Source: Lysobacterales bacterium 66-474 (GTDB taxonomy: Bacteria > Pseudomonadota > Gammaproteobacteria > Xanthomonadales > Rhodanobacteraceae). From it: DNA of 64,000 nucleotides. Within the stretch, counting starts at the first letter, position 1, and every line of letters starts with the position of its first letter. The notes under the pieces are model-generated. The model was not told where the DNA came from. It did not search any database and was given only the letters and a program-made list of their open reading frames with translations. The position numbers were made by a program, and so were the translations under genes. This document shows, piece by piece, positions 1 through 64,000 of this stretch. The stretch is taken from assembly GCA_001899805.1 (NCBI GenBank), contig MKWP01000015.1, positions 186,001 through 250,000 on the forward strand, in the 5' to 3' direction.

Positions 1-801
1 CACCAACACGTATTCAAGTTCCGGCCCCAGCGATACCGCCATGCTGGCCGGCAGTGTCCACGGTGTGGTGGTCCATATCGGCACCGACACGATGGTGTCG
101 TCATCGACACTGGCGCCGAACTTCGCGGCCAGCGCTTTCGGATCCAGCGCGTCGTAGGCGACATCGATCGCGGGTGATTGCTTGTCGGCGTATTCGATCT
201 CGGCCTCGGCCAATGCCGAGCCGCAATCGAAGCACCAATGCACCGGCTTGAAGCCGCGTGCGACGTGTCCGTTCGCGTACACGTCCGCGAGCGCGCGCAG
301 GATGTCGGCTTCGTACTTGAAGTCCATCGTGCGGTAGGGATGTTCCCAATCACCGAGGACACCAAGCCGCTTGAAATCCGCGCGCTGCAGGTCGATCTGC
401 TGCGTCGCATAATCACGGCAATGCTGGCGAAACGCCGCCGCGTCGATCTTGTGGCCGACCTTGCCGTATTTCTTCTCGACCGCGATCTCGATCGGCAGGC
501 CGTGGCAATCCCAGCCCGGCACGTACGGCGAGCGGAAGCCCGCCACCAGCTTCGAACGGACCACGATGTCCTTGAGGATCTTGTTGACCGCGTGGCCGAG
601 ATGGATCTTGCCGTTCGCGTACGGCGGGCCATCGTGCAGGATGAAAGCGTGCCCGCGCTTGCCGGTGTGCCGCTGCAGGTCGGCGTAGCGCTGCGACGAT
701 TCCCATTCGGCGAGCATCACCGGCTCGCGCCTGGCGAGGTCGGCCTTCATGGCGAAGTCGGTGGTGGGCAAATTGATGGTGTGCTTGTAGTCGCGGCTCA
801 C
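1..801 (-). CDS. ileS: Isoleucyl-tRNA synthetase, N-terminal part (runs off the window)
   Basis: Charges tRNA-Ile with isoleucine in the cytoplasm. The visible 267 codons hold the class I synthetase signature: [15 protein letters not shown], with the HIGH-type motif HLGH at about residues 67-70, followed by the [12 protein letters not shown] block. The start is GTG at 801, which overlaps the ribF stop in a GTGA junction, so the two genes are translationally coupled. The ribF-ileS order is the usual gammaproteobacterial arrangement. The C-terminal editing, anticodon and zinc regions lie outside the window. Confidence 0.95.
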
Positions 802-1754
802 GCGATCGCTCCGGAAACGGCATGTGTATCGGCAAGGATTCGCCGCGCGGCGGCGGCGTCACGGTCCATCTGCGCGCGCAGCGCGCCCAGGTCGGCGAAT
901 TTTTCCTCGTCGCGCAACTTGGCGACGAACCCGACCTCGATGCGCTGGCCGTACAGGTCGCCATCGAAATCGAACAGGTGCGCTTCCAGCCACGGCTCGC
1001 CGCCGCCGGCAATGGTCGGGCGCACGCCGAGGCTGGCGACGCCCGGCCACCACCTGCCGCCGGCGCGCACGCGCACCGCGAAGATGCCGGCGACGGGCGA
1101 CACGCGCTTGCCGAGCCGGATGTTCGCGGTGGGATAGCCGAGTTCGTGGCCCACGCGCCGGCCGCGCACCACGCGTCCGCCGATCGTGAACGGGCGCCCC
1201 AGCAGCGCCTCGGCATGCACGAAGTCGCCCGCAGCCAGCGCGCCGCGTACCCGCGACGCCGACACGCGTTCGCCGTCGCCGTTCGTCACCGCATCCAGCA
1301 CCCTGACTTCGTAGGGACCCTCGCCCTGCATCGCCTCCAGCAGTTCCACGTCGCCGGTGCGGTTGTGGCCGAAGCGAAAATCCTTGCCGACCCAGATTTC
1401 GCGCGCGCCCATCCGCCGCACCAGCACCTCGCGCACGAAATCCTCCGCGCTCATCACCACCAGGCGCGCATCGAAACGCAGCAGCAGCAGCTGGTCGATG
1501 CCGGCATCGGCGAAACCGCACAGCTTTTCGCGCACCGACGAGAGCCGCTTCAGCGGCGCGGGCGAAAAATAACTGCGCGGGAGGGGTTCGAAGCTCACCG
1601 CCGCCGCGACCAGCCCGCGCTTCGTCGCGCGCTCGCGCACTTTCGCGAGCAGCGCGGCGTGGCCGCGATGCAAGCCATCGAACGCGCCGATGGCGAGCAC
1701 ACAACCGTCCGGGGCCAGGCATGGCCCTGCAATGTCGCGATGGACCTTGAGCAT
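798..1754 (-). CDS. ribF: Bifunctional riboflavin kinase / FAD synthetase
   Basis: Makes FMN from riboflavin and then FAD from FMN and ATP. The protein is 318 aa, the normal family length. The N-terminal nucleotidyltransferase domain shows [10 protein letters not shown] at about residues 23-32 and a [10 protein letters not shown] block. The C-terminal flavokinase domain shows [10 protein letters not shown] and ends near residue 305. It is upstream of and coupled to ileS by a 4-base overlap. Upstream lies a 189-bp gap rather than murJ or rpsT, so it may have its own promoter. Confidence 0.95.
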
Positions 1755-1760
1755 CGACGA

Positions 1761-1766
1761 AGTATA
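1761..1766 (-). promoter_or_regulatory. Possible -10 box for ribF-ileS
   Basis: On the minus strand the hexamer TATACT sits only 6 bases before the ribF start codon. No convincing -35 box is seen at 16-18 bases. If used, transcription would start near the initiation codon, giving a very short leader. The rest of the 189-bp gap (1755-1943) holds no gene that I can support. Confidence 0.3.
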
Positions 1767-1943
1767 TCTTCACCCCTGAATTTCCTGTTGCGCTCGGCAG
1801 CTTGCGTGCCGGCGGTGCTCGCAATGCTCACATACTGTCGTGTGCGCTCCGCTTGCTGCGCTCCGGCGACCATGGAGTTCTTCGCCATGGACGGTATGCC
1901 TTCGCCCACGACGGAAATTCAGGTGCCCCACGTTGGCGTAACC

Positions 1944-2432
1944 TCAGGCCAACGGCACGCAAGCCGCTGCATCGACGCGCGCGAGCAGGTCACGGACGCG
2001 CCCACGCCCCGGCACGTCCAGATCCGGCGCAACGTCGGCCAGCGGCGCCAGCACGAAGGCACGCTGGTGCAGGCGCGGATGCGGAACCGCAAGACCCGGC
2101 TCGTCGATCACCGCATTCCCGTACAGCAACAAGTCGAGGTCGAGCACGCGCGGGCCGTTCGCCACGCCACGCACGCGGCCGGCCCGGGTCTCGATGTCGA
2201 GTAACCCCGCGAGCAGGTCGCGCGGCGCCAGCGAGGTTTCGATCCGCGCCACGGCATTGATGAAGTCGGGCTGCTCCACGATGCCCCAGGGCGGCGTATG
2301 GAACAATCGCGAACGAGCGCGCAGACGGGTATCCGGCAGGGCAGACAGCGCGTCGAATCCGCGTTCGACCTGGCTCCGCGGATCGTCCAGATTGCTGCCC
2401 AGCGCAACGAACGCGGCGACAGGCTCAGGCAT
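1944..2432 (-). CDS. folK: 6-hydroxymethyl-7,8-dihydropterin pyrophosphokinase
   Basis: Transfers pyrophosphate from ATP to 6-hydroxymethyldihydropterin in folate synthesis. The 162-aa protein has the family start FVALGSNL, the NGPRVLDLDLLLYG motif carrying the two Mg-binding aspartates, and the VPHPRLHQRAFVLAPL signature. It follows pcnB by 3 bases, the pcnB-folK pair conserved in gammaproteobacteria. The panB-panC genes that often follow are not present here. Confidence 0.95.
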   Translation of the reverse strand: MPEPVAAFVALGSNLDDPRSQVERGFDALSALPDTRLRARSRLFHTPPWGIVEQPDFINAVARIETSLAPRDLLAGLLDIETRAGRVRGVANGPRVLDLDLLLYGNAVIDEPGLAVPHPRLHQRAFVLAPLADVAPDLDVPGRGRVRDLLARVDAAACVPLA

Positions 2433-2435
2433 GCG

Positions 2436-3824
2436 TCATGGCTGCGGTCCGGAAGGCGGCGCGGCCGGCTTGCGTCCCTTGCCGCCGCGACGGCGACGCC
2501 GGCGCCGGGGTTTGTCGGCGGCATCGCCGGGCCGGGCTGCGGACGTCTTCGGCGCCAACACGGTGGAAAGTTCGTCGGGTGGGACGGATTGCGCCTGCGT
2601 CCACCATTCACCGGCTTCGCGCAATTCTTCCGATTCACCCGACCGCAGCAACAGGAAATCGTAGGCGGCGCGAAAACGCGGATGCGCCAGCAGGCGGAAC
2701 ACGCGCTTGCGGGAACGTTCCGCAAACCGCGGTTGCAACGCCCAGATTTCCTCGATCGCATAACCGAAGCGGCGCGGGATCGCGACCCGCTTGCCCTGCT
2801 CCGACATCACCCGATGCGCGGCCCGTTGCCAGGCCAGCGAACGCGCCACGCCCTCGTCCTGCGCCTTCCCGGCCAGCACCACGACCTCGCCCCACAGCAA
2901 CACCGCGAACAGGAACGCGGGCGTCACCGGTCGGCCGTCGGCGACGCGCGCGTCGGTGCCGGCAAGGCCGCGTTCGACCAGTGCGCGCAAGCCGCCGCTG
3001 CCGTCGTGCGCCAGCGCACGCGCGGTGCCCGGAAACAGATGCCGCAGCAGGTCGTATTCGACCAGCATGCGGAAGCTTGCGAGGCCGTAACCCGCGAGGA
3101 ACATCTTCTGGCACTCGTCGAACAGGCGCGCAGGCGGGGCATCGGCCAGCAGCGGCCCCAATTCCGCGAACGGCGCGGCGGCGGCGGGGTCGATCGTGAA
3201 ACCGAGCTTGGCCGCGAGGCGCGCCGCGCGCAGCATCCGCACCGGATCCTCGCGGTAGCGCGTGGCGGGATCGCCGATCAGGCGCAGGCGTCGCTGCTCG
3301 AGGTCCTCGATGCCGCCGACGTAGTCGAGCACGCTGAAATCGGCAATGTCGTAGTACATCGCGTTGACGCGGAAGTCGCGGCGCAGCGCGTCTTCCTCGA
3401 TGGTGCCCCACACGTTGTCGCGCAGGATGCGGCCATCGACCACGTGGCGATCGCCGCTCGCGTCGCCTTCGCCGGTGCCGCGGAAGGTCGCGACCTCGAC
3501 GATCTCGGGACCGAACACCACGTGCGCCAGCCGGAACCTGCGCCCGATCAGGCGGCAGTTGCGGAACAGCTTCTTGACCTCTTCGGGCGTCGCGTCGGTG
3601 GCGACGTCGAAATCCTTGGGTTGCCGCCCCAGCAGCAAGTCGCGCACCGCACCACCCACGAGACAGGCGCGAAACCCGGCGTCCTTGAGGCCGTACAGCA
3701 CGCGCAGCGCGCCGCGGCTGACCTGCTTGCGGGAAAGGTTGTGCTGCTCGCGCGGGATCACGCGCGGCACGGATAGCGTATGGCCGGAAACGGCGGAATC
3801 GGAACTCAAGCGGAAGACATCCAT
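2436..3824 (-). CDS. pcnB: Poly(A) polymerase I
   Basis: Adds 3' poly(A) tails to RNA and so promotes RNA decay. At 462 aa it is full length. It has the class II nucleotidyltransferase site LVGGAVRDLLLG followed by DFDVATDATPEE (catalytic DFD), the RRDFRVNAMYYD block and the DPVRMLRAARLAAKLGF segment that separates polymerases from CCA-adding enzymes. The C-terminus is a strongly basic tail with a run of arginines, probably for RNA binding. It lies immediately upstream of folK. Confidence 0.95.
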   Translation of the reverse strand: MDVFRLSSDSAVSGHTLSVPRVIPREQHNLSRKQVSRGALRVLYGLKDAGFRACLVGGAVRDLLLGRQPKDFDVATDATPEEVKKLFRNCRLIGRRFRLAHVVFGPEIVEVATFRGTGEGDASGDRHVVDGRILRDNVWGTIEEDALRRDFRVNAMYYDIADFSVLDYVGGIEDLEQRRLRLIGDPATRYREDPVRMLRAARLAAKLGFTIDPAAAAPFAELGPLLADAPPARLFDECQKMFLAGYGLASFRMLVEYDLLRHLFPGTARALAHDGSGGLRALVERGLAGTDARVADGRPVTPAFLFAVLLWGEVVVLAGKAQDEGVARSLAWQRAAHRVMSEQGKRVAIPRRFGYAIEEIWALQPRFAERSRKRVFRLLAHPRFRAAYDFLLLRSGESEELREAGEWWTQAQSVPPDELSTVLAPKTSAARPGDAADKPRRRRRRRGGKGRKPAAPPSGPQP

Positions 3825-3887
3825 GCGTGGGCGCGCCGCATGTTCGCGGCACGAAGTCCGTTATACTAGCGTGCTCACCGGCCCTAC

Positions 3888-3963
3888 GCTCCCTTCGTCT
3901 AGCGGCCCAGGACATCGCCCTCTCACGGCGGTAACGCGGGTTCGATTCCCGCAGGGAGCGCCA
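3888..3963 (+). tRNA. tRNA-Glu (anticodon CTC)
   Basis: A 76-nt cloverleaf. The acceptor stem pairs GCTCCCT with AGGGAGC. The anticodon loop at 3920-3926 carries CTC at 3922-3924. The T arm contains GGTTCGATTCC and the 3' CCA is encoded. Upstream, TATACT at 3862-3867 followed by a G+C-rich stretch looks like the -10 box and discriminator of a stable-RNA promoter; the -35 box is not obvious. Confidence 0.95.
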
Positions 3964-4165
3964 TGTTTTTGTGATCATCCCTGATCACGGCTTCGTTCCA
4001 AGGCGAAGCAACCATGCGGGCGCACGCGATCTGCGGCACCAGAACGTCCATCCATGGCCTGACTTTTCACAACAGCGGCTCCGGCCCGCGCGTTGAAAGC
4101 CGCTTCGATTGAAGCGCCGGGTGTGCGATCATTTCAGGCCGAGCATCCACGATTTCCTGAACCCC

Positions 4166-4489
4166 ATGACCTTCGTCGTCACCGACAACTGCGTGAAGTG
4201 CAAGTACACCGACTGCGTGGAGGTGTGCCCGGTCGACTGTTTCCACGAGGGCCCGAACTTCCTCGCGATCGACCCGGACGAATGCATCGATTGCACCTTG
4301 TGCGAGCCGGAGTGCCCGGCGCGCGCGATTTTCCCGGAAGACGACGTGCCGGCCGGGCAGGAGCACTACATCGCGTTGAACGCGGAACTAGCGAAGGCCT
4401 GGCCGGTGCTGACCGAACGCAAGGATCCGCCGGCGGATGCCAAGGAGTGGGACGGCAAGCCGGACAAGCTGCCGCTCCTCGAACGTTGA
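4166..4489 (+). CDS. fdxA: 7Fe ferredoxin (FdxA type)
   Basis: A small soluble electron carrier of 107 aa. Residues from [26 protein letters not shown] provide the Cys spacing of a [3Fe-4S]/[4Fe-4S] pair, and [13 protein letters not shown] provides the second cluster motif. The acidic C-terminal extension ending near PDKLPLLER is typical of Azotobacter-type 7Fe ferredoxins. I start at ATG 4166 because the family begins with MTFVV; an in-frame start at 4109 would add an unrelated leader. It is monocistronic and closed by a terminator. Confidence 0.92.
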
Positions 4490-4510
4490 CGAAACGCGTC
4501 GACCCAAACG

Positions 4511-4536
4511 AAAACGCCGCCCGAGGGCGGCGTTTT
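4511..4536. terminator. Bidirectional rho-independent terminator
   Basis: AAAA-CGCCGCC-CGAG-GGCGGCG-TTTT: a 7-bp G+C stem with a tetraloop, flanked by A's on one side and T's on the other. It lies between the convergent fdxA and bamC genes and can serve both strands. Confidence 0.85.
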
Positions 4537-4555
4537 GCGTTCCTGCAGCATGCGT

Positions 4556-5161
4556 TCATTGCAGCCTTTGCTGCAAAATCGCCATCACCCGCGCGACCGC
4601 ATCGGGGTTGCCCGACGCCTGCACCACGCTGCCGTTGCCTTGCGGCGCCACGCTGATCGTCACCGCACCCTTCACGGTTTCGTTCTTGCTGCGATGGAAC
4701 ATGCGGCGCAGGAACCCGCCTTCGGGCTTGCTGGTCACGACGGTGTCGACCGCAACCTGGTAAGTCAACGCGCTGTCGTCGTGCGCGGTCACCTGCCCGA
4801 CTTCGCCGCGCTCCAGCGCCAGCCCGACCCGGTGGTAGGCGTTGGCGGGCGTGTCGCCCAGCGCCAGGCTGTTGCCGGACACGCCGCCCGTCGCCACGGA
4901 AGCCGCCGGCGGCGCGCCCGCTTCAGGCTGGGCCGACGGTGCTGCGACCGCCGCGGCAGACCCCGTACCGGCCTCGGGAATCGCCAGCGCCTCGGTGGTG
5001 GGCGGCTGGTCCATGCCCGGCGGCACCTCCAGCGGGCGCTCCTGCTGCGCCGACTTGTAGGCGGGCTCCTTGTGCCGGAACGGATTGTGGGCCTTGATGG
5101 TCTGGCAGCCGGTCAGGGCGACCGGGGCGAGCAACAGGATCAGGAGTGCGATTCGTTTCAT
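4556..5161 (-). CDS. bamC: Outer-membrane assembly lipoprotein, BamC (NlpB)-like
   Basis: A 201-aa lipoprotein. The signal peptide MKRIALLILLLAPVALTGC ends in an LTGC lipobox. A Pro/Ala-rich linker follows to about residue 95. The C-terminal part (AYHRVGLALERGEVGQVTAHD..., ...FLRRMFHRSKNE) looks like a single helix-grip domain of BamC. Position directly after dapA is the classic location of bamC/nlpB. It is shorter than E. coli BamC, with only one such domain visible. The start at 5161 is chosen for the signal peptide. Confidence 0.75.
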   Translation of the reverse strand: MKRIALLILLLAPVALTGCQTIKAHNPFRHKEPAYKSAQQERPLEVPPGMDQPPTTEALAIPEAGTGSAAAVAAPSAQPEAGAPPAASVATGGVSGNSLALGDTPANAYHRVGLALERGEVGQVTAHDDSALTYQVAVDTVVTSKPEGGFLRRMFHRSKNETVKGAVTISVAPQGNGSVVQASGNPDAVARVMAILQQRLQ

Positions 5162-5178
5162 GGGCGCATTGTGCATGA

Positions 5179-6069
5179 TCATGGCGCGGCAGCGCCAGCG
5201 AGGGGCAGGAGAATGTCGCGCAGGCGTGCGCGTGCGGGTCCGTGCGGCAACTCCACCAGCGGCAGGCGCAGCGCGCCGAGGCAGAGGCCGAGTTCGGCCA
5301 GGCCGGCCTTGACCGGAATCGGATTCGGCGCGGCATCGAGCGCCTCCAGCAAGGGGGCGAGGCGTGCGTGGTGGCTCGAGGCGCCCACGCGATCGCCACT
5401 GCGCGCGGCGTCGCACAGCGAACGGAACAGCTCGGGAACCAGGTTGTTCACCACCGACACCACGCCTCCCGCGCCCGCCAGCATCGCTTCGGCGGCACTG
5501 CCGTCGTCGCCGGACAGATAGACAAATCCGGGGCGCCGAAGTTGCGCGATCGCCCGGATGCGTTCAGGCGTGCCGACCGCCTCCTTGATGGCGACGATGC
5601 CGGCCGTGTCGCGCAACGCGGCGACGGTTTCCGGCTGCATGTCGCAACCGGTGCGCGAAGGCACGTTGTACATCACCACCGGGATGTCGCAGTGCCCGGC
5701 GACCTCGGCGAAGTGCCGGCGCAGGCCGTCCTGGGTCGGGCGCACGTAAAAAGGCGTCACCACCAGCGCGGCGTCCGCACCCAGCGCCCTGGCGCGGCGG
5801 GTCAGCGCAACCGTCTTCGAGGTCGCCGCTTCGCCGCTGCCGGCGATCACCGGCACGCGCCGCGCGATGCGCTCGACCGCGAACGCCAGCAGGCGTTCGT
5901 ACTCGAGCTCGTCGAGCATGTGCGCCTCGCCGGTGGAGCCGGCGACCACGATGCCCTGGGTTCCGCCATCGAGCTGGAAGTCGATCAGCCGGCTGAACGC
6001 GGGCAGGTCGAGCGCGCCGTCCGCGTCGAACGGCGTCGCGATGGCGCAGATGCTGCCGGCAAGTTCCAC
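5179..6069 (-). CDS. dapA: 4-hydroxy-tetrahydrodipicolinate synthase
   Basis: Condenses pyruvate with aspartate semialdehyde, the first dedicated step to lysine and diaminopimelate. The 296-aa TIM barrel has the Schiff-base lysine in GIVAIKEAVG, the YNVPSRTG motif with the proton-relay Tyr, and a GSTGEAHML loop where most homologues have GTTGE-S/A-x-TL. It is followed by bamC and divergent from gcvR, the standard gammaproteobacterial layout. Confidence 0.93.
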   Translation of the reverse strand: MELAGSICAIATPFDADGALDLPAFSRLIDFQLDGGTQGIVVAGSTGEAHMLDELEYERLLAFAVERIARRVPVIAGSGEAATSKTVALTRRARALGADAALVVTPFYVRPTQDGLRRHFAEVAGHCDIPVVMYNVPSRTGCDMQPETVAALRDTAGIVAIKEAVGTPERIRAIAQLRRPGFVYLSGDDGSAAEAMLAGAGGVVSVVNNLVPELFRSLCDAARSGDRVGASSHHARLAPLLEALDAAPNPIPVKAGLAELGLCLGALRLPLVELPHGPARARLRDILLPLAGAAAP

Positions 6070-6147
6070 GTATGGCGACTCCGCCTCGATGCAAACGCCG
6101 CATCATAACGTGACACGCAATCCCGGACACCACTATTCTTCCCGCCT

Positions 6148-6729
6148 GTGAACGTCAAATCACTCACCGCCGTGAACCGCCCCACCGCCCGTCCCGCCAC
6201 CGACCACCAGTTGCTGATCCAGGCGGTCGCGCCCGCGCGCGAGTCGCCGCTGCTGGTGCTGTCGCGGCGGATCGCCGATGCCGGCTGCAACCTCGTCGAA
6301 TCGCGGGTGGCCACGGTGGGCGCCGACGTCTCGGTGCTGCTGCTTGCCAAGGGTGCGTGGGACGCGATCGCCAAGCTCGAGACCGCGCTGGGCCGGATCG
6401 GCCGCGCCGAGAATCTGCACCTCTTGAGCTACCGCACGCAGACCAGCGACCAGCCGAGCCGCCTGCTGCCCTACATGATCGAAGTAATCGCGGCCGACAA
6501 GACCGGCGTACTGGTGGAGTTGATCGATTTCTTCAACCGCCGCAAGATCAGCATCGAGCAGATGTCCTCGATGCGCTACCAGGCCATGCAGACCGGTGCC
6601 GAAATGTTCCAGGCCCAGATCACCGTCGGCATACCGGCCGACACGCGCATCGCGGAACTGCGCGACGAATTCATGGAACTGTGCGATGGCCTCAACCTCG
6701 ACGCCATCATGGATCCGGTGAAATTTTAA
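6148..6729 (+). CDS. gcvR: Glycine cleavage system transcriptional repressor-type ACT protein
   Basis: A 193-aa protein with two ACT domains: residues about 20-95 (LLIQAVAPARESPLLVLSRRIADAGCN) and about 107-190 (YMIEVIAADKTGVLVELIDFF). GcvR proteins bind glycine and modulate GcvA. The start is GTG at 6148. It lies between dapA (divergent) and bcp, an arrangement conserved in pseudomonads and xanthomonads, so it may be co-transcribed with bcp. A regulatory role is inferred from the family. Confidence 0.85.
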   Translation: MNVKSLTAVNRPTARPATDHQLLIQAVAPARESPLLVLSRRIADAGCNLVESRVATVGADVSVLLLAKGAWDAIAKLETALGRIGRAENLHLLSYRTQTSDQPSRLLPYMIEVIAADKTGVLVELIDFFNRRKISIEQMSSMRYQAMQTGAEMFQAQITVGIPADTRIAELRDEFMELCDGLNLDAIMDPVKF

Positions 6730-6749
6730 AGTGCAACCTTCCTTCAACC

Positions 6750-6775
6750 GTCATCCCGGCGAAAGCCGGGATCCA
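6750..6775. repeat. REP-type hairpin (TCATCCCGGC...GCCGGGAT)
   Basis: A short imperfect palindrome, CATCCCGGC-GAAA-GCCGGGATC, in the gcvR-bcp gap. It belongs to a family with further copies near 8856, 37772 and 42007. It stops 5 bases before the bcp start codon. Confidence 0.8.
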
Positions 6776-6780
6776 TTCTG

Positions 6781-7242
6781 ATGCTCAAGATCGGCAGCAA
6801 GGTCCCCAAACTTTCCGGCACCCTCCAGTCGGGTGACACGCTTGTGCTTTCCGACCTGCGCGGCCAATGGGTGGTGCTGTACTTCTATCCCAAGGACAAC
6901 ACCACCGGCTGCACCCGCGAAGCCGGAGACTTCCGCGACCTGTACACGAAATTCAAGCGCCGCGGCGCCGCCATCGTCGGCGTGTCGCGCGACAGCGCGC
7001 GCTCGCACCACGGCTTCAAGGAAAAACTCGGCCTGCCGTTCGGGCTGGTCGCCGACATCGACGAGACGTGGTGCAAGGCCTTCGACGTGATCCGCACGAA
7101 GAAACTCTACGGCCGCGAATACCTGGGCGTCGATCGCAGCACTTTCCTGATCGACCCCGACGGCAAGCTGGTCAAGGAGTGGCGCGGCGTCAAGGTGCCG
7201 GGCCACGCGCAAGCCGTGCTGGACGCGATACCCGCCAAGTGA
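6781..7242 (+). CDS. bcp: Thiol peroxidase, BCP/PrxQ-type peroxiredoxin
   Basis: Reduces hydroperoxides at a peroxidatic cysteine. The 153-aa thioredoxin-fold protein has [17 protein letters not shown], with the peroxidatic Cys at about residue 45. The position used for the resolving Cys in many BCPs (five residues later) is not Cys, so it may act as a one-Cys type. No separate Shine-Dalgarno is visible: the 3' arm of the REP hairpin (GGGA) lies about 9 bases before the ATG. Confidence 0.93.
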
Positions 7243-7325
7243 CCGAGAAAACCCGCACCACGAAAGCCCCCGGCCGACGTCGTGCGCCACCCGCCCCTTC
7301 CCGTCCCCCAGTCTCCGGAGCCCGC

Positions 7326-8711
7326 ATGCCGAAGCCGCAAGGCAAGCGCACCTATGCGCTTGACACCAACGTCCTGTTGCACGATCCCACCGCACTGTTC
7401 CGCTTCGAGGAACACGACGTGTTCATCCCGATGACGGTGCTGGAGGAACTCGACGAAAAGAAGTCCGGCGTTTCCGAAGTCGCGCGCAACGCGCGCCAGG
7501 CCAGCCGTTTCCTCAACGAGCTGATCGAGCGCAACAACAGCCACGGCATCGCCGACGGTGTGCCGCTGGCGCAACCCGACGGCGTCAAGCTGCGCAGCGG
7601 CGGCGCCAGCGGACGTCTTTACTTCCAGACCCGCAGCGGCAATGGCGGCGGCAAGGCCGACAACCGAATCCTCGCCGCGATCCTCGACCTGCGCGAGCAC
7701 CGCCCCGAAGCGGCGGTGGCGCTGGTTTCCAAGGACATCAACCTGCGCATCAAGGCGACGATCTTCGGCGTCGCCGCCGAGGATTACGAGAACGACCGTG
7801 CGCTGGATGACTTCTCGCTGCTGTACACGGGGTCGGCCGAACTGCCGGCGGATTTCTGGGACCGCCATCCCGAACTGCGTTCCTGGTCCGAACGCGGCCA
7901 CACCTTCTACGAATTGAAGCAGCGCGACGACGAGGCGTGGCAACCCAACGAATGCCTGTACCTGCCCGGTGAGAACAGCGTCGAATTGCGTGTGCTGGAC
8001 ACGGGCGGCGACAAGACGAAACTGGCCCTGCTCGGCGACTACACCGGCAGCGCGCACGGCGTGTGGGGCATCACCGCGCGCAACCGCGAACAGAACTTCG
8101 CGCTCAACATGCTGATGGACCCCGACATCGATTTCGTCACCCTGCTCGGCACCGCCGGCACCGGCAAGACCTTGCTGGCGTTGGCCGCGGGCCTCGCGCA
8201 GGTGATGGACCAGCAACGTTATCGCGAAATCATCATGACCCGCGCCACGGTGTCGGTCGGCGAGGACATCGGCTTCCTGCCCGGCACCGAAGAGGAGAAG
8301 ATGACACCGTGGATGGGGGCGCTCACCGACAACCTCGAGGTGCTGGCCAACCCGGAGGATGGCGGTTCGTGGGGACGCCAGGCGACCAACGACCTGCTGG
8401 CCTCGCGCATCAAGATCCGTTCGCTGAACTTCATGCGCGGGCGCACCTTCCTGTCGCGCTACCTGATCATCGACGAGGCGCAGAACCTCACGCCCAAGCA
8501 GATGAAGACCCTGATCACCCGCGCGGGCCCCGGCACCAAGATCGTGTGCCTCGGCAACGTCGAACAGATCGACACGCCGTATCTCACCGAAACCACTTCG
8601 GGGCTTACCTACGCGGTGGACCGCTTCAAGCAGTGGCCGCATGCGGCACACATCACCCTGCGCCGCGGCGAGCGCTCGCGGTTGGCTGATTTCGCATCGG
8701 AGGCGTTGTAA
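7326..8711 (+). CDS. PIN domain-PhoH family ATPase (PhoH2 type)
   Basis: A 461-aa fusion of an N-terminal PIN ribonuclease domain ([21 protein letters not shown], with further acidic residues near KADNRILAA and [11 protein letters not shown]) and a C-terminal PhoH P-loop ATPase (Walker [14 protein letters not shown], Walker B LIIDEAQN). PhoH2 proteins are RNA helicase/RNases. The start at ATG 7326 is preceded by CCGGAG; reading frames that extend upstream overlap bcp and do not look coding. It lies 83 bases after bcp. Confidence 0.92.
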
Positions 8712-8712
8712 G

Positions 8713-8752
8713 ACTCGGGACTCGGGACTCGGGACTCGGGACTCGGGACTCG
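8713..8752. repeat. 7-bp tandem repeat (ACTCGGG) x5.6
   Basis: Five exact head-to-tail copies of ACTCGGG plus a partial copy begin 2 bases after the phoH stop codon. Repeats of this kind vary in copy number between strains in xanthomonads (family knowledge). No function is evident. Confidence 0.95.
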
Positions 8753-8768
8753 AGAAGCGTAAAAACTT

Positions 8769-8881
8769 TTCGTCATTCCGGGGCATCGCCGGCTTCATTG
8801 GCGATGAACCCGGAATCGGTTTCGCGCCTCCCACACGCACGCCAAACTCAGAACATGGATCCCGGCCTGCGCCGGGATGAC
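8769..8881. repeat. Composite REP pair between phoH and thiD
   Basis: The first half pairs ATTCCGGGGCATCGCC with GGCGATGAACCCGGAAT around a short loop. The second half is GATCCCGGC-CTGC-GCCGGGATG at about 8858-8880, the inverse orientation of the element at 6750. Together they form a BIME-like array that ends 12 bases before thiD. Confidence 0.75.
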
Positions 8882-8892
8882 GACAAAACCCC

Positions 8893-9705
<813 letters not shown>

Positions 9706-9721
9706 TCGACGCGCGTCAGCG

Positions 9722-11395
9722 CTACTTGCGTCCGCTCGACACACCCGCGGCAGACACCCGCGCCGATGCGCCCGACTTCTGCGTCCAGGGGTCGATCCCC
9801 TGCGGCGCCGGCAGCGTCGCCAGGAATTCGGGATTGCGTCGCGCGTGCGTGGCCTGCTCGTAGGCATAGGCAATCCCGATCAAGGTCGGCTCGCTCCACT
9901 TGCGTCCGAAAAACAGCATTCCGACCGGCAAGCCGTGCACGAAACCGGCCGGCACCGTGATCGACGGATAACCCGCCACCGCAGCGGGACCATACGCCGA
10001 AGGCGAATCGGGATCGCCATTGACCAGGTCGATCCGCCACGCCGGTCCTTGCGCCGGTGCCAGCAGCGCGTCGAGATGCTGCGCATCCATGGCCGCATCG
10101 ATGCCTTCGGGACCGGCCGTCTGCCGCAACTTCGCCAACGCGTCCTGATAAACCTTGTCGGTCAACGGCCCGCTGGCCTCGGCTGCAGCGAACGTTTCCT
10201 GCCCGAACCACGGCATCTCCTCGGCCGCGTGTGCGTCGTCGAACGCGATCAAATCGGCCAGCGAATGCACCTGCAAGCCCTTGCGCGTGGCGAGATAGGC
10301 GTTGACGCCGTGCTTGAACTCGTAGTGCAGCACGGTCGACTCGGCCTTGCCGTAATCGTGGAGGTGGGGAATCTTGACCTGATCGACGATGACGGCGCCA
10401 TGCGCACGCAGCACCGCAATGGCCTGGTCCAGCAGCTTCGCCACGTCCGGACCGTCATCGGACAATTCCCGCACCACTCCGATGCGCCTGCCTTTCAGCG
10501 CATCCGGATCGAGGAACTTCGCGTAATCCGTGGCGTGCCGGTTGGCGTCCTTCGTCGCCGGATCGCGCGGGTCGCTGCCCGCGATCGCGGACAGCACGAT
10601 CGCCGCATCGCGCACATCGCGCGCCATCGGGCCTGCGGTGTCCTGGGTCGAACTGATCGGGATGATGCCGGCGCGGCTGACCAGGCCCACGGTCGGCTTG
10701 ATCCCGACGATGCCGTTGGCAGCCGCGGGACAAATGACCGAACCGTTGGTTTCGGTGCCGATGGCAACCGTCACGAATCCCGCCGCGACCGCCGCGGCCG
10801 AACCGGAACTCGACCCGCAGGCGCTGCGATCCAGCACATAGGGATTGCGGGTCAGGCCTCCGCGACCGCTCCACCCACTGGATGAATGGCTCGAACGAAA
10901 ATTGGCCCATTCACTGAGATTGGTCTTGCCGAGTATCACCGCGCCGGCCTTGCGCAATTTCGCGGCCACCGTCGCATCGCGTGGCGCCGGCGCACCCAGC
11001 AACGCCAGCGAACCCGCCGTCGTCGGCATCTTGTCGCCGGTGTCGATATTGGCTTTCAGCAGGACAGGAATGCCCCACAACGAACCACGCTTGCCCTTGC
11101 TGCGGTTCGTGTCGCGCTGCTTCGCAATCGACAGTGCGTCGGGATTGATCTCGATCACCGAGTTCACGCGCGGCCCGGCCTGATCCAGCGTATCGATGCG
11201 CCGGATGAAATCGCGGACAAGCTGCTGCGAATCCAGCTTGCCGCTCGACATCTGTTGTTGCAGGTCCGCCATCCCGGCGTAGTCCGTGGATGAAACGTCG
11301 GCCGCAGGTTCTGGCCTGCCGGCATCCTGCGCCCAAGCCCCCATCGACAACGCGATCCCCACGACCAGTACGGCCACCCGTGACTGCTTGCGCAT
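9722..11395 (-). CDS. Secreted amidase-signature hydrolase
   Basis: A 557-aa amidase-signature enzyme with a cleavable signal peptide (MRKQSRVAVLVVGIALSMGAWAQ). The Ser-cisSer-Lys triad is visible: Lys in PVLLKANID, the cis-Ser region in ACGSSSGSAAAVAAG, and the nucleophile Ser in TETNGSVICPAA. It probably acts on amides in the periplasm; the substrate cannot be told. It is transcribed toward thiD and divergent from tRNA-Ser. Confidence 0.9.
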   Translation of the reverse strand: MRKQSRVAVLVVGIALSMGAWAQDAGRPEPAADVSSTDYAGMADLQQQMSSGKLDSQQLVRDFIRRIDTLDQAGPRVNSVIEINPDALSIAKQRDTNRSKGKRGSLWGIPVLLKANIDTGDKMPTTAGSLALLGAPAPRDATVAAKLRKAGAVILGKTNLSEWANFRSSHSSSGWSGRGGLTRNPYVLDRSACGSSSGSAAAVAAGFVTVAIGTETNGSVICPAAANGIVGIKPTVGLVSRAGIIPISSTQDTAGPMARDVRDAAIVLSAIAGSDPRDPATKDANRHATDYAKFLDPDALKGRRIGVVRELSDDGPDVAKLLDQAIAVLRAHGAVIVDQVKIPHLHDYGKAESTVLHYEFKHGVNAYLATRKGLQVHSLADLIAFDDAHAAEEMPWFGQETFAAAEASGPLTDKVYQDALAKLRQTAGPEGIDAAMDAQHLDALLAPAQGPAWRIDLVNGDPDSPSAYGPAAVAGYPSITVPAGFVHGLPVGMLFFGRKWSEPTLIGIAYAYEQATHARRNPEFLATLPAPQGIDPWTQKSGASARVSAAGVSSGRK

Positions 11396-11477
11396 GGCAC
11401 TCCCTCCGAGTATCTGCCGCGCAAGCTAAGGCATCGCGGACTCCGGCTCAAGCACCAGCGTCGACTGAACACCGTGG

Positions 11478-11506
11478 TTGTCACCCATGGGGCGCGCATT
11501 TATCAT
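11478..11506 (+). promoter_or_regulatory. Sigma-70 promoter of tRNA-Ser
   Basis: TTGTCA at 11478-11483 and TATCAT at 11501-11506 with an ideal 17-base spacer, followed by a G+C-rich discriminator typical of stable RNA genes. It ends 39 bases before the mature tRNA. Confidence 0.75.
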
Positions 11507-11545
11507 GGTCGGCCCGCTCAGGCGGGCCCGAAGACCACGAACCCC

Positions 11546-11636
11546 GGAGAGGTGGCGGAGTGGTCGAACGCGCCGGATTCGAAATCCGGTTTACGGTTAT
11601 GCCGTAACGTGGGTTCGAATCCCACCCTCTCCGCCA
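11546..11636 (+). tRNA. tRNA-Ser (anticodon CGA)
   Basis: A 91-nt class II tRNA. The acceptor stem pairs GGAGAGG with CCTCTCC. The anticodon loop TTCGAAA at 11578-11584 carries CGA at 11580-11582. There is a long variable arm (ACGGTTATGCCGT), a GGTTCGAATCC T arm and an encoded CCA. Its 3' 59 bases are the left attachment repeat of the island, so the present 3' half was supplied by the integrated element and the gene stays intact. Confidence 0.97.
11578..11636 (+). repeat. attL: 59-bp direct repeat inside tRNA-Ser
   Basis: Identical to 35749-35807. It runs from the anticodon loop (TTCGAAATCC) to the CCA end. Identity stops exactly at CCA (A versus G at the next base) and at the base before the loop, which defines the exchange region. 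Confidence 0.95.
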
Positions 11637-11691
11637 AATCAGTAATTTAGAACAACATTCGATTTCTGCTGATTTCATTCAATTTCGGGTG

Positions 11692-11766
11692 TTGTCACCC
11701 TTCGGGGTGACAAGAGGGTGACAAACCCCTGTACACCGGACTTTGCAGAATTTCACATTGTCACCC
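11692..11766. promoter_or_regulatory. Left arm-type recombinase sites (GGGTGACAA)
   Basis: Four copies of GGGTGACAA: inverted at 11692-11700, direct at 11705-11713 and 11716-11724, inverted at 11758-11766. The tandem pair 11705-11725 recurs base for base at 35678-35698 beside the integrase start. Placement near both ends fits integrase arm sites; this is inference. The rest of 11637-11934 holds no gene. Confidence 0.65.
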
Positions 11767-11934
11767 TTGTGATATCCGTCACGGTAGGGTGTGACGGATT
11801 GCGGTTACTCTGTCCCGGAATCTAAATCGCCCCGCAATGGGGCAAACACCGGGCTTTGAGGGGCGGTCGCCCCAGTCGCTTTCGGCGATTCCATCAATGC
11901 AGCCAGCCCGGGGCTGCACGATGGAGTACGCCTG

Positions 11935-12291
11935 ATGCAAACCCCTAGTGGTAAGTTCCCGGCTGGCTGGGCGGTATCCGCGCCCCTGTTCGGCCCTATC
12001 CTCGACGTCGATGGGCTCGCGCAACTGTTGCACCGCGACCGCTCGACGATTTTGGCCGACCGCTGCCGCGCCCCCGAACGCGTCCCTCCCGCTCACAAAA
12101 TCCGCGGCACCAAGGAACCGCTCTGGATCCGTGACGAAGTCCTGGAGTGGCTGCGCGGCCACCCTGATTCGCCCTCCGTCACGCGCTCCGCCGCACGTCG
12201 TTCGCCTGGACGGCCCCGCAAGGCGGATCAGGTTCAACGCGCGCGTGCGAGTCGCATCGCCCTCACGACCGAAAAAGAGGGAGCGCAATGA
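11935..12291 (+). CDS. Excisionase/AlpA-like helix-turn-helix protein
   Basis: A 118-aa basic protein. Residues about 22-75 (ILDVDGLAQLLHRDRSTILADRCRAPERVPPAHKI..., then PLWIRDEVLEWLRGH) read as a MerR/AlpA-type HTH with the usual W-x-x-x-V-x-x-WL wing. The C-terminus is Arg-rich. GGAG precedes the ATG. First gene inside attL, so a role as recombination directionality factor or island regulator is plausible. Its stop overlaps the next start (ATGA). Confidence 0.6.
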   Translation: MQTPSGKFPAGWAVSAPLFGPILDVDGLAQLLHRDRSTILADRCRAPERVPPAHKIRGTKEPLWIRDEVLEWLRGHPDSPSVTRSAARRSPGRPRKADQVQRARASRIALTTEKEGAQ

Positions 12292-13151
12292 GCGAGACTA
12301 TTGGAAAGACTCGGATCACAAAGCTCGGGGAGGCCATTGTTCGCGCGGGCGGGATCGTGTCCTTCGAGACCGCCATGGCCATGCTTGGCGAGAACAAGCA
12401 GGCCACTTGGCGCGCCCTGGAATGGCTGGTGAAAGCAGGCATGCTCCGCAAGATCCGCACTCCGGGCGGATGCCATGTCTGGATGTCCGAGCGCACGCTC
12501 GTCCGCACGTTCAACCCGAAAGAAAAGCCGGCGGTGAACAAGCTCAGCCGCAAGAAAGAACGCCGCCGTAAAGGTCGGAGCGGTACTGATCGCGCCGCGG
12601 TGGTGAACGAGCTCAGCCACACCAAGGAGCGCTGGGTCCCCGGCCCCACGTTCGAACACGACCAGCTGGCATTGCGAGTACTGTTTTCCTTGGCCGAATC
12701 GTCGGACCTGTTGACTGAGCATGAGATTCGTAGCGCCGGAACATGGCGCGGCAGGATTCCTGACGGAGTGCTTCGTTTGACTGACGATTTCACGCGGCGC
12801 GAAGTACTGGCGGAACTCGAGGTGGAGACGAGCCGAAAAACGGGTGCGATAAGCCGACCGAGCGGCACCCAGGGAGGGTGGGCGAAGCTCGCCGACAGGC
12901 TGTATCGCGTTTGTCATAATTGGTTCGACGGCCCGCAGTCGACCAAGTTGGGCCGGACGGACACGACGCTGATAGTTGCGCCGCCAGCTCACGTCAGTGC
13001 AATTCGGAAAAAGATCGCGGAGGTTGAGCGCGGCTATCAGGCTCGCGAACCGGAACATGTTGATCGCCCCCCGGGAGGCACAATCTGGTATTACTCGGAG
13101 CTTCTGGGCGATGGTACTTTCAAGCGGCCAGAAATAGATTTGCTCATATAG
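12288..13151 (+). CDS. Winged-helix protein with a possible PD-(D/E)xK-like domain
   Basis: A 287-aa protein I do not recognise by name. The N-terminal ~75 residues look like a winged helix (TWRALEWLVKAGMLRKI). A Lys/Arg-rich linker follows. The C-terminal half has RIPDGVLRL then VLAELEVETSRKT, a PD...ExE pattern like the nuclease-fold domain of replication-relaxation proteins. It is translationally coupled to the upstream HTH gene (ATGA). A role in mobilisation or regulation of the island is possible but unproven. Confidence 0.5.
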   Translation: MSETIGKTRITKLGEAIVRAGGIVSFETAMAMLGENKQATWRALEWLVKAGMLRKIRTPGGCHVWMSERTLVRTFNPKEKPAVNKLSRKKERRRKGRSGTDRAAVVNELSHTKERWVPGPTFEHDQLALRVLFSLAESSDLLTEHEIRSAGTWRGRIPDGVLRLTDDFTRREVLAELEVETSRKTGAISRPSGTQGGWAKLADRLYRVCHNWFDGPQSTKLGRTDTTLIVAPPAHVSAIRKKIAEVERGYQAREPEHVDRPPGGTIWYYSELLGDGTFKRPEIDLLI

Positions 13152-13240
13152 CGGGAAACAACGCGTGCTTGACCGTTGAGCAGGTCGGAATGGCTATTCG
13201 ACGTCAGCCTCACGTCCAGCAATACGGTCGAGTTCGCCTC

Positions 13241-13270
13241 TGGGCACGCGCAGTTTCCCGCGCGTGCCCA
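13241..13270. terminator. Hairpin between convergent genes
   Basis: TGGGCACGCGC-AGTTTCCC-GCGCGTGCCCA: an 11-bp perfect stem with an 8-base loop, in the 134-bp gap between convergent genes ending at 13151 and 13286. There is no long T run, so it is a weak or rho-assisted terminator at best. Confidence 0.5.
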
Positions 13271-13285
13271 TTGCCGTCTTCGTTA

Positions 13286-13765
13286 TCAAACTGTTCGGTG
13301 GCCTTGATCGATTTCCAGGGCTGTCATCTCACATGTGGGTGGGACTACCACCGGCGACCGCTTCCATTTCAGGTCGAAGCAGGTGTCGATCCACTCGCGC
13401 AGCGTCAATGCGATGTTCTCGACCATCGCGTACGGCGTCTGGTAGGGCGCGTACACGCGGCGGGCCTGCATATCAAAGAAGCTTTCGAGCGGCTTGCCGG
13501 TGTGGCCCTCGCCCCAGGCGCGCGTCTCGTCGGGCGAGGGTTCAACGACCCGCAGGTACTTGCCCAGAAGTTCGTGGAGGCAGCGGTCGCACAGGTCGCC
13601 TTCGACCTTGTTGCCGTCGCCGAACAGGCTGGCGTATCCGGCCCGGAAACGGATCTGCGTGCGGTTGTTGTAGCCGTCCCAAGGCCGGTCTTCGCGCATC
13701 CGGGTGCCGCAGCGATCGCAGGTGACGACCTTGACGTCGCGTGGATTGGATTCGATCGTGTACAT
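13286..13765 (-). CDS. Four-cysteine (CxxC...CxxC) protein, copy 2
   Basis: A 159-aa hypothetical protein. VTCDRCGTRMRED (two Cys) and GDLCDRCLHELLGKYLRVVEP (two Cys) bracket YNNRTQIRFRAGYASLFGDG and probably bind one zinc. The C-terminal part is predicted helical (YAMVENIALTLREWIDTCFDL). It is paralogous to the gene just upstream (13777-14229) over the whole Cys module. The start at 13765 follows GAGGAG. Function unknown; perhaps a DNA- or protein-binding adaptor. Confidence 0.7.
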   Translation of the reverse strand: MYTIESNPRDVKVVTCDRCGTRMREDRPWDGYNNRTQIRFRAGYASLFGDGNKVEGDLCDRCLHELLGKYLRVVEPSPDETRAWGEGHTGKPLESFFDMQARRVYAPYQTPYAMVENIALTLREWIDTCFDLKWKRSPVVVPPTCEMTALEIDQGHRTV

Positions 13766-13776
13766 GGTGTGTCTCC

Positions 13777-14229
13777 TCAATTGTTTTCGTCGGTGGAATC
13801 CGCTGCGCGGCTGTCCGGCAACAACGGTTGCCGCGGCAAGGCCGGGTCGAAGGCTTGCTTCACCCAGTCCTTCATCGTCGCCAACAGTCCGTGCGCCATC
13901 GCATCGGCGAGCTGGTGTTCGGCGTACAGCCGTCGCGGTGCATCGAAACGGAAGAAGTCTGCGGAATCCGGCGTGCCCGAGTCGTCCACCACCCGCACAT
14001 GACGGGCCAGCAGTTCGAACAGGCAGGCATCGCAGAAATCGCCTTCGATCAGGCGGCCTTCGCCGAAGCGGCTGCCGGCGCCAGCGCGAAAGCGCAACAG
14101 CGTGAGGTTGTGGTAGCCGCCACGCGGCGCTTCGGCTTCGTCCATCCGCAAACCGCAACGGTCGCAGGTGGCGCAGCCGTACTCACGCGTCACGCTGTGC
14201 GTGTGCGTCCTAGTTTCAGTCTGGAGCAT
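13777..14229 (-). CDS. Four-cysteine (CxxC...CxxC) protein, copy 1
   Basis: A 150-aa paralogue of the next gene. ATCDRCGLRMDEAE and GDFCDACLFELLARHVRVVDD supply two CxxC pairs around YHNLTLLRFRAGAGSRFGEG, followed by a helical tail (DAMAHGLLATMKDWVKQAFD). The start at 14229 is chosen because GAGGAG precedes it; the N-terminal stretch is His/Thr-rich. The 11-bp gap to its paralogue implies one operon and a local duplication. Function unknown. Confidence 0.7.
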   Translation of the reverse strand: MLQTETRTHTHSVTREYGCATCDRCGLRMDEAEAPRGGYHNLTLLRFRAGAGSRFGEGRLIEGDFCDACLFELLARHVRVVDDSGTPDSADFFRFDAPRRLYAEHQLADAMAHGLLATMKDWVKQAFDPALPRQPLLPDSRAADSTDENN

Positions 14230-14567
14230 GATTTTTCTCCTCTCTCGGAACGAGTCAACCCACAATCCGCGGAACACGGACGAGGATCAGAGGAGCGCCG
14301 GAACCAGTGGTCGGCTGCTACGGCGGGTCTTTCGGGACCTGCGGGGATTGTAACCTGTTGAACAGACTTGCGGACATGATGAAGTTCGCTCGAGGTGTAA
14401 AGAATGGTGTCGGTGCGGCAATGGCTGGCGCCGCGGGAACCTCAAGGCGTATGCTGCGGCTACGCGCAGCGGCAGGCGACTTCGAACCCGATGTAGCGAT
14501 GTAGCCATTATTCCTTTTCGGGGTTCTCAGCCGCTGGCCTGTAGCAATCTGCTCAAGGGGAGTCCAA

Positions 14568-15092
14568 ATGGCTCGGTTCTATACGTGGCTTGCGCTGATG
14601 GCCGTTCTGTGGGGACCGCCATGGCTGATTTCGCTCGGCCTCGCGTACACGCCTGATGTCGTGACGGCGACCGCGGGTACCGGTGAGTTCGTTTCGTCGT
14701 TTGCTGCACAAGGTGGCTTCTTTTCTCCGGCGCTGACCACGGTGCAGACCACGACTGGCAGCGTGGTGGTGACGGGGAGCTTCTCCGGTGCACGGGGCCA
14801 GCGGCTGGTGCTCGACCAGAAACTGAAATCCGGGCTGCAGCTGTGTGTCACTGACTCCGCAGGAAGCTGCGCACCTGTTTCGGGGACTTGGCCCGGGCAC
14901 TTGCAAGCGACTCACCACGAAAGGCCTCGGTTGGCATTCCTGGCCCCCATGCAGCGCAACGAATACTTGCAGCAGTGGTATTTCGGCGCCTTCCTGCTTA
15001 CCTTGCCGTTGACCGCGCTGGTCGCGCTCGCCGGGCGTGTTTTGAGTGGCGAGGCAAACGGAGATGAGCAATCGACAACCGTCTCGATGTAG
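14568..15092 (+). CDS. Small membrane protein, unknown function
   Basis: A 174-aa protein with an N-terminal hydrophobic segment (LALMAVLWGPPWLISLGLAY) and a second near residues 140-160 (FLLTLPLTALVALAG). The loop of about 110 residues between them is Thr/Ser-rich, holds two Cys (QLCVTDSAGSCAPV) and is probably periplasmic. A strong AAGGGGAG site precedes the ATG. No family recognised. The preceding 14278-14567 holds no gene I can support. Confidence 0.6.
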   Translation: MARFYTWLALMAVLWGPPWLISLGLAYTPDVVTATAGTGEFVSSFAAQGGFFSPALTTVQTTTGSVVVTGSFSGARGQRLVLDQKLKSGLQLCVTDSAGSCAPVSGTWPGHLQATHHERPRLAFLAPMQRNEYLQQWYFGAFLLTLPLTALVALAGRVLSGEANGDEQSTTVSM

Positions 15093-15121
15093 CGACACTT
15101 GGCTGGAAGCTCATCTCGTCA

Positions 15122-15173
15122 ATCACGTACAACGTACAACGTTTAACGTTAAACGTTGTACGTTGTATGTGAT
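15122..15173. repeat. 52-bp near-perfect palindrome without spacer
   Basis: Two 26-base arms meet directly at GTTTAAC|GTTAAAC; only one base pair is mismatched (position 15127). The arms are built from repeated ACGTACAA/ACGTTTAA words. The palindrome lies 30 bases after the membrane-protein gene. It could act as a cruciform, a terminator for either strand, or a dispersed palindromic repeat. Confidence 0.85.
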
Positions 15174-15812
15174 CGAGCCGGTTGTCGGCCCCGTTTCTTT
15201 TCGTCCTTTTTTGTCGCCGTCGCCCGGACCAGGTTGCGACTGGCATCGTACCTGAACAGTCGCACCCGGGTCCGGTTGGTCACCCCTTCGCGACCACGCT
15301 TGCACCTCTTCTGTTTGTGCAACGTTGAAGCCGGTTCCGCAGTCGCATGGCGCTGGAAAGCGCGCCATGACGCGGCGAAGCCGCTCGACCGCGCCAGCCT
15401 GTCGGCTGACCGACTTCCCGCTGCACCTCCGCTCGTTGCACTCGCTGCGCAGACTTCGTCTTTGCCGCCGTCGCCGCCCCGAACTCGCTCATCGACGCGC
15501 ACGGTCGCGCGGCTCCCCCTTGCGGCGCGGGTCTCGCCTACGGCTCGACGTATCCGCGCCGGGACCTCGCCATCGCTCCGCTCGGCTCGTTCCCCACTTC
15601 GTGGCACCCCTGCTGATAGTCACCTTGCGTCTTCATGGATGCGGCACTCGGCCCCTAGCCGCTATCATGTCGGCGGACAATCGCATTTGAACGCGCGCGC
15701 ACACGAGCAGCAGTTGGGCCGTTGATGTGCGCCATCTGGACGCGTAACGGTCCACAGGGAGCCTGCTGCGGATGCCTGGCAGGGTGGCATACGTGCCTAG
15801 GGGAAAACCACA
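15174..15812. other. Non-coding stretch before the defence operon
   Basis: About 640 bases without a supportable gene. Open frames exist on both strands but are Arg/Ser/Ala-rich, overlap each other and show no family motif. The part near 15280-15600 has the codon-like texture of decayed coding DNA. The last ~150 bases must hold the promoter of the downstream operon; no clean -35/-10 pair stands out. Confidence 0.5.
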
Positions 15813-18800
15813 GTGGGCAATCCATTTTTTGAACATCCGATCCTGAATTCGCCGTACGAGTACCCAAAGCGTCATTGGGAACTCGACGGCAATGGGCAGC
15901 CCACCCAACAGATCATCGACAGTCGGCGCCCTGCCGACTTCGTCACCCCGATTCCGAAACCCCGCCGCCAACAGGGCCAGGGCCAGCAAGGCGACCTGTC
16001 GCTCGGCAACGACGCGGGGCTCTCGACCGAAAACCAGCAATACGCGCAGGCCGCGATCATCCGGCAGGTGCGCGAGCAGGTGGACCGCTGGCGCCTCCTT
16101 CCCGAAGCGCAATGGCGCGTCACGCCCGAAACCGCGCGACTGCTGAAGCATTGGCGAATGCTGCAACACCGCAGCGACGGCATCCGTCCGTTCTTCTGCC
16201 AGACCGAAGCCGCGGAAACCGCGATCTGGCTGACCGAAGTCGCGCCGGAAATCGGCAAGGACGGCAAGGCCATCCTGGACCACATGGCCAACGCGAACCG
16301 GGACGCCAACCCGGAGCTGCTGCGCCTGGCGCTGAAACTCGCCACCGGCGCCGGCAAGACCACCGTGATGGCCATGCTGATCGCATGGCAAACCACCAAT
16401 GCGTTGCGCCGGCCTTCCAGCAGGCGCTACAGCCGCGGTTTTCTCGTCGTCACGCCGGGCATCACCATCCGCGATCGCCTGCGCGTGCTGCAACCCAACG
16501 ATCCGGACAGCTACTACCGCGGGCGCGAACTCATTCCGCCCGACATGCTGGGCGACATCGAGAAGGCCAAGCTCGTCATCACCAACTACCACGCCTTCAT
16601 GCTGCGCGAACGCATGCAGGTGTCGGCCGGCGGACGCGCTCTGCTCAAGGGCCGCCACGGCGACGCCGAGCTGCAGACGCAGGAAACCGAAGGCCAGATG
16701 ATCCAGCGCGTCATGCCGGAACTCATGGGCATGAAGAACATCCTCGTCATCAACGACGAGGCGCACCATTGCTATCGCGAACGGCCCGCCGACGATGCCG
16801 ATTTCACCGATGATCATGGCAACCCGTTGAAAGGCGCCGATCTCACCGAAGCCAGAAACGCAGCGCAGAAGGAAAACGAAGCCGCGCGCGTATGGATTTC
16901 GGGCCTGGAAACCGTCAACCGCAAGCTCGGTGTCAGCCGTGTGATGGATCTCTCCGCCACGCCGTTCTTCCTGCGCGGCTCGGGTTACGCCGAAGGCACC
17001 CTGTTCCCGTGGACCATGAGCGACTTCTCGCTGATGGATGCGATCGAATGCGGCATCGTCAAGCTGCCGCGTGTACCCGTTTCCGACAACATTCCCGGCA
17101 ACGAGGTGCCCACCTATCGCAATCTTTGGGACAACATCCGCAAAGACATGCCGAAGAAGGGTCGCGGCAAGGCCACCAACCTCGATCCGATGGCATTGCC
17201 GGTCATGCTGCAGACCGCGCTCGAGGCCCTTTACGGCCACTACGAACAGGTATTCGCCGACTGGCAGCAGGCCGGAATCCGGGTACCTCCGTGCTTCATC
17301 ATCGTGTGCCAGAACACCGCAGTGTCGAAGCTGGTGTACGACTACGTATCCGGCTTCGAACGCGAACCCAACAGCGATGGCACCGTGCCGCCGCCCTACC
17401 TCGGCAAGCTGCCGCTGTTCCGCAACTTCGACCAGCACGGCAACCGCATCGCGCGTCCGCGCACCCTGCTGATAGACAGCACGCAACTGGAATCCGGCGA
17501 TGCGCTGGACAAGGATTTCCAGGCTGCGGCGGCGGCGCAGATCGACCAGTTCAAGCGCGAGGTCATCGAGCGCACCAACGATGCCCACGCCGCCGATAGC
17601 CTGACCAACGAAGACCTGCTGCGCGAGGTGATGAACACCGTCGGCAAGACCGACCGGCTGGGCGAATCCGTGCGCTGCGTGGTGTCGGTGTCGATGCTCA
17701 CCGAAGGCTGGGATGCCAACACCGTCACCCACGTGCTGGGCGTGCGTGCATTCGGCACCCAGCTCCTGTGCGAACAGGTCATCGGCCGCGCGCTGCGCCG
17801 CCAGTCCTACGAACAGGACGCCGAAGGCCTGTTCCCCGTCGAATACGCCGACGTGCTGGGCGTGCCGTTCGATTTCACCGCGCAGGCGGTCAATGTCAAG
17901 CCGCAGCCGCCGCGCGAAACCGTGCAGGTGAAGGCCATCCGGCCCGCGCGCGACGCGCTGGAAATCCGCTTTCCGCGCGTGGCCGGTTACCGCGTGGCGC
18001 TGCCGGAAACACGCCTGGCCGCGAAATTCGATGACGATTCCAGACTTGTACTGACGCCGGCCATCGTCGGCCCCGCCAAGGTCCACAACGCCGGCATCAT
18101 CGGCCAGGGCGTGGACTTGAACCTGAAACATCTTGGCGACGTGCGGCAATCGTCCTTGCTGTTCCACCTGACCCAGCGTCTGCTCGAAACCAAATGGCGC
18201 GACAAGGACCAACAGCCGCAGCTCAACCTGTTCGGCCAGTTGAAACGCATCACGCGCGAATGGCTGGACAACTACCTTGAATGCAAGGGCGGCACCTACC
18301 CGCAGCTTCTGATGTACCAGCAGCTCGCCGATATGGCCTGCAACCGCATCACCGCCGCGATCACGCAGGCACATCTGCACGAACGCCCGGTGCTGGCCAT
18401 GCTGGACCCGTACAACCCCGAAGGTTCCACCGCGCACGTCAACTTCACCACCACGCGCACCGAGCGCTGGGAAACGCGCGCCGATCGATCGCACGTCAAC
18501 TGGGCCATCCTCGACAGTGGCTGGGAAGGCGAATTCTGCCGCGTGGTCGAAGACCACCCGCGCGTCATCACCTACGTCAAGAACCGCAACCTTGGTCTGG
18601 AAGTGCCCTACCGCCACGGCTCCGACAACCGCGCCTACATCCCCGACTACATCGTGCGGGTGGACGACGGCCACGGCCAGGGCGATCCGCTCAACCTGAT
18701 CGTCGAGATCAAGGGCTACCGCGGCGAGGACGCCAAGGAAAAGGCCTCCACCATGAAGACCTACTGGGTGCCCGGCGTCAACAACCTCAAGGACCACGGC

Positions 18801-18905
18801 CGCTGGGCCTTCGCCGAGTTCACGGACGTATGGGCCATGCAGGAGGATTTCGCCAGGGTCATAAGCACCGGATTTGACCGCATGCTGGCTGAAGTGCGTT
18901 CATGA
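15813..18905 (+). CDS. Type III-like restriction helicase-nuclease (Res, BPTD_3080-like)
   Basis: A 1030-aa SF2 helicase-nuclease. Walker A is LATGAGKTTVM (Lys182), motif II is NDEAHHC (DEAH 315-318), motif III is DLSATPFF and motif VI is QVIGRALRR. Near the C-terminus IPDYIVR (Asp945) and LIVEIKGYRG (Glu965, Lys967) form a PD-(D/E)xK nuclease site. This is the translocase-cleavage subunit expected to work with the methyltransferase two genes on. The GTG start follows AGGGGA. It is the first gene of the plus-strand operon, 94 bases before fic. Confidence 0.85.
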   Translation: MGNPFFEHPILNSPYEYPKRHWELDGNGQPTQQIIDSRRPADFVTPIPKPRRQQGQGQQGDLSLGNDAGLSTENQQYAQAAIIRQVREQVDRWRLLPEAQWRVTPETARLLKHWRMLQHRSDGIRPFFCQTEAAETAIWLTEVAPEIGKDGKAILDHMANANRDANPELLRLALKLATGAGKTTVMAMLIAWQTTNALRRPSSRRYSRGFLVVTPGITIRDRLRVLQPNDPDSYYRGRELIPPDMLGDIEKAKLVITNYHAFMLRERMQVSAGGRALLKGRHGDAELQTQETEGQMIQRVMPELMGMKNILVINDEAHHCYRERPADDADFTDDHGNPLKGADLTEARNAAQKENEAARVWISGLETVNRKLGVSRVMDLSATPFFLRGSGYAEGTLFPWTMSDFSLMDAIECGIVKLPRVPVSDNIPGNEVPTYRNLWDNIRKDMPKKGRGKATNLDPMALPVMLQTALEALYGHYEQVFADWQQAGIRVPPCFIIVCQNTAVSKLVYDYVSGFEREPNSDGTVPPPYLGKLPLFRNFDQHGNRIARPRTLLIDSTQLESGDALDKDFQAAAAAQIDQFKREVIERTNDAHAADSLTNEDLLREVMNTVGKTDRLGESVRCVVSVSMLTEGWDANTVTHVLGVRAFGTQLLCEQVIGRALRRQSYEQDAEGLFPVEYADVLGVPFDFTAQAVNVKPQPPRETVQVKAIRPARDALEIRFPRVAGYRVALPETRLAAKFDDDSRLVLTPAIVGPAKVHNAGIIGQGVDLNLKHLGDVRQSSLLFHLTQRLLETKWRDKDQQPQLNLFGQLKRITREWLDNYLECKGGTYPQLLMYQQLADMACNRITAAITQAHLHERPVLAMLDPYNPEGSTAHVNFTTTRTERWETRADRSHVNWAILDSGWEGEFCRVVEDHPRVITYVKNRNLGLEVPYRHGSDNRAYIPDYIVRVDDGHGQGDPLNLIVEIKGYRGEDAKEKASTMKTYWVPGVNNLKDHGRWAFAEFTDVWAMQEDFARVISTGFDRMLAEVRS

Positions 18906-18916
18906 GCCGCCAAAAG

Positions 18917-18970
18917 CTATACACATGTTGCACAACATGTATAGAAATATGCCAATATCTATACATGTTT
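18917..18970 (+). promoter_or_regulatory. Triple CTATACATGTT-type operator upstream of fic
   Basis: Three related sites lie in an A+T-rich 94-bp gap: CTATACACATGTTG (18917-18930), its inverted partner CAACATGTATAG (18933-18944) and a third direct copy CTATACATGTTT (18959-18970). The arrangement looks like an operator for a dimeric DNA-binding protein. The Fic protein's own C-terminal winged helix is a candidate binder. Confidence 0.6.
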
Positions 18971-18999
18971 ATCGGCTTAGGTAAGGGAACTTGCCCAAC

Positions 19000-20091
19000 A
19001 TGAGCATGACGCCGTCCCTGCGCCCACTGGAACACCTCGATCCCGCGCGGTTCGATACGCCCGCGATCCTGAAGCAGCTCATCGGTGCCAACCGCCAACT
19101 GGCCGAGTTCAAGGGCGTGGTCGCCACCATCCCCAACCGCAACATCCTCATCAGCACCCTGGCGCTGCAGGAAGCCAAGGACAGTTCGGCCATCGAGAAC
19201 ATCGTCACCACCCACGACGAGCTGTTCCGCGACGCCGCCTTTCCCGATGCCCCCAACAATCCCGCCGCCAAGGAAGTGCTGCGCTACCGCCAGGCGCTGT
19301 CCGTCGGCTTCGAAGCTGTCCGCAAAACCGGCCTGCTCACCACCAACCAGATCATCGCCATCCAGGGTGAGCTGGAACGCAACAAGGCCGGCCTGCGCAA
19401 ACTGCCTGGCACCGCGCTCAAGGATGGCGCCGGCCACACCGTCTACACGCCGCCACAGAACCCGGATGACATCGTGGCCCTGCTGGGTGATCTGGAACAC
19501 TTCATCAACGATCCGGCCCGGTTTGATGCCGATCCGCTGGTCAGGATGGCGCTGATCCACCATCGCTTCGAGTCCATCCACCCGTTTTACGACGGCAACG
19601 GTCGCACCGGGCGCATCGTCAACGTGCTGTATCTGGTCCAGCAGGGCCTGCTGGACATCCCGGTGCTGTACCTCAGCCGCCACATCGTACGCACCAAGGC
19701 CGACTATTACCGCCTGTTGCAGGCCGTGCGCGACGACGATCGCTGGGAAGACTGGGTGCTGTACATGCTCACCGCCGTGGAACGCACCGCGGCCGATGGC
19801 ATCCGTACCGTCCACGCCATGCGCACACTGATGCAGGACCTGAAGCAGCGCATCCGCGCGCAATACCGCTTCTACAGCCAGGACCTCATCAACAACCTGA
19901 TGAGCCATCCTTACACCAAGATCGACTTCATCCGCCGCGACCTCAAAGTCTCGCGGCTCACGGCCACCCGTTATCTCGATCAACTCGTCGAGGGCGGCTT
20001 CCTGCACAAGCAGAAAATCGGTCGCTCCAACTATTACGTCAACCTGCCGCTGTTCCAGATCTTGAGCGGTGAGCCCGAAGGAACGCGCTGA
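19000..20091 (+). CDS. Fic-domain AMP-transferase with C-terminal winged helix
   Basis: A 363-aa Fic protein. The catalytic loop HPFYDGNGRTGR begins at His194 and is fully canonical, so AMPylation of a target protein is expected. Residues 62-67, SSAIEN, match the (S/T)xxxE(G/N) inhibitory helix N-terminal to the Fic core (class II, self-inhibited, Glu66). The last ~70 residues (DFIRRDLKVSRLTATRYLDQLVEGGFL) form a winged helix. The start at ATG 19000 has AAGGGA at good spacing. It sits one base before the methyltransferase gene, inside the restriction operon. Confidence 0.88.
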   Translation: MSMTPSLRPLEHLDPARFDTPAILKQLIGANRQLAEFKGVVATIPNRNILISTLALQEAKDSSAIENIVTTHDELFRDAAFPDAPNNPAAKEVLRYRQALSVGFEAVRKTGLLTTNQIIAIQGELERNKAGLRKLPGTALKDGAGHTVYTPPQNPDDIVALLGDLEHFINDPARFDADPLVRMALIHHRFESIHPFYDGNGRTGRIVNVLYLVQQGLLDIPVLYLSRHIVRTKADYYRLLQAVRDDDRWEDWVLYMLTAVERTAADGIRTVHAMRTLMQDLKQRIRAQYRFYSQDLINNLMSHPYTKIDFIRRDLKVSRLTATRYLDQLVEGGFLHKQKIGRSNYYVNLPLFQILSGEPEGTR

Positions 20092-20092
20092 C

Positions 20093-23074
20093 ATGCCCCG
20101 CACGCCCAAACAGCCCAAGATCATCGCCACGCTGAAACACAAGGAGGCGAAGCGCACCAACATCCCCACCGCGGAATACCAGTCGGTGATGCAGGCCGAG
20201 GACAAGGCGCCGGTCAAGGTCAGCTATCCGCGCGGCGCACACGGGATGAAAAAAGAGAAGGACGAACGCAACCGCGACCTCGACCCGCAACTGGTCTGGC
20301 GCGGCAAGGACCAGCAGGACTGGTCCGACCTCGTGGTCAACGCGCCGCCGCTCTACATCCAGGAAAAGGTCAAGCCCAAGGTCCTGATCGACGACCTGCT
20401 GCGCGAAACCAAAGAACACCCGCGCGGGCGAGGGGCCGGCGCTGGTCTCCCCTCTCCCTCCGGGAGAGGGGCCGGGGGTGAGGGTCCGGGCTCGCCCGAC
20501 GCCGGCAATTACGAACAAATCAACCTCTTCGCCGACTTCAACGGCCTCCCCGAAGGCGCCGACAAGACCGACTTCTACCACTACGAGGGCAACTGGCAGA
20601 ACCGCATGATCCTCGGCGATTCATTGCAGGTGATGGCCAGCCTGGCCGAGCGCGAAGGCCTGCGCGGCAAGGTGCAGTGCATCTACCTCGATCCGCCCTA
20701 CGGCATCAAGTTCAACTCCAACTTCCAGTGGTCCACCACCAGCCGCGACGTCAAGGACGGCAACGCCGAGCACATCACCCGCGAGCCCGAGCAGGTCAAG
20801 GCCTTCCGCGACACCTGGCGCGACGGTATCCATTCCTACCTCACCTACCTGCGCGACCGGCTGACCGTGGCGCGCGATCTTTTGACCGAATCCGGCTCGA
20901 TCTTCGTGCAGATCGGCGACGAGAACGTGCACCGCGTGCGGGCGGTGATGGATGAGGTGTTGGGAGACAACAACGCAGTTGTAACCATAGTCGTTACAAA
21001 AAAGAGCGCGACTACGACAACCGATCCGGTTAATGACTACCTGCTCTGGTATGCGAAAGACCGTAGCAAACTGAAACTGCGCACTCTTTACCGAGAGCGA
21101 CGCGATCCCGAGGATGACAACAAGTTCAACACACTCATTTCCCCACAGGGTCAACATGCCCGCGTTGTTAATTTGAACGAACAAGAAGTGACAAGCAGAC
21201 TCGAAGCCGGATGGCGATGGGCACGGGTGAACTATCCGCTCGTAAGCCAAGATCGATCTGACCGTAGTTTGGATTTCGAGTTTTGCGGCAAGAGTTTCGA
21301 GTGCGGCGCAAACCGCCACTGGACATACGATCCGGGTGCCGATATGCATCGGCTCAGCCGTGCAGAACGCATGTTTGATGGCGGCGGAAAGTCCCTCGGT
21401 GGTGTGGTGTATTGGGCTGATTGGTCCTATGCGTCCATCGCCAACATCTGGACAGAGTTCCACGGCGAGAAGTTTCCAATTTACGTGGTGCAAACAAATC
21501 CGCGTTTGATCGAGCGGTGCCTGCTGATGACCACCGACCCCGGCGACCTGGTGCTGGACCCCACCTGCGGCTCCGGCACCACGGCCTACGTCGCCGAACA
21601 ATGGGGCCGCCGCTGGATCACCCTCGACACATCGCGCGTGGCGCTGGCGCTGGCCCGCGCCCGCATCATGGGCGCGCGCTATCCGTATTACCTGCTGGCC
21701 GATTCGAAGGAAGGGCAAATCAAAGAGGCCGAAGTCACCCGCAGCGTGCCGAAATCCACGCCCACGTACGGCAACATCGGCCTTGGCTTCGTGTACGAGC
21801 GCGTGCCGCACATCACCCTGAAATCCATCGCCAACAACACCGAAATCGACGTCATCTGGGACAAGTTTGAAGCCCAGCTGGCGCCGTTGCGCGAAAAGCT
21901 CACCGCCGCGCTGCCCAAGGGCTGGCTGGCCGCATACCGCAAGCAGCAGAAATACACCGCCGACGTACCCACCACCATCCAGGAATGGGAAGTGCCGCGC
22001 TCCCTGTCCGGGGATGGAACGGAGGCCGCACAGAAACTGCTGGCCGAATTCTGGAAACTGCGCATCGCGCGGCAAAAGGAAATCGACGCCTCCATCGCCG
22101 CCAAAGCCGACTTCGAAAACCTCTACGACAAACCCTACGAAGACAAGAAGAAGGTGCGCGTGGCCGGCCCGTTCACGGTGGAAAGCCTCTCGCCGCACCG
22201 CATCCTGGGCGTGGACGAGCACGGCGAGGTGATCGACGGCGTGAAGGATGCCGGCGACGCGCCCGACTTCGCACAGATGATCCTGGAAAACCTGCGCACC
22301 GCCGGCGTGCAGCAGGCGCACAAGGACGACCGCATCAGCTTCACCTCGCTCGTGCCCTGGCCCGGCAGCCTCGTCTGTGCCGAAGGTCGTTACCTCGAAG
22401 GCACGAAGGAAAAACGCGCCGGCATCTTCATCGGCCCCGAGTTCGGTACCGTCTCGCGGCCCGACCTGGTGGAAGCCGCGCGCGAAGCCGGCGACGCCGG
22501 TTTCGACGTGTTGATCGCCTGCGCCTTCGGCTACGACGCGCATTCCAGCGAGTTCGAGAAACTCGGCCGCATCCCGGTGCTGAAGGCGCGCATGAACGCC
22601 GACCTGCACATGGCCGACGACCTGAAGAATACCGGCAAAGGCAACCTGTTCGTGATCTTCGGCGAACCCGACATCGACGTGCTGCCAGTGCCCCCCTCTC
22701 CCTCCGGGAGAGGGGCTGGGGGTGAGGGTTCGGACACCGAGTGGATCCAGGTCAAGGTCAACGGCGTCGACGTATTCAAACCGCAAACCGGCGAAGTCGT
22801 CAGCGACGGCCCCGACGGCATCGCCTGCTGGTTCGTGGATACCGACTACAACGAAGAATCCTTCTTCGTCCGCCAGGCCTACTTCCTCGGCGCCAACGAC
22901 CCCTACAAGTCACTCAAGACCACCCTGAAAGCCGAAATCAACCCCGAAGCCTGGGAAACCCTGCACAGCGACACCTCCCGCCCGTTCCCCAAACCCAAAG
23001 ACCACCGTATCGCCGTCAAGGTCATCAACCACCTCGGCGACGAGGTGATGAAGGTGTTCAAGGTTAAAGCATAA
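20093..23074 (+). CDS. Site-specific adenine DNA methyltransferase (type III Mod-like, long form)
   Basis: A 993-aa beta-class amino-methyltransferase: motif IV DPPYGIKF at residues 200-207 precedes motif I DPTCGSGTTAYVAEQW at 489-504, and LGDSLQVM lies upstream. Much longer than usual Mod proteins because of a ~450-residue C-terminal part of unknown role. Two copies of a host repeat are read in frame (about residues 119-133 and 867-881). The segment between motifs IV and I, about 20960-21510, is clearly poorer in G+C than its flanks and probably holds an exchanged target-recognition domain. Likely protects host DNA from the upstream Res. Confidence 0.85.
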   Translation: MPRTPKQPKIIATLKHKEAKRTNIPTAEYQSVMQAEDKAPVKVSYPRGAHGMKKEKDERNRDLDPQLVWRGKDQQDWSDLVVNAPPLYIQEKVKPKVLIDDLLRETKEHPRGRGAGAGLPSPSGRGAGGEGPGSPDAGNYEQINLFADFNGLPEGADKTDFYHYEGNWQNRMILGDSLQVMASLAEREGLRGKVQCIYLDPPYGIKFNSNFQWSTTSRDVKDGNAEHITREPEQVKAFRDTWRDGIHSYLTYLRDRLTVARDLLTESGSIFVQIGDENVHRVRAVMDEVLGDNNAVVTIVVTKKSATTTTDPVNDYLLWYAKDRSKLKLRTLYRERRDPEDDNKFNTLISPQGQHARVVNLNEQEVTSRLEAGWRWARVNYPLVSQDRSDRSLDFEFCGKSFECGANRHWTYDPGADMHRLSRAERMFDGGGKSLGGVVYWADWSYASIANIWTEFHGEKFPIYVVQTNPRLIERCLLMTTDPGDLVLDPTCGSGTTAYVAEQWGRRWITLDTSRVALALARARIMGARYPYYLLADSKEGQIKEAEVTRSVPKSTPTYGNIGLGFVYERVPHITLKSIANNTEIDVIWDKFEAQLAPLREKLTAALPKGWLAAYRKQQKYTADVPTTIQEWEVPRSLSGDGTEAAQKLLAEFWKLRIARQKEIDASIAAKADFENLYDKPYEDKKKVRVAGPFTVESLSPHRILGVDEHGEVIDGVKDAGDAPDFAQMILENLRTAGVQQAHKDDRISFTSLVPWPGSLVCAEGRYLEGTKEKRAGIFIGPEFGTVSRPDLVEAAREAGDAGFDVLIACAFGYDAHSSEFEKLGRIPVLKARMNADLHMADDLKNTGKGNLFVIFGEPDIDVLPVPPSPSGRGAGGEGSDTEWIQVKVNGVDVFKPQTGEVVSDGPDGIACWFVDTDYNEESFFVRQAYFLGANDPYKSLKTTLKAEINPEAWETLHSDTSRPFPKPKDHRIAVKVINHLGDEVMKVFKVKA
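20449..20489 (+). repeat. In-frame CCCTCTCC...GGAGAGGG element, copy A
   Basis: A 41-base element with the stem CCCTCTCCC-TCC-GGGAGAGGG followed by CCGGGGGTGAGGG. It matches 22693-22733 at 39 of 41 positions and is translated as SPSGRGAGGEG inside the methyltransferase. The frame is kept on both sides. Confidence 0.9.
22693..22733 (+). repeat. In-frame CCCTCTCC...GGAGAGGG element, copy B
   Basis: Second copy in the same gene, again read in frame as SPSGRGAGGEG. Copies of the same family lie outside the island near 57550-57684, so it is a host chromosomal repeat and not a domain of the methyltransferase. Confidence 0.9.
23006..23066 (+). repeat. 61-bp duplicated methyltransferase tail, copy 1
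   Basis: The final codons of the methyltransferase (RIAVKVINHLGDEVMKVFKV). It matches 25052-25112 at 56 of 61 positions. The two copies bracket the DUF262 gene. Confidence 0.85.
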
Positions 23075-23095
23075 AACTGATCACAAGGGGGCTAC

Positions 23096-24901
23096 ATGTT
23101 TGTCAATCCAACCTCGTTGAGCGTCGCCCAACTTTTGGGTGGCCAAAGTGAGCAGTACGTCATCCCGGCGTACCAACGTCGTTACTCGTGGCAAGAGAAG
23201 CAACTCTGCGAACTGCTTGAAGACATCCAGCTCCTTGAGGGTAACGACAACCATCTACTCGGCAGCATTGTTTGCTTGGTTGGCCCCCACGGCGCAGGGG
23301 TAAATCGTCTCGAACTTGTAGATGGGCAACAACGAATTGCAACACTCAATATCCTCTTGCATTGCATGCTTGAGCAGATGCGCCGGCCAAACGGTTCAGA
23401 TGAACGCGATATAGCCTCAATCGCATTGCTTCTTCAAGCTCGCGCGCCCGACAAAAGCTTGGTTCCAAAGATCGCGCTGGACTCGATCGATGCCCACGAA
23501 TTCCGGCGGCATGTTGCCAAGGAGTCCATTGACAAACCAGGAAATCCACACTTGGCCTTCGCGTTCAAGCATTACCGCCAATGGGTCGCCGACCAGTCGC
23601 CGCAGATGTTGGATGCTTTCCGCTATCGCCTCATTAACCAAGCCACAGTCATCAGGCTGGATGTCAGCAACGCCAAAGACGCCTTCAAGCTGTTCGAGAC
23701 GATCAACAATCGAGGACTGCGGCTCAGCGCCACCGACATCATAAAGAACTTCATCCTGGGGAATGCGGCACGTTTCGGTTCTGTAGCCCTGGAAGCTGCA
23801 CGGGTGCGCTGGGCAGAAGTGATCAAGTACCTGGACGGAACAAACTTCGAAAACTTCTTTCGCCACTTCCTGGCGGCGACCTTAAAGCGCCGAGTAACCG
23901 CAGCCTATACGGTCAGTAGCTTCAAAGCAGTTTTCATGGAGCATGTAGCCGAGGCGAGCAACTTGCCAGAGCGTCACTGGTATGCCGAGGAAGCTGCGGC
24001 CGACGACGAAGATGAGGATGACCTGAAAGATCAAGAGAATGGAACGACGGAAGTCACACCAGTAACTGATCCTGCATTGATTCAGAAGATGTCGTTTTCC
24101 GAATTTCTTCAGCGATTGGCAAGCTACGCGAAGACCTACGGAGAGATCGTTCGGGCGCAAACCGGCATACCACTGCTTGATCGACATTTGCGCAACTTAC
24201 GAATGATCAAATCCATGCAGACCTATGGATTTCTTATGGCACTGCGGGCTGGTGGCTGCAAGGACGACGTTTTTGCAAAGGTGTTGCATCTTACGGAATC
24301 TTTCATGCTCCGACGTCACATTTGTCGGGAGCGTGCTAACGAAAACGAAACCATGTTCGCCAGATTGTGCAGCACCGACCCTACCGACCCGCTGCCTAAC
24401 GTGATCGGAGAGTTTCGTGCGTTGACGCCGTCAGACGATATTTTTGAGGCCAGCTTCGCAAAATTTGACTTCAGTGCAAATGTTCTGGAGCGCGCTCGCT
24501 ACTGTCTTGAGCAATTCGAACAAAGAGAACATGGCGATTATTCCGAGATTTCTGTCGCCGGCTCCGACGTGGTGCATGTAGAGCACATCATTCCCCAGAA
24601 GATCAAGACCAAAAAGGCAAGGGATGAGTTCGGCGATTGGGTCGGCTACCTCGGCGAAAAGTCGATCGCCAACCACCCTCACTACGTCTCCAGAATAGGG
24701 AATCTCACTCTGTTCGCAGGTCATCTGAACATCAAAGCCTCCAACAACCCCTACGCACGCAAGAAGCCTGCATACAAGGAATCGGGTATCCAGATCACGA
24801 AGGAGTTGCCAATCATCTACCCCGAGTTCCGGTTCCAGCAAGTGGAAGAGCGTTCGGATGCCCTAGCGAAAGCAGCGGTTGATATCTGGCCGATCGCTTG
24901 A
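23096..24901 (+). CDS. DUF262/DUF1524 protein, GmrSD-like nuclease
   Basis: A 601-aa protein. The N-terminal DUF262 (GmrS/ParB-like) domain has YVIPAYQRRYSW and LVDGQQRIATLN, the nucleotide-handling motif. The C-terminal DUF1524 His-Me nuclease domain has VEHIIPQ (catalytic His near residue 497) and RIGNLTLFAGHLNIKASN. An acidic linker (AADDEDEDDL) lies between. GmrSD enzymes cut modified phage DNA. Its G+C is lower than its neighbours' and it is flanked by the duplicated methyltransferase tail, both signs of later insertion. AAGGGGGC precedes the ATG. Confidence 0.88.
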   Translation: MFVNPTSLSVAQLLGGQSEQYVIPAYQRRYSWQEKQLCELLEDIQLLEGNDNHLLGSIVCLVGPHGAGVNRLELVDGQQRIATLNILLHCMLEQMRRPNGSDERDIASIALLLQARAPDKSLVPKIALDSIDAHEFRRHVAKESIDKPGNPHLAFAFKHYRQWVADQSPQMLDAFRYRLINQATVIRLDVSNAKDAFKLFETINNRGLRLSATDIIKNFILGNAARFGSVALEAARVRWAEVIKYLDGTNFENFFRHFLAATLKRRVTAAYTVSSFKAVFMEHVAEASNLPERHWYAEEAAADDEDEDDLKDQENGTTEVTPVTDPALIQKMSFSEFLQRLASYAKTYGEIVRAQTGIPLLDRHLRNLRMIKSMQTYGFLMALRAGGCKDDVFAKVLHLTESFMLRRHICRERANENETMFARLCSTDPTDPLPNVIGEFRALTPSDDIFEASFAKFDFSANVLERARYCLEQFEQREHGDYSEISVAGSDVVHVEHIIPQKIKTKKARDEFGDWVGYLGEKSIANHPHYVSRIGNLTLFAGHLNIKASNNPYARKKPAYKESGIQITKELPIIYPEFRFQQVEERSDALAKAAVDIWPIA

Positions 24902-24910
24902 GGGATTGAA

Positions 24911-25117
24911 ATGGATTTCCGCATCGCCGACACCTTCACTGAAAGCCTTGCCCGCTTGGCCGGCGACAAGCAGAAGACGGGCAAGCAGCAGCTCGATATG
25001 CAGATGACCCGCGCCAGTCCGGGTACGAGCTTGCGCGAGCCCGAAACCGGCCGCATCGCCGTCAAGGTCATCAACCACATCGGCGACGGGGTGACGAAGG
25101 TGTTCAAGGTGACGTAA
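24911..25117 (+). pseudogene. Chimeric remnant: RelE-like N-terminus joined to methyltransferase C-terminus
   Basis: A 68-codon frame. Residues 1-40 (MDFRIADTFTESLARLAGD...) match the N-terminus of the UvrD fusion protein at 30144 (MNFRIADTFTDSLAHLTGD...). The last ~20 residues (RIAVKVINHIGDGVTKVFKV) match the end of the methyltransferase. It is therefore a recombination scar and not a gene with its own history, although it may still be translated. Its stop overlaps the SNF2 start (TAATG). Confidence 0.8.
25052..25112 (+). repeat. 61-bp duplicated methyltransferase tail, copy 2
   Basis: Partner of 23006-23066, with five mismatches in 61 bases. It ends 5 bases before the SNF2 ATG, suggesting that the methyltransferase once ran directly into the SNF2 gene. 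Confidence 0.85.
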
Positions 25118-28100
25118 TGGTGCAGCCAGGGGATAGGGTCAGGGTGATTGCCAACCCCGGCCGGGTGGGCATGGTTGGGAACGAAATCGACGGTTCCCCC
25201 GCGCGGCGTCGGGTGCTGGTGCAATTTTTGGATGGCAGCGAGGAATTTGTACTCGCGGCATCACTGGAAAAGGTAGGGCACGAAAGCGTCGGGCCATACG
25301 AGCGCATCCGGAGCGGGCGGTTCGGTCGTGCCAGTGACCTGCGCGGCCTCATCACGCATTTCCGGTTGAGCGGCAAGCTGGCGAACCTGATCTACAGCCT
25401 CAACACCACCAACACTGAGTTTCTGGCCTACCAATTCAAGCCGGTGTTGCAGTACCTCGAAACGACCAGCCACGGACTCCTGATCGCCGACGAGGTGGGT
25501 TTGGGCAAGACGATCGAAGCCGGGTTGATCTGGACGGAGTTGCGCGCGCGCGAGGACGCCCGTCGCTTGCTTGTCGTGTGTCCCGCGATGCTGTGCGAGA
25601 AGTGGCGTGATGAATTGCGCAACCGCTTCGGTGTAGGTGCGGAGATCGTCAATGCCGGCGAGTTGCTGAAGCGCCTGAAGGACGCGGATCGCGATCCTCG
25701 CGCGACGTTCGCCCTGATCGCTAGCGTGCAAGGCCTACGCCCTCCGAGCAGTAGCCAGTGGGAGTCGCGCGATGGCTCAACACCGCGCGCGTCCGCGCAA
25801 CTCGCAGCATTTCTTGATGCGGCAAAGGTCAAGGAGCCGCTGCTCGACTTGACGATTGTGGATGAGGCTCACTACCTCCGGAATCCGGAAACACGGGCGC
25901 ACCGACTGGGTGAATTGTTGCGTACGACCAGCATGGGCATGCTCATGTTGAGCGCCACGCCGATCCAGTTGGGCAGCAGCGATTTGTTCACGCTGGTCAA
26001 TCTGCTGGATGCGGAAGGCTTTCCGTACGAGCGATCCTTCACCCAGCTGCTGGAGTGGAACGCGCCTCTGGTGCGTCTGCGTGACAAGGTGCTCAGTCAG
26101 CGGATGTCGTGCACGCAGTTCATGGAGGAACTTGACGCCGTTGCTGGCGCGCCGTTGCTGCAGGACAGCCGGCAAGTCAAATACCTGCAAAGCCATCCGC
26201 CCACCGATGCAGAGCTGGCCTCTTCCGGCCGACGTTCCGAACTCGCCGATCAACTCGATCGCGTCAACCCACTCTCGAAGATTGTTACCCGTACGCTGAA
26301 GCGCGATGTACAGGAGAATCGCATCGAGCGCAGCGTGAGCATCATCCGGGTGAAGATGGCGCCCGTGGAGGAGCGGTTCTATGACGAAGTGACGGGACGG
26401 GTGCGCGAGTATTGCGCCGGACGCGACATGAGCGAAGGGTTTATGCTCACGATTCCGCAACGCCAGATGTCGAGCTGCATGGCCGCGGCGAGCCGCGAAT
26501 GGGCCGGAAAGATCCGTGCCGATAATCTGGATGAAACGGCCTACGAAGCCTACGGCGATGCCGACGACGATGCACAGAAGCCCAAGACCTTGGGCCCGCT
26601 GCTGCAGCAGCTCGCGATCATTGCCCATACCAGTGCGGAAGCGTCCCACCTTGAGGCGGTGGATACGAAATTCGACGAATTGCGGGCGCATCTGGAACGC
26701 TACTGGAATGGCAATCCGGATGCCAAGGTCATCCTGTTTTCGTTCTATCGCGGCACGCTCGCCTATCTGGAACGCAGGCTCGGTAGCCATGGCTACAAGT
26801 GTTTCAAGCTGCATGGCGGCGATGACAAGCAGGCGATCATCAATGCGTTTCGGGATCACTCCGGTGCGGCGATCCTGCTTTCTTCGGAGGTTGCTTCAGA
26901 AGGCGTGGATCTGCAGTTTTCCAGCCTGTTGATCAACTACGACTTGCCGTGGAACCCTGCCCGCATCGAGCAACGCATCGGTCGTATCGACCGCATCGGC
27001 CAGAAGCAGCCCAAGATTCTCATCTGGAACTTCGTTCATTCCGACACCATCGACGAGCGTATCCACGATCGCTTGTTGACGCGCCTTGGCATCTTCAAGC
27101 GGGCACTAGGCACTTTGGAAGACGTCTTGGGCCGGGAAATCCGGACGCTCGCTTACAGTCTGCTATCACACCGTCTGTCGGCCAAGGACGAAATCAGGCG
27201 CATGGAACAAACCGAGCTGGCGCTTGCCAACAGGGAACGCCAGCAGGAACGGCTGGAACAGGAAGCCACTTCCCTCATTGCGCACGGCACATTGATCCAG
27301 GACAAAGTTCGCGCGGCAAGGGAACTCGGGCGCTTCATCCGCGGCATCGATCTTCGGCACTATGTCGTGGATTTCTTCGATCGTCACTATCCCGGTTGCC
27401 GGTTTGTGCAGATGGGAGATGACCCTCTCACCTTCAACGCATATTTGTCCACCGCCGCCCGGTCCGATCTGGAAGCCTTCCTTGCGGGTGATCGGAGTTT
27501 GGGAACCACGCATCTGCTGCGAGCGGGGGAGCGGGATGCGCGGATCCGTTTCGATAATACGGCCGGGACGGCACAGCCGCACGAAGAGCGGATTACCCAG
27601 ACTCATCCCTTGCTGAAGTTCATCACCGAGCAAGTGCGCCTTGCGGGCACCGGCGTGGGATATCAGACCGTGTCCGCAACGGAGCTGAGCGCTGGCGTCG
27701 ATGTCAGCCTGCCGCGCGGCATCTACGTGTATGCGATCGCCCGCTGGTCCATTACGGGAGCCAGGACGATGGAACGGCTGGAATTCAGCGCCCGCCATGT
27801 GGAATCAGGCGACTCGCTGGAAGCCGACGACGCCGAGCGTTTGGCAAACGCCGCGGCGCTCTCGGGGCGTGACTGGCTTTCCACCCACAACATGCTCGAT
27901 GTCGCGCAGGCCGCCGACGTCTACGAACTCCTGCAAGAGGACCTCGATGACCGTTTTGAGCGGTTTTCGGCACTCGCGGAAATGGAGAATCTTGACCGGA
28001 TTGACCAGATGGTGAGCTCCTTGAGCGATCACCTTCGCAACGAGCAAGGACGGTTCAACGAACGGATTCAGACTTACAGGCTCTCAAACGACGAGAACAA

Positions 28101-28242
28101 GATCCGCCTGATACCGGCTGAGCGTGGACGCCTGAAGCGGCTCGAGGCGCGCTTCGAGGAACGCATCGCGCAGCTTGACTTGCGGAGAAAGTTGGACAAG
28201 CAGAATAATTTTGTTTCTGCCGGCGTCATTCACGTGAGTTGA
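25117..28242 (+). CDS. SNF2/RapA-family ATPase (DpdE/DrmD-like)
   Basis: A 1041-aa SNF2 translocase. A short N-terminal SH3-like part (VRVIANPGRVGMVGNEIDG...VLVQFLDG) precedes the motor. Walker A is ADEVGLGKTIEAG (Lys131), motif II is VDEAHYLRNPETR (from Asp249), motif III is LSATPIQLG, and motif VI lies in NPARIEQRIGRIDRIGQ. The C-terminal ~400 residues are helical with a coiled-coil-like stretch. It resembles the stand-alone RapA-like ATPases of defence loci. It is coupled to the preceding remnant (TAATG) and lies 30 bases before the Hsp70-like gene. Confidence 0.85.
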   Translation: MVQPGDRVRVIANPGRVGMVGNEIDGSPARRRVLVQFLDGSEEFVLAASLEKVGHESVGPYERIRSGRFGRASDLRGLITHFRLSGKLANLIYSLNTTNTEFLAYQFKPVLQYLETTSHGLLIADEVGLGKTIEAGLIWTELRAREDARRLLVVCPAMLCEKWRDELRNRFGVGAEIVNAGELLKRLKDADRDPRATFALIASVQGLRPPSSSQWESRDGSTPRASAQLAAFLDAAKVKEPLLDLTIVDEAHYLRNPETRAHRLGELLRTTSMGMLMLSATPIQLGSSDLFTLVNLLDAEGFPYERSFTQLLEWNAPLVRLRDKVLSQRMSCTQFMEELDAVAGAPLLQDSRQVKYLQSHPPTDAELASSGRRSELADQLDRVNPLSKIVTRTLKRDVQENRIERSVSIIRVKMAPVEERFYDEVTGRVREYCAGRDMSEGFMLTIPQRQMSSCMAAASREWAGKIRADNLDETAYEAYGDADDDAQKPKTLGPLLQQLAIIAHTSAEASHLEAVDTKFDELRAHLERYWNGNPDAKVILFSFYRGTLAYLERRLGSHGYKCFKLHGGDDKQAIINAFRDHSGAAILLSSEVASEGVDLQFSSLLINYDLPWNPARIEQRIGRIDRIGQKQPKILIWNFVHSDTIDERIHDRLLTRLGIFKRALGTLEDVLGREIRTLAYSLLSHRLSAKDEIRRMEQTELALANRERQQERLEQEATSLIAHGTLIQDKVRAARELGRFIRGIDLRHYVVDFFDRHYPGCRFVQMGDDPLTFNAYLSTAARSDLEAFLAGDRSLGTTHLLRAGERDARIRFDNTAGTAQPHEERITQTHPLLKFITEQVRLAGTGVGYQTVSATELSAGVDVSLPRGIYVYAIARWSITGARTMERLEFSARHVESGDSLEADDAERLANAAALSGRDWLSTHNMLDVAQAADVYELLQEDLDDRFERFSALAEMENLDRIDQMVSSLSDHLRNEQGRFNERIQTYRLSNDENKIRLIPAERGRLKRLEARFEERIAQLDLRRKLDKQNNFVSAGVIHVS

Positions 28243-28272
28243 GCTGGAGATACCGGGAAGGGGGGAAGAGGC

Positions 28273-30111
28273 ATGGGGGCGATCCGCGATGCACTCGAGA
28301 AAGCTTTGGCAGATGCAGCTGTGAAGCGCGAGGGCGCGGCTTTGGATGATGACCGGGTGCGGCTGTCACTCAAAATCAAGAGAAGCCCCAAACCACCCAT
28401 CATCAAGTACAAACCGCGTGCTGCCAAGATCTCACCTGGGACTACCGATCGCGAGCCGCGCAAGAAGGTGGGCAAAGAGCAGCGCCGTCCAGCGACACAG
28501 GCAGCACGTATCGATGGGGCGGCTATCGACAGGCGCATCATACGCTCGGCTCTACTCAAAAAATCACGTAAGACGCGGCACGTCCCTCTGGCGTCAACCC
28601 TCGCGGTCTATGGAAACAGACACGGCACTCCGGGTTCGAAGCCGAGCGGCAAGCCGGGCTCCTCGTCCGCAGCACCGTCCGTTGCTCGAATCGACGCTGA
28701 TACCCGAGTCGTGCTTCCGCCAGCCGCTTTGCGGGCAACATTGCTTGATCGCGCCATCGAAGAGCGTGGCATTGTTCTTGAACATATCGTTGGCACGGCG
28801 GCTGCGTCGCGGGAGCTTGTACTGGGCCTCGATTTTGGATCATCCAGCACGAAGCTGGTGATCTCCGATCGCGCGGCGGGCAAGTCGTTCGCCGTGCCTG
28901 TTGCAGATGCCGTGGGTACGAGGCGCTTTCTCTTGCCGACGGCAATCCACGAATGCGATGACCGCTACTCTCTCGATGACGCTGGGACCCTGTACACGGG
29001 ATTGAAATCTGACCTGCTCGCTTCGCCTGAAAACGTTCGTGTTCGTGAGCGGGCGGTCGCCTACTTGGCTCTGGCGATCAGGCGTGCGCGTGGTTGGCTG
29101 TTCACGACGCACGAGTCTATTTATCGTGATGTACCGATCTTCTGGACACTCAGCATAGGCATCCCAAAGCAACAGGGGCAAATCGACCGCGATACGAGTT
29201 TGTACAAGCGTTTGGCGGCGGCGGCTTGGCGGGTAGCAGGTGCGCCCGCCCCCGTTACGACTGGAAACGTCGTCGCTGCCATGCAAAGGAACGAAGGGCG
29301 CCAGACGGATGACACTGTGGAAGTTCGGGTCGTGCCAGAGATCGCGGCCGAAATCTACGGGTTTGTTTCTTCGGAGTCGTTTGACCCCAAGCCCGACAAC
29401 GTTTTCCTCATGGTAGACGTCGGCGGCAAGACGCTGGACGCATCGCTGTTCCGCGTAAAACGCAACAAGGCCAATCGCTGGGATTTCTCATTTTTCACGT
29501 CGGTGGTACGTCCACTTGGAGCCCTTGAGCTGCATGGGGCGCGGATCGATTGGTGGAAGGAAATGTTGCGCGCACGAGCATGCGACGAACGGGCCGTGAG
29601 CTTGATTGCAGACCTGGAAGCTTTGAAGCAATCAAGCATGTTCGAGGAGATGATTCCGGCCAAAGCAACTGATTATGTTGAAGGTGTGGAACTGACGCAG
29701 GGGCCGGAAGCCAGCACGCCGGATGCTTCGTATCGCGCGGAGGTACGGGTGGCCGTTCGGCGGAAGGCGTACGACAGCGCGTTCGGAGTGCAGTTGTCGG
29801 ATCGGCAAATGGACGGGGTGGAATACTTCCTGTGCGGGGGAGGATCACGGATGGAGATCTACTCGAAGGTAGTACACGGTGCCTTGAGCGGGCCGAGTGG
29901 AGCACTGTTTCACGCCAACCGGCGCATTTTGCGGGTTCCTGGGGACCTGCTGGCGCCTGGTCTTCCGGAGCCTGACTATGACCGCTTCGCGGTCGCATAC
30001 GGCCTAAGCCGTTTGGACAGGACGAGTGTGATGGATGCCAAACCGCTCCCGCCTCCCAAACGGCGTGACCGGAAATACGAAAATCGATTCGTCAGCAAGG
30101 ACATGTGCTGA
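28273..30111 (+). CDS. Actin/Hsp70-superfamily ATPase
   Basis: A 612-aa protein. After a basic, low-complexity N-terminal ~170 residues comes an ASKHA ATPase core: phosphate-1 motif VLGLDFGSSSTKLVI (near residue 186), phosphate-2 motif LMVDVGGKTLDASLF, and adenosine motif YFLCGGGSRME. There is no substrate-binding domain like that of DnaK. It probably acts as an ATP-driven switch or filament with the SNF2 protein encoded just upstream. GGGGGAAGAGG precedes the ATG. I know no named defence protein with this exact make-up. Confidence 0.8.
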   Translation: MGAIRDALEKALADAAVKREGAALDDDRVRLSLKIKRSPKPPIIKYKPRAAKISPGTTDREPRKKVGKEQRRPATQAARIDGAAIDRRIIRSALLKKSRKTRHVPLASTLAVYGNRHGTPGSKPSGKPGSSSAAPSVARIDADTRVVLPPAALRATLLDRAIEERGIVLEHIVGTAAASRELVLGLDFGSSSTKLVISDRAAGKSFAVPVADAVGTRRFLLPTAIHECDDRYSLDDAGTLYTGLKSDLLASPENVRVRERAVAYLALAIRRARGWLFTTHESIYRDVPIFWTLSIGIPKQQGQIDRDTSLYKRLAAAAWRVAGAPAPVTTGNVVAAMQRNEGRQTDDTVEVRVVPEIAAEIYGFVSSESFDPKPDNVFLMVDVGGKTLDASLFRVKRNKANRWDFSFFTSVVRPLGALELHGARIDWWKEMLRARACDERAVSLIADLEALKQSSMFEEMIPAKATDYVEGVELTQGPEASTPDASYRAEVRVAVRRKAYDSAFGVQLSDRQMDGVEYFLCGGGSRMEIYSKVVHGALSGPSGALFHANRRILRVPGDLLAPGLPEPDYDRFAVAYGLSRLDRTSVMDAKPLPPPKRRDRKYENRFVSKDMC

Positions 30112-30143
30112 CCCTCATGCCGTCCGTCGAGAAAATCAGGCCC

Positions 30144-32324
30144 ATGAACTTTCGCATCGCCGACACCTTCACCGACAGTCTCGCCCACCTGACCGGCGAT
30201 GAGCAGAAGACGGTCAAGACCACAGCGTTTGACCTGCAGATGAACCCGGCGAATCCGGGCATGAGCTTCCACAAGCTCGACAAGGCGCGGGACAAGCATT
30301 TCTGGTCGGTGCGGGTGAGCAGTGACATCCGGTTGATCGTGCACCGGACATCGCAGGGCCTGCTGCTTTGCTATGTCGGTCATCACGACGACGCGTATGG
30401 GTGGGCGGAGCGACGCAAGATCGAAGCGCACCCGAAAACGGGCGCCGCACAGATCGTGGAGGTCCGCGAGCGGGTCGAGGAAATCACGGTCCCGAAATAC
30501 GTGGAACACGAGCAGCGTGGGTTGACCAGCGCGCCGCTGTTCGCAGCCATCGCCGATGGCGACTTGTTGTCGTGGGGCGTGCCGCCGGAATGGCTGCCGG
30601 ACGTACGCGCCGCCAACAGCGAGGACGGGCTGCTCGCACTGACGGATCATCTTCCTGCCGAAGCAGCCGAGGCGTTGATCGAGTTTGCGACGGGCGGGCA
30701 ACCGCAAGCACGTCTTCTGCCCGGGGTCTCCGGCGCCCATCTGCCGTCCGGCGTCGCGGCAAACATTCCGGAACCGGGCGCCGCCAGTTTCAGTATTCGT
30801 GAAGTAAAGGGCGGACGTATCGACCCCTTTGCCCACCCGGACGCCCAGCGTCGATTCCGCACCATCGAAAGCAGCGAGGAACTGGAACGCGCACTGGATG
30901 CGCCGTGGGACAAATGGACGATTTTCCTGCACCCGGCGCAGCGCGAATGGGTGGAGAAGGACTACAGCGGGCCGGCGCGTGTTTCCGGGTCGGCCGGCAC
31001 TGGCAAGACCATCGTGGCGCTGCATCGGGCGGTGCATCTTGCGCGTTCATACCCGGAGAGCCGTGTACTGCTGACGACGTTTTCCGACACACTGGCCAGT
31101 GCGTTGAGGGTGAAGCTGCGGCGCCTGGTCGGCAACGAGCCGCGGCTTGCCGAACGTATTGATGTGCATTCAATGGACTCCGTTGGCGAGCGGCTCTACA
31201 AGACCGCGCTCGGTTCACTGCGACTGGCAACGTCGCAGGACATTTCCACCTTGCTGGCATCGGTGGCGAATGCGCATCCCGACCACGGTTTCAGCCCCGC
31301 GTTCGTGCGCTCGGAATGGAACAACGTCGTGGACGCCTGGCAGTTGCGTTCTTGGGAAGCCTATCGCGACGTGCAGCGGCTCGGCCGCAGGACGCGGTTG
31401 CCCGAGGCTCGACGCAAGGTGCTGTGGGACATCTACGCCGACGTGCTTGCCAAACTGGAAGCCGAGGGCAAAACCACTCGCGCCGGCATGTTCGCGCGCC
31501 TTGCCAAAGAACTGACCAGGCGGGAGCGGCCGCCGTACGACTTTGCCGTGGTGGACGAGTCGCAGGACATCGATGTGGCGCAGTTGCGGTTCCTTGCCGC
31601 GCTGGGTGGCGATCGACCGAATGCGTTGTTCTTCGCCGGCGACCTTGGCCAACGCATCTTCCAGCAGCCGTTTTCGTGGAAATCGCAAGGCGTGGATGTC
31701 CGCGGCCGTGCGCGCACGCTGCACGTGAACTACCGCACCTCGCACCAGATTCGTGCGCAGGCCGATCGACTGCTCGACCCGGTGGTCGCCGATGTGGACG
31801 GCAACCAGGAAGAGCGCAAGGGTACGGTTTCCGTGTTCAATGGCCCGGAACCCGAGGTCCACACGTTCGGCGATGCGGCGGAGGAATCCACGGCGCTTGG
31901 CGAATGGCTCGCGGCGCGCGCAAGGGAAGGCGTGCCACCCAATGAGATGGCGGTGTTCGTCCGCTCCCGGGCGGAGATCGACCGCGCACAAGACGCCGTA
32001 AAGGCATCCGACATGGACGGCCAGGTGCTCGACGAGCGCATGCGGATCGAACCGGGCAAGGTCGCCATCAGCACGATGCATCTTGCCAAGGGCCTTGAGT
32101 TCAAGGTTGTCGCGGTGATGGCCTGCGACGATGAAGTCATCCCTTCGCAATCGCGAATCGACGCCATCGCCGACGATGCGGATCTGGAAGAGGTCTACAA
32201 CACCGAAAGGCATCTGCTGTACGTAGCTTGCACGCGCGCCCGCGACCGGTTGTGGGTTTCCGGTGTGAAGCCGGTGTCGGAATTTTTGGACGACTTGCTG
32301 GAGGGCCGTGCACCGAATGAGTGA
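30144..32324 (+). CDS. UvrD/Rep-type helicase with RelE-like N-terminal domain
   Basis: A 726-aa fusion. Residues 1-~90 (MNFRIADTFTDSL..., FWSVRVSSDIRLIVHR, LLLCYVGHHDDAYGWAERR) follow the RelE/ParE toxin fold. An SF1 helicase follows: Walker A SGSAGTGKTIVAL (Lys288), motif II VVDESQDID, motif IV region LHVNYRTSHQIR, motif V VAISTMHLAKGLEFKVV, and motif VI LLYVACTRARDRL. The start at 30144 is chosen by analogy with the remnant at 24911. Last gene of the operon, closed by the terminator at 32550. Confidence 0.82.
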   Translation: MNFRIADTFTDSLAHLTGDEQKTVKTTAFDLQMNPANPGMSFHKLDKARDKHFWSVRVSSDIRLIVHRTSQGLLLCYVGHHDDAYGWAERRKIEAHPKTGAAQIVEVRERVEEITVPKYVEHEQRGLTSAPLFAAIADGDLLSWGVPPEWLPDVRAANSEDGLLALTDHLPAEAAEALIEFATGGQPQARLLPGVSGAHLPSGVAANIPEPGAASFSIREVKGGRIDPFAHPDAQRRFRTIESSEELERALDAPWDKWTIFLHPAQREWVEKDYSGPARVSGSAGTGKTIVALHRAVHLARSYPESRVLLTTFSDTLASALRVKLRRLVGNEPRLAERIDVHSMDSVGERLYKTALGSLRLATSQDISTLLASVANAHPDHGFSPAFVRSEWNNVVDAWQLRSWEAYRDVQRLGRRTRLPEARRKVLWDIYADVLAKLEAEGKTTRAGMFARLAKELTRRERPPYDFAVVDESQDIDVAQLRFLAALGGDRPNALFFAGDLGQRIFQQPFSWKSQGVDVRGRARTLHVNYRTSHQIRAQADRLLDPVVADVDGNQEERKGTVSVFNGPEPEVHTFGDAAEESTALGEWLAARAREGVPPNEMAVFVRSRAEIDRAQDAVKASDMDGQVLDERMRIEPGKVAISTMHLAKGLEFKVVAVMACDDEVIPSQSRIDAIADDADLEEVYNTERHLLYVACTRARDRLWVSGVKPVSEFLDDLLEGRAPNE

Positions 32325-32549
32325 GAAGCCAGGAGCGGCGGGCATCGCTATATGAATCGAGTGGGTGCGCGACCAACGGCGCCGAGGCGAATATGCAACC
32401 CATGTCGGCGGATGGGAGATGACGGTGACGACCGTACTGGATGTGCCGCATGTCCCGCCTGGATTCGAGTCGTCGGGCACTCGAAGCTTGAAGCAGTGCG
32501 CAAGCTGTTCGCCGACCTCGGCTGACCTGCATCGGAGCCGCCAAAACAC

Positions 32550-32584
32550 GAGAGGGGCCGCGACAATCTGTCGCGGCCCCTCTC
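32550..32584. terminator. Rho-independent terminator of the defence operon
   Basis: A perfect 16-bp stem (GAGAGGGGCCGCGACA with its complement) and a 3-base loop, followed by TTCGTT. It lies between the operon end at 32324 and the convergent gene ending at 32594 and can serve both. The 225 bases before it hold only a short broken-looking frame. Confidence 0.8.
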
Positions 32585-32593
32585 TTCGTTCCG

Positions 32594-32986
32594 CTACCGG
32601 ATCCGGCACGATTCCCGCGCCAGTTCTTCCTCGCCCAACTGGAGGTGGTCGATCGCCATTTCGAGCATTTTCGAGGCGGGCGTCAAGTTGTCCGTGCCGA
32701 GCGTTGCCACATCCATCCACACGTATGCGAGCAGGCGGGCGGCAGCGGCCACATTGGCGTGCTCCGTACGACCGTCGTTTCTGGCATCCTGTTCCGCCCG
32801 GACGGCTTCGTACGCCACCTCTTCAGCATAATTCTTGGCCTTGGCAAGATCGGCGAGCAAGGCGTTGCACAAGCATCCGCAGATCACAATGCGACTGTCG
32901 TTCTCCGGGCGGCATCGAGAGCATGCCGCGGCTACCTTTTGGGTCATTGCCTTCAGTTGGTTGTGGAATTGAGCAAAGTCAGCCAT
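32594..32986 (-). CDS. Hypothetical helical protein with a Cys cluster
   Basis: A 130-aa protein, largely alpha-helical, not recognised. CSRCRPENDSRIVICGCLC places five Cys near residues 22-40 and could bind a metal. The C-terminal half (MLEMAIDHLQLGEEELARESC) is amphipathic helix. The start at 32986 follows a good AGGAG site. It is convergent with the defence operon. Function unknown. Confidence 0.6.
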   Translation of the reverse strand: MADFAQFHNQLKAMTQKVAAACSRCRPENDSRIVICGCLCNALLADLAKAKNYAEEVAYEAVRAEQDARNDGRTEHANVAAAARLLAYVWMDVATLGTDNLTPASKMLEMAIDHLQLGEEELARESCRIR

Positions 32987-33044
32987 GTCATCTCCTGAAC
33001 CACGGGCGGGATTGCCCGGTTTCAAGAGAGTTGTCCGTTGCGCG

Positions 33045-33069
33045 GGCTTGAAAAAACCGGTTTCAAGCC
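33045..33069. repeat. Inverted repeat upstream of the hypothetical gene
   Basis: GGCTTGAAA-AAACCGG-TTTCAAGCC: a 9-bp stem with a 7-base loop. Its second half is part of a direct repeat, CCGGTTTCAAG, at 33016-33026 and 33057-33067. It may be an operator for the gene starting at 32986 or a terminator for the gene ending at 33230. Nothing else is seen in 32987-33229. Confidence 0.5.
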
Positions 33070-33229
33070 GAGCTACCTTTCCGGGCACAGTTTTACCCAG
33101 CTTCAGCTGCATGACAGCAAGGGGTGAAGCGGAATGCCAAGGCCCGGCGCCACCCCGGGCGCGGGCGCAAGCACGCAAAACAGGTTTTCGAGAGGCGGCG
33201 TCGCTGCCAAGCCGGCGTCCGAAGCAGGG

Positions 33230-33580
33230 TCACGCAGCCCGGATCAGGAACTCGCTGGCCTTGGCAACCGGCCGCACCTGCCGCGATTGTCGGCGCAATT
33301 CGACCAATCCGTAGTGCTCCATAGTTCTGAGGGTACGCGACAGGTTGCTGGGCGCACGCCCGCTCAATTCGGCCAGGCGGTTGACGGACTCGGGTTTAGC
33401 CTCGTGGATCAACCTGAGCAAGGCGCGGTTGTCGTCGGAAAGCACCTCGGCCAACGAACGCATGGACGTGAACCAGATTTTCGGCTCGTCTGGTGCGGGT
33501 TTGTGCTCGCCACGCGCGATGATGCGGGCGCGGGCGCGAATCGCGTCCCGCGATGCGAGTCCAATCACCAGCGTTTTCAT
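33230..33580 (-). CDS. Winged-helix regulator, HVO_A0114/TumA-like (antitoxin type)
   Basis: A 116-aa protein. The N-terminal ~40 residues precede a winged-helix core: LAEVLSDDNRALLRLIHEAKPESVNRLAELSGRAPSNLSRTLRTMEHYGLVEL. Proteins of this shape are antitoxins of TumE-like toxins or stand-alone regulators. AGGTGA precedes ATG 33580. No TumE-like toxin lies on either side, so it is an orphan or serves the adjacent pair. Confidence 0.65.
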   Translation of the reverse strand: MKTLVIGLASRDAIRARARIIARGEHKPAPDEPKIWFTSMRSLAEVLSDDNRALLRLIHEAKPESVNRLAELSGRAPSNLSRTLRTMEHYGLVELRRQSRQVRPVAKASEFLIRAA

Positions 33581-33668
33581 GGTCACCTGATCTGGGTACA
33601 CAAGCGATTTCCTTGACGCAGAAGGTTTTGGGAAGCTCAAGGTTTGAGTCTGCGCCACCGGGTAAGCG

Positions 33669-34193
33669 TCAGGCGAGAAGGGCCTCGATAGCCTTCTCAA
33701 CACCGGAAGCGCGTCGGGCGTCGCTGGCGATGTTGACCTTCATGGTCACTTCCGAGACTTCAATCAGGGCACGATCGACCGGCCGCTTCTGCGTTTGCGC
33801 GAACCAGTCCAACACCGGACGCAGGTGCCAGAGCGATTGCGTGCCCTCGTGCACCGCAACCGGGAAAGTCGCGATGTTGGTGATCATCAATTTGCGAATG
33901 TTCTGGCGCGAGCAGCCAACCAGGTCAGCGACATCCGAGAGCCCCACGAAGTCTGGCGATGCTTCGACCAGCTGCACGCCCGGGATGGCGCGCTTAACAT
34001 CGCGCACCGCAGAGCTGACCGCATCCAGTGCCGAACGTGCCTCGCGTGCGAAGTTGAGGGCGATGCGGCCACGCTGACCAATGCCGATCGTCGCGTCATC
34101 GCAGCCGGCCTCAGCCAGCGCGTCCACGAACTGTTCCGGGTCGGCGTCAGTTTCTGGCAGTCGGAACTTCAAGATGAAATCGTATTCACGCAT
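33669..34193 (-). CDS. HTH protein, probable antitoxin partner of the HicA-like gene
   Basis: A 174-aa protein. Residues 1-~70 (YDFILKFRLPETDADPEQFVDALAEAGCDDATIGIGQRGRIALNFAREA) form an alpha/beta domain. Residues about 80-140 form an HTH (GLSDVADLVGCSRQNIRKLMI...). It overlaps the upstream small gene by 8 bases, the toxin-then-antitoxin layout seen in hicAB. The fold of the first domain is not identified. Confidence 0.6.
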   Translation of the reverse strand: MREYDFILKFRLPETDADPEQFVDALAEAGCDDATIGIGQRGRIALNFAREARSALDAVSSAVRDVKRAIPGVQLVEASPDFVGLSDVADLVGCSRQNIRKLMITNIATFPVAVHEGTQSLWHLRPVLDWFAQTQKRPVDRALIEVSEVTMKVNIASDARRASGVEKAIEALLA

Positions 34194-34452
34194 CGTCGGA
34201 TTCCCGCTTGGCTTTCTCTCGCACGCAGTTGTCTACGACTCGCCGCAGATGCCTTGCATGGTTGCCTGGGCTTTTGGGCGTGCTCCAGACGCTGGTAATG
34301 CAAAACTCTCCACAGCGGCAGGTTTCGTCATCGTACGGACAAAGTATTCGGCCCCACGCATGGGAGCCGCCTTCCTTGACCGTCCAGCCATGCTGCTCGG
34401 CATACTGGATCGCGGCTTCAATCTCCGGCTTTGGATGCCGTTTTCGAGCCAT
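34186..34452 (-). CDS. HicA-like small protein (candidate toxin)
   Basis: An 88-aa basic protein, MARKRHPKPEIEAAIQYAEQ..., with WTVKEGGSHAWGRILCP resembling the beta-strand and conserved His of HicA mRNA interferases, then an unusual YDDETCRCGEFC Cys cluster. The start at 34452 is preferred to a GTG at 34467, which would fall almost on the predicted transcription start. It heads a two-gene operon with the HTH protein. Confidence 0.6.
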   Translation of the reverse strand: MARKRHPKPEIEAAIQYAEQHGWTVKEGGSHAWGRILCPYDDETCRCGEFCITSVWSTPKSPGNHARHLRRVVDNCVREKAKRESDDA

Positions 34453-34469
34453 TGCGTTCTTGCCCACTG

Positions 34470-34508
34470 AGTTTAGGGAGGATTTCTAGGTTGTCAAGTG
34501 ACAACCTA
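34470..34508 (-). promoter_or_regulatory. Operator palindrome and promoter of the toxin-antitoxin-like operon
   Basis: TAGGTTGTCA-AG-TGACAACCTA (34487-34508) is a perfect 10-bp inverted repeat. On the minus strand it contains TTGACA (34497-34492), with TAAACT (34475-34470) 16 bases downstream. A palindrome over the -35 box fits autorepression by the HTH protein. Confidence 0.65.
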
Positions 34509-34621
34509 ACTCGACACTGACCACGTGACGAATAGCGGAGGCTGCGCCACGAAGCGACCGCAATTCTAGATGCGTCAACGGATGCACTCTGGATCAATAC
34601 CGAAGCCTGGCCCGCAACAAA

Positions 34622-35665
34622 TCACCCCAGCTTCTTCGCCAGTTTCTCCGCCTTCAGATGCGTGTACCGCTTGAGCATGGCCAAAGTCTTATGCCCGGTC
34701 ACGCTGGCTGCTTCCATCACATCGAGCCCCTTTTCAAACAACCGCGACGTGGCTTCGTGACGCATGTCATGCAGGTGCAGGTCAACAAGAAATTCGGGGT
34801 CGGGCGTTGTTCCAGCCTTCTCGCATTCCGCAACGTATTTGTCCCTTGCCCTCAGTCGGGAGCGCGTCCATGCCGCGGTCATTGTCCCGGCCTGCACGTG
34901 GAACACGTGGTCGTCGGTGTGATGTCGAATAGCCCGGAGCGTCGCGACCGCACGGCTCGACAACGGCACCACGCGTCCCTCGTTATTTTTCGTCTCGCCG
35001 TCATGGAGCACGGCGGTCTGCTTGTCCAGATCAACATCCTTCCAGCGAAGGTGCTGCCATTCGCCCCGGCGCATTCCTGTCTCGACGGCCAGTATCGCCA
35101 GCGGGTATGCCCATCCATCGCCATAGTTGCGCAGCGCATCGAGCATCCTCTTTTCTTCTTCCGGCGTGGCGAATCGTCGTGACCGCGCTACACCGGGCCG
35201 CGGCTTGGCCACATCGCGTACTGGGTTGGCAAGGGGCATGCTCCATTCCAAGCGCGCCTTCTCGAAGATCGATGAAAGTGCCGAAAGCTCGCCACGAACC
35301 GTTCCTGCAGCGACTGACTTGAGGCGCGCGTCACGGTACTTCGCGACATCGGCACCGCGGATGCTCGCCAAGCTTTGGCGGGATAGGGAGGAACGGCGAA
35401 GCACATTCAACCGGTAGTGTTCTTGCTTCGCGCCTTTCTTGGTGGGCGTAACTTCAACCCGGTAACGCTCGATTGCTTCCGCCAGCGACGTTGCTTCTGC
35501 TTCTCGACGCGAGACGAACACGCCACGGTCAATTTCGCTTTCGATGTTGCGCGACCAACGTTCGGCATCGCGTCGGGTGTCGAAGGTGCGAACTTGCGTC
35601 GCGTACCCCTTCCGTTTCACGATGGCTTGCCACTGGTACGGACCGCGCAACCGGATTGTTGCCAT
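34622..35665 (-). CDS. int: Tyrosine recombinase (island integrase)
   Basis: A 347-aa phage-type integrase. The N-terminal arm-binding part (MATIRLRGPYQWQAIVKRKGY) is followed by a SAM-like core-binding domain and the catalytic domain with the Arg in VETGMRRGEWQHLRW, HxxR as HLHDMRHEA, and GHKTLAMLKRYTHL carrying the second His and the nucleophile Tyr. The start at 35665 matches the family start; an upstream GTG extends into the arm sites. It lies at the attR end, reading inward, and should catalyse integration at tRNA-Ser. Confidence 0.93.
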   Translation of the reverse strand: MATIRLRGPYQWQAIVKRKGYATQVRTFDTRRDAERWSRNIESEIDRGVFVSRREAEATSLAEAIERYRVEVTPTKKGAKQEHYRLNVLRRSSLSRQSLASIRGADVAKYRDARLKSVAAGTVRGELSALSSIFEKARLEWSMPLANPVRDVAKPRPGVARSRRFATPEEEKRMLDALRNYGDGWAYPLAILAVETGMRRGEWQHLRWKDVDLDKQTAVLHDGETKNNEGRVVPLSSRAVATLRAIRHHTDDHVFHVQAGTMTAAWTRSRLRARDKYVAECEKAGTTPDPEFLVDLHLHDMRHEATSRLFEKGLDVMEAASVTGHKTLAMLKRYTHLKAEKLAKKLG

Positions 35666-35677
35666 GTAAATCTCTAT

Positions 35678-35697
35678 GGGTGACAAGAGGGTGACAA
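35678..35697. promoter_or_regulatory. Right arm-type recombinase sites beside int
   Basis: Two direct GGGTGACAA copies (35678-35686 and 35689-35697) separated by two bases, identical to the pair at 11705-11724. They lie 13 bases upstream of the integrase ATG, so binding could also repress int. Confidence 0.65.
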
Positions 35698-35748
35698 ATA
35701 CCCTAACATGTCCACGAAAGCATTGCCACATATGGATTGTACGGCTTT

Positions 35749-35847
<99 letters not shown>

Positions 35848-35881
35848 GAGTGTGGTGGTGTGGACGAACCCACTCGGGTCC

Positions 35882-35917
35882 GACAAATTCGTCTGGAACG
35901 ACAAAATCGTCTGGAAC
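35882..35917. repeat. 18-bp imperfect tandem repeat
   Basis: Two copies of GACAAA(T/A)TCGTCTGGAAC (35882-35899 and 35900-35917), with a trace of a third. They lie in the gene-free stretch between attR and the transglycosylase gene. Confidence 0.7.
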
Positions 35918-36055
35918 GATTTTGGACGACGGGGTCGGCCCCGAAGGGGCGAACCCCATGGAAGGGGTGAGCAATTTGGACGCCGAAGGCGGCCCTGAGC
36001 GCAGCGAAGGACGAGCATCAGGGACGATGCGAGCACACCCCACCCTCCCCCACTC

Positions 36056-37549
36056 TCACCGCTTGCACCCTTCCAGCCGCAGGCGCTTGCCGATCTGCAG
36101 GTCGGTCGCGGAACGCAGGCGGTTGTCACGCACCAGCTCGCGCACGCTCTCGCAATCGAAGCGGCGCGCGATCGCGTACAGGGTGTCACCCTTGCGCACC
36201 GTGTAATGCTTGGGCGTGGAACGGGCCTTGCGCGCGGGCGGCGGATCGGCGGCGACCTGCGCGGGCGGCGTGGGCAGCTGTGCAGCCTGCAGCTGGTCGG
36301 CCAGCGCGACCCATTGCCCGCTGGTGCACGACTGCTTGTAGGCGGCCTGCAGGAACCTCGGCAGGTTGATCCGCGTGCCCTGCGCCTGCTCCTGCGTCGG
36401 GACCATCTGAGGATTGAGGTTGCGCAGGGTCCGGTACCAGCCGTAATGCGCGCCGTCGTCATCACCGAGGCAGACCGAGAGTTCGTTCAGGGACGCGGCC
36501 TTGGCCAGTTCGACGTGTCCCGGCGTGCCATCGACCTTCGGGAAATGCAGGTTGTAGCGTTGCGGATGCAGGAACAACCAGGCCGCTGCCAGCACCATCG
36601 GCACGTACTCGCGGGTTTCCGCCGACAGCGAGAAGTAGACGTTCGGTTCCCAGAAGTTTGCATCCGTGGCGCCCGAGGCGAGCCGTCCGACCCTGCCCTC
36701 GCCGCCGTTGTAGGCCGCCAGCACCAATGCGAGATTGTCGTTGAGCCGCGCAAGCTGCTCGTTCAGGTAGGCCGCACCGGCCTGCGCCGCCATGGTGGGA
36801 TCGAAACGCTGGTCGAACCCGTCGATGGTGTTGAGTCCGAAACGCGAACCGGTGGCCGGCATGAACTGCAGGGGCCCGGCCGCGCCCGAGCGCGACACCG
36901 CGTGCACGTTGCCGCCGGATTCCTTGGCCACGATGCCGAACAGGATTGCCTCGGGCAACTCCGCCTTGTGGAACGCCGGCCACATCTGGTAACGCAGGTA
37001 CTGGTAATCGACGTAGGCACGGACGAGGTTGGGCCGCAGCCGCGTCAACCACACCTGCAACGCCGCCTGCACCGGACCGTTGGTTGCAACCAGGTCCGAC
37101 AGTTTGTGGTCGTGCAGCAACTGCACGGTACGCTGCGCCTCGGGCAACGTGGTCAACACGCCCGAATCCGTGCCCGCAGCGGTCTGGTCTTCCGCGTCCA
37201 GCGCCTGGTCGTCGTCCTCGGTGCCGAGGAAACTGCCGTCCTTCAATCGCAGTGCCCGGTCGTAGGCAGAAAGAAATCGCTGGGCGTCGCAACCCGGGGT
37301 GTTGACGCAACGGTCGGAGGCGCTGCGCATGGCGTCCAGCGCGGCTCCCAGCGTCTTTTGCGATTGCGCGTTGTCGCCGCGGCGGGCCTGCTCCAGCGCC
37401 TGGTCGTAGTCGGCGCTGGCGTGATCGAGCTGCGCGTACAAGCCATTCAAATCCGACGGTGAACCATTGCTTTTCGCCGGCGCCTGTGCGCACCCCGCCA
37501 AGATCCCGAGCGCGCCCGCGCACGCCAGCCAACCCAATTGCCGCAACAT
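36056..37549 (-). CDS. mltD: Membrane-bound lytic murein transglycosylase, MltD-like lipoprotein
   Basis: Cleaves peptidoglycan glycan strands. The 497-aa protein has a lipoprotein signal ending LGILAGC, a helical region to about residue 170, and an SLT domain with the catalytic Glu in [22 protein letters not shown] and [11 protein letters not shown]. The C-terminus carries one LysM motif ([19 protein letters not shown]). MltD of E. coli has two LysM repeats; only one is seen here. It is transcribed toward the island's right end. Confidence 0.88.
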
Positions 37550-37771
37550 TGCAAATCCACCCGAAGAAAACGAACGGTCGATGCCGAACCCTAACGGCTT
37601 ACGGCGCGCGACTCAAGGCAACAGCGCACATCGCGGCAACGCCACGTACAATCGTCCGGATCGCGCGTTCGCGGGCGCCGGATCCTGCGCGGCGTGCTGG
37701 GCGGCATTTTCGGCGGACGACGTTGAAGCTTCGGGTAGGCGAGGACTGAAATGCGCGACCTGGTCTTGCTC

Positions 37772-37797
37772 GTCATTCCCGCGCAAGCGGGAATCCA
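37772..37797. repeat. REP-type hairpin upstream of greB
   Basis: CATTCCCGC-GCAA-GCGGGAATC, another member of the family at 6750. It lies 18 bases before the greB ATG, inside the probable leader. Confidence 0.8.
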
Positions 37798-37814
37798 AAT
37801 TTCCTGAGTTCGCA

Positions 37815-38318
37815 ATGTCCCGCTGGCGTCCGCCACCGCCCCGCTCCACCGCGATCATCACGCGCGCAGGCTTCGACGCGCTGAAGGCGGAGCTCGATCA
37901 TCTCTGGCGCGAATTGCGCCCGGAAGTCGTCAAGGCTCTGGCCGCCGCCGCCGCCGAGGGTGACCGTTCCGAGAACGCCGAATACACCTATCGCAAGAAA
38001 CAGCTCGGCGAAATCGACCGCCGCGTGCGCTACTTGTCCAAACGCATTCCTTCGTTGAAGGTTGCTGAAGGCGTACCTGCGGATCGTACGGCGATCTTCT
38101 TCGGCGCGACCTTTGAAATCGAAAATACCGGCAGCGGCGAAACGCACGTCTACCGCATCGTCGGTCCCGACGAAACCAACGCGAGACAAGGTTGGATCAG
38201 CGTGGACTCGCCGCTCGCGCGCGCGGCGTTGAAAAAACGCGTGGACGAGGAATTCGAAGCAGAACTTCCGGGTGGCCGCGCACGCTTTCTCGTCGTCGAA
38301 GTCCGGTACGAAGCATGA
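37815..38318 (+). CDS. greB: Transcription elongation factor GreB
   Basis: Stimulates RNA cleavage by backtracked RNA polymerase. The 167-aa protein has the coiled-coil domain with the acidic tip ([19 protein letters not shown]) and the C-terminal FKBP-like domain ([38 protein letters not shown]). The start at ATG 37815 ([10 protein letters not shown]) gives normal GreB length. No clear Shine-Dalgarno separates it from the REP hairpin. Confidence 0.93.
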
Positions 38319-38339
38319 GTGACTCGACGCACAAATGGT

Positions 38340-39152
38340 TCAGCCAACTTTCAATGGTTCGGGATAAATCCGTCCTGCGCGCAAAGGCTGGTAGCACGGC
38401 GCGGTCCGATGGAACGCCTCGACCTCGCCGTCCGGATGCCAGCCGGGGATGCCGGACAGCGGCAACGGACGCAGCTCCAGCGGGTCGCGCAACGAATGAC
38501 CGTCGCCAATGGCTCCCGTGCATGCGTCGATGGCTGCATCGAGGGGCGCGGCCTGCGGAAGCGCAACGGCCAACGCCTTGCCGACCAGCAACCATTCGGG
38601 GGTGAGCGCGTGTTCCAGCAAGGCGTGGCCGAATACCGCGGCCTCGATCCGCCCGTCGCGCCACGCCTCGCGCTCCCGCCAGAACAGCCCGTGCCAGTCG
38701 TGCGCGTCCCACAACGCGAGCAACCCCGGATCACGCAGCCCCACGATCGCGCCGGCTTCGTCGAAATGGGTAAGCGCGTACTGCGCGCGCGAGCGCCGTT
38801 TCGGGCCCAAGCGGGCGATTTCCGCGGTCTGCCTTGCATTAAGTACGCGCTTCAAATCCGGAAAGCGCAGCCAGACCAGCGCGTTGAACAGATCGTGCCA
38901 GTTGCGTTCACGGGTGGCGATCACCCCGCGTTCCGCGATGCGTTGTTCGTAATGCAGTCCGTCGGCCCGCAACCCGCGCGTCTGCTCGGCGAATCGCACC
39001 GGCGCATCCGTCGGCAGCCGCGCCGCGAGTGCGTCCACGGACGGCCATCCCGGCGCTTCCAGCAAGTCCGCGAATTCCCGCCACGCTGCGAGCGGCATCC
39101 GCGCGAACACCCCCGGATCGACGGCTTCGCGCGACGGCGCGACGTAACGCAT
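38340..39152 (-). CDS. DUF3025 family protein
   Basis: A 270-aa protein of the conserved DUF3025 family, unknown function. Recognisable family blocks are HYEQRIAERGVIATRERNWHD (residues about 67-87), FNALVWLRFPDLKRVLNARQ, and near the C-terminus LRPLPLSGIPGWHPDGE. It lies 6 bases after rimO on the same strand and is probably co-transcribed with it. Confidence 0.85.
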   Translation of the reverse strand: MRYVAPSREAVDPGVFARMPLAAWREFADLLEAPGWPSVDALAARLPTDAPVRFAEQTRGLRADGLHYEQRIAERGVIATRERNWHDLFNALVWLRFPDLKRVLNARQTAEIARLGPKRRSRAQYALTHFDEAGAIVGLRDPGLLALWDAHDWHGLFWREREAWRDGRIEAAVFGHALLEHALTPEWLLVGKALAVALPQAAPLDAAIDACTGAIGDGHSLRDPLELRPLPLSGIPGWHPDGEVEAFHRTAPCYQPLRAGRIYPEPLKVG

Positions 39153-39158
39153 GGATGA

Positions 39159-40514
39159 TCACGCGTCTCGCACGAGGCGCGCGTCCAGGTCGTGGGCACC
39201 CGCACCGATGACGCGCACCTCGACGAACTGGCCAGGCTTCAGGGACGCGCCATCCCTGATCCGCACCACGCCATCGATTTCCGGCGCGTCGGCCATCGAG
39301 CGGGCAATGGCGGCACCGCCGGCCACTTCATCCACCAGCACCGTCAAAGTACGGGCGATCTTCTGCTGCAGCTTCGCCGCGGAAATCCCGGCCTGCACCT
39401 GCATGAAGCGCTCAAGACGGTCTTCCTTCAATTCCTCGGGCACCGGATCGGGCAAGTCGTTGGCCCTGGCGCCACCCACCGGCGAATAGGCGAACGCGCC
39501 CACGCGGTCGAGCTGCGCCTCGTGCAGGAAATCCAGCAGTTCCTCGAACTCGGCGTCGGTTTCGCCGGGGAAGCCGACGATGAAGGTGCTGCGGATGGTG
39601 ATATCCGGACATACGCGGCGCCACGCATGGATGCGATCCAGCGTCTTGTCGATGTTGCCGGGGCGCTTCATCAACTTGAGGATGCGCGGGCTCGCGTGCT
39701 GGAACGGGATGTCGAGGTACGGAAGGATTTTCCCTTCCGCCATCAACGGGATCACGTCGTCGACGTGCGGATACGGGTACACGTAGTGCAGCCGCACCCA
39801 TGCGCCGAGCTCACCCAGGCCACGGCACAGGTCGGTCATCCGCGTCTGGTAGGCGTGACCGCGCCACGCGCGTTCGGCATAGCGCACATCCACGCCATAG
39901 GCGCTGGTGTCCTGCGAAATCACCAGCAGTTCCTTCACGCCCGAGCGCACCAGTTTCTCGGCTTCGACCAGCACCTCGTCGATCGGCCGCGAAACCAGAT
40001 CCCCGCGCATCGACGGGATGATGCAGAACGTGCAGCGATGGTTGCAGCCTTCGGAAATCTTCAGGTACGCGTAGTGCTTCGGCGTCAGCTTGACCCCGAT
40101 CTCGTTGTCTTGCGCGTCGCCGAGGCGACGCTGGGGCACCAGATCGACGAATGGGTCGTGCGGCTTCGGCAAGGCCTTGTGCACCGCGTTCATCACGCTT
40201 GCGTAATCCTGCGGACCGGTGATCGCGAGCACGTCGGGATAGGCTTCGCGGATCAACGCGTCGCGCTTGCCGAGGCAGCCCGTGACGATCACCTTGCCAT
40301 TTTCGTGCAGCGCTTCGCCGATGGCGTCCAGCGATTCCTGCACCGCCGCATCGATGAAGCCGCAGGTGTTGACGATCACCGCGTGGGCCTTGTCGTAACG
40401 CGGCACGATGCCGTAACCCTCGGCCTTCAACTGGGTGAGGATGCGCTCGGAATCGACCAGCGCCTTGGGACAACCCAGGCTGACGAAACCGATCTTGGGG
40501 TTGGGTGCGGGCAT
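39159..40514 (-). CDS. rimO: Ribosomal protein S12 methylthiotransferase
   Basis: Adds a methylthio group to Asp88 of ribosomal protein S12, using two [4Fe-4S] clusters. The 451-aa protein has the N-terminal UPF0004 domain ([36 protein letters not shown]), the radical-SAM motif CNHRCTFC, and a C-terminal TRAM domain. The start at 40514 ([10 protein letters not shown]) fits the family; further in-frame starts upstream add an unrelated Arg/Ser-rich leader. Confidence 0.95.
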
Positions 40515-40640
40515 GCGGGACGTCGAGACGGAATGCGGGCCACGCATTCTAGCGGCGCACGGTGCGGGCAGCCCGGGTGAAGCCCGCATTGTCGCGTATC
40601 GGTAGTACGCTGGTGCGATTGCAGCTTAAGGAGAACCGCC

Positions 40641-41318
40641 ATGGGCGAACGCATCAACCTCAACACCGCCGGCACCCATTGCATCGGTGCGTACCTCGCC
40701 AAACCCGCGGGCAACCCCAAGGGCGGGATCGTGGTGGTACAGGAAATCTTCGGCGTCACGCAGCACATCCGCAACGTGGCCGACGAATTCGCCGAACACG
40801 GCTATACCACGATCGCACCGGCCTTTTTCGACTTCGTCGAGAACGATGTCGAACTGGAGTATGACCACGACGGCATGGAGCACGGCAAGACGCTGGCGAT
40901 GGAAACCGGGCTGGATCGTGCCGTGGAAGCCGTCGCCAGTGCCGCCGAATCCATCAGCTCATCGGGCAGGATCGGCGTGGTCGGCTATTGCTGGGGCGGC
41001 ACGGTCGCGCTGCTGTCGGCGCAACGGCTGGGTTTGCCCGCGGTGAGCTATTACGGCGCGCGCAACGTCGCCTATCTCGACCAGCCACTCAAGGCCCCCG
41101 TGCTGTTCCACTTCGGCGCCCGCGACCGATCGATTACTGCGGAAGCCGTGGAAAAACATCGCAAGGCGTGGCCCGATGCGCCGGTATACGTGTACGAGCA
41201 CGCCGGACACGCGTTCAATCGAGACGTCGACCCCACGCACTACGATCCGGTCGGCGCACCGCTGGCGCTGGAGCGCACGCTGGCGTTTTTCGACGCGCAC
41301 CTGGCGCGCGCTGCATGA
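40641..41318 (+). CDS. Dienelactone hydrolase family protein
   Basis: A 225-aa alpha/beta hydrolase. The nucleophile is Cys in VGYCWGGTVAL, with acid Asp in HFGARDRSI and His in YEHAGHAFNRD, the DLH triad. It acts on a carboxymethylene-lactone-type ester or similar; the substrate is unknown. TAAGGAG precedes the ATG. Its stop overlaps the start of the HIT gene (ATGA), so it may head the operon that runs on into the 5-oxoproline genes. Confidence 0.9.
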   Translation: MGERINLNTAGTHCIGAYLAKPAGNPKGGIVVVQEIFGVTQHIRNVADEFAEHGYTTIAPAFFDFVENDVELEYDHDGMEHGKTLAMETGLDRAVEAVASAAESISSSGRIGVVGYCWGGTVALLSAQRLGLPAVSYYGARNVAYLDQPLKAPVLFHFGARDRSITAEAVEKHRKAWPDAPVYVYEHAGHAFNRDVDPTHYDPVGAPLALERTLAFFDAHLARAA

Positions 41319-41734
41319 ATCTCGACCCGCAGGCGCAATTCGAACTCGATCCGCGCCTCAACCGGGACACGGTTTTCGTGGCCAATTGGAAGCTGTGCCA
41401 GGTGCGCCTCATGGACGACGCACGATTCCCGTGGCTGGTGCTGGTGCCGCGGCGTGCCGGCGCGGTCGAACTGGATGACCTCGACGAGGACGACCGCACG
41501 CGGCTGATGCACGAGATCCAGCGCGCGATGAAAACCCTGCGCGGCGTGGCCGACTGCGACAAGCTCAATGTCGGCGCGCTCGGCAACGTCGTCCGGCAGT
41601 TGCACGTACACGTGGTGGCGCGGAGGAAGGACGACCCGGCCTGGCCCGGCCCGGTATGGGGACACGGGCCGGCGCAGCATTACCTGCCCGCAGCGCGTGA
41701 CAAGTTGGTCGCTGATTTGCGCCGCGATGGCTGA
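41315..41734 (+). CDS. HIT domain protein
   Basis: A 139-aa histidine-triad hydrolase. The motif is QLHVHVVARRKDDPAWP: two of the three triad histidines are present and the first position is Gln, a variant seen in some bacterial HIT proteins. The preceding KLNVGALGNVVRQ is typical. It probably hydrolyses nucleotide derivatives. It is coupled at both ends: ATGA with the upstream gene and an 8-base overlap with pxpB. Confidence 0.88.
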   Translation: MNLDPQAQFELDPRLNRDTVFVANWKLCQVRLMDDARFPWLVLVPRRAGAVELDDLDEDDRTRLMHEIQRAMKTLRGVADCDKLNVGALGNVVRQLHVHVVARRKDDPAWPGPVWGHGPAQHYLPAARDKLVADLRRDG

Positions 41735-42494
41735 ATTTTCCATCGAGCCACTGGCCGAGGACGCGCTGCTGTTGCGCTTCGGCGACGGCATCGACATCGC
41801 CACGAACGCGCGCGTGCATGCTGCGGCACGCGCTGTCCGCGCGGCGAAGCTTCCCGGCATCATCGACGTTGCGCCCGCGTATTCAACCTTGTTGCTGAGG
41901 TTCGATGCGTTTGCGCGGCCAGACAAGAATGGACTCGACGAGCGCCCGCACGCGCGCCTTGCCGAAATCCTGCACGCTCTTCTTCGCGGCGCCAACCCGA
42001 AGACACTGGATCCCGGCCTTCGCCGGGAGGACGATCAAGAAAACGCGGTCGCGCTCCGTGAAGGCGCACGCTTGGTGGAAATACCCGTGTGCTACGGCGG
42101 CGAATACGGCCCCGATCTCGAAGCCGTGGCCGTGCATGCCGGATTGTCGCCGGACGCTGTCGTCGCGCGGCACGCGGCCGGCGACTACAGCGTCGCGATG
42201 TTGGGTTTTGCGCCAGGGTTCCCCTACCTGCTCGGACTCGATCCCGCCCTGCACGCGCCGCGCCGCACCGATCCGCGCACCCGCGTGCCGGCCGGCTCGG
42301 TCGCGATCGGCGGCGCGCAGACCGGCATCTATCCACGTGAGCTGCCGGGCGGCTGGAACCTGATCGGGCGCACGCCGCTGCCGCTTTTCGATCCGCGGCG
42401 TGAGCCGCCTGCCTTGCTGGCAGCGGGCGACCGCGTGCGTTTTCGTGCCATCGATGTCGACGGGTTCGCGCGGCTCGCGGGACGTCCGGCATGA
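41727..42494 (+). CDS. pxpB: 5-oxoprolinase subunit PxpB (KipI-like), with an in-frame REP
   Basis: Part of the ATP-dependent PxpABC 5-oxoprolinase. The 255-aa protein has the family start FSIEPLAEDALLLRFG and the signature GFAPGFPYLLGLDP, RTRVPAGSVAIGG, TGIYPRELPGGWNLIGRTP. Residues about 94-102 are encoded by a REP hairpin (42007-42032) lying in frame between the two domains. It overlaps the HIT gene by 8 bases and pxpC by 4 bases. Confidence 0.92.
   Translation: MAEFSIEPLAEDALLLRFGDGIDIATNARVHAAARAVRAAKLPGIIDVAPAYSTLLLRFDAFARPDKNGLDERPHARLAEILHALLRGANPKTLDPGLRREDDQENAVALREGARLVEIPVCYGGEYGPDLEAVAVHAGLSPDAVVARHAAGDYSVAMLGFAPGFPYLLGLDPALHAPRRTDPRTRVPAGSVAIGGAQTGIYPRELPGGWNLIGRTPLPLFDPRREPPALLAAGDRVRFRAIDVDGFARLAGRPA
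42007..42032. repeat. REP-type hairpin inside pxpB
   Basis: GATCCCGGC-CTTC-GCCGGGAGG, the same family as the intergenic copies at 6750, 8856 and 37772, here in coding sequence with the frame preserved (read as TLDPGLRREDD). Confidence 0.85.
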
Positions 42495-43480
42495 CCGTCG
42501 AGGTCGTCAAGCCCGGATTGTTGACCACGCTGCAGGACGCAGGACGCGCGGGCTTCGCGCACCTCGGCGTCGGACGCGCCGGCGCCTTCGACGCACCCGC
42601 GCTGCGCATCGCGAACATGCTGTGCGGCAACCCGGCCACTGCATGCGGACTGGAAATCACCTTGCTCGGCCCGACCCTGCGCTTGCATGCCGATGGCTGG
42701 ATCGCGGTGACCGGCGCACCATTGCCGGTGCGCATCGACGGCCGCGATGCGCCGATGTGGGCCACGCTCCAGGTGCACGCGGGCGCGACCGTCGCGCTCG
42801 GCGCGATGCGCGCAGGCTGCCGCAGCTACCTCGCCGTGCGCGGCGGCTTCGACGCGGTCGCGGTGCTCGGCAGTCGCAGCACGGACGTCAACGCGCGCAT
42901 CGGCCCGTTCGACGGGAATCCCCTGCACGAGGGCGACGAATTGCCGGTCGCAAAGGCTCGCGGCGGCGCGCCTGCGCGCGCTCGCACCGCGTCCACCTGG
43001 CGGCTCGACCCTGATCCGTGGTTCGACGACGGAGCGCGAAAACCCCTGCGCCTGCTGCCCGGAAGCCATCTCGATCGGCTGGAAGAAACATCCCACAACT
43101 CGCTGTTTTCAGACCAATTCGAGGTACGATCCGACTCCAACCGCGTGGGCCTGCGCTTGTTTGGACCGAGGCTTGGATTCAGCGCTCCGATCGAAATGGT
43201 CAGCGAGGGTAGCGTGCCCGGCCTGTTGCAGCTTCCGCCCTCCGGGCAGCCCATCGCGTTCGGTCCGGAGTGCCCGGTGAGCGGCGGTTATCCGCGCCTC
43301 GGCCAGGTCGCGGCGGTCGACATCCCGCGCCTCGCGCAACTCCGTCCCGGCGATGCGCTACGCTTCGAACCCATGGCGTTCGACGACGCACTGGCGGCGC
43401 TGCGCAAACGCGAGCGCGCGTTGCAACAGCTGCAAGCCGCGATCAGCAACCGTCTGGAGTGGATTGACCCGATTCCGTGA
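42491..43480 (+). CDS. pxpC: 5-oxoprolinase subunit PxpC (KipA-like)
   Basis: Partner of PxpB in 5-oxoproline cleavage. The 329-aa biotin-dependent-carboxyltransferase-like protein has MTVEVVKPGLLTTLQDAGRAGFAHLGV at the N-terminus, YLAVRGGFD, VLGSRSTDV, and SEGSVPGLLQLPPSGQPIAF. It is translationally coupled to pxpB (ATGA) and to pxpA (GTGA). Confidence 0.93.
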   Translation: MTVEVVKPGLLTTLQDAGRAGFAHLGVGRAGAFDAPALRIANMLCGNPATACGLEITLLGPTLRLHADGWIAVTGAPLPVRIDGRDAPMWATLQVHAGATVALGAMRAGCRSYLAVRGGFDAVAVLGSRSTDVNARIGPFDGNPLHEGDELPVAKARGGAPARARTASTWRLDPDPWFDDGARKPLRLLPGSHLDRLEETSHNSLFSDQFEVRSDSNRVGLRLFGPRLGFSAPIEMVSEGSVPGLLQLPPSGQPIAFGPECPVSGGYPRLGQVAAVDIPRLAQLRPGDALRFEPMAFDDALAALRKRERALQQLQAAISNRLEWIDPIP

Positions 43481-44244
43481 ACCGCATCGATCTCAACGCC
43501 GACCTTGGCGAATCGTTCGGCGCCTGGCGCATGGGCGACGACGCCGGCGTAATGCCGTGGATCACGTCGGCCAACATCGCCTGCGGATTCCATGCGGGCG
43601 ACCCCTCGATCATGCGCGCGACGATCCTGTTGTGCGTGCAGCATGGCGTCGCCATCGGCGCGCATACCTCGTTGCCCGACCTGCAGGGTTTCGGGCGCCG
43701 TGAAATGAACATCGCGCCCGACGAGGTGTACGCCCAGACGCTGTATCAAGTGGGCGCGCTGCACGCGTTGGTGCGCGCGGCCGGCACGCAGCTGCACCAC
43801 GTCAAACCGCATGGCGCGCTGTACAACATGGCTGCGCGCGAGCGCGGCCTCGCCGACGCCCTCGCACGCGCCGTGCGCGATTTCGACCCTACCCTGATCC
43901 TGGTAGGCCTCGCCGGCGGTGCGTTGGTGGATGCGGGCCGCGCCGCGGGACTCGCGGTGCTGCGCGAAGGTTTCTGCGACCGCCGTTACCAGCCGGATGG
44001 CTCGCTGACCCCGCGCACCCGGTCCGGCGCGGTGATCGAGGACATCGACGGCGCCGTCGCGCAGGCCGTGTCGATCGCGACCCGCGGCGAGGCCGTGGCC
44101 GGAAATGGCGCGAGCGTGCGCGTCGAAGCCGACAGCTTGTGCGTGCACGGTGATCGGGCGAACGCCGCGGCATTCGCCGAACGCACGCGCCGCGCACTGG
44201 AAAGCGCCGGCGTGCGTGTCGCCGCGCCCGGACGCCCGGCATGA
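43477..44244 (+). CDS. pxpA: 5-oxoprolinase subunit PxpA (LamB/YcsF family)
   Basis: Catalyses the ring-opening part of 5-oxoproline hydrolysis to glutamate with PxpBC. The 255-aa protein starts at GTG 43477 and has IDLNADLGESFGAWRMGDD, NIACGFHAGDP, GAHTSLPDLQGFGRR and HVKPHGALYN, all family signatures. Its stop overlaps the DUF969 start (ATGA). Confidence 0.95.
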   Translation: MNRIDLNADLGESFGAWRMGDDAGVMPWITSANIACGFHAGDPSIMRATILLCVQHGVAIGAHTSLPDLQGFGRREMNIAPDEVYAQTLYQVGALHALVRAAGTQLHHVKPHGALYNMAARERGLADALARAVRDFDPTLILVGLAGGALVDAGRAAGLAVLREGFCDRRYQPDGSLTPRTRSGAVIEDIDGAVAQAVSIATRGEAVAGNGASVRVEADSLCVHGDRANAAAFAERTRRALESAGVRVAAPGRPA

Positions 44245-44951
44245 TGCACTGGCTGCCGCTGGTCGGCGTCGCGGTCGTCGTCATCGGTTTCGCGTTGCGC
44301 CTCAACCCGGTGCCGGTGGTGGTCGCGGCGGGCGTCGCCAGCGGGCTTGCGGCCGGCAAATCCGTCCCCGAGATCCTGGCATTGCTCGGCAACAGCTTCG
44401 TGTCCGAGCGCGCCCTGCTGCTGTTCGTGCTCACCCTTCCCGCGATCGGCGTGCTGGAACGTGCGGGCTTGCGCGAACACGTCAGCAACTGGATCACGAC
44501 GCTGCGGGGACTTACCCTCTCCCGCCTGTTGATCGCCTACCTCGCCGCACGGCAAATCCTCGCCATGCTCGGTTTGATCGATGTCGCGGGACAGGCGCAG
44601 ACCGTGCGTCCACTGCTGGCACCGATGGCGGAAGCCGCCGCGGCGCAGCAACGCGGCGGGCCGCTGGATGCCGAGGAGCGCAACGACGTGCGTGCGTTCA
44701 GCGCGGCCACCGACAACGTAGGCCGTTTTTTCGGCGAGGACGTGTTCATTGCGCTGGGTGCGGTGCTGTTGATCCAGGGCTTCTATTCGCAGCACGGCAT
44801 CGAACTGGAACCTCTGCACATCGCACTGTGGGCGCTGCCGACCGCGATCGCGGCGTTCGTGATCCATGCGATCCGCACGGTGTTGTTTGCGAAGCGGCTG
44901 GAGCGTGGCCGCGGCACGCCGGCAACCGACACCACGCAGGCAGCCGACTGA
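44241..44951 (+). CDS. DUF969 membrane protein (candidate transporter half)
   Basis: A 236-aa protein with about six predicted transmembrane segments, e.g. WLPLVGVAVVVIGFAL, ALLLFVLTLPAIGVL and FIALGAVLLIQGFY. The family is always found beside DUF979 and near pyrrolidone-carboxylate genes. It probably forms a two-part permease with the next gene. Substrate inferred from context: 5-oxoproline or pyroglutamyl peptides. One base separates it from DUF979. Confidence 0.85.
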   Translation: MMHWLPLVGVAVVVIGFALRLNPVPVVVAAGVASGLAAGKSVPEILALLGNSFVSERALLLFVLTLPAIGVLERAGLREHVSNWITTLRGLTLSRLLIAYLAARQILAMLGLIDVAGQAQTVRPLLAPMAEAAAAQQRGGPLDAEERNDVRAFSAATDNVGRFFGEDVFIALGAVLLIQGFYSQHGIELEPLHIALWALPTAIAAFVIHAIRTVLFAKRLERGRGTPATDTTQAAD

Positions 44952-44952
44952 C

Positions 44953-45921
44953 ATGCTGAAGATCGAGCACGCCTACTGGCTGATCGCCCTGTTCCTGGCC
45001 GGCGCGGCGTGGCTGAACCTGCGCGACCGGCGCTGGTCGCACGCGGCGTTCTGGCTGGTGCTGGCGGGGTTGATCGGTGGCGGTGGCTACGTCACCCGCG
45101 CCAGCGCCAATCATGGCGGCCTGCCGGCGCAACTGGCCGGTGTCGGCGTGATCGCGCTGGCGGTGTTGTCGCCGCGCATGAAGCGCCGGCATTTGGTGGA
45201 ACGCGACGCGGCCGCGCGCGAGGTCGACGCGAAACGCCTGGGCCACCGCCTGTTCGGTCCGGCCTTGCTGATCCCGCTGGTGACGCTGCTGGTCGCCTTG
45301 TTCGGCAGCTACACGGTCGTCGGCGACTGGCACCTGTTCGACAAGACCCGCACAACCCTGACCGGTCTCGCGCTGGCCTGCGTGGTCGCGCTGGTCGCGG
45401 CATTGCGCGTGACGCGCGCACGACCCGCCGACGGACTTTCCGAAGGCCGCCGCCTGCTCGACACGCTGGGCTGGGCCGCGTTGCTGCCGCTGACGCTGGC
45501 CGCGTTGGGCGGCGTGTTCGCCGCCACCGGCGTCGGCGCCGCGGTGTCCGACCTGGTGCGGATGCTGATCCCGGTACAAAGCGCGCTGGCCTGCGTGGTC
45601 GCCTACGGCCTCGGCATGGTGCTGTTCACCATGATCATGGGCAACGCGTTCGCGGCGTTTCCGGTGTTGACCGCGGGCGTCGGCCTGCCGCTGCTGGTCC
45701 AGGCGCACGGCGCCAATCCGGCGATCCTCGGTTCGCTCGGCATGCTGACCGGCTATTGCGGCACCCTGTTCACGCCGATGGCGGCCAACTTCAACATCGT
45801 GCCGGTGGCGCTGCTGGAATTGCCGAACCAGAACGACGTGATCCGCGCGCAATGGAAGACCGGCGCGCTGCTGCTGGTCGTAAACCTGGCATTGATGTAC
45901 GTGCTGGTTTTCAGGTTTTGA
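44953..45921 (+). CDS. DUF979 membrane protein (candidate transporter half)
   Basis: A 322-aa protein with about nine hydrophobic segments, beginning MLKIEHAYWLIALFLAGAAWL and ending LLLVVNLALMYVLVF. The conserved block GMLTGYCGTLFTPMAANFNIVPVALLEL is in the C-terminal third. It is taken with DUF969 as a two-component permease. It lies 5 bases before pcp. Confidence 0.85.
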   Translation: MLKIEHAYWLIALFLAGAAWLNLRDRRWSHAAFWLVLAGLIGGGGYVTRASANHGGLPAQLAGVGVIALAVLSPRMKRRHLVERDAAAREVDAKRLGHRLFGPALLIPLVTLLVALFGSYTVVGDWHLFDKTRTTLTGLALACVVALVAALRVTRARPADGLSEGRRLLDTLGWAALLPLTLAALGGVFAATGVGAAVSDLVRMLIPVQSALACVVAYGLGMVLFTMIMGNAFAAFPVLTAGVGLPLLVQAHGANPAILGSLGMLTGYCGTLFTPMAANFNIVPVALLELPNQNDVIRAQWKTGALLLVVNLALMYVLVFRF

Positions 45922-45926
45922 GCCGC

Positions 45927-46583
45927 ATGACACGCCAACGCGAATCGACCGTGTTGCTGGCCGGCTTCACGCCGTTCGGCGGTGAAACCGTGAATCCGTC
46001 GTGGCAGGCCGTACGCGTGCTGGACGGCACGACGATCGCGGGACACCGCGTCGCTGCGCTGGAGCTTCCGACCGAGTTCGATGCCTCGCTGCCGGCGCTC
46101 TGGCGCGCACTGCGCGAACACGAGCCGCGGGTGGCGATCGCGGTCGGCCTGGCCGGCGGACGCGAGGGCATTTCACTGGAGCGGGTCGCGATCAACCTGA
46201 TCGATGCACGCATTCCGGACAACGCCGGCGCGCAACCGGTGGACGTGCCGGTGCTGCGTGGCGGTGCCGCGGCGTTCTTTTCGACCCTGCCGATCAAGGC
46301 CGCCCTGCTCGAACTGCAGCGCGCCGGGATTCCCGCGCACATCTCGCAGACCGCGGGCACCTACGTGTGCAACCAGGTTTTCTACGCGTTGATGCACGCG
46401 TTGCGCCGCCGGCGCAACACCCGCGCCGGGTTCGTGCACATCCCCTGGTCGCCGCAACAGGCGGCCGCGCACCGGCAAGCCGGCATGCCGCTCGAACAGG
46501 TCACCCGCGCGCTGGAGATCATCGTGCGCGTCGCGCTCGCCACCAGCGCCGATAGCCGGGTCGCGGCGGGGACGGAATCGTGA
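45927..46583 (+). CDS. pcp: Pyrrolidone-carboxylate peptidase
   Basis: Removes N-terminal pyroglutamate from peptides, releasing 5-oxoproline for PxpABC. The 218-aa C15 peptidase has LLAGFTPFGGETVNPSW at the N-terminus, the catalytic Glu region GREGISLERVAIN, the catalytic Cys in GTYVCNQVFY and the His in AGFVHIPWSP. Last gene of the 5-oxoproline operon. Confidence 0.95.
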   Translation: MTRQRESTVLLAGFTPFGGETVNPSWQAVRVLDGTTIAGHRVAALELPTEFDASLPALWRALREHEPRVAIAVGLAGGREGISLERVAINLIDARIPDNAGAQPVDVPVLRGGAAAFFSTLPIKAALLELQRAGIPAHISQTAGTYVCNQVFYALMHALRRRRNTRAGFVHIPWSPQQAAAHRQAGMPLEQVTRALEIIVRVALATSADSRVAAGTES

Positions 46584-46664
46584 CGGTCCCCTGATCTTGT
46601 GGACTCCACTCGCCTCGAGCCTGTCGGACGCCCGACAACCGGCAATGCCCCGCACGGATTCCCG

Positions 46665-47072
46665 TTATTTCTTCTCCGGCTCGGGGGCCGCTACCGCGCT
46701 CAACAGGGTCAGCTTGCCCTTGTGCATCACGTAACCGGTGAAGTGGAAGCTCAACTGCAGGCTGGCGAACTCCTCCAGCGCCGCATTGTTGATCTTGGCG
46801 GAGTCGGTGTCCTGCATCAGCACCGTCTTGGGCAACTGCTTCTGGTCCTGCAGGTAGCGGAAGTGCGCCTCCAGGTCCGGGGCCGAAAGTACCGCTCCAC
46901 CCAGCATGAACTGGTGGTCCTTGTAGACGCCGATCGTCATGTCGTACTGGTGCGGCACGTTGGCCACGGTCTCGCCGCCGCCGCGGACGCGGCCGTTGCA
47001 GGCCGCCAACGCGAACATCGTCGCCAGCATCATCGCGCCCCCGAGGCGCACCACCAGCTTACGCAAATTCAT
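46665..47072 (-). CDS. Putative small lipoprotein
   Basis: A 135-aa protein. The signal peptide MNLRKLVVRLGGAMMLATMFALAAC ends in a lipobox with Cys25. The mature part (YDMTIGVYKDHQFMLGGAVLSAPDLEAHFRYLQDQ) resembles ExbD/TolR-style periplasmic domains only loosely; no family assigned. It is read away from dcd, and GGAG precedes the ATG. Confidence 0.65.
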   Translation of the reverse strand: MNLRKLVVRLGGAMMLATMFALAACNGRVRGGGETVANVPHQYDMTIGVYKDHQFMLGGAVLSAPDLEAHFRYLQDQKQLPKTVLMQDTDSAKINNAALEEFASLQLSFHFTGYVMHKGKLTLLSAVAAPEPEKK

Positions 47073-47191
47073 GGAATGGTCTCCATCGCAGATCGTGAAA
47101 GCGGACCGCAAGCCCGCAGCCGCGCAAGTTTGCCAGAAGAAGCCTGAACAAGGCGCCAGATGGCACGAATCGGCAGGCGGATGCTTCCGCC

Positions 47192-47758
47192 CTATGTTTT
47201 CGGCAAGGTGACGCCGCGCTGCCCCTGGTACTTGCCGCCGCGGTCCTTGTAACTGGTCGAACACACTTCGTCGGACTCGAAGAACAGCATCTGCGCCACG
47301 CCTTCGTGGGCGTAGATCTTGGCCGGCAGCGGCGTGGTGTTGGAAAACTCCAGCGTCACGTGGCCTTCCCATTCCGGTTCCAGCGGCGTCACGTTGACGA
47401 TGATGCCGCAGCGCGCGTAGGTGCTCTTGCCCAGGCACACCACCAGCACGTTGCGCGGGATGCGAAAGTATTCCACCGTGCGCGCCAGCGCGAACGAATT
47501 GGGCGGGATGATGCAGCAATCGCCCTTGAAATCCACGAAGTTGCCCGAGTCGAAATCCTTGGGATCGACGATGGTCGAGTTGATGTTGGTGAAGATCTTG
47601 AACTCGTCCGCGCAACGCACGTCGTAGCCGTAGCTGGAGGTGCCGTAGGACACGATGCGGCCACCACCATTCTGCTTGACCTGGCCGGATTCGAACGGCT
47701 CGATCATGCCGTGGCTTTCCGCCATACGGCGAATCCAGTTGTCGCTCTTGATGCTCAC
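47192..47758 (-). CDS. dcd: dCTP deaminase
   Basis: Deaminates dCTP to dUTP for thymidylate synthesis. The 188-aa trimeric dUTPase-fold enzyme has [13 protein letters not shown] at the N-terminus, [12 protein letters not shown], the active site [20 protein letters not shown], and [19 protein letters not shown] with the catalytic Glu. The start is GTG at 47758, preceded by AAGGA; longer frames upstream are not family-like. Confidence 0.95.
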
Positions 47759-47858
47759 GCGATATTCCTTAGCTTGGGACCGCTCCGCGGCGGTGGGCAA
47801 ACGTGAAAACATAGCCGATCGGCCCTGAGGCCGCCAGTCGGTCATGGCGTGCGTGATT

Positions 47859-48788
47859 TCATTGTCGGGCGGCCCGGCGTTTGCGGTGGGCGGCGGCATT
47901 TTTTTCAAGCTTCGCATGAAGTTGCTGGGTCATGAAATCCAGAAACACGCGCAGCTTCGGCAGCATGTGCCGGCCGGAAGGCCACAGCAGGTAAAAGTCG
48001 CTGCAGACGTCGACATGCTTGTCCAGCACCGGCACCAGTTCCCCGGCGTCCAGCTCGGCGCGCACCATGTGTTCAGGCATGTAGGCAATGCCTTGGCCGC
48101 GCACGGCAAAACACACGCGAGCCCGCATGTCGTCGCACACCATGGCTATCGGGACACTGGTTTCCCGCGGTAGCGGCCAAATCTCCATCCGACCGCTGGT
48201 GGGATAGCGATAGTGCAGGCAATCGTGATTCGCCAGATCCGCCGGTGTGCGCGGCGTGCCCTTGCGTGCAAGATAGGTTGGCGCTGCAACAAGCAAGCGT
48301 CGATAGCCTCCGACGCGGCGAACGTTGAGCCGCGAATCGGTAGGCTCGCCTGCCCGCAGCACCACGTCGAAACCCTCCTCAATCACATCCACCAGACGGT
48401 CATCGAAATCGAGGTCGAGACGTATTTCCGGATAGGCCTGAGCGAAGTCCGACAAGGTCGCCAGCACCAACGGACTGGCCAAGGGCAGTCCCACCTTCAA
48501 GGTGCCGCGTGGCGCATTGGTACGGCTGGAGAGCTCGACTTCGGCACCCTCCAATTCCTCCAGTACGCGCCGACAACGCGCAAGAAACATTTTCCCCTCG
48601 GCAGTCAACGCCACACTGCGCGTGCTGCGATGAAACAGGCGCACACCCAATTGCTGTTCCAGTCGCGTCACGGCCTTGCCAATCGCTGACGCGGAAACAC
48701 CTTGCAAACGCCCTACCGCCGCGAAACTCGAATTGTCGGCCACCTGCGCGAAGGTTTGCAGGCTGGACAGACTGTCCACAGCATTCAT
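47859..48788 (-). CDS. LysR-family transcriptional regulator
   Basis: A 309-aa LTTR. The N-terminal winged HTH ([45 protein letters not shown]) is followed by a periplasmic-binding-protein-like effector domain (residues about 93-290). It is divergent from the MFS gene across a 162-bp gap, the classic arrangement for a LysR regulator of its neighbour. The effector is unknown. The C-terminal tail is Lys/Arg-rich. Confidence 0.9.
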
Positions 48789-48950
48789 GGATTGCGGAAC
48801 TCCAAGTCCGTAAAGCCACGCACTCTACCCGCCTTTTTCCTCGCGTGCGCGGTACTTACCTTGATGCTCCCCCATTGATTCAACGGAGCGTCACATGTCC
48901 AGGAATGCAGCAAGCGACCGACAACCGACTCGCGTGCCGAAGGTGCAGGC

Positions 48951-50117
48951 ATGAACGCCATTTGCGCACACGCACGCTCACGCCTGCCCATGCTGGGCTT
49001 GGTGGCACTGGCCAGCGCCACCTTCATCACCGTCTTGACCGAATGCGTGGCAGCAGGCCTGCTGCCGTCGATCAGCAGCGACCTTGGCATCAGCGCATCG
49101 CTGGTGGGCCAGCTCACCACGGCGTATGCATTGGGGTCACTGCTCACCGCGATTCCCATGGTCAAGTTGACCAGCCACCTGCAGCGTCGACCGCTGCTGA
49201 TGGCCGCGCTGCTGGGCTTTGCGCTAGCCAACAGCACGATGACCTGGACCGATTCGTATTCGTTGATGTTGGCGTCGCGTTTCGTCGGCGGTATCGCCGC
49301 CGGCCTCTTGTGGTCGTTGGTCGCGGGTTACGCCAGCCGCATGGTCGTGCCCGAACAGCAGGGGCGCGCGATTTCCGTGGTGATGGTGGGCATTCCGCTC
49401 GCGATGACCATCGGCATTCCGGCGGGGACCTGGCTCGCGCAACACGTCGGCTGGCGCTGGGTGTTCGGCCTGATGTCGCTGTTGAGCGTGGCGTTGGTGG
49501 CATGGTCGCGCATCACGCTGCCGCAGGTGGCAGGCGTGACGGCGCAGCAGAGCGGCACCCTGCGCAAGGTGCTGAAGCGCCCCGGCCTGATCGCGGTGTA
49601 TGCGGTAATGTTGTTCGCCGTGCTGGCGCACAACACCTTGTACACCTACATCGCGCCGTTTGCCGCGCTGTCCGGATCGCAAGGCTCACTTGATCGTCTG
49701 CTGCTGCTGTTCGGCGTGACGTCGGTGGTGAGCATCGCGGTGACCGGCGCTTTAATCGACCGCTGGATGCGTGCGTTGATTGCTGCCGAGATGGTGTTGT
49801 TCCTCGCCGCCGCCGTGGCGATGGCCTTGTGGCCCGCATCGCAGGTGGTGCTGGTAACCGCGGTGGCGTTGTGGGGCCTGGGTTTCGGCGGCGTGTCGGC
49901 GCTGATTCAGACCGCGGTGGCGCGGCGCTCCGCCGAACAGGTGGACCTTGGGCAGTCGCTGGTCGTGGTCGGCTGGAACCTGGCCATCGCAGGCGGCGGC
50001 GCGGCGGGCGGCGCGGTACTCAAGAGCGCGAGCGCCGCAATGCTGCCGTGGTTGTTGGTGGCGTTGCTGGTGTTGACGTTGTGGGTAGCGTTGGCGGCGA
50101 AGAAAGCGTGGGCCTGA
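48951..50117 (+). CDS. MFS transporter, DHA1-type efflux (arabinose-efflux-like)
   Basis: A 388-aa inner-membrane protein with 12 predicted segments. TECVAAGLLPSISSDLGIS and the motif A-like VKLTSHLQRRPLLM follow segments 1-2, and IPAGTWLAQHVGWRWVFG is motif C-like, typical of drug/sugar:H+ antiporters. It is probably controlled by the divergent LysR gene. It converges on the FMN reductase gene with only 12 bases between, with no terminator seen. Confidence 0.9.
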   Translation: MNAICAHARSRLPMLGLVALASATFITVLTECVAAGLLPSISSDLGISASLVGQLTTAYALGSLLTAIPMVKLTSHLQRRPLLMAALLGFALANSTMTWTDSYSLMLASRFVGGIAAGLLWSLVAGYASRMVVPEQQGRAISVVMVGIPLAMTIGIPAGTWLAQHVGWRWVFGLMSLLSVALVAWSRITLPQVAGVTAQQSGTLRKVLKRPGLIAVYAVMLFAVLAHNTLYTYIAPFAALSGSQGSLDRLLLLFGVTSVVSIAVTGALIDRWMRALIAAEMVLFLAAAVAMALWPASQVVLVTAVALWGLGFGGVSALIQTAVARRSAEQVDLGQSLVVVGWNLAIAGGGAAGGAVLKSASAAMLPWLLVALLVLTLWVALAAKKAWA

Positions 50118-50129
50118 TGGCCGCACTGC

Positions 50130-50678
50130 TCACGCCAAGCCAGCGACAAGGCAACCGAGCGCCGCCTGCAGTTCGCGGCGGCGTTCCTCGTTTGCCAGTA
50201 CCGCTTCCACCCTGCAGCCCGCGCCCGGCAAACGGACCGGAAACGGGTCGGCCGCCAGCAGCCGCCCCGACATCGTCGTCAGTATTTCCAGCAGGGCATC
50301 CTGGGCATGGTGCGACTCGCGCGCCGAGGTGTTGAGCAGCAACACCGGCTTGCCGGGAAACTCCAGGGATCCGACCAGCCAGTCCAGCAGGTTCTTGAAC
50401 GCGCCGGGGACGCCGTGTGCGTACTCGGGACACGCGATCAGCAAGGCGTCGGCACGGCCGACCGTGGCACGCAGGTCCAGCACGGCCTCCGGCAGTGATT
50501 CGATTTCGACATCGGGATTGAACAGCGGCAACGCGCCCATGTCGGCGTACAGTTCCAGCCGCAGCGACGCCGACGCCATCCCGCGCGCGGCTTCCAGCGC
50601 GGCGCGGTTGGACGAAACGCGCCGCAGGCTGCCGCACAGGCACAACACATGCTTGGGCGACACTACGATGTCAGTCAT
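50130..50678 (-). CDS. NAD(P)H-dependent FMN reductase-type flavoprotein
   Basis: A 182-aa flavodoxin-fold protein. CGSLRRVSSNRAAL is the FMN phosphate-binding loop and CPEYAHGVPGAFKNLLDW is the signature of the FMN_red family. It transfers electrons from NAD(P)H to FMN, quinones or azo compounds. Its start overlaps the apbC stop by 8 bases, so the two are coupled. Confidence 0.88.
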   Translation of the reverse strand: MTDIVVSPKHVLCLCGSLRRVSSNRAALEAARGMASASLRLELYADMGALPLFNPDVEIESLPEAVLDLRATVGRADALLIACPEYAHGVPGAFKNLLDWLVGSLEFPGKPVLLLNTSARESHHAQDALLEILTTMSGRLLAADPFPVRLPGAGCRVEAVLANEERRRELQAALGCLVAGLA

Positions 50679-51762
50679 CGACGATGCGGATATTCGGCAC
50701 GCCGGTCATGTCGCGCTCGGCCTGCAGCGACAACCGCGCGGCGGTGTTGCGCGCGATCTCGCGGTAACGCAGCGCGAGGTCGGAATCGGGATCGGCCGCG
50801 ACCGTCGGGTTGCCCCCGTCGGCCTGTTCACGGATGCGGATATCCAGCGGCAGCGAACCCAGCAACGGCACGCCGTATTGTTCGGCCATGCGCGCGCCGC
50901 CGCCTTCGCCGAAGATGTGTTCCTCGTGGCCGCAATTCGAACACACGTGCGTGGCCATGTTCTCGATGATCCCGAGCACCGGCACCTGTACCTTCTCGAA
51001 CGCCTTCAACCCTTTTTTCGCATCCAGCAGCGCGATGTCCTGCGGCGTGGTGACGATCACCGCGCCCGCCACCGGCACGCGCTGGGTCAGCGTCAACTGG
51101 ATATCGCCGGTGCCGGGCGGCATGTCCACGATAAGGTAATCGATGTCCTTCCAGCGGGTCGAGGTCAAAAGCTGCGTCAACGCCTGTGTCACCATCGGGC
51201 CGCGCCACACCATCGGCGTGTCCTCGCCCACCAGGAACCCGATCGACATCACCTGCAGGCCATGGTTGGTCATCGGAATGATGGTCTTGCCGTCCGGCGA
51301 TTCGGGGCGACCGGCGATGCCCAGCATCAACGGCTGGCTGGGACCGTAGATGTCGGCATCCAGCACGCCCGCATTGGCGCCTTCCGCGGCCAGCGCCAGT
51401 GCGAGGTTCACCGCCACCGTGGATTTGCCGACACCGCCCTTGCCCGATGCCACCGCGATGATGTTCTTGACCCCCGGCAACGGCAACAAATTGCCCTGCA
51501 CCTTGTGCGTCGCGATGCGCGACGTCACCGACACCGCGGCCTGTGCGATCGCCGGATCGGCTTCCAGTTTTGCCTTGATGTCGGCGGCAAACGCGCTGCG
51601 CCAGCCATCGGCGGGATAGCCCAGCGCGATCTCCACCGCAACCTTGTCGTCGTCCACACCCACGCCGCGAACCTCTCCGCTCTCATCCAGCGATGCACCG
51701 GTATGGGGATCGACGATGCCTGCGAGGATTTCGCGGACGCGTTGTTCGGTGACTGCGGACAT
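50671..51762 (-). CDS. apbC: Iron-sulfur cluster carrier protein ApbC (Mrp)
   Basis: A P-loop carrier that delivers Fe-S clusters to apoproteins. The 363-aa protein has an N-terminal MIP18-like domain (residues 1-~85), the deviant Walker A ASGKGGVGKSTVAVNLA, DADIYGPSQP, VDMPPGTGDIQL, and the cluster-binding CSNCGHEEHIF. The start at 51762 (MSAVTEQRV) fits the family. The gene often found divergently, metG, is replaced here by a DUF2147 gene. Confidence 0.94.
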   Translation of the reverse strand: MSAVTEQRVREILAGIVDPHTGASLDESGEVRGVGVDDDKVAVEIALGYPADGWRSAFAADIKAKLEADPAIAQAAVSVTSRIATHKVQGNLLPLPGVKNIIAVASGKGGVGKSTVAVNLALALAAEGANAGVLDADIYGPSQPLMLGIAGRPESPDGKTIIPMTNHGLQVMSIGFLVGEDTPMVWRGPMVTQALTQLLTSTRWKDIDYLIVDMPPGTGDIQLTLTQRVPVAGAVIVTTPQDIALLDAKKGLKAFEKVQVPVLGIIENMATHVCSNCGHEEHIFGEGGGARMAEQYGVPLLGSLPLDIRIREQADGGNPTVAADPDSDLALRYREIARNTAARLSLQAERDMTGVPNIRIVDD

Positions 51763-51935
51763 CGAGGGAACCCGGCGCAAGCGAAAACGGTCTGAAATTA
51801 TGCCAGAGGCCATCCGTTGCTCCCTGACAAGGGTCAGGTCCTGCGCGGTTCAGCCGGCAGGCTTGACGTGGGAACCACCATCGCGCACGCTGGCACCACG
51901 ACCACGCTGGCATCACACCCCTGGGAGATCACGCC

Positions 51936-52388
51936 ATGCGCACGATCCTCGCTTCCGCCCTGCTCGCCTTCGGCATGTTGTTCGCCGCACAAGCCTTCGC
52001 CGCCGACACCACGCCGGTCGGCACCTGGACCCAGATCGACGACAAGACCGACAAGCCGAAGTCGATCATCGAAATCACCGAACAACCGGACGGCACGCTG
52101 CAAGGCAAGGTCATGCAGGTGCTGTTCTCGGATCAGGGGCCGCACCCCATTTGCGACAAGTGCGAAGGCGAGCGCCACAACCAGCCGGTCGACGGCATGG
52201 TGATCATGTGGGGCGTGAAGCAGGACGGCGACGCGTGGAGCGGCGGCCAGATCCTCGATCCGAACAACGGCAAGACCTACAAGGTCAAGCTGTCGCTGAA
52301 GGACGACGGCAACAAGCTCGACGTGCGCGGCTACATCGGGATGCCGATGCTGGGACGCACGCAGACCTGGATCCGCAAGGTCGATTGA
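51936..52388 (+). CDS. DUF2147 family exported protein
   Basis: A 150-aa protein with a signal peptide (MRTILASALLAFGMLFAAQAFA). The mature part begins VGTWTQIDDKTDKPKSIIEI and ends GYIGMPMLGRTQTWIRK, the DUF2147 pattern of a small lipocalin-like beta barrel. CDKC gives a possible disulfide or metal pair. Function unknown. The gap to the next gene contains a short hairpin (ACGGCGGT-TCC-ACCGCCGT) near 52471. Confidence 0.85.
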   Translation: MRTILASALLAFGMLFAAQAFAADTTPVGTWTQIDDKTDKPKSIIEITEQPDGTLQGKVMQVLFSDQGPHPICDKCEGERHNQPVDGMVIMWGVKQDGDAWSGGQILDPNNGKTYKVKLSLKDDGNKLDVRGYIGMPMLGRTQTWIRKVD

Positions 52389-52534
52389 CCGCGCGAACCA
52401 TCCGGGCGGCGGGATACGCCGGAGGGAAACCATCGCCCGGATCGTCATGATCATGGCGTGACCGTGACGAACGGCGGTTCCACCGCCGTGGCATCCGGAA
52501 TATCGTGGCCCGATCCGTGCCGAGGGGAAAGCCC

Positions 52535-54817
52535 ATGTTTGCAGACATGTTGAAGGGTGCGCGCGCATCGACGCGCCTGATGGCGGCGGCGTTGTGCGTG
52601 TCGGCCGCGCTGGCGTCAACGCCCCTGCTCGCGGACGCGCCGCATGCATCGACGCAACCGTCGGTCATGCCCGGCAAGGGTTCGCCCGAGTACGCGCGCC
52701 TGCAGAAAGAGGCGCAAGCCGTCACCATCACCCGCGACGACTGGGGCATCCCGCACATCCGCGGCAAGACCGACGCCGACGCCGTGTTCGGCATGATGTA
52801 CGCGCAGTGCGAGGACGATTTCAACCGCGTGCAGGCCAACCTGCTCACCGCGCTCGGCTGGAGCGCACGCGCCGATGGCGAAGCCGCGATCTGGGACAAC
52901 CTGCGCTACCAGCTCTTCATCGACCCCGTCGTGCTGAAACAGGACTACGCAAAAAGCCCGGCATGGCTGAAGAAGTTGATGAACGCATGGGCCGACGGTT
53001 TGAACTGGTACCTCGCCACGCACCCGGACCTGCATCCGGTGATCGCGCATTACGAACCGTGGATGGCCTTGAGTTTCACGGAAGGCAGCATCGGCGGCGA
53101 CATCGAGCGCGTCGAACTGGCCGACCTCGCGAAGTTCTACGGCGCGGACCACGCGACCTCGCTCGCGCTGGCGCGGACACCGCCCGCCACCTGGCACGGC
53201 GATACCGGTTCCAACGGCATCGCGATCGCGCCGAGGCTCACCGTCGATGGCCACGCGCTGCTGCTGATCAACCCGCACGTGACCTTCAACTTCCGCACCG
53301 AGTCGCAGTTGACCAGCGACGAAGGCCTCGACGCCTACGGCGCTTCGACCTGGGGCCAGTTCTTCATCTACCAGGGCTTCAACCGGCACGTCGGCTGGAT
53401 GCACACCTCGACCGGCGTCGATGCGGTGGATGAATTCGCCGAAACCATCTCGAAGAAGGGCGGCAAATATTTCTACAAGTTCGGCGACAAGGAACTGCCG
53501 GTCGCGACCCGCGAAATCACCATCGACTACCGCAAGCAGGACGGTTCGATGGGCCAGCGCACCTTCACGGCATACTTCACCCAGCACGGCCCGATCGTCG
53601 CGGAGAAGCACGGCAAGTGGATCGCGGAGGCGCTGATGAACCGCCCGATCCCGGCGCTGGAACAGAGCTGGCTGCGCACCAAGGCCAGCGATCTCGCCAG
53701 CTACATGAAGGTCGCCGACCTCAAGGCCAACTCCTCAAACAACACGCTGTTCGCCGACGACAGGGGCCAGATCGCCTTCCTGACCCCGCAGTTCGTGCCC
53801 AGGCGCGACAACCGCTTCGATTACCTGAAACCCGTGGACGGCAGCAACCCGGCCACCGCGTGGCAGGGCATGACACCCATCAAGGACATGCCCAACGTCA
53901 TCGACCCGCCCAACGGCTGGGTCATGAACACCAACGACTGGCCGTGGTCCGCGGCCGGCAAGTACAGCCCGAAGGCCGCGGACTACCCGCGCTACTTCGA
54001 CACCTTCGGGGAAAACCCGCGTGGCGTGCACGCGACGCAAATGCTCACCGACGCCAGCGGATTCAGCAAGGCCAAGTTGATCACCGACGCATTCGATTCC
54101 TGGCTGCCGGCATTCGCACGCCAGTTGCCGATCCTGATCCGCGACTACGACGCCCTGCCCGCGAACGATCCCCTGAAAGCCAGGCTCGCGGGCCCCATCG
54201 AGGTGTTGCGGCATTGGGACTACCGCTGGGGCCTCGCGTCAATCCCGACCACCGTCGCGGTGTTCTGGGGCGATACGCTGTGGGACGAAATCATGCCGGT
54301 CATCGTGGCCAGCGACTTCGACGCCGACACCGAAGCCGCGCGCGCGTACGATTACATGGCCGACCACGCAACGCCCGCGATGCGGCTGGGCGCGCTCGCG
54401 AAGGCTGTCGACACGCTCACCCACGATTTCGGGTACTGGGGCGTGCCGTGGGGCCAGGTCAACCGCTACCAGCGGCTCGACGACTCCATCCACCCGCACT
54501 TCGACGACGCCAAGCCCAGCATCGGCGTGCCGTTCACGTCTTCGCGCTGGGGTTCGCTGGCCTCGTCCAGTGCGCACCGCTGGCCCGGCACCCGAAAATA
54601 TTACGGCAACAACGGCAACAGCTTTGTCGCGGTGGTCGAGTTCGGCCCGAGAGTCAGTGCGCGCGCGATCCACGTCGGCGGCCAGAGCGGCCACCCCGAT
54701 TCAAGGCACTTCACCGACCAGGCCGAACGCTGGGCCGCGGGCGACCTGCGCACGGTGTATTTCTGGCCGGAGCAGCTCAAGGACCACACCGAGCGCGTGT
54801 ACCACCCCGGCCAGTAG
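52535..54817 (+). CDS. Penicillin/acyl-homoserine-lactone acylase family Ntn-hydrolase
   Basis: A 760-aa secreted precursor. After an N-terminal signal (ending near ASTPLLADA) come the alpha-subunit blocks DDWGIPHIRGKTDADAVFG and an AHYEPWMALSF region, the autocleavage site GDTG|SNGIAIAP with the catalytic Ser at residue 226, and beta-subunit motifs HVTFNFRTESQ, NRHVGWMHTSTGVD and NSSNNTLFADDRG. It hydrolyses amide-linked acyl chains, of beta-lactams, AHLs or other amides. The start at 52535 follows GAGGGGA. Confidence 0.9.
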   Translation: MFADMLKGARASTRLMAAALCVSAALASTPLLADAPHASTQPSVMPGKGSPEYARLQKEAQAVTITRDDWGIPHIRGKTDADAVFGMMYAQCEDDFNRVQANLLTALGWSARADGEAAIWDNLRYQLFIDPVVLKQDYAKSPAWLKKLMNAWADGLNWYLATHPDLHPVIAHYEPWMALSFTEGSIGGDIERVELADLAKFYGADHATSLALARTPPATWHGDTGSNGIAIAPRLTVDGHALLLINPHVTFNFRTESQLTSDEGLDAYGASTWGQFFIYQGFNRHVGWMHTSTGVDAVDEFAETISKKGGKYFYKFGDKELPVATREITIDYRKQDGSMGQRTFTAYFTQHGPIVAEKHGKWIAEALMNRPIPALEQSWLRTKASDLASYMKVADLKANSSNNTLFADDRGQIAFLTPQFVPRRDNRFDYLKPVDGSNPATAWQGMTPIKDMPNVIDPPNGWVMNTNDWPWSAAGKYSPKAADYPRYFDTFGENPRGVHATQMLTDASGFSKAKLITDAFDSWLPAFARQLPILIRDYDALPANDPLKARLAGPIEVLRHWDYRWGLASIPTTVAVFWGDTLWDEIMPVIVASDFDADTEAARAYDYMADHATPAMRLGALAKAVDTLTHDFGYWGVPWGQVNRYQRLDDSIHPHFDDAKPSIGVPFTSSRWGSLASSSAHRWPGTRKYYGNNGNSFVAVVEFGPRVSARAIHVGGQSGHPDSRHFTDQAERWAAGDLRTVYFWPEQLKDHTERVYHPGQ

Positions 54818-54820
54818 CTC

Positions 54821-55513
54821 TCAGGCTCGCCGCAGCGACCAGAACGGAATGTCGCGGCGCAGCCGATAGCCGAGTCGTTCGTACAACGCCTTCGCCCGCG
54901 CGTTGCCGTAACTCACATGCAGGAAGGGCGTGCACCCGCGTGTCAGGGTGTCGTTGGTCAGGAACGCGGTGAGCCGGCGCGCGTAGCCGCGTCCCGTGAA
55001 ATCGGGATGCGTGCAGATCGCGCTCATCTCGACATGGGTGTCGGTGCCGAGCCGCTCGCCGATCATCGCGGCCAGCCGGACGTTCCCGCTCTTGTCGGGC
55101 ACGTAGATCCCGAAATAGCGACCCAGCTCCACCGCACGCGGCCGGAAGTAATGCGGATACACCAACGCGACCAGCGCCAGCACGTCGGCACGGTGCCGCT
55201 CGTCCAGCCCGATGATTTCCGGGCCATCGATCAGCGGAATCGGCGCATCGCACACCATCTGCGCGAGCGTTTCCAGCGGTTCCAGCCGCCACGCGTCCGA
55301 CAACGCAGGCGCGACGCCCAACAGCAGTACGGTCTCCCCGGATGCCACCAGCGATTCCAGCGTCGTCCCGACGTCGCCGTCCGGGCTCGCGACGCCCAGG
55401 AACGGCGCGAAGTCGCGCGGATACCGCGCGATGGTATCCGTACCAATCGCAAGCGACCGATGCCGGGTGCGCAGCGACGACCAGAACGGATTGTCGAGTT
55501 CGGAATCAGACAT
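54821..55513 (-). CDS. GNAT family N-acetyltransferase (FR47-like)
   Basis: A 230-aa protein. The C-terminal half has the acetyl-CoA site [23 protein letters not shown] and [17 protein letters not shown]. The N-terminal half ([28 protein letters not shown]) is like other FR47-type acyltransferases. The substrate is unknown. The start at 55513 ([11 protein letters not shown]) is chosen on family grounds. It is convergent with the acylase gene. Confidence 0.85.
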
Positions 55514-55523
55514 GGCACGAGGC

Positions 55524-56393
55524 TCACAGGCTGGCGGCGATCCGGCCCACTTCCGCCAGCACGGCCTTGCGCGCGGCAACATCGGTGGTATCCGTCATGT
55601 AGTACGCGGCGACCAGCAGCGGCTTCCGACCCGGCGGCCAGATGATCGCAATGTCGTTGTTCGCTCCCGTCCCGTTGCCATCCCACTGGCCGGTCTTGTC
55701 GCCGACCCGCCAGCCGTCCGGCACTCCCGCACGCAGCGAATGCAATCCGGTCTGGCAATTCAGCAGCCAGTGCGTCAACTGCCCGCGCGAAGCCTGCGAC
55801 AACACATCACCGAGCAACAGTTTCTGCATGTCGCCCAGCATCGAGTCCGGCGTAGTGGTGTCGCGCGGATTGAGTTCGGGTTCCATCCGGTCCAATACCG
55901 TGTGGGGATCGCCAAGGCTGCGCGCGAATCCCGTCACCACACCCGGACCACCGATGCGCGTGATCAGGAGGTTGGCCGCGGTGTTGTCGCTCAGGGTGAT
56001 CGCGGCCTCGCACAATTCCGCAACGGTCATGCCGGGCCGTCCGACGTGCTTGCCCGTGACCGGCGCCCAGTCCAGCACGACGTCCTTGCCGAACACGATG
56101 CGGCGATCGAGCCGTTCCCTGCCCTCGTCGACGCGTTTCAGCACCGCGGCGGCCAGCAGCAATTTGAAGGTGCTGCACATCAGGAAGCGTTCGTCGGCGC
56201 GATGACCGGCACCCTTGCCGCTTCCTGTATCCAGCATCGCGACGCCCAATCGACCGCCATGCTTGCGTTCGAGCATCGCCAGCTGCGCCGCGACTCCGTC
56301 GGGCGAGGGCTTCACCGACGCGAACGCCTTGCGCTGCAGGGCGATGGCTGCGCCGCCCACGACAAACCCCTTCAACAATTCGCGACGATTCAT
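55524..56393 (-). CDS. bla: Class A beta-lactamase with a Tat-type signal
   Basis: A serine beta-lactamase of 289 aa. All class A elements are present: CSTFK (nucleophile Ser74 of the precursor, Ambler 70), [10 protein letters not shown] (Ambler 130 loop), [12 protein letters not shown] (Ambler 166 omega loop) and VGDKTGQW (Ambler 234). The N-terminus [19 protein letters not shown] has a twin-arginine and a hydrophobic core, suggesting Tat export. It is divergent from msrB and 10 bases after the GNAT gene. It looks chromosomal, with G+C like its neighbours. Confidence 0.93.
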
Positions 56394-56558
56394 CAATGGT
56401 CCTGCATGACGGCGGAATGGCGTACTTTGCCGGAATTCGCGTTCGCGTGCCTGCCGCTCGCCATGCTTGTCCACGGGCTTGCAACCCGCGCCATCATCCC
56501 CATGTCGCACACATCCCGCAGATTCAACGCCAGCGCCATCCCATCCGCAGGGTCGCCC

Positions 56559-57017
56559 ATGTCCGACTATCGCAAAAACCCCGAAACCATCGCCCAGCTC
56601 ACGCCGCTGCAATACCGCGTGACCCAGGAAGCGGCCACCGAGCGGCCGTTCGACAACGAATTCAACGAACATCGCGAACCGGGCCTGTACGTCGACATCG
56701 TTTCCGGCGAACCCCTGTTCACATCCATGGACAAGTTCCAGAGCCACTGCGGCTGGCCGAGTTTCAGCAAGCCGGTCGAGGCAGCGAACGTGATCGAGAA
56801 ACGCGACGCCAGCCACGGCATGCTCCGCACCGAAGTGCGTTCCGCACACGCCGACAGCCACCTCGGCCATGTGTTCGACGACGGCCCGCGCGAGCTGGGC
56901 GGCCTGCGCTATTGCATCAACTCCGCCTCGCTGCGCTTTGTTCCGCTGGCCGATCTGGAAAAACAGGGCTACGGCGAGTACCGTAACCTGTTCGATCACG
57001 AGGCAAGCCAACCATGA
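56559..57017 (+). CDS. msrB: Peptide-methionine (R)-S-oxide reductase
   Basis: Repairs methionine-R-sulfoxide. The 152-aa protein has [45 protein letters not shown] and [11 protein letters not shown] with the catalytic Cys. The two CxxC zinc pairs of many MsrBs are absent, so it is the zinc-free form. It is translationally coupled to msrA (ATGA). The start at 56559 follows AGGG. Confidence 0.93.
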
Positions 57018-57532
57018 CCGCTCTCACCGAACGCGCCGTCCTCGCCGGCGGCTGCTTCTGGGGCATGCAGGACCTTATCCGCAAGCAACCCGGCGTCATC
57101 GCCACGCGCGTCGGTTACTCCGGCGGCGACGTGCCCAACGCGACGTACCGCAACCACGGCAGCCATGCCGAATCGATCGAGATCGTTTTCGATCCGTCGG
57201 TGGTCAGCTATCGCGAGTTGCTGGAGTTTTTCTTCCAGATCCACGACCCGACCACGCGCAACCGGCAGGGCAACGACCTCGGCAGCAGCTACCGTTCGGC
57301 GATCTTCTACTTGAACGACGAACAAAGGCGCATCGCCGAGGACACGATCGCGGACGTGAACGCCTCCGGCTTGTGGCCCGGCAAGGCCGTTACCGAAGTG
57401 ACGCCCGCCGGCGATTTCTGGGAAGCCGAACCGGAACACCAGGATTACCTGGAGCGCATCCCCGACGGCTACACCTGCCACTTCATCCGCCCGGGCTGGA
57501 AGCTGCCGGTGCGTGAAAAGGCCGTGGGATAA
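57014..57532 (+). CDS. msrA: Peptide-methionine (S)-S-oxide reductase
   Basis: Repairs methionine-S-sulfoxide, complementing MsrB. The 172-aa protein has the catalytic motif [35 protein letters not shown] and [19 protein letters not shown]. The msrB-msrA order with an ATGA overlap ensures paired synthesis. Confidence 0.95.
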
Positions 57533-57549
57533 GGAGACGCCTTGTTTAA

Positions 57550-57684
57550 CCCTTCTCCCTTCGGGAGAAGGTGGCGCGGAGCGCCGGATGAGGGTCCGAC
57601 ATCGCGAAAGCAACCCTTTCACCGCAACAAGTGCGCGTACCCTCACCCACCCCTGCGGGGCACCCTCTCCCGGGGGGAGAGGGG
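57550..57684. repeat. Pair of CCCTCTCC...GGAGAGGG-family elements
   Basis: Two inverted copies of the family found inside the island methyltransferase: CCCTTCTCCC-TTC-GGGAGAAGG followed by GATGAGGG (57550-57598), and CCCTCACCC...CCCTCTCCC-GGGG-GGAGAGGGG (57639-57684). Together they fill the msrA-adh gap and could form hairpins in the leader of the dehydrogenase gene. Confidence 0.8.
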
Positions 57685-57710
57685 ATTTTTTCAAACCTCA
57701 GGAGATCCCC

Positions 57711-58781
57711 ATGCCCCACACCCCCGCCTACGCTGCCCAGTCCGCCGACAAGCCGCTCGGCCCGCACACGATCGAACGACGCGCACCCGGCGCGCACGAC
57801 GTTGCCATCGACATCAAGTTCTGCGGCGTGTGCCATTCCGACCTGCACACCGCGCGCGACGAGTGGGGCGGTACGAAATATCCATGCGTGCCCGGCCACG
57901 AAATCGTCGGCACCGTGACGGCGGTCGGCGAGGACGTGAAGGGTTTCAAGGTCGGCGACACCGTCGGCGTCGGCTGCATGGTGGACAGTTGCGGCCACTG
58001 CGATCCCTGCAAGGCCGGCGAGGAAAACTATTGCGAGAACGGATTCACCGGGACCTACGACGGCGTCCTCCCCGACGGCAGCCACACCTTCGGCGGCTAC
58101 TCGACGAACATCGTCGTGGACCAGCGCTTCGTGCTGCGCATCCCGCACAAGGACAAGCTCGCCGCGGTCGCGCCGCTGCTGTGCGCCGGCATCACCACCT
58201 ACTCGCCGTTGCGCCACTGGAAAACCGGCCCCGGCAAGAAGGTCGGCATCACGGGACTGGGCGGCCTCGGCCACATGGGCGTCAAGCTCGCGCACGCGAT
58301 GGGCGCGCACGTGGTGCTGTTCACCACGTCTCCCGGCAAGGTGGCCGACGGCAAGCGCCTCGGCGCCGACGAAGTGGTGATCTCGAAAGACCCGGTGCAA
58401 ATGGCGAAACACGCCGCCAGCTTCGACTTCATCCTCGACACCGTGTCGGCTCCACACGATCTGAACGTTTACCTCAAACTGTTGAGCCTCAACGGTACGC
58501 TTTGCCTGGTCGGCGCGCCGCCGGTATCCACGCCACACCCCTCGCCCGCCGTGTTCAACCTGTCCACCAATCGCCGTCAACTGGCCGGGTCCAACATCGG
58601 CGGCATCCGCGAAACCCAGGAAATGCTGGATTTCTGCGCCGCGCACGGCATCGTCTGCGACATCGAAACCATCGCGATGCGCGACGTCAACAAGGCTTAC
58701 GAGCGCATGCTGAAGAACGACGTCAAATACCGCTTCGTGATCGACATGCAGTCGCTGAAGGACGAAGCGAAAGCCGCCTGA
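57711..58781 (+). CDS. Zinc-dependent NAD(P) alcohol dehydrogenase (YahK/CAD type)
   Basis: A 356-aa medium-chain dehydrogenase that reduces aldehydes. CGVCHSDLHTARDEWG and PCVPGHEIVG hold the catalytic-zinc ligands. CGHCDPCKAGEENYC holds the four structural-zinc Cys, and GITGLGGLGHMGVKLA is the Rossmann loop. CAGITTYSPLRHW is typical of the cinnamyl-alcohol-dehydrogenase group. AGGAGAT precedes the ATG. Confidence 0.93.
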   Translation: MPHTPAYAAQSADKPLGPHTIERRAPGAHDVAIDIKFCGVCHSDLHTARDEWGGTKYPCVPGHEIVGTVTAVGEDVKGFKVGDTVGVGCMVDSCGHCDPCKAGEENYCENGFTGTYDGVLPDGSHTFGGYSTNIVVDQRFVLRIPHKDKLAAVAPLLCAGITTYSPLRHWKTGPGKKVGITGLGGLGHMGVKLAHAMGAHVVLFTTSPGKVADGKRLGADEVVISKDPVQMAKHAASFDFILDTVSAPHDLNVYLKLLSLNGTLCLVGAPPVSTPHPSPAVFNLSTNRRQLAGSNIGGIRETQEMLDFCAAHGIVCDIETIAMRDVNKAYERMLKNDVKYRFVIDMQSLKDEAKAA

Positions 58782-58816
58782 TCCGCTGCAACCATCGTTT
58801 CACGGCGAGTCGATGC

Positions 58817-59089
58817 TCAGCCCGCCGGTTCGTCCGGCGGCCGCAGCGTTTGCCGCACTTCCTCGAGCGCGGCAATCGCCGACTCCAGCGCGTCGTGCAA
58901 CTGGCCCTGGCGGTTCATCAGGTCGTCGATCCTGTCGGTTTGCTTCAGCTTCGACAGCTCACCATCGAACAGCAGCCAGATCGCGGTCAGCCGTTCGACG
59001 TTGTTCTTCGCGTAATGGTGCATCTCCTTGAGCTGCGTCAGCGTATCGGTGACGTGTTCGAGTTGCTTGCTGGCATTGGCGTCGGCCAT
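58817..59089 (-). CDS. Small coiled-coil protein, unknown function
   Basis: A 90-aa protein, almost entirely helical with heptad-like spacing (LEHVTDTLTQLKEMHHYAKNNVERL, LHDALESAIAALEEVRQTL). No signal peptide. GAGGAG precedes ATG 59089, which argues for this start over longer upstream frames. Not recognised. Confidence 0.65.
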   Translation of the reverse strand: MADANASKQLEHVTDTLTQLKEMHHYAKNNVERLTAIWLLFDGELSKLKQTDRIDDLMNRQGQLHDALESAIAALEEVRQTLRPPDEPAG

Positions 59090-59214
59090 GGCGTGCTCCT
59101 CTGGAGGGCGGTGCCATGCTACGACCGCAAACCCAACGGCAACGAAATGCCGCGGACGTGCTGGCTTCATGCTTCGTGCATACTGACCCGTGGTGCAACG
59201 ATCCCGGAACCCCC

Positions 59215-59637
59215 ATGCACGAACTGCCGCCGTTCCATCTCGCCTTTCCCGTCGCCTCGCTCGCCGAAGCGCGTAGCTTTTACGGCGAACTATTGGGTTG
59301 TCCGGAAGGCCGTTCCAGCGACGCCTGGGTGGATTTCGACTTCTTCGGCCACCAGATCGTCGCGCACCTGGCACCGGAGGAATTGCGCGCGGCGGCCGCG
59401 CACGACGTGGACGGTGACAACGTGCCGGTGCGGCACTTCGGCGTGATCCTCGACATGCACGCGTGGCACGCGCTTGCGGAAAAGTTGCGCGCAGCCGGCA
59501 CCCGCTTCATGATCGAACCGCACGTGCGCTTCAAGGGCCAAGCCGGCGAGCAGGCCACGATGTTCCTGCTCGATCCGTCCGGCAACGCGCTGGAGTTCAA
59601 GGCGTTCGCGGATCGCTCGAAGCTGTTCGCGAAATAG
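59215..59637 (+). CDS. VOC (glyoxalase/dioxygenase fold) family protein
   Basis: A 140-aa protein of the vicinal-oxygen-chelate fold. FHLAFPVASLAEARSFYGELLGC opens the first beta-alpha-beta-beta-beta unit with a metal-type His, and FLLDPSGNALEFKAF closes the second with the Glu ligand. Substrate unknown. Start at ATG 59215. Confidence 0.85.
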   Translation: MHELPPFHLAFPVASLAEARSFYGELLGCPEGRSSDAWVDFDFFGHQIVAHLAPEELRAAAAHDVDGDNVPVRHFGVILDMHAWHALAEKLRAAGTRFMIEPHVRFKGQAGEQATMFLLDPSGNALEFKAFADRSKLFAK

Positions 59638-59645
59638 GCATAGAA

Positions 59646-59672
59646 GCCAGCGCCCGAATTTCGGGCGCTGGC
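59646..59672. terminator. Hairpin between convergent genes
   Basis: GCCAGCGCCCGAA and its exact complement around a single T, 9 bases after the VOC stop and before the convergent gene ending at 59680. No U-tract follows, so termination is uncertain. Confidence 0.5.
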
Positions 59673-59679
59673 ACGCGCC

Positions 59680-61044
59680 TCACTCTACATCTTGAAGCTT
59701 GTACTCCGTCTCAAACGCGTCCAAGACAAGATCATACGACCCCTCATTCTTGGCTACCTTCTGCGGGTCGAAGCGAAATGCCTCAAGGATGACGCGATAT
59801 TTCTTGACGATCTGTACCAGATGCGTGTCCAAGAACTCGTAGGGATCTTCAATCCACTCCACGCAGCCGTCCTCATCCACATCCATCAAGGCTTTCAGAC
59901 CATACACAAGCGGCATGATGAGCCCATCAGGATAGCGGTACTCGACCTGCTCACGAGTGAAATATGTCGTCGGCTTCGTCCGCATATCGCCCGCCATTTT
60001 TACAACTGTGATCCTTCCGAATTTCCCATTGCATTCATTGTATGCGTACGGGAAGTCTTTGTAGATCTTGTCATACAGTGCGGGAATCTCTGCAGCGATT
60101 CGCAATGCACTTTTTACGGGCTTGTTATGCAAAGCGCGTGTGTACTCGCCGTCCGTGGGCTTGGAAACACGGTCGTCGCTCAGCAAACCATCAAACAGTT
60201 TTGCGCATTCTCCCTTATTTCGATAAATATTCTGCGGAGGGATGCTCGGAAGGAGGCCACTGTCAAGCTCAAGCTTTGAAAGCGGTATCCATGCCAAAGC
60301 GATCAGGTCGCGTACCTTCACCTCTCCACCATCGTTACTCTTCCACTCAACCCTCTCGGCGATTTCGTTAGGCAATGCGCTCCGCAACTCTTCGTAAAAC
60401 CCTTTCTTGTTTGCCTTGGTCTCAATGGTCAACTGAACGTTATTGTTGCGCGCGGAGCAGATGTCCAGAAGCGAGTTGCTGAATTCTTCCATTGCGTCGT
60501 CGCTTTCCAGATCTGACGGCACCAGCACTTCGACCGGAACCAAGAAGTCCAAGGAGCCTTCGTCGTAACCCTCGTCTTCAGGTTTGAGCTTACGCATCGC
60601 TTCGACCGCGTCCCGAGATTCCTCCCACGTTTCCTTAAAATCTGGCCATGTCCGCACTGTGCGCTTCACGCTCTCACCGAGCACACTGGTAAGAATGTGT
60701 GTGCCAATCGCCAAAGCATTGTGGCCACCATCCAAGATCCCCTCGATCTTGGTATTTTCAAAAGTCAAACGGTAGCGGTTACGCTGCAGCCGTTCGTAGG
60801 AAGACGCGCCAATGAGGATCCCCTTCGTCTTGAAGACAAAGATCTCTGGGGTATCGTTGATGCTGTCCAGAATATCGCTGGTTACTTGCCCCGCCTTTGC
60901 CGAACGCGGGTTTGCATCCAAGTCGGCAGCATCAAATAGTTGCAGCAATTCGCGCGCGCGAACGAAGCCAATGATGCGTTGGACTGAGCCAGCGGGCTGC
61001 TCCGCTACTTTCTCAAAGCGGATGATGACACTTGTGGGATTCAT
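59680..61044 (-). CDS. AIPR/DGQHR-like protein of low G+C (orphan defence candidate)
   Basis: A 454-aa protein. The motif FENTKIEGILDGGHNALAIG (near residue 105) resembles the DGQHR motif of DndB and the corresponding loop of AIPR abortive-infection proteins. The remainder is mixed alpha/beta with a conserved-looking C-terminal PYEFLDTHLVQIVKKYRVILEAFRFDPQKVA. Its base composition is visibly poorer in G+C than both neighbours, suggesting recent transfer. The upstream gap (61045-61245) has an inverted repeat CACATTC-ATTGC-GAATGTG at 61087-61105. Family assignment is tentative. Confidence 0.5.
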   Translation of the reverse strand: MNPTSVIIRFEKVAEQPAGSVQRIIGFVRARELLQLFDAADLDANPRSAKAGQVTSDILDSINDTPEIFVFKTKGILIGASSYERLQRNRYRLTFENTKIEGILDGGHNALAIGTHILTSVLGESVKRTVRTWPDFKETWEESRDAVEAMRKLKPEDEGYDEGSLDFLVPVEVLVPSDLESDDAMEEFSNSLLDICSARNNNVQLTIETKANKKGFYEELRSALPNEIAERVEWKSNDGGEVKVRDLIALAWIPLSKLELDSGLLPSIPPQNIYRNKGECAKLFDGLLSDDRVSKPTDGEYTRALHNKPVKSALRIAAEIPALYDKIYKDFPYAYNECNGKFGRITVVKMAGDMRTKPTTYFTREQVEYRYPDGLIMPLVYGLKALMDVDEDGCVEWIEDPYEFLDTHLVQIVKKYRVILEAFRFDPQKVAKNEGSYDLVLDAFETEYKLQDVE

Positions 61045-61245
61045 TTCCGGATCTCCGAGTTGAGGTCCGGTTCTGGAACGCCGCTACACATTCATTGCGA
61101 ATGTGAAAAGCAGAGGCACTATCCAGCGCCGCGTTCGATCCAGAACCTTACCAGGTTCATAAAAGCCTCTCGTCCGAGGGGCAGCCGAATATTACGCCAC
61201 GCGTGGACGCGAATGCAAGGGGTAGGCCAGCCGTAGCAGGAGGGA

Positions 61246-62916
61246 TCACACCATCGGCAGCTTCAGCCCACTTTCCTTTGCGCAGGCGATGGCTTCGGGG
61301 TAGCCCGCATCGGCGTGACGCATCACGCCGGTGCCGGGGTCGTTCCACAGCACGCGGGCGATGCGCTTATCCGCCTCGGGCGTGCCGTCGCAAACAATCA
61401 CGAGTCCGGCGTGTTGCGAGTAGCCCATGCCGACGCCGCCGCCGTGGTGGAACGACACCCAGGTCGCGCCGCTGGCAGTGTTGAGCAACGCATTGAGCAA
61501 CGGCCAGTCGGACACCGCATCGCTGCCGTCGCGCATGGATTCGGTTTCGCGATTCGGTGACGCAACCGAACCGGAATCGAGATGGTCGCGGCCGATCGCG
61601 ATCGGCGCCTTGAGTTCCCTGCTGCGCACCATCTCGTTGAACGCCAACCCGAGCTTGTCGCGCAACCCCAGCCCGACCCAGCAGATGCGCGATGGCAGGC
61701 CCTGCCAGTGGATACGCTTTTCGGCCATGTCCAGCCAGTTGTGCAGGTGCTTGTCGTCGGGGATCAGTTCCTTGACCTTGGCGTCGGTTTTCAAAATGTC
61801 TTCCGGGTCGCCGGACAACGCGACCCAGCGGAACGGCCCGACGCCGCGGCAGAACAAAGGGCGCACGTAGGCCGGCACGAAGCCCGGGAAGTCGAACGCG
61901 TTTTTGCAGCCGACGTCGAACGCCATCTGGCGGATGTTGTTGCCGTAGTCGAAGGTCGGGATGCCTTGCGCGTGGAACGCCAGCATCGCATCGACGTGCG
62001 TTTTCATCGATTGTTTGGCGGCATCGCGGGTGCCATCGGGATCGCTCTTGCGACGCTCGAACCACTGCTCCACGGTCCAGCCCTGCGGCAGGTAGCCGTT
62101 GACCGGATCGTGCGCGGAGGTCTGGTCGGTGACCGCATCCGGCTTCACGCTACGCTTCACCAGTTCCGGCAGCACGTCGGCGGCGTTGCCGAGCAGCGCA
62201 ATGGATTTGGCTTCGCCGGCTTGCGTGTACTTCTCGATGCGTGCCAGCGCGTCGTCGAGGTCCTTGGCCTGCTCGTCGACGTAACCGGTCTTCAAACGGA
62301 AATCGATGCGCGACTGCTGGCATTCGATCGCCAGCATGCACGCGCCAGCCATCACTGAAGCAAGCGGCTGCGCGCCGCCCATGCCGCCGAGGCCTGCCGT
62401 CAAAATCCACTTGCCTCTCAGATTACCGCCGTAACTCTGCCGGCCCATCTCGACGAAGGTTTCGTAGGTGCCCTGCACGATGCCCTGCGAGCCGATGTAG
62501 ATCCACGAGCCTGCCGTCATCTGCCCGTACATCATCAGGCCCTTGCGATCCAGTTCGTTGAAGTGTTCCCAGGTCGCCCAATGCGGCACCAGGTTGGAAT
62601 TGGCGATCAGCACGCGCGGCGCGTCCAGATGCGTCTTGAACACGCCGACCGGTTTGCCCGACTGCACCAGCAGCGTTTCGTCGGGATTCAATTCGCGCAG
62701 CGTCTTCAGGATGGCGTCGAAACATTCCCAGTTGCGCGCGGCGCGGCCGATGCCGCCGTACACCACCAGCTCCGCCGGGTTCTCCGCCACCTCGGGATCG
62801 AGGTTGTGCTGGATCATCCGGTACGGCGCTTCGATCAGCCAGTTCTTGCAGGAAAGTTCGGTGCCGCGCGGCGGATGGATCACGCGTGCGGTGTCGATGC
62901 GGGTGGGGGCGTTCAT
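61246..62916 (-). CDS. hutU: Urocanate hydratase
   Basis: Converts urocanate to imidazolone propionate, the second step of histidine degradation, with tightly bound NAD+. The 556-aa protein is normal length. It shows [64 protein letters not shown] and [19 protein letters not shown] with the active-site Cys. The start at 62916 (MNAPTR) or at 62922 (two residues longer) is equally possible. No other hut gene is in the window. Confidence 0.95.
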
Positions 62917-63055
62917 GGGCATTCCAGCCGGAAAGAGACCCCGATTATGCGGCCGATCGGCGTTCCACGCACGCTTCGCCGAACCTCGCGGGCGTAGAAT
63001 CGTCGTGTTGTTTCGCAGACCGCATCTTCGTCCACCCTGCGCGCCGGGAGAACCC

Positions 63056-63424
63056 ATGTTTGACCACGTCGTGTTCGGCGTCAGCGACTATGCAGCGAGC
63101 AAGGCATTCTTCCTGAAGGCACTCGAACCGATCGGCATGGCCATCGTCTCGGAGGGACCGCTCGGCATCGAACTCAGCGCGGATGGCCAGTCCTCGTTGT
63201 GCCTCTTCCAGACCGCCGAGAAGCCCGCACATCTACACTTGGCATTCAGGGCCGAAAATCGCCAGCAAGTAGAGGCTTTCCACCGCGCGGCGCTGGAAGC
63301 GGGCGGGAAGGACAACGGCGCGCCCGGGCTGCGCCCGGCCTACAGCGGGAGATACTACGCGGCGTTCGTGATCGATCCCGACGGACACAACGTCGAAGTG
63401 GTTTATCACGAACCCGAGGATTAG
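63056..63424 (+). CDS. VOC family protein
   Basis: A 122-aa glyoxalase-fold protein. [28 protein letters not shown] supplies the first metal His, [26 protein letters not shown] supplies the middle block, and [20 protein letters not shown] supplies the C-terminal Glu ligand. CGGGAG precedes the ATG. Substrate unknown. It is divergent from hutU. Confidence 0.9.
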
Positions 63425-63531
63425 CCAGGCATCACGCGCGACATGCCGTCAGACCCGGACACACCGGGAGGTTGGATGAAAGCCGAATACCGGCTGCAAA
63501 CGCATCCCGGCAACCCAAGGAGGTCGACGCC

Positions 63532-64000
63532 ATGTTCCTGTTGCCCGCACTCGTCGCCGTCGCGAGCCAAGCCACGACGGTGGCTGCATACCCCGACGGA
63601 TTCACTGCACGATGCACGGGCGGGAAGGAAACCAGCATCATTTTCCCGGGCTCCGACCCGGCGCACCCGATCCTGCGTCGGCAGGACCAGGGCGCGTACG
63701 CGGTCACGATCATGCGCACGCATGGCCGCTTCGAGATCGAGCTCCGCGGGATCGACTTCATGGTTGTGCAAGCCGAGAGCCGGGAATTCCATGTGCGCGC
63801 GCTCAAGGCCGAACCCGGCGACCTGGTGCTGTCCGTTGAAACCGACACATGGGGCCGTTCCCTTTCGGTCTATCACCTGCGCTACGCAGGCGATACAGGG
63901 GCCCTGACGGCAACGACTACCAATTACCGTGGACAAGGATCGGACGATACGACCTTGATGCTCATGGCCTGCAAGATCGGAACGCAATCTTCCACGCGAC
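63532..64000 (+). CDS. Exported protein of unknown function (partial, runs off the window)
   Basis: The frame is open from ATG 63532 to the window end, 156 codons. A perfect AAGGAGG lies 8 bases upstream. The N-terminus MFLLPALVAVASQATTVAA reads as a signal peptide, and the following part is beta-rich (YAVTIMRTHGRFEIELRGIDFMVVQ). It contains at least two Cys (ARCTGGK, LMACKIG). No family recognised. Confidence 0.65.
   Translation, partial: MFLLPALVAVASQATTVAAYPDGFTARCTGGKETSIIFPGSDPAHPILRRQDQGAYAVTIMRTHGRFEIELRGIDFMVVQAESREFHVRALKAEPGDLVLSVETDTWGRSLSVYHLRYAGDTGALTATTTNYRGQGSDDTTLMLMACKIGTQSSTR

Follow-up and report, generated by a model that had tools for sequence, protein, structure and literature searches.

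The seven plus-strand genes at 15813..32324 of the window (the 64,000-nucleotide stretch of Lysobacterales bacterium 66-474 DNA analyzed here) probably make up a type III-like restriction-modification (R-M) island, in which a three-gene core carries two internal cargo slots for exchangeable backup effectors. Comparison with other loci revealed the order of the core, the slots, cargo that is specific to each slot, tight coupling of cargo to core, and the merging of two slot-2 cargoes; the function is predicted from sequence. The first-pass annotation had read the same genes as one undescribed seven-gene anti-phage system. The genes are real, and the defensive role that it gave to the parts, with a layered logic of restriction plus backup effectors, fits the evidence and is kept here as a predicted function. 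The seven genes, however, fall into three groups: the Res-Mod-UvrD core, the DrmD-Hsp70 pair, and cargo genes that stand singly. All of them are carried on a tRNA-Ser island of 24 kb, with a 59-bp repeat at either end (Table 1). The GC content of the GmrSD gene is 0.528, compared to 0.593 to 0.637 for the other six operon genes.

Table 1. Features of the operon and of the island that carries it (positions in the window)
Feature	Position	Strand	Basis or remark
tRNA-Ser(cga)	11546..11636	+	ARAGORN
Left attachment repeat, last 59 bases of tRNA-Ser	11578..11636		Exact repeat
Core gene 1: Res, BPTD_3080-family restriction endonuclease	15813..18905	+	NF046055, 1310 bits; ResIII
Slot-1 cargo: SoFic-type Fic protein	18991..20091	+	PADLOC SoFic, 382.6 bits; HPFYDGNGR motif by eye
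Core gene 2: Mod, type III-like methyltransferase	20069..23074	+	PADLOC MTase_III (PDLC03632), 1350 bits
Slot-2 cargo A: GmrSD-type nuclease	23096..24901	+	Pfam GmrSD_N, GmrSD_C
Scar, 68-aa ORF: uvrD 5' end fused to mod 3' end	24911..25117	+	Between GmrSD and DrmD-like genes
Slot-2 cargo B1: DrmD-like (RapA-like) SNF2 ATPase	25117..28242	+	PADLOC DrmD, 876 bits
Slot-2 cargo B2: Hsp70/actin-fold ATPase	28273..30111	+	Fold comparison
Core gene 3: RelE-like (weak) domain fused to UvrD-type helicase	30105..32324	+	Pfam UvrD
16-bp perfect hairpin after the operon	32550..32584	.	Plus-strand tail T-poor
Tyrosine (phage-type) integrase, right island end	34622..35731	-	Pfam Phage_integrase, 87.7 bits
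Right attachment repeat, 59-bp copy of tRNA-Ser 3' end	35749..35807	+	Exact copy

Core genes and slot layout

Res is an SF2 helicase with a C-terminal PD-(D/E)XK-like motif, seen by eye in the translation. Its score against NCBIfam NF046055, for which the cut-off is 800 bits, makes it a member of the BPTD_3080 family. Matches to PADLOC REase_III were weak (best, 21.6 bits), and no relative was found in the PDB by sequence at E 0.01. Among the annotated plasmid stretches examined, the product name "BPTD_3080 family restriction endonuclease" precedes the methylase in eight. Mod is related to EcoP15I Mod (PDB 4zcf, E = 1.1e-12) and to 6k0w (E = 3.3e-16), and its DPPY motif precedes the SAM motif, an order that was read by eye. 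Residues 321 to 480 of Mod are hypervariable (identity of 0.21 to 0.39 over 26 loci, against 0.61 and 0.89 in the adjoining blocks) and likely represent the target-recognition domain. Of 36 loci, the 9 in which core genes were broken, split, or duplicated were excluded from this identity profile; filtering for stop codons then removed one more per gene (Res of L131, Mod of L116, and UvrD of L158), so that each gene was profiled in 26 loci. The N-terminus of UvrD gave HigB-like matches below the cut-off in all four proteins compared (E = 2.3e-4 to 0.11), and this RelE-like region had no match in the PDB.

For the comparison, we took in matching genomes other than the window's own (20 of 25, then a further 8 of 18 and 12 of 15), along with plasmid records found by Mod (12 of 40) or by UvrD (2 of 44). 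Two loci found by UvrD (L146 and L147) had no Mod match and were excluded from the resulting table of 57 loci. Res, at least 40% identical to that of the window, is followed by Mod on one strand in 48 of the 57 loci; Mod is in turn followed by a same-strand UvrD in 37, and all three genes occur in order in 36. Since 12 of the 48 Res-Mod loci lack a same-strand UvrD after Mod, some on contigs that end early, UvrD may be dispensable or may itself be a frequent partner. In a Tistrella locus (L145), Mod comes before Res and UvrD lies on the opposite strand.

The resulting layout is Res, slot 1, Mod, slot 2, UvrD, with slot 1 filled in 37 of 48 loci and slot 2 in 32 of 37. Among the 36 fully ordered loci, 27 have both slots filled, four only slot 2, one only slot 1, and four neither. 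A Pseudomonas plasmid (L135) represents the natural empty form, in which the Mod stop and the UvrD start overlap by 1 nt. Cargo genes are closely coupled to the core, starting a median of -3 nt from the preceding stop after Res and 3.5 nt after Mod. In the window, slot 2 holds the GmrSD gene together with the DrmD-like SNF2/Hsp70-like pair, and slot 1 holds a SoFic gene, which is also slot-1 cargo in two other loci (L149 and L161).

Cargo diversity and recombination scars

Cargo is diverse and keeps to its slot. The 97 cargo ORFs of at least 90 aa fell into 71 clusters, although they were called mechanically, which inflates both this count and the coding fraction (0.99). A few look spurious, namely those of cluster 16 (L073/L157) and the slot-1 ORFs of L155 and L156. 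All 17 clusters present in multiple loci are confined to one slot, a result reached in none of 20,000 permutations (best, 14). When 11 contigs with virus labels were added later, eight of nine slot-2 cargo ORFs matched earlier cargo, in every case slot 2 to slot 2. Of 30 cargo proteins scanned, 10 had no Pfam match at E 0.01.

Cargo also differs between closely related cores. Core pairs that are 70 to 80% identical had common slot-2 cargo in 0 of 23 cases and common slot-1 cargo in 4 of 21. Loci L064 and L129, which are 93% (Res), 77% (Mod), and 90% (UvrD) identical, carry different cargo in both slots. Above 80% core identity (five pairs), the sole pair with slot 1 filled on both sides has common slot-1 cargo, and one of the two pairs with slot 2 filled on both sides has a common slot-2 cluster, the doubtful cluster 16.

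A trace of recombination is preserved in the window itself, between the GmrSD and DrmD-like genes. The uvrD part of this scar matches 30144-30280 over 137 columns at 77% identity, and its mod part matches 23005-23064 over 60 nt at 93%. The scar inside the operon records the merger of two alleles (donor operons) by recombination, which stacked two slot-2 cargoes. When 34 second slots were scanned, pieces of the uvrD start were found in the window, L151, and L154 (E ≤ 1.5e-11), and pieces of the mod end in the window and L156 (E ≤ 2e-7), the last of which entered the count after a prior sighting. There are thus clear remnants in three loci besides the window; a weak one in a fourth (L128, 1.6e-4) lies near the best of 11 control pieces (3.8e-4) and was not counted as clear. 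None of 37 first slots contained a scar. Across the 26 loci per gene, synonymous identity did not rise consistently at the slot edges: four-fold identity was 0.38 to 0.39 in the first 120 codons of UvrD versus 0.28 to 0.37 further in, and the end of Mod fell to 0.40. Support for exchange at the slot edges is therefore limited to the scars. The window GmrSD was found only in its own genome among 200 matches at 1e-60 and in no other slot, so the predicted donor allele for this cargo was not seen.

The DrmD-like/Hsp70-like pair

The SNF2 protein is DrmD-like, with 412 bits against the NCBIfam DrmD model, which is below its cut-off of 610; its best PDB match is RapA, and it cross-matches DrmA (152 bits) and HmaA (183 bits). 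For its neighbor, sequence was insufficient, giving no PDB match as a single sequence and marginal ones as a profile (best E = 0.004). The fold comparison settled its identity, and on this ground we assigned an Hsp70/actin-fold ATPase domain. The aligned part spans residues 180 to 591 of 612, while residues of about 22 to 130 are of low confidence. Because the chain ends some 20 residues past the aligned part, a substrate-binding domain would not fit at the C-terminus. Residues of the phosphate motifs are invariant in 48 sequences. A C-terminal SKD tail, considered as a conserved feature because it is invariant in four sequences, was rejected when only 12 of 54 sequences overall had it.

The pair was mostly found apart from the core. 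In 78 loci found through the Hsp70-like gene, DrmD was present in 71 (adjacent and on one strand in 69), Res and Mod in four, and UvrD in four; in 44 of these loci the sequence extends roughly 9 kb beyond the Hsp70 gene on its upstream side and 2.3 kb on its downstream side, and absence is firm only in those 44. Conversely, 62 loci found through Mod, with one unusable locus (L179) left outside, included Res in 58, UvrD in 39, and Fic in two, and the window-type GmrSD, DrmD, and Hsp70 in none.

Relation to known systems and alternative explanations

The type III character of the core is reflected in the sequence relationship of its Mod to EcoP15I Mod and 6k0w, in the hypervariable block, and in an SF2 helicase-nuclease (nuclease motif by eye) that is encoded with Mod in nearly all Mod loci. 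In contrast, Mod is 1,001 aa long versus 644 for EcoP15I Mod, Res lacks a PDB relative by sequence, and the operon has a third core gene and two slots. For NF046055 there is a family name, and our literature search returned no paper on the family. Membership in other systems was considered and rejected on their defining genes. Among the matches listed for the seven proteins (at most 25 each for four of them), there was no DrmB or DrmC (DISARM), with DrmA only as the SNF2 cross-match; no PglZ or BrxC (BREX); no HmaB methylase or HmaC ATPase (Hma, a DUF499 BREX-related system); and no YprA-family helicase with a DUF1998 match, part of the definition of ARMADA (PMC12458937).

The co-occurrence counts bear on the alternatives. 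A single integrated anti-phage machine, with all seven parts needed together, would account for the tight same-strand spacing and the hairpin after the last gene, and four of the 78 Hsp70 loci do combine core genes with DrmD-Hsp70, one of them being Ramlibacter L024 with Res-Mod-DrmD-Hsp70. Yet the full set occurs in 0 of 62 Mod loci and 0 of 78 Hsp70 loci, Fic is rare and GmrSD, DrmD, and Hsp70 of the types in the window are absent at Mod loci, and the operon contains the scar of two merged alleles. They rule out the one-system reading as a conserved unit, and leave an integrated machine of this kind highly improbable. The first-pass annotation had named independent occurrence, never together, as counting against it; this held for the full set, whereas its sub-modules do meet, in the four loci that combine core and pair. 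Scarcely more probable is a relative of DISARM or ARMADA with DrmD and the RelE-like/UvrD protein at its center and Res and Mod as accessories. The window SNF2 does belong to the DrmD/RapA-like group, and ARMADA type II is described as having a BrxHII/RapA-like helicase, a PglX-like methylase, and ArmD, a UvrD helicase whose N-terminal domain is RelE-like and which the window UvrD resembles by description only (PMC12458937). UvrD relatives are also found near DrmD-Hsp70 without Res or Mod in L008 and L012. However, the core genes here are Res and Mod, the matches listed include no DrmB, DrmC, or YprA/DUF1998, and the window UvrD is 46 to 64% identical to UvrDs that follow Mod but only 32% identical to those of L008 and L012.

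Simple crowding in a defence island, by which independent genes landed side by side with neither slots nor functional ties, is unlikely, though somewhat less so than the other two. The whole operon sits on a mobile tRNA-Ser island, and in L064 and L073 DrmD-Hsp70 faces the core in convergent orientation. Against crowding, cargo is found at two fixed places, closely coupled to the core and slot-pure in every common cluster, and no sequence other than the two gene ends flanking slot 2 contributes to the clear scars.

Under the preferred reading of a core with exchangeable cargo, Mod would methylate the host, with its own variable domain determining the site, and Res, with Mod, would translocate on and cut unmodified invading DNA, which the UvrD helicase might unwind or process. 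The cargo would supply exchangeable second-line effectors. When restriction is disturbed, SoFic could act by modifying a target in the host; phage DNA protected from Res/Mod by base modifications could be cut by GmrSD; and the DrmD-like motor, with the Hsp70-like ATPase as its switch, may strengthen methylation-based systems as a plug-in remodeller or translocase. Embedded backup effectors (GmrSD, OLD/TOPRIM, HEPN, and PIN) have been described inside the core locus of BREX and Hma, the same principle with a different core; the portion of that account available to us mentions neither positions specific to a slot nor scars nor an Hsp70 partner, with zero occurrences of Hsp70, DrmD, DnaK, and ASKHA (PMC12839542). 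An Hsp70-like ATPase domain in a defence operon is known from CoCoNuT CnuD, which is fused to or beside McrBC proteins and is predicted to hydrolyze very weakly (PMC11090510). The window protein, likened to it by description only, instead adjoins DrmD and has invariant phosphate-motif residues.

A bolder proposal, which we regard as evenly poised between right and wrong, is that the BPTD_3080 R-M family is dedicated to carrying defence cassettes in two slots. These would be exchanged slot for slot among related islands and could be stacked through recombination that leaves scars of the uvrD start and mod end, the R-M operon in effect evolving as a rack that holds backup effectors. It would further make DrmD-Hsp70 a general plug-in ATPase module common to type III-like R-M, BREX, Hma, and DISARM, with the Hsp70-like protein as an unrecognized standing partner of the DrmD motor. 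The layout offers a usable rule, by which genes between Res, Mod, and UvrD of BPTD_3080-type operons can be treated as candidates for defence effectors (many of them lack a known family), and the scars are a physical record of how defence genes get stacked. The DrmD-Hsp70 pair recurs within BREX, Hma, and DISARM gene sets as well as with R-M genes, so that one biochemical study could inform all four.

Operon and island

The first-pass annotation had described seven large plus-strand genes at this locus, and these are present together with a small eighth ORF (Table). It had also called the last gene a RelE-UvrD fusion; the helicase assignment held, while the N-terminus resembles RelE by weak matches only, all under the cut-off. 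Judged by eye, catalytic-type motifs appear intact in all seven large proteins.

Features of the operon and island (window coordinates)
Feature	Position	Identification
Operon, large ORFs all plus strand	15813-32324	Seven large ORFs and a small eighth
Res		BPTD_3080 restriction endonuclease (family scan, 1310 bits)
Gap res-fic	18906-18990	85 nt
Fic		SoFic-type (family scan)
Mod		PADLOC MTase_III PDLC03632, 1350 bits, match spans almost full length
REP-like repeat copies in mod	20449-20484; 22693-22728	Near-identical, palindromic
GmrSD		N and C domains both matched (family scan)
Scar ORF	24911-25117	68 aa, between GmrSD and DrmD
SNF2 protein		DrmD group (family scan, 876 bits)
Hsp70-like protein		No family match in family scans
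UvrD		UvrD helicase (family scan)
tRNA-Ser 3'-end repeat	11578-11636; 35749-35807	Exact, 59 bp
Island ends	11637-15812; 32325-34621	No Pfam match at E 0.001 among 8 ORFs tested

An integrated island carries the operon as its payload. Besides the exact repeat of the tRNA-Ser 3' end, a tyrosine integrase sits just inside the right end, and GC content is 0.608 inside the island versus 0.669 and 0.648 outside. The GmrSD gene alone has a GC content of 0.528. The REP-like repeats within mod are translated in frame, so that the peptide SPSGRGAGGEG occurs twice; the repeat has eight matches in the genome at ≤3 mismatches, compared to none for a reversed-pattern control.

A core with two cargo slots

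Comparison with other genomes shows how the operon is built and has evolved, through its core order, slots, exchange of cargo, and scar. The core, Res-Mod-UvrD, is a type III-like restriction-modification system. In type III systems, Mod and Res methylate a short site on one of its strands, and DNA lacking this modification is cut in an ATP-dependent reaction. A sample of 398 genomes from the phylum contained 26 with a relative of Mod at 1e-50, the window's own genome among them. Among 62 Mod loci, 58 had Res and 39 had UvrD. Fic was found at two of the 62, both times in slot 1 (S1, between Res and Mod), and the window's GmrSD, DrmD, and Hsp70 at none, so the seven-gene order that had been read as one undescribed anti-phage system did not recur there.

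We tabulated 57 loci: the window, 52 fetched via Mod, and four via Hsp70. Res preceded Mod on one strand in 48 and Mod preceded UvrD in 37, with all three in order in 36. Among the nine without Res before Mod, a more distant group (L080, L132, L133, and L166-L168; Res 31-33% identical) has Mod before Res and lacks UvrD, Tistrella locus L145 has the order Mod-Res with UvrD on the opposite strand, and in L148 and L165 Res is missing where the contig or record stops.

Counting gaps of >150 nt (S1) or >180 nt (S2, between Mod and UvrD) as filled, S1 was occupied in 37 of 48 loci and S2 in 32 of 37. Cargo starts a median of -3 nt from the stop of Res and 3.5 nt from that of Mod. The median coding share of filled slots was 99%, a figure inflated by mechanical ORF calling. 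Cargo ORFs ≥90 aa long numbered 97, with 45 in S1 and 52 in S2. They grouped into 71 clusters, and all 17 multi-locus clusters were confined to one slot. None of 20,000 permutations reached 17 (mean 6.95, best 14), although this test overstates independence because labels were shuffled over single ORFs and locus kinship was ignored. On virus-labelled contigs added later (S2 only; four loci, three of them close relatives), eight of nine cargo ORFs matched earlier cargo, always from S2.

Related cores carry different cargo. At 70-80% mean core identity, S2 cargo was common to 0 of 23 pairs and S1 cargo to 4 of 21. Loci L064 and L129 have no cargo in common, with Res 93%, Mod 77%, and UvrD 90% identical. 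A Pfam scan of cargo gave matches in 20 of 30 at E 0.01. Sixteen exceeded the curated cut-off (NYN, Bro-N [two], GmrSD_N, NOV_C, REase-ARP, AAA_16, AAA_15/21, AAA and subtilase, ABC-3C CTD12 and DUF2326, SIR2 and HerA, AAA_21, and HNH); those under it were DUF4276, DUF4062, nucleoside deoxyribosyltransferase, and GIY-YIG. On a Methylomagnum plasmid (L141), an annotated CBASS phospholipase and nucleotidyltransferase directly follow Mod, in the place of S2, without UvrD.

GmrSD cuts DNA bearing modified cytosines, SoFic-type proteins transfer AMP, and RapA/SNF2 proteins translocate on DNA; cargo would act as backup effectors or extenders. The res-fic gap holds a palindromic stretch with CTATACA/TGTATAG-type half-sites, which could be an operator belonging to the Fic cargo. 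By eye, the stretches inspected upstream of fic in L149 and L161 showed no such half-sites.

A scar of stacked alleles

The small eighth ORF consists of a uvrD start followed by a mod end. Compared with the window's own genes, the first part is 77% identical to uvrD (137 columns) and the second 93% identical to mod (60 nt). The 23% divergence disfavours an assembly duplicate. The ORF reads as the join of an allele Mod-GmrSD-UvrD with an allele Mod-DrmD-Hsp70-UvrD. We searched 13 core-gene pieces against 34 S2 and 37 S1 slots. Matches at ≤2e-7 came solely from the two pieces facing S2; the best control match (3.8e-4) was a P-loop stretch of Res in ATPase cargo. Outside the window, scars were clear at three loci and weak at one. 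L156 holds an independent chimera of like kind with different breakpoints, in which the uvrD start, 8 residues long, was recognised by eye. In L151 and L154, a piece of uvrD start precedes other genes and then a complete uvrD, and L128 has the weak mod-end piece.

The DrmD/Hsp70 pair

A GTDB scan using an alignment of four Hsp70-like proteins yielded 78 loci. In 69, a same-strand DrmD-like gene lay within 1.3 kb, before the Hsp70-like gene in 62 and after it in seven, the latter being cyanobacterial records. Of the other nine, five were at a contig end, L075 and L078 had DrmD slightly further away, and L079 and L083 had none. The Hsp70-like gene is rare, occurring in two of 369 genomes of the class (the window's own counted) and in two plasmid records.

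Neighbours of the pair differ from locus to locus. PADLOC calls, made on nine representative proteins with remaining members assigned via clustering, placed it inside BREX loci, flanked by BrxC and PglX (L031, L034), after DrmA-DrmB on the same strand (L021-L023) or divergent from them (L033), and between HmaB-HmaC and a PDC-S68 helicase (L048, L054, L059). These last three represent an Hma variant having a DrmD-like SNF2. Relatives of Res and Mod were near the Hsp70-like gene in four of the 78 loci (L024, L064, L073, and L080), with L024 reading Res-Mod-[122-aa ORF]-DrmD-Hsp70; only 44 of the 78 extend far enough to contain the entire set of the window.

Effectors embedded in BREX and BREX-related loci have been described (PMC12839542), as has ARMADA type II with a RelE-like/UvrD protein (PMC12458937). 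In the literature searched, whose coverage excluded most subscription papers, we found no paper on the name BPTD_3080 or on DrmD together with Hsp70 (plus the other terms used), and no description of the two-slot core. The two-slot build with stacking scars, along with a DrmD-Hsp70 pair common to several systems, thus appears to be the new part.

On Aminobacter plasmid pAA03 (L006), consecutive genes encode a TM0106 RecB-like nuclease, an AAA ATPase, a restriction endonuclease, a DrmD-like helicase, and an Hsp70-like protein; Hachiman HamA and an AbiEii gene lie nearby.
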